64,000 bases of DNA from Panorpa germanica. Taxonomy: Eukaryota > Arthropoda > Insecta > Mecoptera > Panorpidae. The stretch lies in the NCBI GenBank assembly GCA_963678705.1, contig OY783208.1, forward strand, positions 930,001 through 994,000, written 5' to 3'. A program made the position numbers and the translations under genes. The stretch's first letter is position 1. The number at the start of each line of letters is the position of its first letter. A model generated the notes under the pieces. It searched no databases. It saw nothing but the letters and a program-made list of their open reading frames with translations, and was not told where the DNA came from. Below are positions 1 through 64,000 of the stretch, piece by piece.

Positions 1-620
1 GAAGTTTTTGAAAATTTCCTATTTCGTAGAAAAAAAAAATTCTAAGACTTTTGGCGTCCTCGGATTTTTCCCTGAATTTCCTGGAAACCAGTAATTTTGG
101 AAAAACTGGAAAAAAGTGAGCCGTTTTTTGCTGTATTACTTTTAATTCGTAAAAGATAGAAAATTCAAATTTTGCATGTGTATTAAGGTATTCAATGCTG
201 ACATTTCTCAAAAATTAGAAATTCAAAAATTGAAGGGGTGGGTTGAAGAAATTCGGGGGCCTAGTAGGGAACTTTGGAGAAAGTTCATATTCTGGATTCT
301 AGAATAATTAAGTATATTATTAATAAAAAAAAATTCAAAATTTCAAAATTTTATTTGGGGGCACGGGGGCAGTATTTGCCGAGAGTAAAAATTGTGCTAG
401 AAAGTTGAAATTTTGTATATAGGCTAACCTTGGTAACTTATTTACGAATCGAAAAAAAAAATCCCAAATTTTGAAAAAAAGTTGGTCAAATAACGCATAA
501 ATTGAAAATATTTTTTATTATTGTGCGAGTTTATTATTTCAATTTAAAAATAGAATTAAATATGAAATGTAATTACGAATTATTTTATTGGATTCAAATC
601 ATACACGGGGGTGAACTCTA
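1..620 (+). repeat. Dispersed repeat A, fullest copy
   Basis: AT-rich interspersed repeat with characteristic stretches such as TACTCTCGGCAAATACTGCC (read on the other strand). Reverse copies lie near 42838-43450 and, truncated, 48170-48430. Its right edge carries GGGGGTGAACTCTAG, matching CTAGAGTTTACCCCC at the edge of the 48.2 kb copy. It has no coding potential that I can see. It is probably a non-autonomous transposon; the family is not recognised. Confidence 0.7.
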
Positions 621-854
621 GTATATTTATACCGCTCTTACAACCTGTTTTAAATATAAGTCACCGCCGAACTCTCGTGATTTGGACTAAACCTGAGGTG
701 CCACTATATAATCTTAATTTCCATAAAAATAACAGATAAAGTTTATAATTTGACGATAAATTTCGCTTAAACTGTGTACAATCTACAATTATGACGTCAG
801 ACAGCGTTTGCTTATGACTTATTTGATTGATAACTTTTATTTTTTTATTTTTAG

Positions 855-2464
855 TATATAAATCAAATAGGGCACTTGAAGGGGATTCTTCAGTGATGAC
901 GTATAGAGGACATTCAGTTCAAAAAACATTAATAAGATGTCGATTTTCTCCTCAACATAATACCGGCCAGAGATATATATATACAGGGTGTGCAGGGGGA
1001 CGTGTTATTAGTAAGTATAGTATTTTAAAAATAACTCTTATGGAGAATACACATTTATTGGTTTAAATTCCAAACGTAATGCAGGAACTTCATGAAAATT
1101 TGATATGTTATAAAAATCGTAGTCACAGACCTCATAACGAAATATGAACATTATTGACCACGTCGTTATCGAGATATTGCTATTTAAAAAGTGAAATTTT
1201 CAATTAATTTGAGAGATGAATAATCAAATTATTCTTTTTCTTTCAGTTTACGATGTTCTTAGCGGAAAAATAGTTCGAGAACTTACAGGACATCAGGATT
1301 GTGTGCGAGATGTATCTTGGCATCCTTATAAACAAGAAATAATTAGTTCTTCAGTAAGTATAAGTCCTAAAATAATACTAGTAATTCAATTACGCTTGAA
1401 AAATATGCAACACACAATACACATTTGTATGCAAAGTTTATTCTCTAATTTGGTGGTCGATTTTTCAATTGTTGATTGAAATTGATGTTAATAAATGTGT
1501 ATTGGTGTGTCTATTTTATTAAATATCTAAATGTTGACGGAGATATAGCAATTAAAAGTTTGAATTGTAGTTTTAGCGCTAGAAATAGTCGGCCATATTT
1601 GTATGACGTGAAATGCATTTTAACGTCAGTTATTTGTTGAGTAGGTCAGTGCTGTGGTAATGTTTTGTAGCTGTTGGTAGTCAAATAATCAAGTCAAATC
1701 AAAGAATAATAAGATTTTATTTTATTTAACCCTGCTAAGGCAGACATAATATTGGAATTTCAGTGTTCCTTGAAATAGCTGTAAATAATATTTGATATTT
1801 TGATATATAAATACATATAGCAGAGATTTATGAGTTGTAAGGTTTGCAGCGGTTGTGATGTCACATGCATTTGGAATGTGTACAACGTTGAATCCCTTTA
1901 ATAATTAAAGAGACAAAATGACTTTTTTAATTGTTAATATCTCTGAACATGTAAGGAGTTCTAGTAACACACTTTATCAATATGTAGTACACTTTTATAG
2001 AAATTAAGACATAGGACACAAGTCCATTCAATTACGCCTGAAAAATATGCAACACACAATACACAAGTGTATTCAAACTGTATTCTCTATGTAAAACTGA
2101 TTCAAAATTTATTATTATATTATAAATCTGCTAAAGTCCACTATAAATTTGTTAAAGATTGGTTTGACACATTTTAATTTGTGTTGTGAACAATATCTTA
2201 AATTCGAGAAATGTATATTACGTGTACTGATAAAGTTATCTATCAGGATCTCAAATGTGATTTGATTTAAACAATTAAAGAACCAGGATAATTAAAAGGA
2301 TTGTTTTCTTTTTACAGTTTGATCATCAATTAGCTTTGTGGAAATATTCTTCCATCGATGAAATGAAAGAATGTCAAATTAAAGAACCAACGGAATTTCC
2401 AAGAGCCTCCCTAAGAAGATCTATCAGAATTGCTGAACGATTGGAACGTGAAAATGTTTCTTAA
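855..2464 (+). CDS. DCAF11: DDB1- and CUL4-associated factor 11 (WDR23), 3' part of gene
   Basis: WD40 substrate receptor of the CUL4-DDB1 ubiquitin ligase. In animals this family (WDR23) promotes turnover of Nrf2/SKN-1/CncC-type factors. Three exons are visible: 855-1010 (acceptor TTTTTAG, donor GTAAGT), 1247-1353 (acceptor TTTCAG, donor GTAAGT) and 2318-2464 (acceptor TTTACAG, stop TAA). Joined, they read in one frame through MTYRGHSVQKTLIRCRFSP, YIYTGCAGGRVIIYDVLSGK and a WD repeat with CVRDVSWHP, then FDHQLALWKY. All are typical of the DCAF11 C-terminal propeller. The tail is basic and rich in R and E. The 5' exons lie left of the window. Intron 1 holds a repeat C copy; intron 2 holds a MITE-1 copy. 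Confidence 0.9.
1034..1203 (+). repeat. Repeat C copy in DCAF11 intron
   Basis: Short interspersed repeat running from GGAGAATACACATTTRTTGG through GAACTTCATGAAAATTTGAT to ATCGAGATATTGCTATTTAA. Other copies are at 34650-34845, 38538-38716, 43743-43925, 44028-44190 and 52105-52272. Confidence 0.75.
1451..2024 (+). mobile_element. MITE-1 copy in DCAF11 intron, lacking its left terminus
   Basis: Member of the commonest repeat family here (about 580-595 bp when complete). Complete termini are ATGGGCTTGTGTCCT and its inverse AGGACACAAGCCCAT. This copy starts inside the left end at GTGGTCGATTTTTCAATTG and ends with AGGACACAAGTCC. It is flanked by imperfect direct repeats of about 63 bp (1384-1445 and 2029-2091). 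It has no open frame and is non-autonomous. Confidence 0.8.
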
Positions 2465-2640
2465 AGGTATTTGATTCTATTACTGTCAAGTTTTGCGCGG
2501 TATTTTCATATTTTACATTTTTTTTGCCCTATTTTTAATCATGAGTAAATATCACTTAGTGTGAAACGATACTTGGTCATTTTTGATTCGCGAAATATTA
2601 ATGGCGATACTATACAGTAGGTTAAATATTATCAAAAAAC

Positions 2641-3006
2641 CCATGTTTTTTTTTGTTTAAATCGTTTTATGTAAGTAACTATAAACGCGAATCAAAATCT
2701 AAAGCTGCAATTAGTTAGATGAATAACGTATCTACATCTTAAGCTTTCTTCCTCTGACTTTTAATGAGTTGGAACCGTAAAAGTAAGTTCGCTATATTTT
2801 CTAGTTAAATTCCAATTTTTATATGACTGGTAACATTTTTGCAATATTCATTTTCAAAACTTATTTTTGCGGTTCCAACTCATTAAAAGTCAGTGGAAGA
2901 AAGCTTAAAATGTAGATACGTTATTCATCTAACTAATTGCAGCTTTAGATTTTGATTCGCGTTTATAGTTACTTACATAAAATGATTTAAACGTAAAAAA
3001 ACATGG
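2641..3006. repeat. Long hairpin (foldback) element
   Basis: Two arms of about 135-140 bp, near-perfect inverse complements, flank a loop of about 90 bp. Left arm 2641-2780 reads CCATGTTTTTT ... TCATTAAAAGTC-type sequence inverted; right arm is 2868-3006. Long terminal inverted repeats with no coding capacity indicate a foldback-type MITE. A transcript across it would form a stable double-stranded stem. Confidence 0.85.
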
Positions 3007-3009
3007 GCT

Positions 3010-4627
3010 TAAAAGATTAAAAATAACCAATTTCCATTTATTATAATTTTTAACTATGAAATCATGGTGACACTGTTTTCAAAAACCACGTGTATATAAA
3101 AATGAAATTATCGCAAGGATATCTATTTACGAAAATCATGAAATAAAAGCAGGCAGCTACAGTAAATGTGAAATACAAAATAAAAGGAGATCGTACTCCA
3201 AGAAAGTTTAGCTAAGTTTCACACCATCATATGTTTCTTTTGATAATGTTGTTTAATATGAATTTGGCATTAATTAAAGGTCGTTTTTTTAATTATTAAA
3301 CTATTATATGCATCCAAGAACCTTTTACAGTGGCGGTCCGTCCTGTTCCTCCTTAAATAGTAATTATATTAAATGTTAACACAAAATAAAATCTAAATTC
3401 TAAAAATTAAGCGGTAAAATTAAAATTAATAAAATATTAATTATTATATGTATTTTTTCTTTCAGATATTTTCAATTTTTGAAATCATTTCTACTTCTAC
3501 TTTAATTATTGTTTAAATGTAATATATATATGTATATATACTATATAAATATATACATATATATAATTTAAATCACATGATAAAAAAATTATTTAATAAT
3601 GTGTTTTTCGAAGTTGTTGTACATTTTTGTTTATAAACAATTTATTTTTCAATTTATATTAATTTAAAATTAATTATATTTATAACTTAATTGCAATTAG
3701 ACATATTTTATTATATTGACTTAGAATTTTTTAATTATAAATTGACACAGACGATTTCTTGAAAATTATTATTTTCTTTTATAACAATATCTCTTTAACA
3801 GTGAGTCCTACGATAAAAATAGTTCTAATAAATCTGATAGAGGGCTCAATTTCCTACAATTTCTGTCTACAACATTTGCTGGTATGTCTGATACATATTG
3901 AGCTACACCGCTTTAAAGTAGACCACGTCACTTAATTTAAATTTATTATTTAAAACATTTTTGATGGCACTAATTTTAAATTTTCGTAATTTTTGTATAT
4001 TTCGAGGTAAAATTAAAAAAATTTGTGCTTAAAAAATCATTCCCAGTTACTGTTTTAAGTTTAGTTTTAAATATCGTTTTAAATAAATCTTTATTCATAA
4101 CCTATAAATAAAATTTTTATAATATAACCTAAAAACTGTTGACAGCTGTCAAAGTATTGTCATTAGAAATACTACAAGTAGCTGAAATTTTTTATGAAGC
4201 AAGAAATAACGTTCATATTTAATAAATTTATAATTAAAACATAACTGGGAATGATGTTTTTTTTGAAAAGAATTAATTGTAGGTTATAAAAGTAAAAAAG
4301 ACGTAAGAAAAGTAACAGTAATTATTATTTTGACAAAGTTGGTAAATATTACATAAAAAAAAACGTGTTATATATATATTTGTATGTAAATAAAACGAAA
4401 AATTGTATACTATAGTATTTTTTATGTAAAATATACATACAACTGCGTTTTTAGAAGGTAGTTTATGACAGTTTTTATTATGTATACATATAATATTAAG
4501 ATAAATATTTAATAAAGAAAAATTTATACAATAATTGTTAAAAAATTCCGATATTTGTAAATATGTTTGTATATTATTGATATCATCACTTTGTATTATA
4601 AATAAATGGATAGCAGTTGAAGGGTTG
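3010..4627. other. Intergenic, no gene seen
   Basis: Very AT-rich. It contains a TA/CATA microsatellite near 3515-3570 and scattered poly-T. No open frame with protein character and no RNA gene was recognised. Part of it may be DCAF11 3' UTR. Confidence 0.5.
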
Positions 4628-4774
4628 TTTATTTTTTAATTGATGTTAATAAATGTGTATTGGCGTGTCTATTTTATTAAATATCTAAATGTTGACGGAG
4701 ATATAGCAATTAAAAGTTTGAATTGTAGTTTTAGCGCTAGAAATGGTCGGCCATATTTGTATGACGTGAAATGT
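4628..4774 (+). mobile_element. MITE-1 fragment
   Basis: The first 150 bp or so of the family (TTGATGTTAATAAATGTGTA ... GACGTGAAATGT). The rest is missing. Confidence 0.75.
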
Positions 4775-4939
4775 CTGTACTATTAAGGAATAGGAGCTTA
4801 AATATATTTAATCTGGACATTCAAAAAACGTATAGCTCTAATAAACACATGCTAGCTGTGTTCTTAGATATTAAGGGAAGAGAAATTGGAATAACCAGCA
4901 AAATTACAAATTGTTTAATGTCATATTAAGAATTGAGAT

Positions 4940-5815
4940 CTATTTATTTTATTATTATTAATTGTTTATTGTTCGCCTTTCGGCTTTACAATCTACATTC
5001 TTAATACATTTCATATACTTCAACTTACAATTAAATTTACATTATTCTAGACCTTTTTATCTCCAAAAGTACTTTCTGCTTCTTCTTCTCTTGACCCTCT
5101 TCCTTCATTTTCCCTAGTCTTCCTTCTGTACTGGTCTATTCCCTAGTCTATTTTTCTAGACTGAAGTTTAACTGTTTCCTCGCTACTTCTTTCTTTCTCC
5201 TGCTTCCCTTCACTGCCTCTTTTAGTACTTCCTTTCTCTTCCTGTTCCTTGTGCAACCCAGCCACCAGCTTATTTATTCTCCTGTTTTTTCTTTCCTTCT
5301 TACTATTTCCGCCATCCACCTCTTTCCTTCACTGCCTCCCTTTAATAGCTGGCCAATATTCCTTTCGCTCGCTACTTTTTCCTTACACTCAAACTTAATG
5401 TGCTTCAGTGTTTCGTCCTCCGCTCCGCACACTCTACACTTTCTTTCCTCACTACTTTCCCAGTATATGTTTCCTTTTTCCTCATTTCCCAATCTAAACC
5501 TTGCTGTTCTTCTTATGTGTTTTATGTCTTTTTCTATAAGGTACTGAGGCACATTATTTTCCCATAACCTTTTATATCTTGTATTGTAGTTGCTTTTTTC
5601 GATTTTTCCCATTCTTTCCTGTTGTTGTATCTCCTTATCCCTTCTCCTTAGCTCCTCTTCCACACTTACGCCTCCTTCTCTTCTCCTCTCTGCCTCCTCG
5701 ATCGCCATTCCATTCCTTTCAAAGTACTCCTTTCTCTTTTTTGGACCTCCTCCCCCCCATTCTTTATGCTATCCTCTCTTATTTTTTTTTAAATTTCGCT
5801 TTCCGCCCTGGTCGA
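4940..5815 (-). mobile_element. Non-LTR retrotransposon 3' fragment (LINE type X)
   Basis: A minus-strand frame (about 5274-5795) encodes a highly charged segment followed by a knuckle CRVCGAEDETLKHIKFEC. This is the C-terminal Cys/His motif found after reverse transcriptase in many insect LINEs. The 3' UTR includes TGTAAAGCCGAAAGGCG. A longer, better preserved copy is on the plus strand at 35608-36496, and a decayed one is near 55450-55700. The reverse-transcriptase core is absent, as in a 5'-truncated insertion. Confidence 0.75.
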
Positions 5816-5829
5816 TCTATTTATGTAAG

Positions 5830-7440
5830 AAATGAAGAAAATGGCCCATCCATAGAATGTTTAAGGAAGAGAATTAATAAGAAATTAGAAATCTCAAGCT
5901 GTAGGCTTGAGCTGTAGCTCAAGGATAATATATAATAACAATATTATTATATCAAATAGAAGAGCAACATTTTTAGGTATTTGGTTTGACTGTAAATCTA
6001 CTTGGAAAATTATACTTAAATGCGACAGAGGAATAAATGTTTTAAGAAGTCTAACTGGAAGTAAATGGGGAGCTCATTCTATCTCTTTACTACAAATTTA
6101 TCAAGCTGTTATAAGTTCACATTTAGAATATTCAAGTATATTAATTAGTACAGCTTCCAAATCAAGATTATTAAAATTCTTCTTCAACTCCAACTCATAA
6201 ACTTCAAGCTGAACCTAATTTAGCTCCATTGCAATTTAGAAACCAAGTCCTTGGTGATAAATTTTATGTTAAATGTGAATCATTATCAAATTCCAAATTA
6301 TTGATAAAATTAAGTTGTCATCTACTTCTGTTCAAAACTCTTCTTACTGCACCAAAAAGAATAAACGTATTTTAATAAATTAAAGGATCTAAATATACTC
6401 TATTCCTTTTGAATCATTAATTAAACCTATGGATATATATGAACACACAATTATTATCAAAATCATTTAATAATGCGATAAATAATGAAATGTTTTTAAA
6501 TCTAATGCATCAATTTAATACAAATTTTACAAAAATAATATATACAGATGCATTGGTCCATTGATTTAGAAAGAAATAAATCAGGATTTGCTAAATATGA
6601 ACAAATACATTTATTATTTGATAAATTTAAATGAAATAACAAAGTTAGCTCTTATACTGGAGAACAATTAGCAATATTAAAAGCACTGGAAATTAATGAA
6701 AATATCAACAATAATAAAATTATAATAATAACGGATTCTTTAAGTGTTTTAAAAAATTTAAATTCTAATGATAACAAATCAAATAATGATATTTGGACAC
6801 GCAAAATTAAGGGGGTGTATTTCAATTTAATAACTAAAAATAATACAATAAAATTTATGTGGATACCAGGACATTGTGGAATAAGAGGAAACGAAATTGC
6901 GAATAAATTGGCAAAGGAATCAATAAATTTGGAAATTGAGATCAAAGTGAAATTACCTTCATATGAAATTTTTAATATAATCAAAAAATTAAACTTCAAT
7001 TTGAGAAACCAAGATTTCATTAACAAAAGTCAGTTAAAAGGAAGAGATTATTATATGTTACATCCAAATTTAAGTAAGAAAAGATGGTTTAGAAATGAGC
7101 CCCGCAAAATGATATCAACTATAATCAGAATCAAAAGTAATCATTGTAAAACTCACCTGTCCAGCTCACCTGTACAAAATTAATATTAAATCCGACGATA
7201 GATGTCAATGTGGTGAAGAAGGAACTTTGGATCATATTATATTTGAATGCATAAATTATAGTTTAGAAAGATCTAAATTTAATAGTGAAATATTAGATGT
7301 GATTAAAACTTTTACTGTTAAAACTAAATGTTTTTTAAGTGATTCAAAATTAATTAGTGAATTATTTAAATATTTAGAAATTTGTAAAATAGAATTATAA
7401 AATGTGAAATATGTTAAAAAATGTTTGATGGTGGCTATGA
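5830..7440 (+). mobile_element. Non-LTR retrotransposon fragment with RNase H domain (LINE type Y)
   Basis: Broken frames encode the end of reverse transcriptase (FLGIWFDCKSTWK near 5970), an RNase H segment (FMWIPGHCGIRGNEIANKLA near 6860-6920) and a C-terminal knuckle CQCGEEGTLDHIIFEC. The usual RNase H Asp in AxKLA is Asn here but Asp in the copy at 52630-53620. Both copies carry the same 13-bp insertion near CTCACCTGT that shifts the frame. The architecture fits an I/Jockey/R1-like element. Inactive. Confidence 0.8.
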
Positions 7441-7797
7441 CGAATAAAAGTTAAGGTAAATACCAACTTTATTAATATATTGCACAGAATATTGAGATTT
7501 AAAAAGAGTAGAGTTTTTCTTACTAGCTGAAATAAGAACTGGAAAACCAAAATAAATCTGCGCATGTGCAACACATTAATATTATTGATTAAATTTAATA
7601 CAATTCTATTTATTAAGAACAACATCTTATATTTTACATAAAAGATCTTTTAAATTGTTATTTTATTTAGCAAATAATGAGGTAACCATGCTTTAAAACA
7701 TTAGAATTAATCAGTCAGTCTATTTTCTGGTTCACTTTTTAGACCACCACTTTACGTGCTCTTTTAGATAAAGAAACAAGCCCAAGAAATTAAATTG

Positions 7798-9087
7798 ATG
7801 ATGCTAGACCACGATTCTCTCGACAACGAGATTCTGGAGGTGGTGCTAAGCATCGAGGAAGACATTGAAAGACAAAGAAAAGCTGCATTCGGCAACAATT
7901 ACGACCAACTGCATCTTCCACCATGGCTTATTATCTGTGTAGCTTGCAATACATTATGTGGAGATTTTACAAAACATTTAATCACCTCCCCCGATTGTAT
8001 TAAATATGTAGCACCTCCTGCAGCAGAACCAGAACCAGAAAAACATTACATTTGTGACGTTTGCGATAAAAAATTTAACGAACTTGATAAAATAAAGAAC
8101 CATATAACAGAACACGCAAAAGAATTATTATTTTCCTGCAAATACTGCAAAAAAACATTCAAAAGTATAAAACATTTTGTAAGACATGAAAAAGATCACA
8201 AATTAAAAGAAAATTCTTCTGGAGAGAAACGATATAGCTGTACGAAATGTAGCAAATCTTATACAAGAAGTCATGATCTTGTAAGACACATTCGAAGTCA
8301 TACAGGTGAATACGCCTGTGATGTATGCAACAAGACTTTCACAAGACAATTTCTATTAGATACACATAAAAGAAAACATACAGGTGAGAAACCTTTTGCT
8401 TGTGACCAATGTAGCAAATCGTTTACAAGTCGTACTAGCTTAAAACTACATAAGGATGAACACTTGGAAGTCAGGAAGCATACTTGTGGTGAATGTGGTA
8501 AGACGTTTTCAACATTCTCTGCATTGAAATATCATAAAGATACTCACATAGAAAATAAACCGTTCTTTTGTGAATTTTGTGGAAGAATGTATGCAACTTT
8601 ACATCTTCTTGGTTTGCATACAAGATCAGCTCATCCTAAGGAGAAGCTTTACTCTTGTAATAAATGTAGTAAGTCGTTTGTAGCTTTGAGTAAGTTACAA
8701 AGACACGAAAAATCACATTCACAAGAGAAGCCGTTTCAGTGTAGCTTATGTGATAAGTCATTTGCAAGTGAAACAACTTTAACCCATCATAAGAATACTC
8801 ATTTAGAAGATAATCCATTTTCATGTGATGTTTGTGGTAAAAAGTTCGCGTGCTCTAGTAACCTGAATGAACACAAAAGAATACATTTAGTTGTTAAGCC
8901 TTTTGTTTGTAATTATTGTAATAAGTCGTATGTAAGTTTTAGTAAGTTGAAAAGACATCAAAATACTCATATGCTTGTGAAGCCCTATCCGTGTGATAAA
9001 TGTAGCAAGACGTTTTGCAGTCCGCATGCTTTAAAAAAACATGCAGAGAGTCATCAGGAGCAATTGATGTTGTATAGTACTTGTTAA
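7798..9087 (+). CDS. C2H2 zinc-finger protein, 12 fingers (subfamily A)
   Basis: Predicted nuclear DNA-binding protein of 429 aa in one coding exon. The start is the first ATG of a tandem pair at 7798; the codon before it is TTG. An acceptor TTCACTTTTTAG ends at 7742, so a 5' UTR intron is likely. The N-terminus has a Cys-pair motif (VACNTLCGDFTKHL...C) like an incomplete finger. Twelve C2H2 fingers follow, from YICDVCDKKF to YPCDKCSKTF. Only some linkers are canonical TGEKP; others read LEVRKH, LEDNPF, LVVKPF. Gene organisation matches the gene at 32261-33571. The target DNA is unknown; family assignment is firm. Confidence 0.9.
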   Translation: MMLDHDSLDNEILEVVLSIEEDIERQRKAAFGNNYDQLHLPPWLIICVACNTLCGDFTKHLITSPDCIKYVAPPAAEPEPEKHYICDVCDKKFNELDKIKNHITEHAKELLFSCKYCKKTFKSIKHFVRHEKDHKLKENSSGEKRYSCTKCSKSYTRSHDLVRHIRSHTGEYACDVCNKTFTRQFLLDTHKRKHTGEKPFACDQCSKSFTSRTSLKLHKDEHLEVRKHTCGECGKTFSTFSALKYHKDTHIENKPFFCEFCGRMYATLHLLGLHTRSAHPKEKLYSCNKCSKSFVALSKLQRHEKSHSQEKPFQCSLCDKSFASETTLTHHKNTHLEDNPFSCDVCGKKFACSSNLNEHKRIHLVVKPFVCNYCNKSYVSFSKLKRHQNTHMLVKPYPCDKCSKTFCSPHALKKHAESHQEQLMLYSTC

Positions 9088-9239
9088 AAACTAATGTTAT
9101 ATTAAATTAAAATATATTTAATGTGTTAAAAGACAAAATACATTTTAAAATGAAATTTGGGTTTTATTTCTTTTGAGATATCTTGCTAAAATAAACAATA
9201 AAATATTGGTAAATTAGCTATAATTCGCATAGAGCTGAA

Positions 9240-10150
9240 AGTTGGTATACACCTTGGGTACACTGTTACAAATAAAATACTAAAAGTCCTTATCGATCGC
9301 ACATCTGCATAAAAAGTTATTCAAGGTAAAAGTCAATAAAAATGTTTTTTTTTAATTTTTACGGTAAACGGTAAGTTTTATCATAAAAATAGATCAGACC
9401 AAAGTTGTAGATCATGAAATTATCTACAATAATTGTTCTTATACTTTTTTTTTCTAAGAATCACCATTTTTGAGATATTGCGATTCTAATTCACAGAAAA
9501 CAATAATATGTACGCTGGTTTAATGTGAGTAAAAATATTGGTTTGTGTAACTTGTAAATACAAATTATACGATTGTGGGAATATACAAGGTGTTCCGAAA
9601 TTACACAGTTGTGCAATGTAATTTGAATTGACTATTTAAAGTAAATTTTAAAATATTTGATGTAAAGCACCAATAAACTTAACACATGTTAAGATATTCA
9701 CATAATACAAGAATTATGAGATCATATTACTTTCACGTGCTCAAGGATCTCTAGGATAACACCACAATAGTGTTATCTTGATTCAGTAATAGTCAATTTT
9801 TATCGCATTTTATTGACACTACCACAAATTAGATTCAAAAACACTAGAACGAAACACTACCTCACAGGTGGTGCGGACATGTGTGCATATTATGTGGAAT
9901 ACGACTTGTTCAACTTTTAGAATCGCAATATCTCAGGAATGGTGATTCTTAGAAAAAAAAGTATAAGAACAATTATTGTAGATAATTTCATGATCTACAA
10001 CTTTTGTCTAATCTATTTTTATGATAAAACTTACCGTTTATCGGAAAAATTAGAAAAACAATTTTTGTTGACATTTAATCTTGAATAACTTTTTATGCAG
10101 ATGTGCGATCGGTGAGGACTTTTAGTATTTTATTTGTAATAATGTTCCAA
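9240..10150. repeat. Large hairpin element (arms about 235 bp)
   Basis: Left arm about 9255-9495 and right arm about 9910-10145 are near inverse complements; both contain AAGTATAAGAACAATTATTG (or its inverse) and ATGTGCGATCG. The loop is about 415 bp. It has no coding capacity and is most likely a foldback DNA transposon. Confidence 0.8.
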
Positions 10151-10404
10151 AGGTCTGTACTAACATTCACCTCTATGCGAAATATAACAGTGCTTGTTAC
10201 CTTATTGTTTTTAAATCTTTGTTTAGTACAAGTGCTAATAAATGTAATACAACCTTTTTCACAAACATTTAAATTATTAATTTATGTTACAAGATAAAAT
10301 TGTGCAAATCATACTGGAACGAATTTGAAGACTGTGTTACAATAATATAAAAATATAACATGCTTATTGTGAAGTAGTGTTATTAGTTTATTTAATAAGT
10401 TGAA

Positions 10405-10445
10405 AATGAATAGGGGTACAACTTAGCAAAATATTTGTATATAAG
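10405..10445 (+). promoter_or_regulatory. Core promoter of P1: shared upstream block plus TATA box
   Basis: AATGAATAGGGGTACAACTT at 10405-10424, then TATATAAG at 10438-10445, about 56 nt before the ATG. Very similar blocks precede P2 (AATGAATAGGGGCACATAGT) and P3 (AATGAATACGGGCACAACTT), each 11-19 nt upstream of its TATA-like box. The conservation suggests common regulation. Confidence 0.65.
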
Positions 10446-10500
10446 AAAGAGCTGAGAAGTTAATACCAGGAGTTGATACAACTTGAAAAGGAGCTTCACA

Positions 10501-12645
10501 ATGAAGTACTCCATTTGCTTTATCGTGATCATGCTGGTCTTCACCGGGTTCTTGATTACTTCCGGTGTAGGTAAGCTCTTCACCGTTTATAATGTGATTT
10601 TTCAAAGGTCTATCCCAGTAAACATTTGGTGAAGTTCTAGTCACTCGTACATTTCAATTCTAACGTTTTACAAGTTGGAGCAACACACAGAAGATCAATT
10701 TTAGTTTAAATTGATTCCCTACCTGTCACAGGAGTCGCTTTTATTCAACAGTGAGCAGTCCCTGCACCTGAACTACTGAATAGAAAACAATAGAAAGTCA
10801 TAGAAATGAAATAGAATTTACTCCAAAATGTTTACTGGGATATTTTCAAAACTAAGCACAAAACTATCAGAAGACATTAAATAAAAAGCGAATTGGGTCT
10901 TATATTTTGGAACTGGCATAAGTAGCCTACTTTGTAAGTTATGGGGCTTAAAAAAAATCGTCAGAAGTTGACAGACGTCATGTAAGTAGTTACAAAATAG
11001 GTCACTATGTCTTTCTTTAATTTTTTATCGTCTATATACTATCTATATACTATCTATATACGTCTATATACTATCATAAATACATCTTCGCTTTTCTTGG
11101 GGACTTGTTTTACATTATGTCTTTTGTTTACAGCGGATCCTATAAAGTCAGCTGCCATTGAAAATAACCTACTTGCTGCAGGTAAGATCTTTTCTTATTT
11201 CCCAGTAAACAATTTGGTGAAGTGCCCTATTTAGTGACGTTCGAGTCACTCGTACAATTCTATTCTAACGCTTTACAAGTTCTCTACCTGTCACAGATTT
11301 TGTGTTAGTTATTCTTTCTAGTATTCTTTCTTTTTCCAACATCATTCATTAAGTAGCAGTTGTTTCTTGCACACTAGGATCTATTTTTTTAGTTCATTTT
11401 CATTCCAAAGTGAGAGAGAAACGAGATGCGGTTAGACAAGTAAAGTATATTTTTCACCTCATTTTCTAGGGATCGATTTTCCAATTGTTGATTGAAATTG
11501 ATTTTAATAAATGTGTATTGGCGTGTCTATTTTATTAAATATCTAAATGTTGACGGAGATATAGCAATTAAAAGTTTGAATTATAGTTTTAGCGCTAGAA
11601 ATGGTCGGCCATATTTGTATGACGTGAAATGTAGTGGGATAGGTCAGTTATTTCTTGATTTGTTGTCATGTTTTGTAGCTATTGGTAGTCCTGTGTATCT
11701 AGTACGCAAAGAATAATAAGTTTTCATTTTATTTAACCCTGTTAAGGCAGACATAGAATTGAAATTTGATTGTTCCTTGAAATAGCTGTAAATAATATTT
11801 GATATTTTGATATATAAATACATATAGCAGAGATTTATGATCTGCAAGGGTGTGATGTCACATGCATTTGGAATGTGTACCCTTTAATAATTAAAGAGAC
11901 AAAAAGACTTTTTTAATTGTTAATATCTCTTAACATATAAGGAGTTATTAACAAATAATTGAACATTTGAGGTTCTAGTAACCCACTTTATCAATATAGA
12001 GTACACTTTTATAGAAATTAAGATATGGTGAAATGACATTTAATTCACCAATATTTTATAGCCGATGACATTATGCCTGTGAACAGCGTTGGTCATCGTT
12101 TTGCACGACAAGCTGAATTTGATTTTCCGTGTTACCCAATACTTCCACCTATACAGGTATATTTTGGCAAAAAAGCTATCGACGAACCTGATGACAGCGT
12201 TGGTCATCGTTTTGCACGACAAGCTGAATTTGAGTTTCCGTGTTCTGACAAAAAACCTGTAGACGAACCTGATGATAAACCTGAAATTATACCTATAGGT
12301 GCTGGTGAATCCGACAACAGTCCCGTAGATGCTGGCATAATACCTGTTGACAGCGATGGTGGACGTTTTGCACGAAAAGCTGCACGTAAGAAGCCTGGTA
12401 AAAGAAACCCTAAACCTGAAATTATACCTATACCTGCTGGTGAATCGAACAACAGTCCCGTAGATGCTGGCATAATACCTGTTGATGATCTTGAAATTAT
12501 ACCTATTGGTAAACCTGAAATTATACCTATCCCTAAAGGGCTAGCTATACCTGGTGGTAAAGCAGGTGGTAAGCGTCGCAAACAAAAACCAAAATCTAGC
12601 AGGAAGCTGAGGCCTACTCCCAAACCTAGACCTGCAAAAATATAA
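10501..12645 (+). CDS. Secreted repeat-containing cationic peptide precursor (P1)
   Basis: Three exons: 10501-10570, 11134-11181 and 12062-12645, all joined in phase 1 with good GT-AG sites; predicted 233 aa. Exon 1 encodes a signal peptide (MKYSICFIVIMLVFTGFLIT). Exon 2 (48 nt) gives DPIKSAAIENNLLAA. Exon 3 contains two copies of SVGHRFARQAEF(D/E)FPC, a GGRFARKAARKK segment, two copies of KPEIIPI(G/P)AGES(D/N)NSPVDAG, an EIIPIGKPEIIPIPKG run, and a strongly basic tail rich in Lys, Arg and Pro. The basic sites suggest processing into several peptides. GGRFARKAA recurs in P2 and EIIPIGK in P3. I know no named family for it; an antimicrobial or other secreted effector role is a guess. A MITE-1 copy fills intron 2 and another MITE lies in intron 1. 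Confidence 0.8.
10614..10839. mobile_element. MITE-G copy in P1 intron 1
   Basis: 226-bp element with inverted termini CCCAGTAAACATTTGG and CCAAAATGTTTACTGGG. Relatives: partial at 11199-11350 and 61913-62130, internal part at 29640-29890, 45735-46030, 55240-55445, complete at 62803-63059. Confidence 0.8.
11468..12036 (+). mobile_element. MITE-1 copy in P1 intron 2
   Basis: Nearly full-length family member with internal deletions and a missing right terminus. It ends about 25 nt before the acceptor of P1 exon 3, so little of the original intron end remains. Confidence 0.75.
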
Positions 12646-12814
12646 AATTCTACTTATGATGCAAATATTATTTTAAGCTTTAAAAAAATAATAATAAAAG
12701 CTTATTTTATAGAAATAAAAAATGTTTTTGAATTTTCTTTTTAAGTTTTGAATATTGGAATGGTACAATGGTACATAGACGAAATCAATTCAATCAATCT
12801 GGTTTAATACCGAT

Positions 12815-13695
12815 ATTGGTAATTATTCGATATAGCTACACCTTTTGTTTTTCACGTTGTAAAAAAACTACTGTATTTTTGTATGTTTTGATATGCTTAT
12901 TGTATACTCAAAACATGTCAAAATCACTACGTTATATTTATTTTACCACTTTTTATTAAAAAATAGGAGTTCTTAAGGGTTAAAGTTGACCAAAAAATGT
13001 GACATTTGACATTATTTTACACATACTTACTTCCCAAGATTCGAAGCAACTGTAAATATACGTGCTGGGTTTGAATATATGATAAAAGAAATTTACAAAA
13101 GGTTTAAATATATGATTTCAAATGTTCAAAAAAGCGCGGTGCTGTTAAATACTTAATTTTAAATGTTTCTAATTTAGTAAATATATATATAAGTTATATG
13201 TATTAAAGAGATTTAGAGTGAGATAAATAATTTTTTCTCGCTCTAAATACTTAATTTTACATGTTTCTAATTTAGTAATTATACATAGCTATCTTTATTT
13301 ATATCTTTTTATCAAACTAGTGTAAACCCTACATCTATATAATTACTAAATTAAAAACATGTAAAATTATGTATTTAAAAACACCGCGCTTTTTTTTATA
13401 CCATATGGTACGAATCCTAACTAAATGATTTGGTTTGAATCTAAATAAGCCAGTATTATACAAGAAATCTGTCAATTGATGCACATGAAAGTGGTGACAT
13501 AAAATCAATTTAGAAAATGCAACTTTAACCATCAATATCTTCTATTTCTTAACAAAAAGTGGTAAAATAAATATTACAAAGTGATTTTGAATGTTCTGAG
13601 TATACAATAAGCATAATAAAACCTACAAAAATGCAGTAGTTATTTTACAAAGTGAAAAACAAAAGGTATACCTGAAATAAATAATTACCCGACAT
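12815..13695. repeat. Repeat F, long inverted-repeat element with a nested foldback
   Basis: The ends carry TAATTATTCGATATAGCTAC-type sequence and its inverse (arms of about 190 bp). A second palindrome sits inside at about 13130-13395, with GCGCGGTG and its inverse CACCGCGC at its ends. Other F copies or half copies: 14318-14640, 25105-25512, 31887-32205, 37075-37348, 40793-41185. Confidence 0.75.
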
Positions 13696-13740
13696 TGTAA
13701 TATACGTTTATAATAATAATTAAACCATTTATAATTCACT

Positions 13741-14085
13741 AGCTGTCCCGGCCACGCGTTGCTGTGCCTAACATAGCGCCATCTATTGAATATTTACTCA
13801 ATCTAGTCAACAGATTTCGATTTACTCAACAGAATATTTACTCAATGTAGTCAACAGATGTCGCTATCATCGTCGCCCGATGTCATATGTCATATACAGA
13901 TAATTAATAGACAAATAATTAGTAATAAGATAAATAAATTGAGATTTAAGCTATCCTATCTTTCAAGTTGGACCAAACTGCACACGGTGTACAAATTTGA
14001 TTAAAATCGGTTAAGTAGTTTAGGAGTCCATCGCGGAGAGACAACGTGACACGTAATTTATATATATTAAGAAGATTAAGAAGAA
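13741..14085 (+). mobile_element. RTE-like LINE 3' end or derived SINE
   Basis: Starts GTCCCGGCCACGCGTTGCTG and ends with a segment reading ATCGGTTAAGTAGTTTAGGA then GACAACGTGACACGTAATTT before a TATATATTAAGA tail. This 3' end is widely seen in arthropod RTE-clade elements and their SINE partners. No coding region remains. Confidence 0.65.
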
Positions 14086-14317
14086 GATAAATGTTTGTTA
14101 GATCAATAATAGGATTTGACAGAGCATGAGAAACTTCGTTCTTGCATTTTATTCAGTAAATATTTTATTAAATAAAAACTGCAGCAGATATATATCTAAG
14201 AATAGTGTAAATTAATACAAGAAGGTATTTTAAGATTTTAATTACAATTATATTTTATGTAGGAGTAATTTGTTGCTATATTTAACCATAATAAAATAAA
14301 AACATCTGAACCTAAAT

Positions 14318-14640
14318 GAATTATTCGATATAGCTACACCTTTTGTTTTGAATCTTATAGAAAAAACTATTGCACTTTCGTATATTTCATGATGCTTTTA
14401 TTATAGTAAAAACATGTACAAATCACACGTAATATACCTTTTTATTAAAAATAGACAGAATTTATGCTTAAAGTTGTATAATAAATGTGAAATATGATTC
14501 CATTTTTACTTATATATAGAACACTGTCATTTTATTCCTAACCTCAAATTTGACTATTAATATTGTCTTTTCCCAAATAAAAAATTGTATAAGGTATATT
14601 ACGTAAGATTTGTACATGTTTTTAGTATACAACAAATGCT
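14318..14640. repeat. Repeat F copy
   Basis: Shares GATATAGCTACACCTTTTG and the downstream arm with the 12815 element. It lies directly upstream of the zinc-finger gene at 14767 and may contribute to its 5' region. Confidence 0.7.
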
Positions 14641-14766
14641 TATTTTTTACAAAACTAATATATTATTGAAATAATTTGACATTAAGTTCAATCTAACCTC
14701 AATAACTAATCTACAATTTCATTAAATTTAAGTTATTTATAGTTTTTAGAAAACACAACAGCTGTA

Positions 14767-15660
14767 ATGGAGGATAACGAAACTCAAAAACAAAAATTAG
14801 AAATAAATTTGGGATTAAGTGAACCGATAGAAACAGAAAATGAAATAATAGAAGGACCAGTTGTTAAAAATGCACTGGTATATGACGAAATAATAATAGA
14901 AATTAAAAAAGAACCAGAAGATAGTTCAGAAGAAGAGATAATTTTATCGCATACTGAACAAGAAGAAACAATTGATGATTCAACGTTGACATATTATAGT
15001 TGTGAAGTATGTTACAAAACGTTTGACAAAAAAAATGCACTCGTAAAACATTTGCAGGTACACTCGGCAAGGAAAGTTTATTCCTGTAACGAATGTAGTA
15101 AAACATTTAAATACCCATCAACTTTAAAAGACCATAAAAATATACATTCAGGTTTAAAACCATATTCTTGTAACAAATGTAGCAGAACGTTTAGTCGTTT
15201 ATATAATTTAATACGTCATAAAAACACACATTTAGATATAAAACCATTTTCGTGCAACGAATGTGATAAAACATTCCGTTTATTGCACGTTTTAAAACGA
15301 CATAAAGAGACACATTTTTATTTGAAGCCATATCCTTGTAGTGAATGTAAAAAATCGTTTAGTGAATTATCACAATTAAATGAACATAAAAACATACATT
15401 TAAATATGAAACCGTTTGCTTGTAATGAATGTAATAAGATGTTTGAAAAATCATCGCAATTGAAACAACATATGAAAACACATTCAGTTATAAAACCGTA
15501 TTCTTGTGATGAATGTGGTAAAACGTTTCGTGCTCCATCGTTTTTAAAGCGACATAGTTACTCACATTCAAATATAAAACCGTTTCCGTGTGTCGTATGT
15601 AAACAAACGTTTAGAGATTCATGGCATTTAAAGAACCATCAAAAAACTCATCTAAAGTAA
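14767..15660 (+). CDS. C2H2 zinc-finger protein, 8 fingers (subfamily B)
   Basis: Predicted transcription factor of 297 aa in one coding exon. The acidic N-terminus contains IEIKKEPEDSSEEE, a psi-K-x-E type site where sumoylation is common in zinc-finger factors. Eight C2H2 fingers run from YSCEVCYKTFDKK to FPCVVCKQTFRDS. Linkers are of the form HSGLKPYSC, HLDIKPFSC, HFYLKPYPC rather than TGEKP, typical of this local subfamily. An acceptor GTTTTTAG lies about 18 nt before the ATG, implying a 5' UTR intron. Closest relatives by eye are at 17164, 22819, 25965 and 38851 (minus). Confidence 0.9.
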   Translation: MEDNETQKQKLEINLGLSEPIETENEIIEGPVVKNALVYDEIIIEIKKEPEDSSEEEIILSHTEQEETIDDSTLTYYSCEVCYKTFDKKNALVKHLQVHSARKVYSCNECSKTFKYPSTLKDHKNIHSGLKPYSCNKCSRTFSRLYNLIRHKNTHLDIKPFSCNECDKTFRLLHVLKRHKETHFYLKPYPCSECKKSFSELSQLNEHKNIHLNMKPFACNECNKMFEKSSQLKQHMKTHSVIKPYSCDECGKTFRAPSFLKRHSYSHSNIKPFPCVVCKQTFRDSWHLKNHQKTHLK

Positions 15661-16099
15661 TGTGTTTTACATTTCCTTAACGTAACAGTAAATTTACGCA
15701 TTGTCGAATATAAACAAACGTTTGTTATGATTCTTATCCATGTTCAATAACATTCTTTTTAATGGGCTTGGTAAAGCAAATTCCCCCTTTAATGTAATGT
15801 ATTTTTGTATTTTTTAGTTTAAAAGAAACACTGTACTATTTTGATTATTTGTTCATTTCTTTTATGCTAATTTAATGTAATTTCGATTTGCTCCTTTGTT
15901 TGCAAATCACTCTATTAACAGCTCTCAAGCCAGCAACAAGGGCAAATTGAATCAATTATATTGTATTGTTATATGTATTCAATTGTGCGTGTATTATAAA
16001 AGCATTAAAAAATAAAACCAAGGTACTTTTTACTAAAATCCTAATCTACCAAGTTCAGCGAAGGTATTTTTTATCAAATTAATCTTTTACAACAAACCA
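15661..16099 (+). other. 3' region of zinc-finger gene, no other gene seen
   Basis: Probable 3' UTR with AATAAA near 16010, followed by MITE-1. No other open frame of interest. Confidence 0.5.
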
Positions 16100-16694
16100 G
16101 GGCTTGTGTCCTCATTTTTTTGTGGTCGATTTTTCAATTGTTGATTGAAATTGATGTTAATAAATGTGTATTGCCGTGTCTATTTTATTAAATATCTAAA
16201 TGTTGACGGAGACATAGCAATTAAAAATTTGAATTGTAGTTTTAGCGCTAGAAATGGTCGGCCATATTTGTATGACGTGAAATGCATTTTAACGTCAGTT
16301 ATTTGTTGAGTATGTCAGTGCTGTGGTAATGTTTTGTAGCTGTTGGTAGTCAAATAATCAAGTCAAATCAAAGAATAATAAGGTTTTATTTTATTTAACC
16401 CTGCTAAGGCAGACATAATATTGAAATTTTATTGCTCCTTGAAATAGCTGTAAATAATATTTGATATTTTGATATATAAATACATATAGCAGAGATTTAT
16501 GAGCTGTAAGGTAGGCAGCGGTTGTGATGTCACATGCATTTGGAATGTGTACAACGTTAAATCCCTTTAATAATTAAAGAGACAAAATGACTTTTTTAAT
16601 TGTTAATATCTCCTAACATATAAGGAGTTCTAGTAGCCCACTTTATCAATATGTGGTACACTTTTATAGAAATTAAGACATAGGACACAAGCCC
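16100..16694 (+). mobile_element. MITE-1, complete copy
   Basis: Complete 595-bp copy with termini GGGCTTGTGTCCTCA and AGGACACAAGCCC. Useful as the reference for the family. Confidence 0.85.
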
Positions 16695-17163
16695 ATTATA
16701 TAATATTAAATATTTAAGTTTCATAAAGCCCGCCAAAATATTTGTAAGTCATCAAAGTAATATCTCAATGACACATTTTCTTTGACAGTTCATCGTGTCA
16801 AATCTAAACTACACACAAATCAAGGCATTTGCATCTTATTTAATTAGGATTTCACTTAAATAAAACTAAAGGAAATATACGAAAGCAGTATGCTAATTAG
16901 TAAACAAAGGTATTTAATCATTTTACTGTCAGTTCATTTTTTCTATTGGATTTATTTCTTACTTTAAATTTCTTACGATAAACGTAAATTATTAATTATA
17001 AATTACTAAATTATTAACAATGAAACTTAAATAGCTTGAATCTTTCTTTTCATATTAGTATTATTTATTTTCTATTTGTTTTAGATTTCAACATAACCTC
17101 AAATATTCATCATTAACTTTTGTTCAACTTGTTTTTAGTAAATTCTAAAATTGTTCCACTATA
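16695..17163. other. Upstream region of zinc-finger gene
   Basis: AT-rich with no open frame. It ends with TTGTTTTTAG followed by TAAATTCTAAAATTGTTCC, a leader almost identical to that before the gene at 25965. This supports a 5' UTR intron shared by paralogues. Confidence 0.5.
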
Positions 17164-18075
17164 ATGGAGCTTTACAAATCCGAAAAAATAAAAGTAGAAC
17201 TTGTTGAGGGATTAAGTGAATCAATAGAAATAAAAATAGAAAACAATGAAGAATCCAACCGAGAGGAACAGGTGAATATAGAGCAACTAAAATATGGTGC
17301 AGTGAAACCATATACCTGCGAAGTATGCCACCATTCTTTTGATAAGAAGAGTGGAATCAAAAAACATTTAAAGGTGCACTCCGCAAGGAAAATATATGTT
17401 TGCGAAGAATGCAATAAAACGTTTAAATACCCATCGTATTTAAAAAAACATAAAAACATACATCTAGGTGTAAAACCATATTCTTGCGATGAATGTCATA
17501 AAACATATAGTCAATCATCAGATTTAAAACGACATAAGAAATCACATTTCAATTTGAAATCATTTTCTTGTAATGAATGTAATATAACGTTTAGTGAATC
17601 ATCGTATTTGAAACGACATATAAAAACACATTTACGTTTAAAAGTATTTTCTTGCGATGAATGTAATAAAACGTTTAACCAATTATCATATTTAAAACGA
17701 CATAAAAACACACATTCAGGTGTGAAACCATTTTCTTGTAATCAATGTAATAAAACGTTCAGTCAACCATCGTATTTAAAAGAACATAAAAATATACATT
17801 TAGGTTTGAAACCGTTTTCCTGTAATCAATGTAATAAAACGTTTAGTTGTTCGTCCGGTTTGAATCATCATAAAAACACGCATTTAGGTTTGAAACCGTT
17901 TTCTTGTGATCAATGTAATAAGTCGTTTAGTCAATCGTCTGATTTAAAACGACATAAAAATATACATTTAGGTTTAAGACCATTCGGGTGCTCTGTATGT
18001 AATAAATATTTCACACAACCTGGTTCTTTAAAACAACATAAAAAAACTCACTCAGGTTCAAGTGGCTTGGTTTAA
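17164..18075 (+). CDS. C2H2 zinc-finger protein, 9 fingers (subfamily B)
   Basis: 303 aa in one coding exon. A short acidic N-terminus (MELYKSEKIKVELVEGLSES) precedes nine C2H2 fingers, the first YTCEVCHHSFDKK and the last FGCSVCNKYFTQ. Linkers are mostly HLGLKPFSC. The finger backbones are highly repetitive (FSCNQCNKTFSQ), suggesting internal expansion by tandem duplication. A MITE-1-related element begins only a few bases after the stop, so the native 3' UTR has been replaced. Likely nuclear DNA-binding; target unknown. Confidence 0.9.
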   Translation: MELYKSEKIKVELVEGLSESIEIKIENNEESNREEQVNIEQLKYGAVKPYTCEVCHHSFDKKSGIKKHLKVHSARKIYVCEECNKTFKYPSYLKKHKNIHLGVKPYSCDECHKTYSQSSDLKRHKKSHFNLKSFSCNECNITFSESSYLKRHIKTHLRLKVFSCDECNKTFNQLSYLKRHKNTHSGVKPFSCNQCNKTFSQPSYLKEHKNIHLGLKPFSCNQCNKTFSCSSGLNHHKNTHLGLKPFSCDQCNKSFSQSSDLKRHKNIHLGLRPFGCSVCNKYFTQPGSLKQHKKTHSGSSGLV

Positions 18076-18077
18076 TA

Positions 18078-18880
18078 GCCTTGTATGTGTCCTCATTTTT
18101 TAGTGGTCGATTTTTCAATTGTTGATTGAAATTAATGTTAATAAATGTGTATTGGTATGACTACTTTGTTAAATATCTAAATGTTGACGAAGATATAGTA
18201 ATTAAAAATTTGAATTGTAGTTTTAGCGCTAGAAATGGTCGGACATATTTATGACGTAACATGTAGTGGGATAGGTCAGTTAATTATTACAATTATTTAT
18301 CTATAAATATTATTATTTAGATCGTGCAACATTGTAAATTCATTAAAACATGACTTTAGTTTTAATAATGTAAATATGGCAACAACGCATCGTGTTTTGT
18401 TTATGTTTGCACACCTGCACCGAGATCAATGACCGGTAAGTCATCACAAGTTCTGTTCATTATTTTGCAATGTTTCATTTTAGAGAAAAATTATTACAAT
18501 GTGTTAGAGCAGTGCATAAGATTTTTATATGTAAAAGAAAGAGACAGCAATATTGTTTTAAAAATATTTCTAAAGTAAACAATTGAATTTAGTGTTAGGG
18601 TTATGTCGGTGGATGTGTTACAGATAAAGACGAGCTTGAGACACTTTGTTCAACTGCCTGTTGAAGGAAAGAGATGGATATAGTTTCCAGATCAATCTAA
18701 CAAAATATTTGAATTTGAAATAAATATTTGATTCGTTTGCAAGTTGAAACGTGCTGGTGTGTGGGTGGTGGGTGGACGCTGATAGTGTGGAGGGGGGTGA
18801 GGCACTTGTAGCAGATTCTTCTATAGACATACAGGCGCCAAATTTAAAATCAATAAATTGACTTTTTTAATTGTTGAATA
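18078..18880 (+). mobile_element. Long variant of the MITE-1 family (element B)
   Basis: Begins with the MITE-1 left end (TGTGTCCTCATTTTTTAGTG) but carries a different interior of about 550 bp, with GGGTGGTGGGTGGACGCTGA and ACCTGCACCGAGATC. Other copies: 41485-42080, 44541-45258, 47065-47775. The repeated 70-codon open frame inside (minus strand here) is a by-product of the conserved repeat, not a gene I would support. Confidence 0.7.
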
Positions 18881-19159
18881 TGCTTGTGAAATCATTTTTT
18901 AGTGGTCGTTTTTTTGAATTTTATTGAAATATAGGTTAATATATGTATATTGGTGTTTTTATTCTTTCAAATATCCAAAAGTTGACGGAGGTATGGCTTT
19001 ATAAAATTTATTCTTTTAGCTCTGCGTTTGACGTCACAAAAGAAATAAATCAGCAACCGTGACCTACAATGCGTTGAAACGTTGTCTTCATTTAATAATT
19101 AAAAAGACAAATTATATTTTTTAATTATTAATAATTTTTATGTTAGAAAAAAAGACTAT
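18881..19159 (+). mobile_element. Diverged MITE-1-like sequence
   Basis: Follows the same order of motifs as MITE-1 (TTTTTTAGTGGTCG, AGTTGACGGAGGTATGG, TTAATAATTAAAAAGACAAA) but with many substitutions. It is an older subfamily or relative. Confidence 0.5.
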
Positions 19160-19690
19160 AAAATTCAGAGAAAGAAATTTAGTTATGAGCAACCCCTGAA
19201 ATATACGTGACACATCTAACGCAACTTTAAGTGGCTCAAAATTACTAAATACTAACTGCTTGTTGATTCAGAATATGTTGAAATACCAATAGAACCAAAA
19301 TTAAAATAATATTTAATTAATTCAATATAACCTTACTAATAAATCAAAATTATTTGTTCAATGCTGCCATCTATGATCTTAAAAAATATGTATTGAAAGT
19401 TATTTAAAATTTATTATACATACATACTAAATATTTAAATAAAATAAATATTAATACAGAAGGGAAGCCACGCCCACTTTGGTTTCGATGTTCGTGGCGA
19501 TTGGTCAACCAGTTGCGCGGTGAATTTGAATTTGAAATTTCTAGTGAACACAGCAGGTTGAATTTTGCAGGTAAAATAATCGAAGCTTAATATTATATAT
19601 TACTTGGTGTTGCAAGCAATGCAAAAGTGTGGTGTAACTTAAGTTGCAGAGTGTTCAGGGGCATGAATGTATGAATTTCATAGTTCATAG
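19160..19690 (+). repeat. Repeat E copy
   Basis: About 520 bp nearly identical to 57290-57800, including GCCACGCCCACTTTGGTTTC and GAATTTTGCAGGTAAAATAA. A MITE-1 right-end fragment follows at 19722-19789. Nature unknown. Confidence 0.75.
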
Positions 19691-19789
19691 TTAATTGAGT
19701 TTCTGCGCATGCGTAAGTAACCCACTTTATCAATATGTGGTACACTTTTATAGAAATTAAGACATAGGACACAAACCCATTCACAACCT

Positions 19790-20070
19790 AACTTTAATTT
19801 ATACTTGTAGAAGTTTTACTGTATCAATTTTATTCTAGAATTACAAAATAAATATAACAAACTCAGTTTATATTTAAATACTTTTATTAATTATACTTTT
19901 AATGAATGTGTACAAGAATTTTAAAAATAAACAATTATACAAAATAATATTTCGATTTTCTTTTAATCCAATGTAAAAAAACGCTTTAAGTAAAAACGTG
20001 TAATATACTTAAATGAAATTAGCTAAATGTTTAAGGTAAGTTGAGAAATAAGAAAACGCTGTTTGTTATA
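19790..20070. other. AT-rich spacer
   Basis: Nothing recognisable between the MITE-1 end fragment and the THAP element. Confidence 0.4.
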
Positions 20071-21502
20071 GGGATTGAGAAAGAACTGTAGAGGCAGCAC
20101 TACTGCCGAAAGTGGAGCGCTCTGGTGTCATAAATGTAAAGGATTGTGATGTAAACAGCGTAGAAATAGTATATGCATAGAATAGTATATAAATAAATAA
20201 TGCAAAAAATAATTAAATTAAGGCCAAACTATAAAATTTTTCAATAAAATATTCAGTTTTTGTAAGTTACTGATAAATATTTTTTGTGCTGAAGTTCTGT
20301 GGATGCAGAATAGACTCCTAATGCTGTAAATGTCAGACCAGTTTTCAATTTTGTCAAAGTGATAAGTAATTACGTTTTTTTATCTATTTTGGTAGATTTT
20401 ATGTCGGGAAGCATATTCAATAGAAATGCAAATATTGAAAAATTAACACCTGTTAAACTGCTTAACGATTGGTCATCATGAATAGAAGTAATTCCATTGA
20501 AACCTTGATAATCAGATTTAATAGGATCTGGAGTAATTGGATCACACCCAACATCTTCAACATTCTTTCGTAAAATCGGCAAATTAATTATATTATAATA
20601 TTGGAATGTTTACTTGCACTTCTGCAGTAGTTACACCATCACGGGAATTTATGTTACAAAAAAAATACTTATGTTCATCTAAAACACTTTCATCAACAAT
20701 TTCATCAGTTTGACATGTTATACTACGAGTTGTTTTTTGTGGAGTAGCATCAGAAGCATAATGATCTTCAACGCTCTGTGTTTCAATATCTACATAATTA
20801 TCCTCTTGAATTTCAATTTCATTATTATTATTATTATTATTATTAATGATATTCATTTCACTTCGTACATTCCGTTGCCGTAATCGTTCGAAACGTTCAA
20901 ATGACTGAGTGGATTTTTTGGTATTTACTTTACCAGGAAAAATTGTTGGTGTGTATGAAGGATGCCAAGGATGTTCTGACTTTTGATTATTCACAAAATG
21001 ATCACTACAAATGCGTGTATTTTTAGTTAGTTCCCAATCCTTTAGATATTTTCTGAAACACAAATTTTTTAAATTTTACTTTTACTTATTACTATTTTAT
21101 TTATTTCATAAAATAATTATTATATAGTTTAATATTCTATTTTATAATACTTAGCTTTTCAAATTTGATTGTGATTAATTAAATTTTTTTATTAAAATAA
21201 TTTACTTACACATAGTTTTTCACTGCATTTATCCATTGTTGACGTTTAAAGGTTATCCATAGTACTCGCAGGGAAACGATAAAATTTCACACTTGTATTT
21301 TGGTTTTTGTTTTTATATGGCATATTGAAACAGCCACGGATACAGCACGATACTTTTGAAGAAGACATTACTTAAAATTATTTCGATTAGATTAAAAAAA
21401 TTATTAATTTAACAAATTCCTTATTGTTTTCTATACCATTTGCCACCACTTTGCTTTACATTTTTCTCGGTAGTTGGCGTCAAAGTCATGTTTCTCAATC
21501 CC
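20071..21502 (-). mobile_element. THAP-domain DNA transposon, defective, copy 1
   Basis: Termini GGGATTGAGAAA and TTTCTCAATCCC flanked by TA on both sides. Minus-strand coding pieces: exon 1 21368-21210 starts MSSSKVSCCIRGCFNMPYKN and has the THAP FYRFP motif, then a +1 frame disruption before RQQWINAVKNY. Exon 2, from 21052 to about 20593, has ICSDHF, a TIFPGK motif and a poly-Asn run. A third piece (20582-20370) has LTGVNFSIFAFLL, like the helix-turn-helix before DDE_Tnp_4 domains. THAP plus this helix and a TA target site fits ISL2EU-type elements. The DDE core is absent. Copy 2 is at 59095-60524. Confidence 0.75.
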
Positions 21503-21504
21503 TA

Positions 21505-22145
21505 TAGGTATTACTTAAGTTTTATTAATTTTGAATAGGACCAATAGAATCAATAGAGTTCGAAGCGGACTTTGAAGCGAAGGTATTGTTAGAATGTTAG
21601 ATTTGTACTGCTAGAATTTATAGCAGCCGAATTATTGTCGATTTGGAATTCTTGGATAAAATATTGCGTGGTCTGTGACGCATGCCACTGGAGTTTTTCT
21701 ATAATTCCATAGTTTTAACATAGTGGGCTTTTGTTCTAGTTCCACCCACCAAAGAAATCAATAAATCATTATCTATAAAAGATTCGTCGAACATTTTCTA
21801 ATAATAAACTTGAGATACTTCACCACTAAACACTTGTTCGGTTACTATTCGATAAAAGTCACCCCATAATACTGTACGCTACTGGAAGATGACATCTTTA
21901 AAGTTCATTCTGTTTCCTTGACAACGTCGATGACAACAAATTAGTTTTGACAGCTCAATAAAAACGTCACATTCAAGCAAATTAATATCTTAAGCTCTTT
22001 ATCAATTTTGATAGAAACTGCAACATTAATATATAAAGGTACTTTAACAATTTATATTATATTATATAAATGCTTGTAAGATTGATTTCCTGCTGTGTAT
22101 TTATTATTAACAACATTTGCTTGATATTAATTGGACCTAACGTGA
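21505..22145. other. Intergenic, no gene seen
   Basis: AT-rich sequence without a convincing frame, RNA gene or repeat that I recognise. Confidence 0.4.
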
Positions 22146-22728
22146 ATGGGCTTGTGTCCTCATTTTTTAGTGGTCGATATTCAATTGTTGATTGAACTTG
22201 ATGTTAATAAATGTGTATTGGCGTGTCTATTTTATTAAATATCTAAATGTTGACGGAGATATAGCAATTAAAAGTTTGAATTGTAGTTTTAGCGCTAGAA
22301 ATGTCGGCCATATTTATGACGTAACATGTAGTGGGATAGGTCAGTTATTTGTTGAGTAGGTCAGTGCTGTTGGTAATCGAAATAATCAACTCAAGTTAAA
22401 GAATAATAAGTTTTCAATTTATTTAACTCTGTTACGGCAGACATAATATTGAAATTTTATTGTTCCTTGAAATAGCTGTAAATAATATTTGATATTTTGA
22501 TATATAAATACATATAGCAGAGATTTATAATCTGTAAGGTTGGCAGCGGTTGTGATGTCACATGCATTTGGAATGTGTACATCGTTGAATCCCTTTAATA
22601 ATTAAAGAAACAAAATGACTTTTTTAATTGTTAATATCTTTTAACATATAAGGAGTTCTAGTAACCCACTTTATCAATATATAGTACACTTTTGTAGAAA
22701 TTAAGACGTAGGACACAATCCCATTGTT
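22146..22728 (+). mobile_element. MITE-1 copy
   Basis: Near-complete, from ATGGGCTTGTGTCCTCA to AGGACACAATCCCAT, with small internal deletions. It ends 90 nt before the ATG of the next zinc-finger gene, so it could form part of its leader or promoter. Confidence 0.85.
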
Positions 22729-22818
22729 TTCTCAAGTTCAATTAAATTTAAATTTTTTAAAACTTATCGTAGCAATAAATTTCTTTTAGTTTTTAAAACA
22801 CTAAAGTGTTGTAATATA

Positions 22819-23889
22819 ATGGAATCATCAAATGCAAACAAAGACATTCCAAGAAAAATAAAAGTAGAATCAGTCGTCAAAGAAGCTGTACCATGTAATA
22901 AAATAAAAACAGAAATTCTAGAAGAACCAGATGAGGATTCAGATGAAGCTATAACTTTACCACAGGATAATAATTTCATTATTGAGTTCGAAGTTCTAGT
23001 TGAAACATTCGGCGAACCTCTAAGTAGCAACCAACTAAAACGACAGATTCTGAAACCTATGTGTGAACAATGTAACAGTTTCTTTAACACTAAGACAGAC
23101 CTCTTAAAGCATCTGCGAGAACATTCAGCAAAAAAGTTATATTCTTGTGACGTATGTAATAAAACTTTTCCATACTTATCACATTTAAAACAACATAAAA
23201 ATATACATTTAGATATAAAACCGTTTCCTTGTAGTGAATGTCATAAGACATTTAGTCATATTTCTAATTTAAACCAGCATATGAGATTACATTTAGGTTT
23301 AAAACCATTTTCTTGTAATGCATGTAATAAAACATTTACTCAATCTTCGAATTTAAAACAACATGAACAAACTCATTCAAATATGAAGCCGTATTCGTGT
23401 GAGCAATGTAATAAAACATTTGGTCAATCAAAATTTTTGAAACAACATAAAAAAACACATGTATTTTTGAAGCCATTTTCTTGTAATGAATGTAATAAAA
23501 CGTTTAGTGACACTTCGTATTTAAAACAACATAAGAATCGACATTTAACTATTAAGCCATATTCTTGTAATGAATGTAATAAAACGTTTTCTGATTTATC
23601 TAATTTAAAACAACATAAAAACACACATTTAGTTATTAAGCCATTTTCTTGTGATGAATGCGATAAAAGATTTAGTTATTCATCGTATTTAAAACAACAT
23701 AAAAACATACATTCAAGTTTGAATCCAAATCGTTGTAATCAATGTAATAAAACGTTTTGTCAATCATCTGCTTTAAGACGACATGTTAAGACACATTTAG
23801 GTTTAAAACCATTTTCTTGTCCCACGTGTAGTAAATGTTTCACAGAAGCTGGTTCTTTAAGACGACATCAGAAAACTCACTTAAGTTAA
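22819..23889 (+). CDS. C2H2 zinc-finger protein, 10 fingers (subfamily B)
   Basis: 356 aa in one coding exon. The N-terminal 80 residues are acidic with two K-x-E sites (KIKVESVV and KIKTEILEEP), then ten C2H2 fingers starting at PMCEQCNSFFNTK and ending at FSCPTCSKCFTE. Linkers are mainly HLGLKPFSC, HLVIKPFSC and HSNMKPYSC. One finger begins with NRCNQCN, following the unusual linker HSSLNP. A 3' UTR follows with AATAAA near 24055, then a MITE-1 copy. Nuclear DNA-binding role by family. Confidence 0.9.
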   Translation: MESSNANKDIPRKIKVESVVKEAVPCNKIKTEILEEPDEDSDEAITLPQDNNFIIEFEVLVETFGEPLSSNQLKRQILKPMCEQCNSFFNTKTDLLKHLREHSAKKLYSCDVCNKTFPYLSHLKQHKNIHLDIKPFPCSECHKTFSHISNLNQHMRLHLGLKPFSCNACNKTFTQSSNLKQHEQTHSNMKPYSCEQCNKTFGQSKFLKQHKKTHVFLKPFSCNECNKTFSDTSYLKQHKNRHLTIKPYSCNECNKTFSDLSNLKQHKNTHLVIKPFSCDECDKRFSYSSYLKQHKNIHSSLNPNRCNQCNKTFCQSSALRRHVKTHLGLKPFSCPTCSKCFTEAGSLRRHQKTHLS

Positions 23890-24065
23890 AGTGTCTTGTG
23901 TGTTTTTTGCTAATTGTAATATAGATAAAGTTGATTCAAAACTGTATATTATATTTGATTATTAATAAAATAGGTTTTTGCATTTTCGTTTGAAGTAGAA
24001 GCACCTGTTTGTTGTATTTATTATTATATTTTGTATGTTGTGTAAAGAATTTTAAAAATAAAGAC

Positions 24066-24628
24066 ATAGTTGATTGAAATTGATGTTAATAAATGTGTAT
24101 TGGCGTTTCTCTTTTATTAAATATCTAAATATTGACGGAGATATAGCAATTAAAAGTTTGAATTGTAGTTTTAGCGCTGTGAGATGGTCGGCCATATTAG
24201 TATGACGTGAAATGCATTTCAACGTCAGTTATTTGTTGAGTAGGTCAGTGCTGTGGTAATGTTTTGTAGCTGTTGGTAGTCAAATAATCAAGTCAAGTCA
24301 AAGAATAATAAGTTTTCATTTTATTTAACCCTGCTAAGGCAGACATAATATTGGAATTTGATTGTTCCTTGAAATAGGTGTAAATAATATTTGATATTGT
24401 GACATATAAATACATATAGCAGAGATTTATGAGCTGTAAGGTTGGTAACCTTACACAAGGATTGTGATGTCACATGCACTTGGAATGTGAACAACGTTGA
24501 ATCCCTTTAATAACTAAAGAGACCTTAAAATAATTAACAAAGGATTGAACATTTGAGGTTCTAGTAGCCAACTTTATTAATATATAGTACACTTTTATAG
24601 AAATTAAGACATAGGACACAAGCCCATT
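24066..24628 (+). mobile_element. MITE-1 copy, left terminus missing
   Basis: Starts at GTTGATTGAAATTGATG and ends with AGGACACAAGCCCAT. Internal small indels. Confidence 0.8.
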
Positions 24629-25104
24629 TGTTCTCTTAGAAACAAAATTATTTTTACAATAAATATTTAAGTTTTGTAAAGCCCGCCAAAAGATTTGTAA
24701 GATTAGAAGAGTTGTTAATATTCGACTGAAAAGCATTTCACAAGGTGACACTTTTACTTTGACAGCTGATTGCAAAACTTAGCGTCCAAATTAAACCTCA
24801 CACAAATTAATATATTTGCATCTTATTTAATTAAGATTTCACTTAAATAAAACTGCAGTAGACATCTGAGAACAGTGTGCTATTTAGTAAACAAAGGTAT
24901 TTAAACAATTTACTTTCAATTAATATAATCTGTTGGGTTAATTTGTTACTTTATAGTTTGAACGTTAATGAACACAAACTGTTTAATTATAAATCGCTAA
25001 ATTAATTAAATCGACACCTTCTTAGATAGAATCCTTCTTTTCACAATAAATTTCACAATTTACAAAGATTTGACATTGTTTCAACCTAACCTAACTAATT
25101 ATGG
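24629..25104. other. Intergenic, no gene seen
   Basis: AT-rich; resembles in part the region upstream of 17164 (CATCTTATTTAATTAGGATT-like), consistent with duplication of zinc-finger gene flanks. Confidence 0.4.
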
Positions 25105-25512
25105 TAATTATTTGATATTGCTACACCTTTTGTTTTGAATCTCATTAAAAAACTACTGCATTTTTTTAATGTTTTATGGCATTTGTTGTATAGTAAAAAC
25201 ATGCACAAATCTTACGTAATATACATTATACCTCTTTTTATTTAGAAATAGATAATATTAGTGGTTAAAGTTAAAATTTCAAATTTGAGGTTAGAAACAA
25301 AATGACAATGTTTTATATAAGTCATATTTCACATTTATTAGTTTTACTTTAGGCATAAATCCTGTCTATTTTTTAACAAAAGATTGTATAGTGTATATTA
25401 CGTGTGATTTGTACATATTTTTAGTATATTAAAAGCATCATGAAATATACGAAAGTGCAATAGTTTTTTTATAAGATTCAAAACAAAAGGTGTAGCTATA
25501 TCGAATAATTAG
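25105..25512. repeat. Repeat F copy with both arms
   Basis: GCTACACCTTTTGTTTTGAA at the left end and its inverse at the right end (CAAAACAAAAGGTGTAGC). Confidence 0.75.
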
Positions 25513-25559
25513 CCTAATTATTTTTATATTTATTTATTTATTTGCCTTGACTTTTATTC

Positions 25560-25875
25560 GTCATAGCCACCATCAAACATTTTTTATACATCTTTAACAA
25601 TTTATAATTAATTTTGAATCACTTAACAAAAATTTAGTATTAACAGTAAAAGTTTTAATCACATCTAATATTTCACTATTGAATTTAGATCTTTCTAAAC
25701 TATAATTTATGCATTCAAATATAATATGATCCAAAGTTCCTTCTTCACCACATTGACATCTATCGTCGGATTTAATATTAATTTTGTACAGGTGAGTTTT
25801 ACAATGATTACTTTTGATTCTGATTCTAGTTGATATCATTTTGCGGGGCTCATTTCTAAACCATCTTTTCCCCTA
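25560..25875 (-). mobile_element. LINE type Y, C-terminal fragment
   Basis: The minus strand encodes RIKSNHCKTHLYKINIKSDD and then CQCGEEGTLDHIIFEC, the same C-terminus as at 5830-7440 but without the 13-bp insertion present in the other two copies. It is therefore closer to the ancestral frame. Confidence 0.8.
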
Positions 25876-25964
25876 ATTATTTAACCACATTTTGATTAAA
25901 TTTAAGTTCTTTAAATTCTTTTGTTACTTTTGTTTTTAGTAAACTCTTAAATTGTTCTACCACA

Positions 25965-27089
25965 ATGGAGGATTACAAATCTAAGGAAATAAAACTTGAA
26001 ATTGACACGACGTTAAATAAACCGATGGAAAGTTCAGATGTAACAGAAGTGATAATCATTGAAATAAAAGAGGAACCAATCGTCCAAGATGTGTTTTGTG
26101 TTGAAATAAAACAAGAACCAGAAGAGGCTGTAATTGTACCACAGGACAATTACTTCAAGCTGGAGTCCTTTGATTCATCCGCACCACACAACGAAGCACT
26201 GAAGCCTTATATCTGTGATGTATGTAACAAATCGTTTGACAATAAAACGCTAATTTTAAAACATTTAAAAGTACATTCAGCAAATAAAATATATTCTATT
26301 TATAATGAACATACAAACACACATTCAGGTTTAAAACCCTTTGCTTGCAATGAATGTGATAAAACCTTTAACAAATCATTTAAATTAAAAGCACATAAAA
26401 GAGCACATTTAGAGTTGAATCCATTTTCTTGTAACGAATGTGATAAAACGTTTCGTTATTCATCAAATTTAAATCGACATAAAAAATCACATTTAGGTTT
26501 AAAACCATTTGCTTGCGATGAATGTGATAAAACGTTTAGTGTTTTATCAAGTTTAAAGCAACATAAGCAGATACATATAGAATTAAAGCAATTTTCCTGC
26601 AATCAATGTGATAAAACGTTTCGTTATTTATCCAATTTCAAACTTCATAAAAGAATACATGTAGCTGCAAAACCATTTGCTTGTGGTGAATGTGATAAAA
26701 CTTTTCGTCAATTATCACATTTAAAACAACATCAGAACACGCATTTAGGTTTGAAGCCTTATTCTTGTGATGAATGTAGTAAAACGTTTTGTTTACCTTC
26801 ATATTTAAAACAACATAAAAATATACACTTAGGTTTGAAACCATATTCGTGTGATAAATGTAGTAAATCATTTAGCCATTCAGCTAATTTAAAACATCAT
26901 AAAAACACGCATTTAGATGTGAAGCCGTTTTCTTGTAATGAATGTAATAAAACGTTTCATCATTCATCGAATTTAAAACAACATGAACAAACACATTCAG
27001 GGTTAAAACCGTTTTCTTGCGATGTATGTGATAAAATGTTTAGTTTATCATCTTATTTAAAAAAACATAAGAAAACACACAAGGTATAG
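25965..27089 (+). CDS. C2H2 zinc-finger protein, 10 intact fingers and one lost (subfamily B)
   Basis: 374 aa in one coding exon, preceded by the acceptor TGTTTTTAG and the conserved leader TAAACTCTTAAATTGTTC. The acidic N-terminus has three K-x-E type sites (IEIKEEP, VEIKQEP and KEIKLEI). Finger 1 is YICDVCNKSFDNK. The expected second finger is collapsed to ANKIYSIYNEHTNTH: both Cys and most of the loop are gone without loss of frame. Ten intact fingers in total, ending FSCDVCDKMFSLS. Linkers are HLGLKPYSC-like. A 3' AATAAA lies near 27327. Confidence 0.9.
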   Translation: MEDYKSKEIKLEIDTTLNKPMESSDVTEVIIIEIKEEPIVQDVFCVEIKQEPEEAVIVPQDNYFKLESFDSSAPHNEALKPYICDVCNKSFDNKTLILKHLKVHSANKIYSIYNEHTNTHSGLKPFACNECDKTFNKSFKLKAHKRAHLELNPFSCNECDKTFRYSSNLNRHKKSHLGLKPFACDECDKTFSVLSSLKQHKQIHIELKQFSCNQCDKTFRYLSNFKLHKRIHVAAKPFACGECDKTFRQLSHLKQHQNTHLGLKPYSCDECSKTFCLPSYLKQHKNIHLGLKPYSCDKCSKSFSHSANLKHHKNTHLDVKPFSCNECNKTFHHSSNLKQHEQTHSGLKPFSCDVCDKMFSLSSYLKKHKKTHKV

Positions 27090-27360
27090 TGTTTTAAGAA
27101 CGCTTGTTCTTTAAGGCGACTCGAAAAACTTATATAAATTCTATATTTAGATTCTAAGATAAGTAAAGTTGATATAAAACTATATTTTTTATTTTTTAAT
27201 GATAAGTACAAGTGCCCCATTGTTCTGATTGTTAAATCGGCGTTGATTTAAAAACAAAATCAACAGGTAATTATTGAAAAAATTAGTTTTTATTATATTT
27301 TGTTTGTATGTGTTCAAAAATTTCAAAAATAAATAATTACATAAACGAAAATAGTTTACT

Positions 27361-27585
27361 ATAGTTCAAATTACGAGAGTTCGGCGGTGACTCATACTTA
27401 AAACAAGTTGTGGGGTATAAACTGCCGATATAACTAAAAAGCACTGACTCATTTATTTTTCTGTAATGTATATAGAAACGAATACGATAAAATTCATTAT
27501 CGTATTATAGATTTATACCGCTCTTATAACCTCTTTTAAATATAAGTCGCCGACGAACTCTCGTGATTTGGACTAAACCATTTAT
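27361..27585. repeat. Short palindromic MITE (GAGAGTTCG family)
   Basis: Ends AAATTACGAGAGTTCGGCGG and its inverse, with inner arms ACTTAAAACAAGTTGTGGGG-like and the decayed inverse. A second copy is 39806-40017 and a half copy is 620-700. Confidence 0.75.
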
Positions 27586-27773
27586 TTATTTTATCAAAAC
27601 AAAGAAAATCAAAACGTATTGTATGTATCAATATCCATTTAAAAAAAAATAATTTTAATTTAAATAAAGATTTATTTACAAAGTATAATAAAAAATTAAT
27701 AATATTAAAGTTAAGAAATATGATTATCCTTTTGTATTATATATATACAAGTATTTAAATATTAACTACGAGA

Positions 27774-28238
27774 ATGGGCTTGTGTCCTCATATTGTGGCC
27801 ATATTTGTATGACGTGAAATGCATTTTACGTCAGTTATTTGTTGAGTAAGTCAATGCTGTGGTAATGTTTTGTAGTTGTTGGTAGTCAAATAATCAAGTC
27901 AAGTCAAAGAATAATAAGTTTTTATTTTATTTAACCCTGTTACAGCAGACATAATATTTAAATTTTATTGTTCCTTGAAATAGCTGTAAATAATATTTGA
28001 TATTTTGATATATAAATACATATAGCAGAGATTTATGAGCTGTAAGGTTAGCAGCGGTTGTGATGTCACATGCACTTGAAATGTGTACAACGTTGAATCC
28101 CTTTAATAATTAAAAAGACAAAATGACTTTTTTAATTGTTAATATCTCTTAACATATAAGGAGTTCTAGTAACCCACTCCACTTTATCAATATGTAGTAC
28201 ACTTTTATAGAAATTAAGACATAGGACACAAACCTATT
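27774..28238 (+). mobile_element. MITE-1 copy with left-end deletion
   Basis: ATGGGCTTGTGTCCTCA joins directly to the GGCCATATTTGTATGACGTG segment, deleting about 130 bp. It ends AGGACACAAACC. Confidence 0.8.
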
Positions 28239-28449
28239 CACAAGCTATCAACCTAATGATATATAAAAATTAATACAGAAATCATAATTAAGGAGAAAAG
28301 AATGGGTTGAAATATATTTATTTTAATAAAGTAATTAATTTTCTTTTTCTTGATGGTTTTTCATTAACATAAATTATTTTACATTATATTGGTTGATATC
28401 CACACTATCCTTTTATGGTACATATATTATAATAACTATGGCAGCAATC

Positions 28450-29160
28450 TAATTTGTCTTCCCAGAGCAATTCTCTTATTTCCAATACTTTTATTGATTG
28501 ATTTACTTGTCTATTGGTATTTTTTGTTCACACTGACCACATTTAAGTGCTTTTAACACAGCATGACAGGTAATAACTTTTTCGCTTGCTATTTCTGCAT
28601 CAGTAACATTAATTATTTGATGTTTAATTGGTGAATCAACGATTATTCTTGAACACCTGTAGTTTCTAAATTGTCTGAATATTCTAATTTTTGCAAAGGA
28701 ACCATGATGGAATAGAATTTTCGTTCCAGTTATAAAGTTGTTTGCAGACGTAATTTGTTTTCACATTCAAGTAATTGCCGCATTGAAATATTATACTAAG
28801 CTCCAGCAAACTGTCTGTATTTTCCAAACCTGTCTTCAAGGGCTGTCATCAGTTTGAAACTTTCCTTGCAAGATATATTTAAATTTTAACTCATTGACAC
28901 CGGTGCAGAATCTGCTGTTATACTATTCATAGAGTATAGATGTATTTTGGTAATCCTGCCAATAACCAGGAAGACCATGATGCTTTATACATTTTAAAAT
29001 ATCTTCCAAATTCTTTATTTCTGTTGCACTGGTGTAAGTATTAGCACTTTGAACACTTCTAATTATAGCTGCATTTAAGTTTGGGTTTCTGAACTTTCTG
29101 TAACTTCTGTAACTGTTGACATTTTGTTTATTAGTTTTAATCACACTATATTTCACTAAT
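28450..29160 (-). pseudogene. Decayed P/THAP9-type transposase
   Basis: The minus strand shows CHAVLKALKCGQCEQKI near 28520-28580 and, with a frame break and a stop, LEDRFGKYRQFAGA then YNISMRQLLECENKLR near 28750-28840. These match the C-terminal region common to P-element-like/THAP9 transposases. A 77-codon frame at 29156-28923 upstream may be further transposase sequence but I do not recognise it. Non-functional. Confidence 0.55.
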
Positions 29161-29512
29161 TTACTAAAATCACAATTAAAGTGTGACGTTTACAAATGAA
29201 CAAAGCACATCACTTGTTTTTGTTTTAAATTAAGACTACAACTGAACTACAGGGTGGGCTAGTTTGTCAAATAGTAGACTACAACGCGTGACGTCACAGC
29301 TTGATATCGTAGGTATTTTTGCGCCTTCTAGATTTCACTAATTTAACAATTAAAATGTGAACCAATTAGTGATTGTTATAAAGAACGATTTCATTGGCTT
29401 AATAAATTATTTCATTTTCTATTGTTGTTATTTTTTGTTTGTTTTAATTTTGTGTCATTTAGTCACAAACGTTTGTATTTATATTGTGAGCTTCGTTTTT
29501 TTAAAGACAAAC
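29161..29512. other. Region upstream of a signal-peptide exon
   Basis: No open frame. TATAAA at 29377-29382 lies about 130 nt before the ATG at 29513. The promoter block of P1-P3 is not present. Confidence 0.35.
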
Positions 29513-29582
29513 ATGTATTTTTCTGGAAGAATATTATTCCTTGGAGTTTTCTTCGTTTTTGTGGTATTTCCTAAAGGCGTTG
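29513..29582 (+). CDS. Signal-peptide exon, candidate first exon of the microexon gene
   Basis: The ATG at 29513 opens MYFSGRILFLGVFFVFVVFP then KGV, and runs to a donor GTGAGG at 29583, ending one base into a codon. Length (70 nt), hydrophobic core and phase-1 ending match the signal exons of P1 (70 nt), P2 (76 nt) and P3 (70 nt). The reading frame otherwise stops nine codons later. It lies 440 bp upstream of the first microexon (30023), but that microexon series reads in phase 0. A connecting exon of 3n+2 nt would be needed and I found no convincing one; the MITE-G-like insert at 29640-29890 may hide or have replaced it. Confidence 0.5.
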
Positions 29583-30022
29583 GTGAGGATACACTTGAAT
29601 TATATTAATCATTTTATTTATATTATCAGCATATGAATTGATTTGACGCGTTCAACGAAATGTCAGTGATATGAACTACAAATGACAAAATCACTTCACC
29701 TGGCCTCACTACCGTACCAGTATTGAATGAAGCTGCAAATAAACCATTCAAGTGTAACGGAGACAGATATATCTTGCTTCTTTTTCTGTGATATTCTAGA
29801 ATTTTATCTCTACTAAAATAAATATTTCAAATGTAAAAGAGACAACTATATCTACATTTAATTGTATGGTGTTGGAAAGAGAAAGAATATTCTTATTACG
29901 TAAAATCAAGATTAAAATATTAGCCGCTGAACTTAAGAAAATACAAAAATATTTCAAAGCAATACTAATTTTGTTTTTTTCTTGTTCTTTATTTTATTGA
30001 TTTATTTTTGTTAATTCTTTAG

Positions 30023-33000
30023 GAACTCAAGGTGAGTTAATAACAGTATAACAATTTCGAATTTAGATTCAGAATAATATTTCGAAGATTTTATATATGG
30101 ATGCAAATGTATATACACAAATAAATGTATGTATGGTTGCATGCTGATCAGGCGTTGAAACAAACATTACATAATACATTTTTTTTAAAAGTTTGTAAGC
30201 GTACTTCTTTATCTTAACATTATTAATTAATTAATTGTGAACCATTGTTTATAAGTAATCTAATTTATTTGTCGTTGTCAATTAACAAATATTATAATTT
30301 GGTTTTGTAAAGCACGTAAGTTTTTATGTTTGTTTTATGCCAGTCCATTAAATAAAGCACTAAATAAATGAAATAAAAGTGAGGTTATGACAGTTTACTA
30401 TAACATAAATCTGATTCGATAATTAACTTAATTTTTAGCCGGTAAGTTCAGCTCCTAATATTTAGTTGATAAAAACATTTCTTTAAGCTATTAAGCAGTG
30501 TTAAATATTAATTTTAATATATGACAATAAAAAAGTATTTTCTTAAATGTAAAACGCCTGATAGGTATGCAACTCAAGTAACACTGATATTTGGTTTGCG
30601 TCTTTACTAATAAATAATCCAATTCACTATATATTGATAAAGTTTTCTACCATATATCTCAAATATACAATGAATTTCTGTCCTATGTCTTCATTTCTAT
30701 AAAAGTGTACTACATATTGATAATGTTGGTTACTAGAACTCCTTATATGTTAGGAGATATTAACAATTAAAAAAGTCATTTTGTCTCTTTAATTATTAAA
30801 GGGGTTCAACGTTGTACACATTCCAAATGCATGTGACATCACAACCGCTGCCAACCTTACAGCTCATAAATCTCTGCTATATGTATTTATATATCAAAAT
30901 ATCAAATATTATTTACAGCTATTTCAAGGAACAATAAAATTACGACATCACTGACCTACTCAACAAATAACTGACGTTAAAATGCATTTCACGTCATACA
31001 AATATAACCGACAATTTCTAGCGCTAAAACTACAATTCAATTTTTAATTGCTATATCTCCGTCAACATTTAGATATTTAATAAAATAGACACGCCAATAC
31101 ACATTTATTAACATCAATTTCAATCAACAATTGAAAAATCCACTAAAGAATAAGGAAACAAGCCCATTGTATTCGTAAATTTAAGCGCCTGATTGGTATG
31201 CAACTCAAGTAACACTGATATTTGGTTTGCGTCTTTACTAATAAATAATCCAATTCACCATATATTGATAAAGTTTTCTACCATATATCTCAAATATACA
31301 ATACGCCAGTACTTTCATAAATGCTGAACTGGACCATGGTATATTATTTATATAATCAATTAAATTTAATCGAAATTATAATAAAACAAAATTGTAACAG
31401 ATTTTACAAAAGTATAATTAATAAATAAATTACATAGAAGTTATGTGTTCCATAATAGTAGCGCTTAACAGCTCAAAAAATAATTGGAAAGCAATCGCAA
31501 ATGTGACAGCTGTAACGAGGAATAATTTAGATTTATATATAAATATAAATTACATTTTAATTGTTTATCACACAAAAAGGTTTGTATTGTTATATATATA
31601 TTGTACATATTCATTTAGAAATTTATATATAAACAAAATAGGTTATAATCTAAAGTAAAAAGTGTCAACAATTCTTAAATGTGAATTAAATTTAATCATT
31701 TTTCTACAGAGATGTTTGTTTTAAATGACAACTAAAGATCTAAAAGGTCTAAGCTGTCTAAAATAGAAATTATTAACTCTGAAACTCAGTGCATGAGATT
31801 GAAAGCATCTTTGGTCCATATCTAAATATCAATAGACCTCATAAATTAAAAACTCTCCATTAAACATTTTCTAATTGTCTTTTCTGGTAATTATTCGATA
31901 TAGCTACACCTTTTGTTTTGAATCTTATAAAAAAACTATTGCACTTTCGTATATTTTATGATGCTTTTATTATAGTAAAAACATGTACAAATCACACGTA
32001 ATGTACATTATACAATTTTTTTATTAAAAAATAGACAGAATTTATGCTTAAAATTGACCAATAAATGTGAAATATGATGTCAGGAAAATTGTCATTTTAT
32101 TTCTAACCTCAAATTTGAAATTTTAACTTTAACCATTAATATTGTCTATTTCTAAATAAAAAGTTGTATAATGTATATTACGTAAGATTTGTACATGTTT
32201 TTAGTATTTCTTTAGTCTTTCTTTACATATATAATAATTTTATATTTTAGTTGTATAACAATGGAAGAAAATTCACCAAGGTCTACCTCTGAAAATGTAC
32301 AAAAAGAAATAGAGTACATAAAAATAGAAGAAGTTATTATCAAAGAAGAATTACATGATGAAGAAATGAAAGATAATTCGGATGAAACATCTCCATGGAC
32401 TGTCAATTGCAGTGTCTGCAACACGACCTGGAGCGACTCTGCTAGCCTACAGGAACATTTAAATTCATCTCCAGAATGTCGAGAAGATATTAAAATCTGT
32501 GAAAAACTCTTCGTTTGCGAAGTTTGTGAAAAAATCTTCTACACACCTGGTGATTTTAAAAGACATTTGGAACACCACGTGATAAAAGGTGTATTTCCAT
32601 GCGAATATTGTAAGAAAACTTACAAAACTAACACTGGTTTGGGTAGGCACACAAAAAAGCACGGACAAGATGGTTCCATCAAAAAGCGCTACCCTTGTGA
32701 TCTCTGTCATAAAAGCTACAACAGAACCCACGATCTTGAAAGACATAAAAAAATGCACAGTCGCGTAAGAGTACATAGTTGCGATGAATGTGGTAAAACA
32801 TTCATCGCAGCAAGTAAACTACAACGTCATAAAGTAACACATTTAAATGAGAAGCCATTCAGTTGTAACCTATGTAAAAAGTTATTTGCACGTGCTGATA
32901 GTTTGAAAGTACATCAAATAACTCACATGAAAAAACAACCGCACGCCTGCAACTTATGCAACAAGTCTTTCGCACGTGCAAGTTACCTAACTGAACACAT

Positions 33001-36000
33001 GAACACGCATTTCGGAAAAACATTTCCATGCGATGAATGCGAAAAATCTTTCACGCGAATTAGCTATTTAACACAGCATAAAAAAACACACTTGGAAAAT
33101 AAACCTTTTGTGTGCGATATTTGTTACAAAACATTTTCTAGGGCTGATAATTTAAAGCTGCATCGAACATCCCATTTAGAAGAGAAACCTTTTAAATGTG
33201 ACTTATGTGACAAATCATTTACAAGGTCGAATAATTTGAAATTGCATAAGAACACACATAGTGAAAGAGATTTGTTTCAGTGTGGAATTTGTGAAAAATC
33301 TTTTACGAGGTCTTATGATTTAAAAGTTCATCAAAATCTTCATAAAGAAGAGAAACAATATTTTTGTGATGAATGTGATAAGAGTTTTGCAAGTCCGAGA
33401 TATTTAACGAAACATAAAGCTACACATTCTGATGTGAAACCGTATTCTTGTAAATTATGTAATAAGTCGTTTACGCAAAAAGTTAATTTGAGATATCATC
33501 TTAATACTTTTGTACACCAGGATGCAGGTCCTGATGTTCACACTCTAGAAAATGTACCGGAAACAGTTTGATGTGTTTTATATCCTAAAAGTTCTCAATT
33601 TTAAAGTTCAAGGTCTTTTTCATCAACAAGTGGAAGATTTAATAATTAAAGAAACTTAAAGACTATTTAATTTTTCTCATAGTCAACTTTATCAATATAT
33701 GGTTAAGGCATGGTTCACAGCCCCACGATGCAGTGGATTGTTATAAACCTCTGAACTAAAATTCCCGCGAATTTTAAAATTATTCATTGTTGATTACATA
33801 GTTGGTAAGAATATTTGCTATTTAAAATTTTAATTGAAAATAGGAAATATTACATTTCAAATAAATATATTATTCTTATTTATAAAAAAAAGCATGTAAG
33901 ATTTCTTTTAAAATATATTTACCAAAAATAATCATTTCTATTTATTAATGATTCATAACTTATAATTTAAGACATAATTAATAATTTAAGTAATTTTTGA
34001 ATTGAAAAGTCTGTATGTAAAATTTTTTTTAGTTATGTTTAAAATTAAATTGTAAAAATGTTGTTAAATTTTTCTACTTTCTGAAATAGGCGGTATTTCA
34101 CTAAAACCATTGTTACTCTTAAACTTATGGTCAAATATCATGAAATTTTGACACATATCGTTTGAAAAATAAATTAAAACAATTCTTTTTATTTTTGTTA
34201 TTAGAATCCCCAGGTATGTAGCTTTATAATTTTTAAGTATTTTTAAATAACAGATTTTAACAAGATATACATAATTTGTTTTGGAAAGTATCATTCCTAC
34301 CCAACTGTTTTAATTTAGAATTTAATTTACATTTTCTTTATTTTTTTAAAACCTTTCCAAGTCCCATGTTTCTAAATTAAATAAAACGCAGTAGGATTTA
34401 TTTTTAAAAGAAGTTCAATGTCAGTTTGTTAAAAATAAAAAAGTAAAAACAATTTCTATTACTAATTGTCTAAAATTTGAATTAGTTGGTATGTTAGAAA
34501 TGAATTAATCATTTGGTTAAACTTTTTATAAAGATAAATATTTAATAAATGAAATTATTTTTTATTTGAATAATAATTATTACTATTTAATATATCTTGC
34601 TTGATATAGACGCCTTACGTATGTGATTTCATCTTAAGTTCATTGACAAATTCACTTTTTAAATAGCAATATCTCGATAACGACGTGGTCAATAATGTTC
34701 ATTTTTCTTTATGATGTCTGTAACTACGATTTTTATAACACATCAAATTTTCATGAAGTTCCTGCATTACGTTTGGAATTTAAACCAACAAATGTGTATT
34801 CTCCATAAGAGCCCGTGGTCTAATTACTCAATTTTGATTTCGTTTCCAATAAAACACATTAAGTTTACTGTGTGAAAATTTGAAGTCGATTGGAGTAAAA
34901 CTGTCGGAGATATAGAGTTTTAAGTCTTCACCTCTCTGGTGTGGTTTCGTCTTATTTTGAAACTTTTAAACGCGTTTTTCTCACACTTAGCTTTTTCAGA
35001 GTGTAACTCAAAATCTACTGCACCGATCCGCAATGAAATTTTGCACACTCTTTCTTTACATAAATGCCGAGGTAACGCTGTCGAGTTACTTAACAGGGTG
35101 TCCTGCAGAAACTTATCAACTAATTAAATCATTTTGGTTTTTTGTTTTTAAATAATCCAGTGATGAGTTATGAGTTACTTTTTTTTTGTGACGTCACCGG
35201 AGATTCGCTGTCAATGGCTCATTTCGTGATATTTATTTATGAAAATTTCACAAAGTATTCTTTAAATGTTATTTTATCATGTAGTAATTACAGAAATAAT
35301 TATATATTAACTGTGTCGTCAATAAACATTATCGAAAATATGCTTTAACAATAAATTTATGCGCCTGAAAAATATGCAATCCTTTATACCTTATAATATG
35401 GTTGCATTTATATTTATCGCGTTTTTAATTATTAATTCTTTATATTAGCATGTAAGTCCTTTTTTTTATTTTTCTTATATAATTTTAAGGTTGTGTAAAA
35501 TATTTAAACACAAAATTTACCGAATTTACAAATTTGCAGGCAGTAAGTTATTTCACTTTTATTAGTTTTTAAAAACGACAAAAATATAACATATAACTGC
35601 GGTACTACTAGGTAATACTAGGGCTGGACAGGTGCACGCCAGGATACATGGTGATGGAGGAGCTAAAGAGGGATAAGATACGAATTAAAACAGGGGAAAG
35701 AGCGGTAAAATACGAGGAGAAATTGAACAGAGCGGAAAGCAAAATCTTAAAGAAAATAAGAGAGGATTACATAAAGAATGGGGGGGGAGGAGGTCCAAAA
35801 AAGAGAAAAGAATACTTTGAAAGGAATGGAATGGCGATCGAGGAGGCAGAGAGGAGAAGAGAAGGTGGCGCAAGTGTGGCAGAGGAGCTAAGGAGAAGGG
35901 ATAAGGAGATACAACAGCAGGAGAGAATGGGAAAAATAGAAAAAAGTAACTACAATAAAAGATATAAGAGGTTATGGGAAAATAATGTGCCTCAGTACCT

Positions 36001-39000
36001 TATAGAAAAAGACATAAAACACATAAGAAGAACAGCAAGGTTTAGATTGGGAAATGAGGAAAAAGGAAACAGATACTGGGAAAAGAGTGAGGAAAGAAAG
36101 TGTAGAATGTGTGGAGCGGAGGACGAAACACTGGAGCACATTAAGTTTGAGTGTAAGGAAAAAGTAGCGAGCGAAAGGAATATTGGCCAGCTATTAAAGG
36201 GAGGCAGTGAAGGAAAGAGGTGGATGGCGGAAATAGTAAGAAGGAAAGGAAAAACAGGAGAATAAACTGGTGGTAATAAGCTGGTGGAGAATAATAGAGA
36301 GGGTCAAAAGAAGAAGAAGCAGAAAGCACTTTTGGAAGTAGTAAAAGTCGAGAAGATTTTAAGTTTATTTTAAGTTTAGTTTTAAGTTTGGAATGTATAT
36401 AGGAATGAAATGTATTAGAAATATAATACTGTAGATTGTAAAGCCGAAAGGCACACACAATTAATATATAAATAATATATTCTTAATTTATTCAAAAACT
36501 GCGGTACTAGTATAGACTTATAGGTTAATAATTTGTTTTCTATCAACAAGTGTATTTTATTTAAAAATCTCTGTAGAATGTAAGTGAATATGGACAATAT
36601 TTCAACAAGAGAAGTAACACGGTTCTCGAAATATCAGCAATTTAATAATAATTACTTATTTATGCACTAGGTGGTTTGTATTTAAATATTTCTCTTACAT
36701 TTAACATCTGCGCAACTGCGTTTTTGGACAATAAATAGCGAATTCGAGTTCCTTAGAATAAATATGATTACTTTTAGGAGGTGCGTAAAAAACAAAATGC
36801 AAGAAAAAATATTACAATGACATTAAAAATTTATAAATAATAATGCTGCTTTATATTTTGGTTTTACTGCTTGTTCATTATTCTAACAAACAGGGAGTGA
36901 AGGTAAATTAGATTCCTTTTAAGTCTATTGTTAACGACAGGTTCAATTGTAGGTTGCATGTAACATAAAAATAAAGCCAGGCGTATTCTGCATTTCCAGC
37001 TTTAAATAAGGCAATTCCTGTGAAGTTTACCATTAAGAAAGCACGTTTTTTAATTGTAAAAATGTCAGAAATACACAATATTAATGGTTAAAGTTAAATT
37101 TTTAAATTTGAGGTTATAAATAAAATGACAATGTTCTACATATAAGTAAAAATGGCGTCATATTTCACATTTATTAGTCAACTTTAAACATAAATTCTGT
37201 CGTTTTTAATAAAAAAAATTGTATAAGGTATATTACGTGTGATTTGTACATGTTTTCACTATAATAAAAGCATCATAAAATATTCGAAAGAGCAATAGTT
37301 TTTTAATGAGATTCAAAACAAAAGGTGTAGCTATATTGAATAATTACCCTAAGCAGTTTATTTCAAAACAAGATATGATTTGCGTTTGCTAATTTGATAT
37401 TTATGTATGAAGACGCTTGTGTGGATATAAAGTTCGTGTTTATTCGGCAAACATTTGAAATACTTACACGAAGACGAACATTTTCGTTTTAGTGTCGGTA
37501 AATAGAGTACATTAAAGCATGTCAAATATTTGTATTATAGTAAATAAGTAACTGTTATGTTTAGCTTGCATGGAAGCTAAAAATGAAGCTAGACGTATTC
37601 TGTATCTCAGTTCTCTGCACGTGATGTCATACAAGCTTCATGCAAGCTTTAAATAAGGTAATTCCTCTGAAGTTTAGCACGTATTTCATTGGGAAAATGT
37701 CAAGTGATGAAGAAGATGTGATTACAGCATACGCTTTTATTAGAAGACGACGAATCAGACGTAGAATGTATTGGCTTCATCCATACATCGAAAAGAACAT
37801 TAACCGCAGATTGTTTGTTGCTGCAAGAGAGTTATCAGAGGATGATTCAATGACTTTTGTCTAGTTTGAGAGCCTTCTTTGTTTAAATGCAAGCTGCAGG
37901 AAAGGTGGACAATAAACCTTACTCTCTTATCGACTTTAAATAATACAAAAATATTAATCAAAAATGATCATATCGTGTCAACAAGTAATGAAACTGTTTG
38001 AAGCAATATAACCTCAAATTTTTTACTTTATTTGTACATATAGATAGTAAGTATACTATTACGTTTTAGACTCTTTCAGATACAGTACACAGTAATACAA
38101 AGGTACTAAAATATTATTATTAAACTGTTAAACAATTTAGCTAGTAAGTATTAAATACCCAAAATAATTTTGAGGTTAAAATATAATAATCTAAAGTTCA
38201 AAGTATTCAATCAAACGGCTAATGATAGCCTGGTTATTTTTTAACAAGTGTCAATCTGTAATGTTGTTAATTAATAAGTTTACAAAAGCATATCGTTTTA
38301 GAGTTATTGTCTATGTTAATGAGTTCCAAATTTACATGTGAACACGTAACAATGATACTAATAGCATCAAAAAACATCATGGTGATGATTTCCAAAACAG
38401 TAACTTCGTCAGAAATGGTTGAAATTTACAGCAATACTGATTAATATATATTTTTTTTATTTCAGACCCCCCAGGTATGTAAGATTTCTAAAATATGTCA
38501 ATTTTATAAAAAACGAAATCAAAATTGAGTAATTTTAACACGTGCTCTTATGGAGAATACACATTTGTTGGTTTAAATTTCAAACGTAATGCAGGAACTT
38601 CATGAAAATTTGATATGTTATAAAAATCGAAGTCACAGACCTCATAAAGAAAAATGGACATTATTGACCACGTCGTTATCGAGATATTGCTATTTAAAAT
38701 GTGAATTTTTCATATTTGTCACGATCATTTCTGTATTACTATGGATGTGTGTGTCGAATAAAAAGAAACCACCAAAATATTGATTTTGGCTAATAAATAT
38801 ATTTATAAAATAAAACTTTGCATTAACAATAAACTTTTTTTTGAGCAATTTCAATTCGGATTTACATGAGTTTTTAGATGTCGTTTTAAAATGCCAGCGT
38901 GTGTGTAATTTTTATTACACACTTTGCAAGAAAACGGGTTTAAACCTAAATGTTTGTTTACATGTTTTTTTAAATAAGCTGCTTGACTAAACGTCTTATT

Positions 39001-42000
39001 ACATTCACTACAAGAAAACGGCTTCAAACCTAAATGTGAGTTTACATGTTTTTTTAAGTGAGCTGCTTGACTAAACGTTTTATTACATTCATTACACGAA
39101 AACGGCTTCAAACCTAAATGTATATTTTTATGAAGTTTCAAATGCGATGATTTACTAAATGCTTTATTACATTCATCGCAAGAAAATGGTTTTAAACCTA
39201 AATGTGTGTCTTTATGTTGCTTAAGTTGCGATGAATATGTAAATGATTTACCACATTCATCGCAAATATGGTTCAACGGTTTCAAATCTAGATGCATGTT
39301 TTTATGACGTTTTAAATTTGATAACTGACTAAACGTTTTATTACATTCATTACAGGAAAATGATTTTAAACCTAAATGCATGTCATTATGCAGTTTTAAA
39401 AGTGAGGGGTATTTAAACGTTTTATTACATTGATTACAACGATGTATTTTCTTTGTTGAATGAACACTCAAATGTATCAAAATTTTAGCTTTCCTGTCAA
39501 ACGATTTGTAACATACTTCACAGGTAAAAGGCTTCATCGATTTACTGGTGCTTTTTAGTTTCTTAATGGAAGACTTGTTGTCACGTGGAGAAATTGCATC
39601 TTCCTGTAAACAAACGCTTGGTTTCTCTTTAATTTCTGTTTTTATTTTATCACATAGCTCCTCCTCCTTGATGATACGCTCCTCTTTTATTTCTATGATG
39701 TCTTCCTTTAATCCTGCATCAATTTCTAGTTTTATCTGTTGAGAATTGTAGTCCTCCATTATATTACCAGAAATTTACTAGAAACAAAAATGAATTTATT
39801 ATTATAGTCCAAATCACGAGAGTTCGCCGGTGACTTTTACTTAAAAGAGGTTATAAGAGCGGTATAAATCTATAATACAATAATGAATTTGATGTTATTC
39901 GTTTCTATACACATTATAGAAAAATAAGTGAGTCAGTGCTTTTTGTTATATCGGCAGTTTATACCCCACAACTTGTTTTAAGTATGAGTCGCCGCCGAAC
40001 TCTCGTAATTTGAACTATATTTAAATAAGTATAATCTAATAGTATATGAGTAATGAAGTAAGATTAAAGACATTCAGATTAAGTTTGTGTTCATTAAGAC
40101 CCTCTACGCACGAGGCGGCACGAGGTTGCAAACCTTAGCCCGAATCTACCCGAAGCGAATGTGATTACAACTGTGTTGTTAATGAGAGATCGAACGTGTA
40201 TTCGAATGAGATAAAACACGAGGAAAAGCACACGAGTCGGCTGATTGCAAACTAAACGCGAAACGAAGTTTTCAACGAAAACGAGCACGAGCCGTGTATC
40301 ATGACCCTATAGAATTTTTCTAGGGATTCTATTATGTTATATTTGATTGTATGTATGTATTTAAATACTTTTCGTAAACATCTCTGTTGATGATGTCATC
40401 ATGAAACCAACAGTGCACTACGACCGAGAAATCTAGTCGCTGAATATATGCTCAAAACCAGTTTAAAATCAGTTTAGTTATGTTTGTGCCGTGTGTTTTA
40501 TCTCACTCGTAAACACGTTCGTTCTTTTACTAACAACACAGTTGTAATGACATTCGGTTCGGGCAGATTCGGGGCTAAGCTTTGCAACGAGTTGCGTCGT
40601 GTGCGGAGGACCTTACTCTCAAAAATATAAAGTGACAAATTAAATCATACAAAATATAATCATATATTAAATAAAGATATTCTCAGATATTTAGTGTTGG
40701 CTTAGGATGTATAGAATACAGCAGTATATTTTTAAATGTGTTTTTAAAAAGGATGTATGTTTGTTTTTAAATATGTAAAGAAATACTTTAATTGTTCGAT
40801 ATAGCTGCACCTTTTGTTTTGAATCTTATAAAAAAACTACTGCACTTTTGTATATTTTATGGCGCTCTTAATATACTAAAAACTTATACAAATCACTAGG
40901 TAATATTTATTAGACCACTTATTACTTAGAAATAGACAGCATTCATAGTTAAAATTGACCAATACTTACATATGAAACAATGTCATATTCTTTCTAACCT
41001 CAAATTTGACAGTTCAAGTTTAACCATTGATATTGTGTATTTGTAAATAAAACGAGGTGTAATGTATATTACCTGATGATTTGTACATATTTTAAATACA
41101 CAACAATCACAATAAAACATACAACAATGCAGTAGTTTTTTTATAAGAATCAAAACAAAGGGTGTAGCTATATGGAATAATTAACGAAATTCATAAAGAA
41201 ATACTATTTTTCATGTACTTACCTATTCTTAACGAATGAAGGCTGTAAGTTGTTAAACAAATTAATATTATAATCTTCCCTATATATAAACTTGCCTTTC
41301 ATTTATTCAATTCACAATATTATAGAAGTTATTAACGATTGAAATATTCTTTTTTCATTTAATAATTAAAGGAGTTCCTCAACTTCTTTTGCACTAACAT
41401 TTGTCAATCAGAAGTCAAGGTCATAGCTGTCATCAATTGCTAGGTATATTTCCAGGATAAATTTAGTTGAGTTCACAACCGATTGGGGTTGTGTCCTATC
41501 TATAAAGTGGGTTACTAGAACCTCAAGTGTTCAATTATTTGTTAATAACTCGTTATATGTTAGGAGATATTAACAATTAAAAAAGTCATTTTGTCTCTTT
41601 AATTAATAAAGGGATTCAACGTTGTACACATTCCTACACTTAATTTTGATTTTGAATTTGGCGCCTGTATGTCTATAGAAGTATCTGATACAAGTGCCTC
41701 ACCCCCCTCCACACTATCAGCGTCCACCCACCACCCACACACCAACACGTTTCAACTTGCAAACGAATCAAATATTTATTTCAAATTCAAATATTTTGTT
41801 AGATTGATCTGGAAACTATATCCATCTCTTTCCTTCAACAGGCAGTTGAACAAAGTGTCTCAAGCTCGTCTTTATCTGTAACACATCCACCGACATAACC
41901 CTAACACTAAATTCAATTGTTTACTTTAGAAATATTTTTATAACAATATTGCTGTCTCTTTCTGTTACATATAAAAATCTTATGCACTGCTCTAACACAT

Positions 42001-45000
42001 TGTAATAATTTTTCTCTAAAATGAAACATTGCAAAATAATGAACAGAACTTGTGATGACTTACCGGTCACTGGAATAATGTTGTTGTCTCACTAATGAAC
42101 TAGACAATCGATATTTCAATAAAGAATAATAACCTGACAATAAAAGTTGAACACATTTTGAAAATTCTTTTTACAAAAGCATGTAAGTCTTTTTTCTTTT
42201 ACAATGTACCAGTTTTTCTTTTCTATAATCAGTAAAAGCTATCTCGAGTTGTACTGATAACTTAGTCCTAATACCTAACGAATATTCGCGGTTACTCATG
42301 CGGCGACTAGCTGCGGACGTGACGTATCATTGTGATGATATTTTTTATGTAAAATGTCAATGATTTTAGTTATTTCTTCGTTCCACATACTATTTGTATT
42401 ATTTGAATCGAAAGCTTGATGTTTTCTGAACCATATTCAATTGAAATAATAATTTTCTCCATTAGATACTTACATGAAATTTTCAATCGAATGCACAAGT
42501 TCATGCAATTAGTTTTTAAAACTAATTATTTCCTTTAAAGTTTCGAAAACCTACCCTTATTTAATTGTTTTATTAATTATTGACTATCGTAGGAGTGAGA
42601 AGAGCTAGATGTAATTAATCGCAATGATATGTAATTTAATGATTTAAGGCGAAAGAATATAGTGCCTAATGGCAAAAATATTTAAAATAAATATTAATGT
42701 TAAAATATTTAATGCAATGTAAACAGGCAGTATGTATTTATATAAATAAGTTGCTTAATACAGGGTGTCCAGTGAAGAATGTTGAGTTTCAATAATTTAA
42801 AATTGTTCACTAATTAGCTGGTATGTTATAATTTTCCTGCGTCTTTTTGGCGTGTATAATTTGAATCCAATAAAATAATTCGTAATTACATTTCATATTT
42901 AATTCTATTTTTAAATTGAAATAATAAACTCGCACAATAATAAAATAATTTTTCAATTTATCAAAATAAAAAATATTTTCAATTTATGCGTTATTTGACC
43001 AACTTTTTTTTCAAAATTTGGGATTTTTTTTTTCGATTCGTAAATAAGTTACCAAGGTTAGCCTATATACAAAATTTCAACTTTCTAGCACAATTTTTAC
43101 TCTCGGCAAATACTGCCCCCGTGCCCCCAAATAAAATTTTGAAATTTTGAATTTTTTTTTAATAATAATATACTTAATTATTCTAGAATCCAGAATATGA
43201 ACTTTCTATAAAGTTCCCTAGCGGGCCCCCGAATTTCTTCAACCTCCCTTTTTCATTTTTTGAATTTCTAATTTTTGAGAAATGTCAGCATTGAATACCT
43301 TAATACACATGCAAAATTTCAACTTTCTATCTTTTACGAATTAAAAGTAATACAGCAAATAAAGGTTTACTTTTTTACCAAAATTACGGGTTTCCAGGAA
43401 ATTCAGAGAAAAATCCGGGGACGCCAAAAGTCTTAGAATTTTTTTCTCATATAAGAATATAAGATCATAAACATACACCTGAGACATTATAAGTAAGATT
43501 CATTTATATTCCTATTAGAACGTTAGTATATTTAATATTTGTATGCTAATATATTTTCCTGTTGTGTAAAAGTCTATTGTATAAAAAGAAACAAATCTTT
43601 TGATTTTCTTATCACATAATCTTTTCCATGAACTTATAGAGAGTAAGTTTACAGTAATAGCTGAATAAAAGATAGACTTGATTACTTGTTAAAGGTAGTT
43701 GTTCACTTCGCTGTTGCCACATCCCTACTATTGTTTGAGTTAATAGAAAAATTCACATTTTAAATAGCTATATCTCGATAACGACGCGGTCAATAATGTT
43801 CATTTTTCTTTATGAGGTCTGTGACTACGACTTTTCTAACATATCAAATTTTCATGAAGTTCCTGCATTACGTTTGGAATTTAAACCAACAAATGTGTAT
43901 TCTCCATAAGAGCACGTGTTCTAATTACTCATTTTGATTTCGTTTTCTATAAAAACGTCGTGCTCAAGTAAGTTCACTTCGCTGTTGCCACATCCCTACT
44001 ATTGTTTGAGTTAATAGAAAAATTCACATTTTATATAGCAATATCTCGATAACGACTTGGTCAATAATGTTCATTTTTCTTCATGAGGTCTGTGACTACG
44101 ATTTTTATAACATATCAAATTTTCATGAAGTTCCTGCATTACGTTTGGAATTTAAACCAACAAATGTGTATTCTCCATAAGAGCACGTGTTCTAATTACT
44201 CATTTTGATTTCGTTTTCTATAAAAACGTCGTGGTCATTTTTAAACTAATTAGGCTCGTATGATTTGCCCTTAATCAAAGAATAATTAACCAAAGTTTGA
44301 TTAAAATCCTAAAGTGAACATCTATCTTAAATATTGGAACTGTCTTTGCCCAAAGATTATAAATTTTCTGTGATGATATATTTTTATTATCTTATTAAAA
44401 TAGACAGTGAGATTTTTATTATAATATATTAATAAAATAATTAATTAAAGAAAGAAATATACAAATAACCTAATATTTATTCCTATTTGGTTTTTATCTT
44501 TATTACCAACTCAATATTAGAACCACCCGGTAAGTAGAAATGGGCTTGTGTCCTATGTCTTAATATCTATAAAAGTGTACTACATTTTGATTTTAAATTT
44601 GGCGCCTGTATGTCTATAGAAGAATCTGCTACAAGTGCCTCACCCCCCTCCACACTATCAGCGTCCACCCACCACCCACACACCAGCACGTTTCAACTTG
44701 CAAACGAATCAAATATTTATTTCAAATTCAAATATTTTGTTAGATTGATCTGGAAACTATATCCATCTCTTTCCTTCAACAGGCAGTTGAACAAAGTGTC
44801 TCAAGCTCGTCTTTATCTGTAACACATCCACCGACATAACCCTAACACTAAATTCAATTGTTTACTTTAGAAATATTTTTAAAACAATATTGCTGTCTCT
44901 TTCTGTTACATATAAAAATCTTATGCACTGCTCTAACACATTGTAATAATTTTTCTCTAAAATGAAACACTGCAAAATAATGAACAGAACTTGTGATGAC

Positions 45001-48000
45001 TTACCGGTCATTGATCTCGGTGCAGGTGTGCGAATATAAACAAAACACGATGCGTTGTTGCCATATTTACATTATTAAAATTAAGGTCATGTTTTAATGA
45101 ATTTACAATGTTGCACTACATGTTACGTCATAAATATGGCCGACATCTCTAACGCTAAAACTACAATTCAAACTTTTAATTGCTATATCTCCGTCGTCAT
45201 TTAGATATTTAATAAAATAGACACGCCAATACACATTTATTAACATCAATATTAAATATTAAACTTTAATGCAATTTTCAGGATGTAAGAATAAATTTCT
45301 TTTAAGTAATATTTCTATATTAAAATTGTTAACAATAATTACATGACTTAAATAATATTCTAGGCGGTAAGATATTAATAAATACTATGTGCCGATTATT
45401 CGCGGTCGAATGGGCATGCACAATCATTCGGCGAATTACTTGTTTTTAAAATATCACCCGATTGTTCGGCTAAACTTTTGACACATTCGTTTAATGTCAT
45501 AGTCGTCAACGTATGTGTGTTCGGTACCCGAACATAGCCGAAGCAAAGGAAGAATTATATACACGAATTGAACTTAGCTAAGCACAGATTTAAACCACAT
45601 ACACAGAATGTAAATATATGTTTTTATATATAAGAATTATTAATAAATAATGAAACTACAATATTAATATCATATTTGTAATTATTTTAATATAGGTAGT
45701 AAGTATTTTGTTAAAAATCAAATAAATAAAAACCCAGTAAACATTTTGGAGTGACTTTGACATGAAACTAATGAATTTGATTTGACTCGTCCAAGGAAAT
45801 GTCAGTGATATGAACTACAAATGACAAAATCACTTCACCTGGTCTCACTACCGTACCAGTATTGAATGAAGCTACAAATAAACCATTCAAGTGTGACAGA
45901 GACAGATATATCTTGTTTCTTTTTCTGTCATATTCTAGAATTTTATCTCTACTACAATAAATATTTTAAAATGTGAAAGAGACAACTATATCTACATTTA
46001 ATTGTATGATGCTAGAAAGAGAAAGAATATTATTATGGAAATGTTAATTTGATCTCAATTTAATTCATTCTACACTAGCTGGTGAGACTTTATTTTTATA
46101 TTTTTGTGATAGCTATTATTGGAACAGCTTATTTACTTATATATACTTAATACAGAACTCTTATACATATCAACAAATAACTGACCTATCCCACTACATG
46201 TTACGTAGCGCTAAAACTACAATTCAAATTATTAATTGCTATATCTCCGTCAACATTTAGATATTTAATAAAATAGACACGCCAATACACATTTATTAAC
46301 ATCAAGTTCAATCAACAATTAAAAATTATAAATAAAGTTGATCGTATAGTGTAATATATAATATGCTAAATATTTTAGAAGGTACGTTTAATTTAATCTA
46401 TATATATACTTGGAAGATATAAGCAAAACACTTTAGTGTGCTGCCATCTAACACAAAAAACTATTACTATTTAATAACACTTATCATTGAAACAAACCTT
46501 TTAATATTTAAATAATAGAAGGTAAATAAAAATCAAATGAATGGTATTATTCAATTATTTAACAAGAGTTATTTATAAATTATTTTTCTTTTACAATTTT
46601 CTTCATGGTTTTCATTCTTTACTGCATCAACAGCGCACCCAGGTAAATTATTAAACAAATGAAGATAACTAGAATAACTGGTGGAAATCTTTACTAATTT
46701 CTTATTCTTTTCTAATTTAATATAGTTGGTATGGATAAACATATTATGCAATTGCTTAGTACATTGATTTCTTATTCAATAAAAGTATAATATACTTTAT
46801 ATATTAAATATAGGATGTAAGTGTACTATCTATATATTGATAAAATTGGTTACTAGAACCTCAAATGTTCAATTTTATTTTTACAATTGAAAAATAAATT
46901 ACAAGTTAAAGACAAAACTATAGCTCACACAAAAATTTTGTAAATAACTTTTTTGTAGATAATAATATTGTCTACAATTTTTGTTAATAACTTTTTTTTG
47001 TAACTTTAATAACAAAAAAGTTATAAGCGCAACAATGAATCATCAAATTCGATAATGTAGATTTGATTATGATTTTGAATTTGGCGCCTGTATGTCTATA
47101 GAAGAATCTGATACAAGTGCCTCACCCCCTTCCACACTATCAGCGTCCACCCACCACCCACACACCAGCACGTTTCAACTTGCAAACGAATCAAATATTT
47201 ATTTCAAATTCAAATATTTTGTTAGATTGATCTGGAAACTATATCCATCTCTTTCCTTCAACAGGCAGTTGAACAAAGTGTCTCAAGCTCGTCTTTATCT
47301 GTAACACATCCACCGACATAACCCTAACACTAAATTCAATTGTTTACTTTAGAAATATTTTTAAAACAATATTGCTGTCTCTTTCTGTTACATAGAAAAA
47401 TCTTATGCACTGCTCTAACACATTGTAATAATTTTTCTCTAAAATGAAACATTGTAAAATAATGAACAGAACTTGTGATGACTTACCGGTCATTGACCTC
47501 GGTGCAGGTGTGCGAACATAAACAAAGCACGATGCGTTGTTGCCATATTTACGTTATTGAAATTAAAGTCATGTTTAATGAATTTACAATGTTGCACGAT
47601 CTAAATATTTAAAGATATATATTTGTAATAATCCCACTACATGTTACGTCATAAATATAGCCGACCATTTCTAGCGCTAAAACTACAATTCAAACTTTTA
47701 ATTGCTATATCTCCGTCAACATTTAGATATTTAATAAAATAGACACGCCAATACACATTTATTAACATCAATTTTAATTATTGAATAATTTTGGTTTCTA
47801 TTTCTAGGTGGTTAGTTTTCATTATTATTAAATTTGTCAAAAAAAAACACAAATATTAGTTTTTTTCTTATTATTTTACTCTATTTTATAAATTTGTTAC
47901 TACAGTTTGTAAGTGTTCAGATATGTGTTCAAAACTTCATGACATTCCGTCATTGACGCTATTTTTGTTATCTTTAAAACAATGGAAACTTCCGAATTTC

Positions 48001-51000
48001 ATGCTTTTTAGCGGGAAAAAATCCTTGTTACTTTTTTAATATTTTTTTATCAATCAGAAAACACTATAACTCGTAAATTAATGGTCCGATTGACTAATAC
48101 GTGAATGCTTATTTTAAGACGCATCTTTAAATATTTTTCTTTTGCATTAAACATTACAGGCAGTAAGTATAAACATACTAGAGTTTACCCCCGTCGCAAA
48201 GCGACGTCTTTTTGGCGAGTATGATATGAATTCAATAAAATAATTCGTAATTACATTTCATATTTAATTCTATTTTTAAATTGAAATAATAAACTCCCTC
48301 AATAATAAAATAATTTTTCAATTTATGCGTTATTTGACCAACTTTTTTTCAAAATTTGGGATTTTTTTTTTCGATTCACAAATAAGTTACCAAGGTTAGC
48401 CTATATCAACTTTCTAGCACAATTTTTACAGATTCCAAATGCATGTGACATCACAATCGCTGCCAACCTTACAGCTCATAAATCTCTGCTATATGTATTT
48501 ATATATCAAAATATCAAATATTATTTACAGCTGTTTCAAGCAACAATCAAATTTCAATATTATGTCTGTCTTAACAGGGTTAAATAAAATAAAAACTTAT
48601 TATTCTTTGATTTGACTTGATTATTTGACTACCAACAGCTACAAAACATTACCACAGCACTGACCTACTCAACAAATAACTGACGTTAAAATGCATTTCA
48701 CGTCATGCAAATATGTCCGACCATTTCTAGCGCTAAAACTACAATTCAAACTTTTAATTGCTATATCTCCGTCAACATTTAGATATTTAATAAAATAGAC
48801 ACGCCAATACACATTTATTAGCATCAATTTCAATCAACAATTGAAAAATGAGGAGAGCAGAAATGAGGACACAAGCCCATTGTTTCATGACGTATCTTTA
48901 AAGTAACTCAAAATGTTTACTGGGATTCAAACAACTTAGGTCTTTTTTAAGGTTAGACTTTATTGGTTTTCAGCAAATAACAATTAGCTTTGTTAATTAT
49001 TGTTTTAATTATTGATTAGTTGTTAATAAATAAGCATTTAGGTTTAGCTCCTTTTGGTTTAGCAGCCTTGCGGGCAAATCTTCCACCATCATTAGCTGCT
49101 ACTAAGTTATCTGAAATGACATAATAGTTAATCCGAGTTTAAAGTAGCTTTACCACGATCAGTTGAACAAAAGAAGCACATTTTCGATAATGTTTTTTGA
49201 CGACACAGTTAATATATAATTATTTCTATAATTACTACATGATAAAATAACATTTAAAGAATACTTTGTGAAATTTTCATAAATAAATATCAAGAAATGA
49301 GCCATTGACAGCGAATCTTCGGTGACGTCACAAAAAAAAGTAACTCATAACTCATCACTGGATTATTTGAAATCAAAAAACCAAAATGATTTCATTAGTT
49401 GATAAGTTTCTGCAGGACACCCTGTTAAGTAACTCGACAGCGTTACCTCGGCATTTATGTAAAGAAAGAGTGTGCAAAATTTCATTGCCGATCGGTGCAG
49501 TAGATTTTGAGCTACACTCTGAAAAAGCTAAGTGTGAGAAAAACGCGTTTAAAAGTTTCAAAGAAAAACGAAACCAGACCAGAGAGGTGAAGACTTAAAA
49601 CTCTATATCTCCGACAGTTTTACTCCAATCGACTTCTAATTTTCACACAATAAACTTAATATGTTGTACATTCATATAAATAATTTTTTAGGTAAAATAA
49701 GATAAAAAATGTTATATAAAGAATATACTTTACCAACAGCTCCTTGATCATCCATTAAATTATTAGACATTGCGTCAATGGCTGTAAGAAAAACAAGAGC
49801 TATTAAAAATTTGTTAATTTGAATACTGGTGCGTCTTAAGCATGCGTCTTAAAATACAAAATAGTAAATACCTATTTTCTATTTTGTATTTAAATATCTA
49901 TTAAGAGTATAGAATTTTATATTTTATTTGAAAACTTTTACAAACCTATTTCCTATTTGGAAAATACAAAATACTTTTTTCATTTTTGTTACTTCAATAA
50001 ATATTATTTTTTGAATATAAACTTAAAACCCCACCAACATTAGCACCATCTATGATCTAAAAGTATCTGCACAATTGTCTTAATAATTCTAATTTAAAAT
50101 GATAGATGTGCCTATTATTTTATTATCCTTCCTGTTACCCCCACCCCACCCCACCATAAGACATCTGATTTTCGTTTACCTAAATTTGTTTATCATATTT
50201 TCTCGTTCATTATTTGTTTTACTACAAGACAATCACTCCACTACATTCCTTACTGAAATATATATACATAAATAAATATTATTTTACCTACTACCCCCAC
50301 CCCACATGCGACATTCAACATTTATATATTTTCATTCATAAGTTGACATTATTTAGACATGAGTGTACTAAATGTGTTGCACTTTTAACGAACAGACTAG
50401 TGCGACATAAACATGCGACTCTAATAAAACCCTTACTAAAAATTCTAGGTAGTATTCTTATGAAACAAAAATGTTTCAAAACGAAGTCGGTCTTTATCAA
50501 AGAGAATTCTCATAATTATTAAAAAAAAATGACATTTATATTAGTAACATAAAGAGTATTCTATTTTCTCAAAAATATTTTTAAAATACGTATTTTGTAT
50601 TTAAATACTAACATGAAATTTATTTTTTATTTTGTATTTGAAATAGGAAAATAACGAGGTATTTGCATTTTGTATTTAAATATTTGAAGAAGAAATACTT
50701 ACCGACTGGGAAAGATGTTACAATTTCGGTGAAGACCAGCATGATTGCAAAGAGCACAAAAAAAGACTTCAACTTCATGTTGGAGGTTTTCTGCGAAATA
50801 TACCGACTCCTGGTGGACCTGCTTCTTATATGCACATGTTTTCTTACTTATACTATGTGCCCCTATTCATTATTTGATTATAAACTAATCAATTTCTTGA
50901 TAAAGTTGTTTTTGTAATTTGAGCTATTATGCGGGATTTGTCGCTAAATTGGACCCGTATTAATTTCACGGGTACTATAATTAATTTAAAACATATTACA

Positions 51001-54000
51001 CTCACTATTTTGATATTAATTAACGTTTTAATTTAATATTTTATTCAAGATTTTAGGTTAGGGCATGCGTCGTTAGTAATATAAATTTTGACAGTTCGAT
51101 TGAATGTGGAATAATTAAAATTGCTGTTTTTAATAACAATTAGTAATAGAAATTGTTTTTACTTCTTTATTTTTGACAAACTGACATTGAACTTCTTTTA
51201 AAAATAAATCCTACTGCGTTTTGACAGATTGTCACATTTTGGAGGTTAGAATATGATATAGTTTTACTTAATTTAGACGCATTGGACCTTTTAAGGTTCT
51301 AAAAAACAAAGAAAACTACAAATAAGTTTTATTTTTGGTGTTTTTAATAAAGATGGATCACAAAATATATTCCAATAAACAAATAAAACATTTCTTCATC
51401 CATCAATCTAAGGAGAAGGAACCATCTCAAGCGGCGGCATTGGGATCTATAATGAAACAAAAATTATTTATTATCATTCTATTACGAGCTTGTGTCCTAT
51501 GTCTTAATTTCTATAAAAGTGTACCACATATTGATAAAGTGGGTTACTAGAACTCCTTATATGTTAGGAGGTATTAACAATTAAAAAAGTCATTGTGTCT
51601 CTTTAATTATTAAAGGGTTTCAACGTTGTACACATTCCAAATACATGTGACATCACAACCGCTGCCAACCTTACAGCTCATAAATCTCTGCTATATGTAT
51701 TTGTATATCAAAATATCAAATATTATTTACAGCTATTTCAAGGAACAATAAAATTTCAATATTATGTCTGCCGTAACAGGGTTAAATAAAATAAAAACTT
51801 ATTATTCTTTGACTGGACTTGATTATTTGACTACCAACAGCTACAAAACATTACCACAGCACTGACCTACTCAACAAATAACTGACGTTAAAATGAATTC
51901 CACGTCATACAAATATGGCCGACCATTTCTAGCGCTAAAACTACAATTCAACTTTTAATTGCTATATCTCCGTCAACATTTAGATATTTAATAAAATAGA
52001 CACGCCAATACACATTTATTAACATCAAGTTCAATCAACAATTGAAAAATCGACCAATAAAAATGAGGACACAAGCATAATTATTCTTTTTATGAGTAAT
52101 TAGAACACGTGCTCTTATGGAGAATACACATTTGTTGGTTTAAATTCCAAACGTAATGCAGAAACTTCATGAAAATTTGATATGTTATAAAAATCGTAGT
52201 CACAGACCTCATATAGAAAAATGAACATTATTGACCACGTCGTTATCGAGATATTGCTATTTAAAAAGTGAATTTTTATTTACCGATTGGTATTATCTCA
52301 GTGGATTCACCATCGTTCCCATCATAGTCGTCATCGGCAATATGATGATGATGGCCGTGATGATGATGGTAGCCATGATGATGATGATGGCCGTGATGAT
52401 GATGATGATGATGGGGTCGAGGATCACCTGAAAATGAAAAAAAAAACTTAAAATATCTACAAAAAATAAACCATTTCTTAAAAACTATTTTATCCAAATA
52501 TAGAAGTTATTAACAGTTGAAATAGTCATTAGTTTCAATTTAAAAATGGACAAAGATGTGGAATATACTATCAATAAAATCGATTTCTTATTATATTAGA
52601 CAATATAGTGAACTACTAAAGTCAAGCGATTAATATGAAATGTTTTTAAATCTAATGCATCAATTTAATACAAATTTTACAAAAATAATATATACAGATG
52701 CATTGGTCCATTGATTTAGAAAGAAATAAAGCAGGATTTGCTAAATATGAACAAATACATTTATTATTTGATAAATTTAAATGAAATAACAAAGTTAGCT
52801 CTTATACTGGAGAACAATTAGCAATATTAAAGGCACTTCCATTAATGAAAATATGAACAATAATAAAATTATAATAATAACGGATTCTTTAAGTGTTTTA
52901 AAAAATTTAAATTCTAATGATAACAAATCAAATAATGATATTTTGACACGCAAAATTAAGGGGGTGTATTTCAATATAATAAATAAGAATACCATAAAAT
53001 TTATGTGGATACCAGGACATTGTGGAATAAGAGGAAACGAAATTGCGGATAAATTGGCAAAGGAATCAATAAATTTGGAAATTGAGATGAAAGTGAAATT
53101 ACCTTCATATGAAATTTTTAATATAATCAAAAAATTAAACTTCAATTTGAGAAACCAAGATTTCATTAACAAAAGTCAGTTAAAAGGAATAGATTATTAT
53201 ATGTTACATCCAAATTTAAGTAAGAAGAGATGGTTTAGAAATGAGCCCCGCAAAATGATATCAACTATAATCAGAATCAAAAGTAATCATTGTAAAACTC
53301 ACCTGTCCAGCTCACCTGTACAAAATTAATATTAAATCCGACGATAGATGTCAATGTGGTGAAGAAGGAACTTTGGATCATATTATATTTGAATGCATAA
53401 ATTATAGTTTAGAAAGATCTAAATTCAATAATGAAATATTAGACGTGATTAAAACTTTTACTGTTAATACTAAATTTTTGTTAAGTGATTCAAAATTAAT
53501 TAGGGAATTATTGAAATATTTAGAAATTTGTAAAATAGAATTATAAAATGTGAACTATGTAAAAAAATTTTTCATAGTGGCTATGACGAATAAAAGTCAA
53601 GGCAAATAAATAAATAAATGAAAAAACGAATACAGCAAAGTATCTATGAATGACTTTAGATGGCAAACTTCGTGGGAAGCCTCACGTAAAGAAAAAGACA
53701 GATGAACTGGGAATAAGATATAAGAAAATGTACCGGCTAATGGGACGCAAATCCACATTGTCCATACACAACAAGCTAATGGTGTATCAGCAAATATTGA
53801 AACCAGTTTGGACATGGAATGGGGCTGTACTAAGAAATGCAACATCATATGCATTCAGACTTTCCAAAATAAAGTTCTGAGGAACATAGTGAATGCACCA
53901 TGGTCATAGGGATCTCAAAGTAACTACAGTAGCTGAAGAAATTACGAAAATAGGAAGAAAGCACGAGCAACGTCTCCAACACCATGTAAACACGGATGGA

Positions 54001-57000
54001 CTGACAAGAAGATTAAAGAGAACTAAGCCATTTGAGCTAGGATGATGGCTGACAAAAAATGACTTCAAAATATTACCATTTATTAACTTTGTGACTTTAA
54101 AATATGGCTAAAAATTAGGCGAAATTATAAATTTTAAACTATTATATCTCCGTCAATTTTTGGGTCTTTAAAAATTATTATTTTTCTTTTATAAAGTTGA
54201 ACAAATTTTCTTAAGAGTAACTTCTAAATATAGAAATGTTTTTAAGACTTACACATCGCTGTAGACATCAGGAATCCAGTGAGGACCATCATGACCACAA
54301 GCAGGACAATTGTCTTCTTCATGGTGCAGGTTTCTTTCCTTGTCCAATTCCTTCCAGTCCTGATATACCAATTTTTTAACAAGTTGTGCCCGTATTCATT
54401 TCACGTTGTAAAAACCATGTGAAATTAATTACACGTAATCGTTAATTTAATGCAGAGGCGAACTAAATTGTTCTAGTACTCTACATTCTAAGCAATATGG
54501 AGAGAAAATGCTTGACCTGAAAGTGCGTCCAAAATGTGTGCGAGAGAGAAAGGTATATGTTCCTATTTGTTCTCTATGCGCATGCGTCGAAAGTGACAGC
54601 TGTCTAGATATAATAAAATTAAATATGTAAAGAAATGGGCTTGTGTCCTATGTCTTAATTTCTATAAAAGTGTTCTACATATTGATAAAGTTGGTTACTA
54701 GAACTCCTTATATGTTAGGAGATATTAACAAATAAAAAAGTCATTTTGTCTCTTTAATTATTAAAGGGATTCAACGTAGTACACATTCCAAATGCATGTG
54801 ACATCACAACCGCTGCCAACCTTACAGCTCATAAATCTCTGCTATATGTATTTATATACCAAAATATCAAATATTATTTACAGCTATTTCAAGGAACAAT
54901 CAAATTTCAATATTATGTCTGCCTTAGCAGGGTTAAATAAAATGAAAACTTATTATTCTTTGGCTTGACTTGATTGTTTGACTACCAACAGCTACAAAAC
55001 ATTACCACAGCACTGACCTACTCAACAAATAACTGACGTTAAAATGCATTTGACGTCATACAAATATGGGCGACCATTTCTAGCGCTAAAACTACAATTC
55101 AAACTTTTAATTGCTATATCTCCGACAACATTTAGATATTTAATAAAATAGACACGCCAATACAGATTTATTAACATCGACCACTAAAAAATGAGGACAC
55201 AAGCCCATTTGCTTTATCTCGCTTGTTATTTTCTTCTTTTTTTTCACATTAAACATTTTGGAGTCACTTTGCCATCATATTGAAGATTTTTTGTCAATTT
55301 CTCACAGTCATTCATATGAAATGTCTATTTTATTGGCTACAAATGGTGAAACCACTCCACCTGTCGGAATACAAATGAATATAAAGTTGATGCGAACTAT
55401 AATTTAAGAAAGAAACGTCACAAAACAGGACTCTGCACCAAATTGTTTACTTGGTTCATTCATTTTATTCTCCTCTTCCTTTCTTGCTGGATTTTCATCA
55501 AGTCTACTCCACATCTTAATGTGTTCTAATGTCTCCTCTTCCTGCCACCTTCCTCCTTCCTCTATACCTCAATAGCTACTGCCCCTTTCTTCATTCCCAA
55601 GGCTAAAGCACATGATCATTTTGTTTTCTTTTCCCCACGTGTTCTACAAGATATTGCAGCATTCTTTTCTATTCCATTGGCCATTCTAATAGCTTAGTTC
55701 TTTATGTACAAAAGTAAAATTTACATTTATATATATATATATATCTAGTCCGTCACTCACATTTAGGTTATGTTGATTTTCTCATGTCATACTTTGTGAA
55801 TAATTTGTTTTAAAACACAATTTCGAAAATAATTAGGACGTGAGTTTGATTTTATTGTATATATTGATAAAGTTGGTTATCATAACCTCAAATATCTAAT
55901 TATTTTTATTCAAGTCGCGATATTATAGAAGTTATTAACGATTGAAATAATCATTGCTTCCTCACCTTCTTCCCCACTTCCATTTACCATCACTGTTAAA
56001 CAAGAGTAGTGCAAAAGAGATGCATAATTAAACGTCAAAGCATCGACCCATAATGTTTCAATATAATGTCGTGATATAAAACGAAAAATTCATAACATTA
56101 CTTCAGGATTATTACGCAGTAAAACTTTAAATAGATATATACAATTCTTATATTTTGCTCAATCTAAAGGAGGTAAATTATCTTAAAACATTATCATAAG
56201 TTTTATATGCTGATATCTCATAAACTGAAACACTTAACTGAAAAGGAAAAGAGCAACAACATTCAAAAATACGTTAGAAAAGAAAAGAAATACTATTAAC
56301 TATTGGTAACTATTTTTAACGCACAGGATGTGAGTGTAACGGATATTAAATTATAATTATGTAATCCTTGTTCATCCTTTAATTGTCTTTACCATTTTGA
56401 ATATAGTCGGTACGTAAATACAACAAAGTAATTTTTTTAAATTAATTGTACTATATTTTTTATTTTGTTAAAATTATTTTGCTTTTTGTATTTGGTTGTT
56501 TACCCAACAAATTATATCTATGGAATCTACAGTCAGTAAGTGTTCTAGACTATAGTTATATTCCCTTTTTAAATTATAATTCGCTAATTAAAATTAAATA
56601 TTATAATGCTATTAAAAATAGAGAGTAAGTTTAGTCACTGTTTTGATATTAAATTTACGTTTTTATTTAATATTTTAATCCTAATAAGTAATCCTATTAA
56701 TCCTATTAAGTCCTATGCCTTAATTTCTATAAAAGTGTACTACATATTAATAAAGTGGGTTACTAGAACTCCTTATATGTTAAGAGATATTAACAATTAA
56801 AAAAGTCATTTTGTCTCTTTAATTATTAAAGGGATTCAACGTTGTACACATTCCAAATGCATGTGACATCACAACCTTAGAGCTCATAAATCTCTGCTAT
56901 ATGTATTTATATATCAAAATATCAAATATTATTTACAGCTATTTCAAGGAACAATAAAATTTCAATATTATGTCTGCCTTAGCAGGGTTAAATAAAATAA

Positions 57001-60000
57001 AAACTTATAATTCTTTGACTTGACTTGATTATTCGACTACCAACAGCTATAAAACATTACCACAGCACTGACCTACTCAACAAATAACTGACGTTAAAAT
57101 GCATTTCACGTCATACAAATATGGCCGACCATTTCTAGCGCTAAAACTACAATTCAAACTTTTAATTGCTATATCTCCGTCAACATTTAGATATTTAATA
57201 AAATAGACACGCCAATACACATTTATTAACATCAATTTCAATCAACAATTGAAAAATCGACCACTAAATGATGAGGACATAAGACCATTCAGAGAAAGAA
57301 ATTTAGTTAAGAGCAACCCCTGAAATATATGTGACAAATCTAACGCAACTTTAAGTGGCTCAAAATTACTAAATACTAACTGCCTGTTGATTCAGAAAAT
57401 GTTGAAATACCAATAGAACCAAAATTAAAATAATATTTAATTAATTCAATATAACCTTACTAATAAATCAAAATTATTTGTTCAACGCTGCCATCTATGA
57501 TCTTAAAAAATATGTATTGAAAGTTATTTAAAATTTAATATACATACATACTAAATATATAAATAAAATAAATATTAATACAGAAGGAAAGCCACGCCCA
57601 CTTTGGTTTCGATGTTCGTTGCGATTGGTCAACAAGTTACGCGGTAAATTTGAATTTGAAATTTCTAGTGAACACAGCAGGTTGAATTTTGCAGGTAAAA
57701 TAATCTAAGCTTAATATTATATATTACTTGGTGTTGCAAGCAATGCAAAAGTGTGGTGTAACTTAAGTTGCAGAGTGTTCAGGGGCATGAATGTATGAAT
57801 TTCACAATTTGAGGTTAGTTAATTCAGTTGGTGCGCATGCGTCGTTAGTAATATAAATTTTGACAGTTCGATTGAATGTGGAATAATTAAAATTGCTGTT
57901 TTTAATAACAATTAGTAATAGAAATTGTTTTTACTTCTTTATTTTTGACAAACTGACATTGAACTTCTTTTAAAAATAAATCACACTGCGTTTTGACAAA
58001 TTGTCACGTCATTTAAATATATTTTCACGAATTTGCAGATAGTGAGTTACTATTTTCAAATCTCTCTTGTCTCCAGATTGTACCTTGAAAAATCTTAAAC
58101 ATAATAAATACATTTTTAAAGTTGGTGAGTACACATGAATGTACAACATATTAAGTTTATTGTGTGAAAATTTGAAGTCGATTGGAGTAAAACTGTCGGA
58201 GATATAGAGTTTTAAGTCTTCACCTCTCTGGTCTCGTTTCGTCTTTCTTTGAAACTTTTAAACGCGTTTTTCTCACACTTAGCTTTTTCAGAGTCTAGCT
58301 CAAAATCTACTGCACCGATCCGCAATGAAATTTTGCACACTCTTTCTTTACATAAATGCCGAGGTAACGCTGTCGAGTTACTTAACAGGGTGTCCTGCAG
58401 AAACTTATCAACTAATGAAATCATTTTGGTTTTTTGATTTCAAATAATCCAGTGATGAGTTATGAGTTACTTTTTTTGTGACGTCACCGGAGATTCGCTG
58501 TCAATGGCTCATTTCTTGATATTTATTTATGAAAATTTCACAAAGTATTCTTTAAATGTTATTTTATCATGTAATAATTATAGAATTAATTATATAATAA
58601 GTGTGTCGTCAAAAAATATTATCGAAAATATGCTTTTTTATATCGTTTTGACCTTTAATCAAAAATTATTAGCGCGTAAGTTATTCAAATATATTTAAAC
58701 ATTAATATTTTAGAAAATAAGTCAGCTTCCTAATTGAAAATGTTACCCAAATATTATCCAGACCGTAAGTTGGTAAAATAATTCCAGAAGAAAAAATTTG
58801 TTTGATTTTTGCTTGTATCCAAATTTAATTAAAGAAAGAGCGTTTAAACACGAGCCCTGAGTCGGAAATGTTCGGATCTCTATCTCGGAGAGATAGGCCA
58901 CACCCCATTTATGAAATACGAACATTCTTTTCTTGAACATAACCAAATATATTTTCTACTAAATTCAAATCAAACATATCAGACAATTAAAATGATTAAA
59001 AGTGTGTTCAAAATGTGTGCGAAAGAGAAAGGTATATGTTCATATTTGTTCTCTATGCACATGCGTCGAAAGTGACAGCTGTCTAGATATAATAGGGATT
59101 GCGCAACAACTGTAGAGGCAGCACTACTGCCGAAAGTGGAGCGCTCTGGTGTCATAAATGTAAAGGATTGTGATGTAAACAGCGTAGAAATAGTATATGC
59201 ATAGAATAGTATATAAATAAATAATGCAAAAAATAATTAAATTAAGGCCAAACTATAAAATTTTTCAATAAAATATTCAGTTTTTGTAAGTTACTGATAA
59301 ATATTTTTTGTGCTGAAGTTCTGTGGATGCAGAATAGTACTCCTAATGCTGTAAATGTCAGACCAGTTTTCAATTTCGTCAAAGTGATAAGTAATTACGT
59401 TTTTTTATCTATTTTGGTAGATTTTATGTCGGGAAGCATATTCAATAGAAATGCAAATATTGAAAAATTAACACCTGTTAAACTGCTTAACGATTGGTCA
59501 TCATGAATAGAAGTAATTCCATTGAAACCTTGATAATCAGATTTAATAGGATCTGGAGTAATTGGATCACACCCAACATCTTCAACATTCTTTCGTAAAA
59601 TCGGCAAATTAATTATATTATAATATTGGAATGTTTACTTGCACTTCTGCAGTAGTTACACCATCACGGGAATTTATGTTACAAAAAAAATACTTATGTT
59701 CATCTAAAACACTTTCATCAACAATTTCATCAGTTTGACATGTTATACTACGAGTTGTTTTTTGTGGAGTAGCATCAGAAGCATAATGATCTTCAACGCT
59801 CTGTGTTTCAATATCTACATAATTATCCTCTTGAATTTCAATTTCATTATTATTATTATTATTATTATTGATATTCATTTCACTTCGTACATTCCGTTGC
59901 CGTAATCGTTCGAAACGTTCAAATGATTGAGTGGATTTTTTGGTATTTACTTTACCAGGAAAAATTGTTGGTGTGTATGAAGGATGCCGAGGATGTTCTG

Positions 60001-61905
60001 ACTTTTGATTATTCACAAAATGATCACTACAAATGCGTGTATTTTTAGTTAGTTCCCAATCCTTTAGATATTTTCTGAAACACAAATTTTTTAAATTTTA
60101 CTTTTACTTATTACTATTTTATTTATTTCATAAAATAATTATTATATAGTTTAATATTCTATTTTATAATACTTAGCTTTTCAAATTTGATTGTGATTAA
60201 TTAAATTTTTTTATTAAAATAATTTACTTACACATAGTTTTTCACTGCATTTATCCATTGTTGACGTTTAAAGGTTATCCATAGTACTCGCAGGGAAACG
60301 ATAAAATTTCACACTTGTATTTTGGTTTTTGTTTTTATATGGCATATTGAAACAGCCACGGATACAGCACGATACTTTTGAAGAAGACATTACTTAAAAT
60401 TATTTCGATTAGATTAAAAAAATTATTAATTTAACAAATTCCTTATTGTTTTCTATACCACTTGTCACCACTTTGTTTTACATTTTTCACGGTAGTTGGC
60501 GTCAAAGTCATGTTTCTCAATCCCTATAAATATTAAATATGTAAAGAAATTATATTTCTTTAGTTGGTACAAAGCTCGTCTGTCGGTAAAACAGTTTATT
60601 TATATTTATACATATCTACATTATTCTACATCAATATAATGTCATATTTAACAACTGTCACGTATTATATCTAGACAGCTCTGACTTGACAACTGTCACT
60701 TTCGACGCATGCGCATAGAGAACAAATAGCAACATATACCTTTCTCTCTCGCACACATTAATAATACCTTTCTCTCTCGCACACTAATAATAAATTCAAT
60801 TTGTTATAATCAATCTACATACAATACTATTACTATGAACGCTATAGCTGGTAAATATATTTTATAGCTATGTTATGTAACACTCTTGTTCAAACTTAAC
60901 TAAATTTTCAACTCTAAAGACATTTACATCTTTATTTCGTAGTATAGCCTAATTTAGGCAATTTATATTAGTCCAAAAGTATATTTAGAACTTTATAGAT
61001 ATCCATATTAGTCTGCAATCTATCCCACTACATGTTACGTCATAAATATGGCCGACCATTTCTAGTGCTAAAACTACAATTCAAACTTTTAATTGCTATA
61101 TCTCCGTCAATATTTAGATATTTAATAAAATAGACACGCCAATACACATTTATTAATATCTATTCCCAAATAAAGAAGGTAAATTGAATAATTTATTAGA
61201 TTGTATTGTAAATGTAGATAAGGATATTTAAAATACTCAGTTATTGTGATTTTGTTTCTCAGGAAGTAAGTTACTACTTACCTCTGTATTTCTTTTATGT
61301 ACTTTGAACATATAAAAACTAAATGGTGTGTTTCTTTGCTTATGATAAATATTATTTAGGATGTAAGTTAATTTCTGGAACGAAATTTATTAAATTTCTA
61401 TTAATTAGTAACCAAGGAAGATTCTTATCTTATTAAAAAACTAATTCTTCTTGGAAGATTACTTGTTTTACTTATTTATTTATTTCACTGCGCCATCTAT
61501 TATACTACTTTCTAACTAACAGGTTGTAAGCTTTACTAAACGTCACTTTTCACAAGCGATTAAATATTATTAAGTTTTTATTTATAATTGTTTCTATTTT
61601 AATATTATAGACAGTAAGTTAGATTCTATGAAAATATCTCAATTCTATTTTATAATACACACAGGTTTTAATTCTTTTAACTTACTTGCAAATATTTAAT
61701 TTTCTTTTTTGTTTAATTTTATAGTCCGTATGTATAGATAGCCATTTTAAACTATTAATAAATATAAAGTAAAAACATTTATTTCATAAAAAAAACATTT
61801 ATTTACAAAAGTATGTAAGTTTCTGTCTTTTAGGATTTACAATTTTAAATTAGCAAAGCAATTGGGTTGTGAACCATATTCGGAATTTCAATAAAACTGC
61901 ACTGT
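30023..61905 (+). CDS. Gene assembled from single-codon (3-nt) and three-codon (9-nt) exons
   Basis: I count 58 sites where an AT- or pyrimidine-rich stretch ending in AG is followed after exactly 3 nt (50 sites) or 9 nt (8 sites) by a donor such as GTAAGT, GTATGT, GTGAGT or GTAAAT. Read in order in phase 0 they give about 74 codons with no stop; reading the same chain in phase 1 stops within 10 codons, and phase 2 stops later. The exons are about 48% G+C by hand count, far above the flanks, with codons such as CTG, CGC, ACC, GCG and AAG. Introns lacking repeats cluster at 77-123 nt. A terminal exon at 61834 gives D-L-Q-F-stop with AATAAA at 61890. The product would be about 75-80 aa, probably secreted if joined to the signal exon at 29513. 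Function unknown. Other genes lie in its introns. Exon lists are in the next three entries. Confidence 0.6.
30677..31170 (-). mobile_element. MITE-1 copy in a microexon-gene intron
   Basis: Inverted orientation, with a deletion after TTCAAGGAACAATAAAATT. It is flanked by direct repeats of about 125 bp (30547-30672 and 31186-31312) that are nearly identical. Confidence 0.8.
31313..31886. other. Intronic or intergenic AT-rich stretch
   Basis: No gene-like frame or recognised repeat. A good acceptor TTTTTCTACAG at 31700-31710 has no matching donor. Confidence 0.4.
31887..32205. repeat. Repeat F half copy
   Basis: TAATTATTCGATATAGCTAC at the left, continuing to the family's internal TATACAATTTTTTTATTAAA region. 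It lies just upstream of the zinc-finger gene at 32261. Confidence 0.7.
32261..33571 (+). CDS. C2H2 zinc-finger protein, 12 fingers (subfamily A)
   Basis: 436 aa in one coding exon, with the acceptor TATATTTTAG directly upstream (5' UTR intron likely). The acidic N-terminus carries IKIEEVIIKEEL (K-x-E sites). A Cys-rich knuckle CSVCNTTWSDSASLQEHL...C precedes twelve C2H2 fingers from FVCEVCEKIFYTP to YSCKLCNKSFTQK; the last has a stretched His spacing (HLNTFVH). Linkers vary (LNEKPFSC, LEEKPFKC, MKKQPHAC). The N-terminal knuckle and finger count pair it with the gene at 7798. It lies in the long intron between microexons 30439 and 33802. Confidence 0.9.
   Translation: MEENSPRSTSENVQKEIEYIKIEEVIIKEELHDEEMKDNSDETSPWTVNCSVCNTTWSDSASLQEHLNSSPECREDIKICEKLFVCEVCEKIFYTPGDFKRHLEHHVIKGVFPCEYCKKTYKTNTGLGRHTKKHGQDGSIKKRYPCDLCHKSYNRTHDLERHKKMHSRVRVHSCDECGKTFIAASKLQRHKVTHLNEKPFSCNLCKKLFARADSLKVHQITHMKKQPHACNLCNKSFARASYLTEHMNTHFGKTFPCDECEKSFTRISYLTQHKKTHLENKPFVCDICYKTFSRADNLKLHRTSHLEEKPFKCDLCDKSFTRSNNLKLHKNTHSERDLFQCGICEKSFTRSYDLKVHQNLHKEEKQYFCDECDKSFASPRYLTKHKATHSDVKPYSCKLCNKSFTQKVNLRYHLNTFVHQDAGPDVHTLENVPETV
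34650..34845 (-). repeat. Repeat C copy
   Basis: Inverted relative to the 1034 copy: TTAAATAGCAATATCTCGAT through CCAACAAATGTGTATTCTCC. Confidence 0.75.
34855..35345 (+). repeat. Repeat D copy
   Basis: About 490 bp beginning AAGTTTACTGTGTGAAAATT and containing CACCGGAGATTCGCTGTCAA. Other copies: 49195-49660 (inverted) and 58145-58635. All three lie within the span of the microexon gene. Nature unknown. Confidence 0.75.
35608..36496 (+). mobile_element. LINE type X insertion with 13-bp target-site duplication
   Basis: 5'-truncated non-LTR element whose frame (35648-36265, 205 aa) contains YLIEKDIKHIRRTARFRLGN and the knuckle CRMCGAEDETLEHIKFEC. It is flanked by AACTGCGGTACTA at 35595-35607 and 36497-36509. 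It has inserted into the intron between microexons GCA (35540) and AAT (36577). Confidence 0.85.
37075..37348. repeat. Repeat F half copy
   Basis: Right arm of the family ending CAAAACAAAAGGTGTAGC. Confidence 0.65.
37560..37930 (+). pseudogene. Harbinger (HARBI1-like) transposase N-terminal relic
   Basis: An ATG at 37698 opens MSSDEEDVITAYAFIRRRRI then RRRMYWLHPYIEKN and RLFVAAREL, the N-terminus common to PIF/Harbinger nucleases, followed by an early stop. The nuclease core is missing. A further decayed copy of the same 5' region is at 36955-37075. Confidence 0.65.
38538..38716 (+). repeat. Repeat C copy
   Basis: Same orientation as 1034-1203; GGAGAATACACATTTGTTGG to ATCGAGATATTGCTATTTAA. 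Confidence 0.75.
38851..39759 (-). CDS. C2H2 zinc-finger protein, 8 fingers (subfamily B)
   Basis: 302 aa in one coding exon, ATG at 39759, with the acceptor TTGTTTCTAG upstream (5' UTR intron likely). The N-terminus is acidic with KEERIIKEEEL and KIKTEIKEKP (K-x-E sites). Fingers run from FTCEVCYKSFDRK to FSCKVCNKNYTHA. Fingers 6 and 7 are nearly identical (FSC[NS]ECNKTFSQAA), a recent duplication. One linker is extended (LDLKPLNHICDEC). It is the only zinc-finger gene here on the minus strand and lies in an intron of the plus-strand microexon gene. Confidence 0.9.
   Translation of the reverse strand: MEDYNSQQIKLEIDAGLKEDIIEIKEERIIKEEELCDKIKTEIKEKPSVCLQEDAISPRDNKSSIKKLKSTSKSMKPFTCEVCYKSFDRKAKILIHLSVHSTKKIHRCNQCNKTFKYPSLLKLHNDMHLGLKSFSCNECNKTFSQLSNLKRHKNMHLDLKPLNHICDECGKSFTYSSQLKQHKDTHLGLKPFSCDECNKAFSKSSHLKLHKNIHLGLKPFSCNECNKTFSQAAHLKKHVNSHLGLKPFSCSECNKTFSQAAYLKKHVNKHLGLNPFSCKVCNKNYTHAGILKRHLKTHVNPN
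39806..40017. repeat. Short palindromic MITE (GAGAGTTCG family), second copy
   Basis: Inverse ends AGTCCAAATCACGAGAGTTC and GAACTCTCGTAATTTGAACT. Directly upstream of the zinc-finger gene at 38851-39759. Confidence 0.75.
40095..40620. repeat. Foldback element with GC-richer arms
   Basis: Left arm ACGCACGAGGCGGCACGAGG ... CCCGAATCTACCCGAAGCGA and right arm near 40545-40615 (TTCGGGCAGATTCGGGGCTA) are imperfect inverse complements. Both arms contain TTACAACTGTGTTGTTA-like sequence. No coding capacity. Confidence 0.65.
40793..41185. repeat. Repeat F copy with both arms
   Basis: Left AATTGTTCGATATAGCTGCA, right CAAAACAAAGGGTGTAGC; lies in an intron of the microexon gene. Confidence 0.7.
41485..42080 (-). 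mobile_element. Element B copy (long MITE-1 variant)
   Basis: A MITE-1 right end (GTTGTGTCCTATCTATAAAG) up to about 41630 joins the B interior (GGCGCCTGTATGTCTATAGA). The distal end is missing. Confidence 0.7.
42838..43450 (-). repeat. Repeat A, inverted copy
   Basis: Inverse of 1-600, including CTCGGCAAATACTGCCCCCG. Confidence 0.75.
43700..44235 (-). repeat. Tandem duplication carrying repeat C
   Basis: Two direct copies of a unit of about 260 bp (starting GTTCACTTCGCTGTTGCCAC at about 43701 and 43970), each containing a repeat C copy. A local tandem duplication within an intron. Confidence 0.75.
44541..45258 (-). mobile_element. Element B, near-complete copy
   Basis: GGGCTTGTGTCCTATGTCTT at the left; B interior; then the MITE-1 other end TAGATATTTAATAAAATAGA to TTATTAACATCA. 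It shows that B and MITE-1 share both ends. It starts 12 nt after microexon 44521-44529. Confidence 0.75.
45735..46030. mobile_element. MITE-G related element
   Basis: Begins CCCAGTAAACATTTTGGAG and continues into sequence nearly identical to 29640-29890 (ACTACAAATGACAAAATCAC). The right terminus was not seen. Confidence 0.65.
46165..46322 (-). mobile_element. MITE-1 end fragment
   Basis: CGCTAAAACTACAATTCAAA to TCAATCAACAATTAAAAA; only about 150 bp remain. Confidence 0.7.
47065..47775 (-). mobile_element. Element B copy
   Basis: Interior from GGCGCCTGTATGTCTATAGA, joined to the MITE-1 end at about 47635-47770; left terminus missing. Confidence 0.7.
48170..48430 (-). repeat. Repeat A, truncated copy
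   Basis: Starts CTAGAGTTTACCCCCGTCGC and breaks at CTAGCACAATTTTTAC, where MITE-1 sequence begins. Confidence 0.7.
48430..48884 (-). mobile_element. MITE-1 copy, right end missing
   Basis: From AGATTCCAAATGCATGTGAC to AGGACACAAGCCCAT; inverted orientation. Confidence 0.8.
49016..50778 (-). CDS. Small secreted Lys-rich peptide precursor (P2)
   Basis: Three exons on the minus strand: 50778-50703, 49781-49734 and 49110-49016, all joined in phase 1 with good GT-AG sites. Total 219 nt, 72 aa. Exon 1 encodes a signal peptide (MKLKSFFVLFAIMLVFTEIV then TSFPV). Exon 2 is 48 nt, exactly the length of P1 exon 2, giving IDAMSNNLMDDQGAV. Exon 3 encodes DNLVAANDGGRFARKAAKPK then GAKPKCLFINN. GGRFARKAA is shared with P1. 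The cationic C-terminus resembles antimicrobial-type peptides, but no named family is recognised. Intron 2 holds a repeat D copy. The weakly supported microexon GTA (50449) lies in intron 1 on the other strand. Confidence 0.75.
49195..49660 (-). repeat. Repeat D, inverted copy in P2 intron
   Basis: Inverse of 34855-35345, nearly the same length. Confidence 0.75.
49785..50700. other. P2 intron 1 and AT-rich sequence
   Basis: AT-rich, with short C-rich runs (ACCCCCACCCCACCCC near 50140 and again near 50300). No further exon was recognised on the minus strand. Confidence 0.4.
50825..50871 (-). promoter_or_regulatory. Core promoter of P2
   Basis: Read on the minus strand: AATGAATAGGGGCACATAGT (50871-50852) then CATATAAG (50832-50825), 46 nt before the ATG. 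It matches the P1 and P3 promoter blocks. A degraded similar block (TGAAATTAATACGGG) occurs near 50965-50985. Confidence 0.65.
51060..51235 (+). repeat. Repeat H copy
   Basis: GCATGCGTCGTTAGTAATAT to TGCGTTTTGACAGATTG, repeated at 57832-58010 and inverted at about 34385-34470. Confidence 0.7.
51240..51485 (+). other. Short open frame, not recognised
   Basis: An ATG at 51353 reads MDHKIYSNKQIKHFFIHQSK then EKEPSQAAALGSI and runs into MITE-1. It could be a truncated transposase N-terminus; no family is assigned. Confidence 0.25.
51486..52078 (-). mobile_element. MITE-1 copy
   Basis: Near-complete, inverted: GAGCTTGTGTCCTATGTCTT to GAGGACACAAGC. Confidence 0.85.
52105..52272 (+). repeat. Repeat C copy abutting the P3 stop codon
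   Basis: It ends within about 5 nt of the stop codon of P3, so the P3 3' UTR must run through it. Confidence 0.7.
52276..54322 (-). CDS. Secreted histidine-rich peptide precursor (P3)
   Basis: Two exons on the minus strand: 54322-54253 and 52427-52276, joined in phase 1 (donor GTAAGT, acceptor TTCATTTTCAG). 222 nt, 73 aa. Exon 1 is a signal peptide (MKKTIVLLVVMMVLTGFLMS). The mature part begins near C-D-P-R-P and continues with four His clusters (7, 5, 4 and 4 residues) separated by Gly or Gly-Tyr, then an acidic stretch IADDDYDGNDGES and TEIIPIGK at the C-terminus. EIIPIGK is shared with P1. His clusters suggest zinc, copper or nickel binding, or pH-dependent membrane activity; this is inference. 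The intron holds two LINE fragments, and a further small exon there cannot be excluded. Confidence 0.75.
52630..53620 (+). mobile_element. LINE type Y fragment, copy 2, in P3 intron
   Basis: Nearly identical to 6480-7440. Encodes FMWIPGHCGIRGNEIADKLA (RNase H with Asp retained) and, after the shared 13-bp insertion, the CQCGEEGTLDHIIFEC knuckle. The 3' end is an (AAAT)n tail near 53605-53620. Confidence 0.8.
53647..54035 (+). mobile_element. Jockey-like reverse-transcriptase C-terminal fragment
   Basis: Reads LGIRYKKMYRLMGRKSTLSI then NKLMVYQQILKPVWTWNG and, after frame breaks, VTTVAEEI and LKRTKPFEL, the thumb and C-terminus of Jockey-clade elements. Inactive. Confidence 0.75.
54361..54400 (-). 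promoter_or_regulatory. Core promoter of P3
   Basis: On the minus strand AATGAATACGGGCACAACTT (54400-54381) then GGTATATCA (54369-54361), about 40 nt before the ATG. Same arrangement as P1 and P2, with a weaker TATA box. Confidence 0.6.
54490..54635 (+). repeat. Duplicated segment with the empty site of the THAP element
   Basis: ATGCGTCGAAAGTGACAGCT then GTCTAGATATAATAAAATTA matches the two flanks of the THAP element at 59095-60524, without the element. A third, inverted copy is near 60660-60775. Confidence 0.75.
54636..55211 (-). mobile_element. MITE-1, near-complete inverted copy
   Basis: ATGGGCTTGTGTCCTATG to GAGGACACAAGCCCAT. Confidence 0.85.
55240..55700. mobile_element. MITE-G related sequence followed by decayed LINE type X
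   Basis: 55240-55445 has AAACATTTTGGAGTCACTTT and a right end resembling GCACCAAATTGTTTAC. 55450-55700 on the minus strand retains EETLEHIKMW, the decayed knuckle of LINE type X. Confidence 0.55.
55701..56169. other. AT-rich spacer in a microexon-gene intron
   Basis: TA microsatellite near 55730. A 12-nt acceptor-donor pair at 56107-56118 was considered as an exon but not accepted. Confidence 0.4.
56700..57291 (-). mobile_element. MITE-1 copy
   Basis: Near-complete inverted copy, from AAGTCCTATGCCTTAATTTC to GAGGACATAAGACC. It inserted soon after microexon 56622. Confidence 0.8.
57290..58010 (+). repeat. Repeat E copy followed by repeat H copy
   Basis: 57290-57800 matches 19160-19690; 57832-58010 matches 51060-51235. 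Confidence 0.75.
58145..58635 (+). repeat. Repeat D copy
   Basis: Matches 34855-35345 closely; same orientation as the microexon gene. Confidence 0.75.
59095..60524 (-). mobile_element. THAP-domain DNA transposon, defective, copy 2
   Basis: About 1.43 kb, nearly identical to 20071-21502, flanked by TA. It differs in the number of Asn codons and a few substitutions. It shares the frame disruption after FYRFPASTMDN and lacks a DDE core, so both copies were mobilised in trans. Confidence 0.8.
61021..61163 (-). mobile_element. MITE-1 end fragment
   Basis: CCACTACATGTTACGTCATA to ACACATTTATTAATATC. Confidence 0.7.
61890..61895 (+). terminator. Polyadenylation signal of the microexon gene
   Basis: AATAAA 56 nt after the start of the candidate terminal exon at 61834, at a normal distance for an mRNA 3' end near 61905-61920. 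Confidence 0.45.
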
Positions 61906-61912
61906 ATACTCA

Positions 61913-62150
61913 GTAAACAATTTGGTGAAGTGCCCTATTTGGTGAAGTTCGAGTCACTCATACAATTCTATTCTAACGCTTTACAAGTTCTCTACCTGTC
62001 ACAGATTTTGTGTTAGTTTTTCATAATAATATTCTTTCTTTTTCCAACATCATTCATTAAGTATTTCTGTTTCTTTCCCACATGGATATATTTTTTTTAA
62101 GTTCACTTTCATCTCATTTATTCCAAAGTGAGAGTTTTTTCCATGTTGTG
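61913..62150. repeat. MITE-G partial, shared with P1 intron 2
   Basis: CAGTAAACAATTTGGTGAAG through TACCTGTCACAGATTTTGTG matches 11200-11400. Confidence 0.65.
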
Positions 62151-62570
62151 TTAGGTAGGGGTCCCAATATTATTTGGAATGTATGTTGCGTTATCCATGA
62201 TAATTATGAATGGCTCTTGTAAATTGGGAATAAGTCGTTCTTTGAGCCATTTCTTGGACAATTCCTCTTTCATATCATGGTAATCCAATATCTGACAATT
62301 TGTTGAAAATATTAGTGGCGCATTCTCTACTGAAATTAGTTTGCAAATAATTAATGTTTCAAAATACTTTTTAAGTGCATACTTCTAAATATATTCTTAC
62401 ATTGAAAATTCTTCTCATAAATTAATCGCTAATTAATCGGCATCTTTAACAAATTCATCTTCATCTTCCGACGGAGCTTTGATACGATTACGTGTTTTCT
62501 GTGGTGAAATGGGTACTCCAGAACCAGCATCAACTACACGCTTTTTGACACTCACAGCGATTTTTCTCCT
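62151..62570 (-). pseudogene. Decayed DDE_3 (Tc1/mariner superfamily) transposase
   Basis: The minus strand at about 62330-62151 reads LDYHDMKEELSKKWLKERLI then PNLQEPFIIIMDNATY, the second catalytic-Asp region of DDE_3 transposases. Upstream, 62570-62440 reads VVDAGSGVPISPQKTRNRIK then APSEDEDEF, like the linker before the DDE core. The intervening parts are lost. Confidence 0.55.
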
Positions 62571-62609
62571 ATACTACATGCTTCTGTTGTCCTCTACAAG
62601 TACAGAAAA

Positions 62610-62680
62610 TGTTTGTACTGTAGGGCTCCAATTATCCAGACTAATTGGGGCTCCAGCTAATCCGGAACTGTAGTTCTATT
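62610..62680. repeat. Pogo-like terminal sequence
   Basis: GGCTCCAATTATCCAGACTA and GGGGCTCCAGCTAATCCGGA resemble the terminal repeats of pogo/Tigger-type elements. Only one end was seen. Confidence 0.35.
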
Positions 62681-62802
62681 GCGGCTTTAAATAATATTTG
62701 AATAATAATCCAATATTTATGGTAAACTTTACCAATATTGTAAATGTCAACGGCAATAATGTTGGTCCTTCATTTTCAAAGATCTAAACATTTTCTCACC
62801 TT

Positions 62803-63059
62803 CCCAGTAAACATTTTGGAGCATTTTGGAGTCACTTTGACATCATATTGGAGATGCGCATGATTTTTTTGTCAAGAAAGAGTTCATTTATAGTTCAGTT
62901 TCTCACAATCGTTCATATGAAATGTCTGTTTTATCGGCTACAGATGACGGAACCACTTCACCTGTCGGAATACAAGTGAAGATAAAGTTGATGCGAATTA
63001 TAATTGAAGTGCAATAGTTATAGTCACAAAATAGGACACTTCACCAAATGTTTACTGGG
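62803..63059. mobile_element. MITE-G, complete copy
   Basis: 257 bp with termini CCCAGTAAACATTTTGGAG and CACCAAATGTTTACTGGG. Confidence 0.8.
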
Positions 63060-63473
63060 TTATTTGCTTATAATATTTGACAATAAATTTGACAGTTCGT
63101 TCTATTAAAATAAATAAATTTGACAAATTTAAATTTGTTTACAAAATAAACACAGACATGCGTTTATACATCAGTCTTTACTTAACATAGCAGACAACTG
63201 GTGAATTTTTAAAAGTATAACTCATCCAACTTTGATGATTTTTTTTTGCTAAAATTAAAAGAATTTGCTTTTCCTGAAATTTGAGAAAATGGACTTGAAT
63301 CTATAACTAATAATTTGGATATTTCAAAAATAGAAACACTAATTTTTGATTTGCCGAAATTATAGAATTTATTGATGACTTTCTAGGTTAGAATTAATAC
63401 ATCGAAAGAAATAATTTTGTTACATTTACTAATTGAATCTAAAATGAATTTAAGTGAAAGCAATCTTCCATTT
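63060..63473. other. Spacer 3' of the protease homologue
   Basis: AT-rich; no gene or recognised repeat. Confidence 0.4.
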
Positions 63474-64000
63474 TCAGTATTCACTTATTTCTGTGTGGTT
63501 TTTGACGAATTTCTTCACATCCAGAGCATGGGTGTGCACATCCGGGTACTCTGGATATCCGCATCCTTTGCGGAAACCAATAATTCCAAATAATACAAAA
63601 TACGGCGGATCATAATGTGCCGATGCAATAACTGGACCGCCATCATCTCCAGAGCAGGCTCCTGATCCGCGCTTATGGGTGCAAAGGAACCTTTTGTCAT
63701 CAAGATCTTCATCTGGATATTTTTCTTTGCAAACATCCATTGATTTTATATTAGATTGTGTTCTCTGCAGGAGATATTCATTGGGGAAGTTTTCCCTTGA
63801 AGCGCCCCAGCCATAACTATAAACTTCTTTTCCTACGTAAGAGATATTCGTGTCGTCATACGGAAAAGATATTATCATCGCTATGTCTTTATCGAATCCC
63901 CCTTTCGGTTTAATTACTGCAACATCGTTATCCGGTTTCTCGGGATCCCAATCGTGATGCTTCTTAAGTTCCTCAATAAGAATTTCATGGTCCTTCTTTC
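63474..64000 (-). CDS. S1-family serine protease homologue, catalytic Ser replaced (partial)
   Basis: The frame is open to the right window edge, so the 5' part (signal peptide, His57 region) is missing. Visible: DNDVAVIK, carrying the catalytic Asp102 position; a GWGAS segment; Cys residues in the spacing of chymotrypsin-fold disulfides; and CSGDDGGPV where active enzymes have GDSGGP. Ser195 is therefore Asp and the protein should lack protease activity. The end reads GCGYPEYPDVHTHALDVKKF, the usual C-terminal helix region. Insect serine protease homologues act as cofactors in prophenoloxidase and clotting cascades or as salivary/venom proteins. Which applies here cannot be told. Confidence 0.85.
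   Translation of the reverse strand, partial: KKDHEILIEELKKHHDWDPEKPDNDVAVIKPKGGFDKDIAMIISFPYDDTNISYVGKEVYSYGWGASRENFPNEYLLQRTQSNIKSMDVCKEKYPDEDLDDKRFLCTHKRGSGACSGDDGGPVIASAHYDPPYFVLFGIIGFRKGCGYPEYPDVHTHALDVKKFVKNHTEISEY

Follow-up and report, generated by a model that had tools for sequence, protein, structure and literature searches.

A probable gene of Panorpa germanica assembled mainly from three-nucleotide exons

Can a protein-coding gene be put together mainly from exons that are each three nucleotides long? The question is raised by a stretch of 64,000 nucleotides from Panorpa germanica (bases 930001-994000 of contig C5, in an assembly of 464 Mb and 249 contigs), hereafter the window, in which a first look by eye had noted acceptor and donor motifs lying exactly 3 nt apart again and again. 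The analysis described here leads us to conclude, with a probability of about 0.88, that the locus is a protein-coding gene consisting of a signal-peptide exon, some 56 micro-exons (50 of them of 3 nt) and a short last exon, all introns being in phase 1.

Acceptor-donor pairs at a spacing of three

The pattern AG-N3-GT[AG][AT]G is found 45 times on the plus strand of the window, and 43 of these matches fall within 30023-61905. On the same strand of that interval every other spacing k from 0 to 30 gives 0-9 matches, so the spacing count that the original prediction proposed as a check does peak at k=3. Its statement that all sites lie on the plus strand holds for the k=3 excess (43 versus 6 on the minus strand of the interval), with the qualification that a few minus-strand matches exist. 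For the site statistics we used 41 of the 43 pairs, setting aside one in a LINE-like copy (AG at 36104) and one opposite a zinc-finger ORF (AG at 38896). Two positions that formed no part of the search show splice consensus in these pairs: T stands at donor +6 in 32 of 41, and G is absent from acceptor -3 in all 41.

Because training on the tested data was to be avoided, splice matrices were rebuilt from 75 pairs on other chromosomes only. On the plus strand of 29500-62400 they recover 41 pairs at k=3, as compared to a mean of 1.14 for the control spacings (k=1-60 without 3, 6 and 9; highest other k, 4). The minus strand of this interval holds three such pairs and the plus strand of 1-29500 none, while twenty third-order Markov sequences scored with the same matrices hold 0-4. 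The excess over randomised sequence on which the original prediction had staked itself is thus present. The fifty 3-nt pairs that it counted are about right if weaker sites are admitted (52 in the candidate list, some clearly false, and 50 in the model below). The eight 9-nt pairs fared less well: there is an excess at k=9, but it is weaker (seven by pattern in 30023-61905, four by the matrices), and the number shrinks to about five, those kept in the model. The exon G+C content, put at about 48% in AT-rich DNA, agrees with the 47% of the model micro-exons against 29% for the window as a whole.

Over 264 kb of scanned DNA, the k=3 pattern comprises the window interval, a second plus-strand cluster and isolated pairs on both strands. 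Confinement to one strand and one interval is therefore mostly borne out at this scale, the exceptions being the isolated pairs and the second cluster, which has about 20 triplets at window-equivalent positions 86109-101556.

Genomic order, phase and further loci

Eight stretches were tested: the window gene, the second C5 cluster, one stretch on C4, three on C8 and two on C13. Across them, 154 exons were picked by score alone, and for introns in phase 1 the junction codon was read as the last base of one exon plus the first two of the next. The 146 neighbouring junctions contain one stop and 20 cysteines, where shuffling exon order within stretches leads one to expect 11.8 and 8.7; none of 100000 shuffles matches the stop count, and none the cysteine count. 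When one exon is skipped, 15 of the 138 next-but-one junctions are stops. Leaving out the window gene gives 0 stops versus 7.3 expected (4 of 100000 shuffles) and 13 cysteines versus 6.3 (90 of 100000), and removal of a repeat-borne pair gives 2 stops in 144 junctions, still matched by 0 of 100000 shuffles. The order effect is less clean at other, stricter score limits because lost exons break up neighbours: stops there number 4 of 122 (10.5 expected), 2 of 110 (10.0) and 2 of 100 (8.8), with 0-8 of 2000 shuffles as low, and cysteines 16, 13 and 9 versus 7.5, 6.6 and 4.9, the last value being reached by 2% of shuffles.

Since the codons fit when read in order, the triplets are joined in genomic order with introns after codon position 1; each 3-nt exon accordingly completes one codon with its first two bases and opens the next codon with its third. 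The original prediction had instead read one exon as one codon, in a single shared frame of 74 codons (50 + 8x3), and this reading gives way to the phase-1 junctions. It was correct that the window's exons are open in that frame, phase 0, as the strong window exons taken alone are open there too. Over all loci, 4 of 166 codons are stops in phase 0, and 17 of 138 junctions in phase 2. No-stop-rule chaining of all candidates gives 417.9 for phase 0, 408.1 for phase 1 and 385.9 for phase 2; the phase 0 score counts for little, because such chaining takes little from exon order. We rejected phase 0 on the grounds that its codons are independent of exon order, that it meets these four stops and that the signal-peptide exon leaves off after codon position 1.

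With a floor of only 10 nt imposed on the distance between score-only exons at the eight loci, 2 of 147 gaps are under 77 nt and 32 measure 80-99 nt, a distribution that a minimum intron length explains and scattered motifs do not.

The window gene is one of several such genes in the genome. A genome-wide pattern for three triplets 70-100 nt apart has 21 matches, versus 50 for a backwards control whose places were not listed; three tandem arrays account for 10 of the 21. Seven of the other 11 fall in stretches on C4, C8 and C13 with 9-17 scored triplet exons per 3.2 kb, and four do not. Pooled (22.3 kb), the C4, C8 and C13 stretches contain 65 pairs at k=3 versus 0-4 at other k up to 30, two or three pairs per match being owed to selection. 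As the triple pattern misses the window gene, there are likely more such genes than those found. The central claim of a gene made mainly of 3-nt exons is hence backed by splice consensus, an intron-length floor, in-order coding continuity and further loci.

At the DNA level we found no paralogue of either end of the locus: for 61170-61905 only the last 60 or so bases match elsewhere (best 40 of 60 candidates), and for 29400-30445 the match lies only in the first-intron repeat (best 40 of 1648 candidates). Rfam gave no match at gathering scores.

The gene model and its predicted product

We infer the first and last coding exons of the model. The candidate first exon, 29513-29582, is the sole ATG exon in 22000-30023 with a hydrophobic core and a donor above the set limits, and ACAAAC stands before its ATG; its signal peptide was called by hydropathy and donor score rather than by a signal-peptide program. 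No first exon of this kind was found for the second C5 cluster, so that a signal peptide in the first exon is a feature of the window gene only. Micro-exons were admitted only with a length that is a multiple of 3. Of the 56, 50 come from the score-only list and six were admitted by fit (36671, 36778, 45503, 56170, 61176 and 61263). Three candidates were left out: 34205 (9 nt), which is in the score-only list and has a stop in phase 1; 34411 (9 nt), also in that list, whose word recurs in repeat copies; and 46519 (3 nt). In the following list all features are on the plus strand, and micro-exons without a remark on their admission belong to the score-only list.

29513..29582, +, candidate first coding exon: signal peptide MYFSGRILFLGVFFVFVVFPKGV and one further nt; phase 1 at its 3' end; donor gtgaggat
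30023..30031, +, 9-nt micro-exon GAACTCAAG
30192..30194, +, 3-nt exon TTT
30313..30315, +, 3-nt exon CAC
30439..30441, +, 3-nt exon CCG
33802..33804, +, 3-nt exon TTG
33893..33895, +, 3-nt exon CAT
34010..34012, +, 3-nt exon TCT
34486..34488, +, 3-nt exon TTG
34610..34618, +, 9-nt micro-exon ACGCCTTAC; within a repeat copy, less sure
35449..35451, +, 3-nt exon CAT
35540..35542, +, 3-nt exon GCA
36577..36579, +, 3-nt exon AAT
36671..36673, +, 3-nt exon GTG; under the score-only limit, admitted by frame
36778..36780, +, 3-nt exon GAG; under the score-only limit, admitted by frame
36894..36902, +, 9-nt micro-exon GGAGTGAAG
38044..38046, +, 3-nt exon ATA
38141..38143, +, 3-nt exon CTA
38466..38474, +, 9-nt micro-exon ACCCCCCAG
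40752..40754, +, 3-nt exon GAT
41242..41244, +, 3-nt exon GCT
42180..42182, +, 3-nt exon CAT
42727..42729, +, 3-nt exon GCA
42818..42820, +, 3-nt exon CTG
43519..43521, +, 3-nt exon AAC
43640..43642, +, 3-nt exon AGA
44404..44406, +, 3-nt exon ACA
44521..44529, +, 9-nt micro-exon AACCACCCG
45282..45284, +, 3-nt exon GAT
45364..45366, +, 3-nt exon GCG
45503..45514, +, 12-nt micro-exon TCGTCAACGTAT; uncertain, under the score limit, admitted by fit; gives one cysteine
45696..45698, +, 3-nt exon GTA
46079..46081, +, 3-nt exon CTG
46379..46381, +, 3-nt exon AAG
46726..46728, +, 3-nt exon TTG
46814..46816, +, 3-nt exon GAT
47808..47810, +, 3-nt exon GTG
47906..47908, +, 3-nt exon TTT
48160..48162, +, 3-nt exon GCA
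55837..55839, +, 3-nt exon GAC
56170..56172, +, 3-nt exon GAG; under the score-only limit, admitted by frame
56327..56329, +, 3-nt exon GAT
56407..56409, +, 3-nt exon TCG
56533..56535, +, 3-nt exon TCA
56622..56624, +, 3-nt exon AGA
58039..58041, +, 3-nt exon ATA
58122..58124, +, 3-nt exon TTG
58673..58675, +, 3-nt exon CGC
58762..58764, +, 3-nt exon ACC
60848..60850, +, 3-nt exon CTG; weak donor
61176..61178, +, 3-nt exon AAG; weakest, admitted by frame
61263..61265, +, 3-nt exon GAA; donor strong, acceptor score low, under the score limit, admitted by fit
61360..61362, +, 3-nt exon GAT
61523..61525, +, 3-nt exon GTT
61611..61613, +, 3-nt exon ACA
61725..61727, +, 3-nt exon TCC
61812..61814, +, 3-nt exon TAT
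62340..62350, +, candidate last coding exon, ending F C K stop; one of many acceptors, chosen by inference

An alternative acceptor at 62316 leads to the same stop in the same frame as 62340-62350. The micro-exons are 50 of 3 nt, five of 9 nt and one of 12 nt, and the coding length is 288 nt over 32838 bp (0.9% coding), with 57 introns of which the shortest has 77 nt and the median is 160. The exon-final base is G in 20 of the 56 micro-exons. Donors lie near GTAAGT (+3 A in 44 of 56, +5 G in 52, +6 T in 47), donors having been part of the exon choice. The model probably lacks some exons, which may lie in the long introns near 40.7-42.7 kb.

Repeats occupy many of the introns. Zinc-finger ORFs lie within two of them, one on the strand of the gene, and we counted these against the model. 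Identified sequences include RNase H ORFs, a trypsin-like exon and one C2H2 zinc-finger ORF; together with the TIL domains of the genome, these fit an animal, probably an insect.

The model protein, MYFSGRILFLGVFFVFVVFPKGVGTQVSPVAFFDALPCKCGGSEDTNPPGCSCTEQNKPPGCVVNVCTEVGCVCRRGFVKNIAHPEGRCYILFCK, has 95 residues and 10 cysteines and is predicted to be secreted; two of the cysteines are less sure, as they are supplied by the uncertain exon 45503 and the inferred last exon, one each. Judged from its sequence, the product would be a small secreted cysteine-rich protein, perhaps TIL-like, and our best guess at a function, held with somewhat better than even confidence, is that of a TIL-type protease inhibitor. 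The Pfam TIL model (PF01826) matches the C-terminal 45 residues with E=0.0031 and 18.1 bits, short of the curated cut-off of 24.5 bits; the other weak Pfam matches are Cyclotide (E 0.25) and D_CNTX (E 0.33). Pfam gave no match for the whole model, for the mature model or for the C-terminal part without exon 45503. Searching the PDB with the mature model at E up to 10 yielded one sequence, the chymotrypsin inhibitor 1ccv, whose alignment (E=3.6) covers most of the model. The sole match of an earlier window chain is an unrelated phage protein, and that of a C13 chain, VCYENEIKYLATNDVCFEVCPDKVEAL, an unrelated protease. A protein search found no homologue of the product. The neighbouring trypsin fragment had no relative at E 1e-5 either, so the protein collection may be poor in insect proteins.

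Against a profile built from nine TIL domains of this genome, 42 of 5000 shuffles of exon order do as well as the completed window model; 8 cysteines are reached by none of them, against 9 in the model ahead of the last exon. As TIL guided the completion of the model, its better TIL scores are flattered. For the C13 chain, 15 of 2000 shuffles score as well. Chains picked by score only gave a mixed picture: shuffles as good number 7, 391 and 333 of 500 for the window at limits 8, 9.5 and 10.5, and 0, 0 and 49 of 500 for one C8 chain (C8b); another (C8a) had no signal in this test. Chaining guided by the TIL profile was tried and rejected as not specific, the gain being 43.6 with TIL versus 42.3 with reversed TIL; shuffled TIL columns gave 36.4 (sd 4.5, highest 47.5).

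Ordinary TIL domains number 25 in the genome, each open in one stretch. At 8 of the 10 loci read, the best acceptor opens the TIL exon in phase 1 (codon position 2), and the remaining two have no acceptor above the limit.

Splicing, alternatives and known systems

We presume that the gene is expressed and infer how it might be spliced. Most likely, splicing would be sequential and intron-defined, proceeding from the 5' end: the exon already assembled would be ligated to the following AG-NNN, and each ligation would supply a fresh donor, NNN/GTAAGT. Such a scheme would resemble recursive splicing, but in steps of 3 nt. We propose stepwise addition to the 5' exon since 3 nt are too few for exon definition and leave no room for two spliceosomes. 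All exons being multiples of 3 in one phase, the skipping of one would drop a residue without a frameshift. A broader idea, which we hold tentatively and at somewhat less than even odds, is that a family of perhaps tens of genes builds its mature secreted proteins by such sequential, ratchet-like 3-nt steps, and that single residues added or dropped at dozens of places could give large pools of near-identical proteins per locus.

Several other explanations must be weighed against a gene of 3-nt exons. That AG-NNN-GTAAG words arise by chance or composition in AT-rich DNA gains something from the first search having been made by eye and from the genome-wide triple pattern, with its 21 matches against 50 backwards. 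Yet the 41 pairs against 0-4 in Markov sequences and 3 on the other strand, together with the effect of exon order on junction codons, leave us giving chance next to no credence, and among the 26 introns no longer than 130 nt no two have anything in common, the one match being of 17 nt to a 7.7-kb intron. These introns likewise led us to reject an introner origin, by which the introns would be copies of one element, since 0 of 26 match another apart from that same 17-nt stretch; among the matches listed for the 57 introns, intron-intron matches are between longer, repeat-filled ones. In recursive splicing, with its zero-nt ratchet exons, an AG has a strong donor close behind it, available to the upstream exon once ligated, and an AG next to a strong GTAAGT does resemble the ratchet points of long insect introns. 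The pairs might then be recursive-splicing or regulatory sites in long introns, with triplets that are noncoding or not retained. We consider this quite improbable, as neighbouring triplets give nearly stop-free, cysteine-rich codons in order and next-but-one triplets do not, and as the spacing is 3, less often 9, and never peaks at 0.

A decaying relic of a gene formerly spliced in 3-nt steps would fit the many repeat-filled introns and the weakness of some splice sites, but a single stop among 146 junctions, with strong sites at eight loci, makes it very improbable. It is unlikely, though less so than the foregoing, that the gene belongs to the bicycle family of aphids, or to another effector family of that sort, its exons being unusually short, and encodes no TIL inhibitor. 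Aphid telomeres consist of TTAGG, and (TTAGG)6 was not found in the assembly, by a search method that is weak for simple repeats. Moreover, the predicted protein lacks C-Y-C (CKC, CSC and CVC are present) and its C-terminal half is TIL-like, which has to be set against bicycle genes having, in the account cited, many small internal exons that start at codon position 2 and secreted cysteine-motif products (PMC9168663).

A coding gene of one-codon-sized exons is therefore the reading that we retain. If real, it would be an extreme chopped-up gene that challenges ideas on the smallest exon the splicing machinery handles: dozens of consecutive 3-nt exons exceed exon definition and would offer a natural test of 3-nt ratchet splicing. 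Such genes escape normal annotation and read alignment, and others may have been missed. Should they be TIL inhibitors, comparison with the one-exon copies elsewhere in the genome would reveal how around 50 introns of one phase entered a compact gene, a matter that bears on intron gain.

The original prediction held such a gene to be undescribed, and our literature search agrees: in the open-access literature, most subscription papers lying outside its scope, no gene mainly of 3-nt exons was found, and we therefore take the window gene as a new and extreme form of micro-exon gene. The model has the architecture of that class, with mostly very small symmetrical coding exons. In the passages cited, schistosome MEGs carry a signal peptide in a 5' exon and symmetrical microexons centrally, encode small secreted proteins and allow frame-neutral skipping; their microexons are < 36 bp, and 26 of 33 are symmetrical in MEGs 26-32 (PMC4671649, PMC4350168). 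By this described architecture the window gene is alike in its signal peptide first, small symmetrical exons and predicted secreted product, and differs in that 50 of its 56 micro-exons measure exactly 3 nt, in a model admitting multiples of 3 only. Bicycle genes average about 17 exons, nearly every internal exon begins at codon position 2, and some homologues lack C-Y-C; megacycle spreads about 2000 residues over >100 microexons, which makes at most some 20 residues for each (PMC9168663). They share with our model many small internal exons, codon-position-2 starts, a secreted cysteine-motif protein and fast divergence (PMC9168663), and differ in the exon numbers and residues per exon just given and in the CYC motif, which was not found in the window protein. 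Isolated 3-nt exons are spliced in Ncam, Drosophila TnT and homothorax (PMC8042270, PMC7392893), in each case a single one in an otherwise normal gene as compared to dozens consecutively here. The model parts from recursive splicing in that the 3 nt between acceptor and donor would join the mRNA at each step. Finally, the predicted protein is like TIL (PF01826) in being secreted, in the 10 cysteines of the model and in its GCxC..GF core, but while the ordinary copies hold the domain on one exon, the window gene would spread it over dozens.

Repeats and repeat-borne triplets

The first intron of the micro-exon gene contains a short repeat element (29634-29896) with 39 other matches listed on many contigs at 85-94% identity (40 scored of 1648 candidates). 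Within the second cluster of triplets on the same contig (C5, on which window numbering is continued), one repeat copy bears two good AG-NNN-GT sites, that is, an acceptor and a donor 3 nt apart, and both recur in another copy of the repeat.

Repeat-borne AG-NNN-GT sites
90804 and 90970 (C5:1020804 and C5:1020970), second C5 cluster
57383-57550, -, inside the window, further location of this repeat observation

When these two sites are left out, the chain of the second cluster gains one stop, and it is thus possible that 3-nt exons are carried by repeats. Acceptor-donor spacings of 13 and 16 are in excess on both strands of the 264 kb around the window (27 and 32, respectively, on the plus strand; 48 and 37 on the minus strand), perhaps owing to a repeat family.

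Neighbouring reading frames

Seven long C2H2 zinc-finger ORFs, all identified by eye and one (32216-33571) also run against Pfam, are spread over 7768-39774. Two lie within introns of the micro-exon gene, and a trypsin-like exon lies just past the gene.

Coding features in and beside the gene
32216-33571, +, C2H2 zinc-finger ORF, intronic, same strand as the gene
38851-39774, -, C2H2 zinc-finger ORF, intronic
63474-63998, -, trypsin-like exon (Pfam E=8e-19), at the window edge

A protein search with the trypsin-like exon returned no relative at an E limit of 1e-5. Upstream, a repetitive ORF of 202 aa (12037-12645) contains the repeats GHRFARQAEF and KPEIIPI and has a basic C-terminus; a Pfam search assigned it to no family, and it could encode the precursor of a repeated secreted peptide.

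Ordinary TIL domains

Ordinary TIL (PF01826) protease-inhibitor domains number 25 on contigs C3, C5, C8, C11 and C17 of the assembly, several of them clustered. Each is a single stretch without inner stops, and these domains are a possible source stock for the micro-exon genes.
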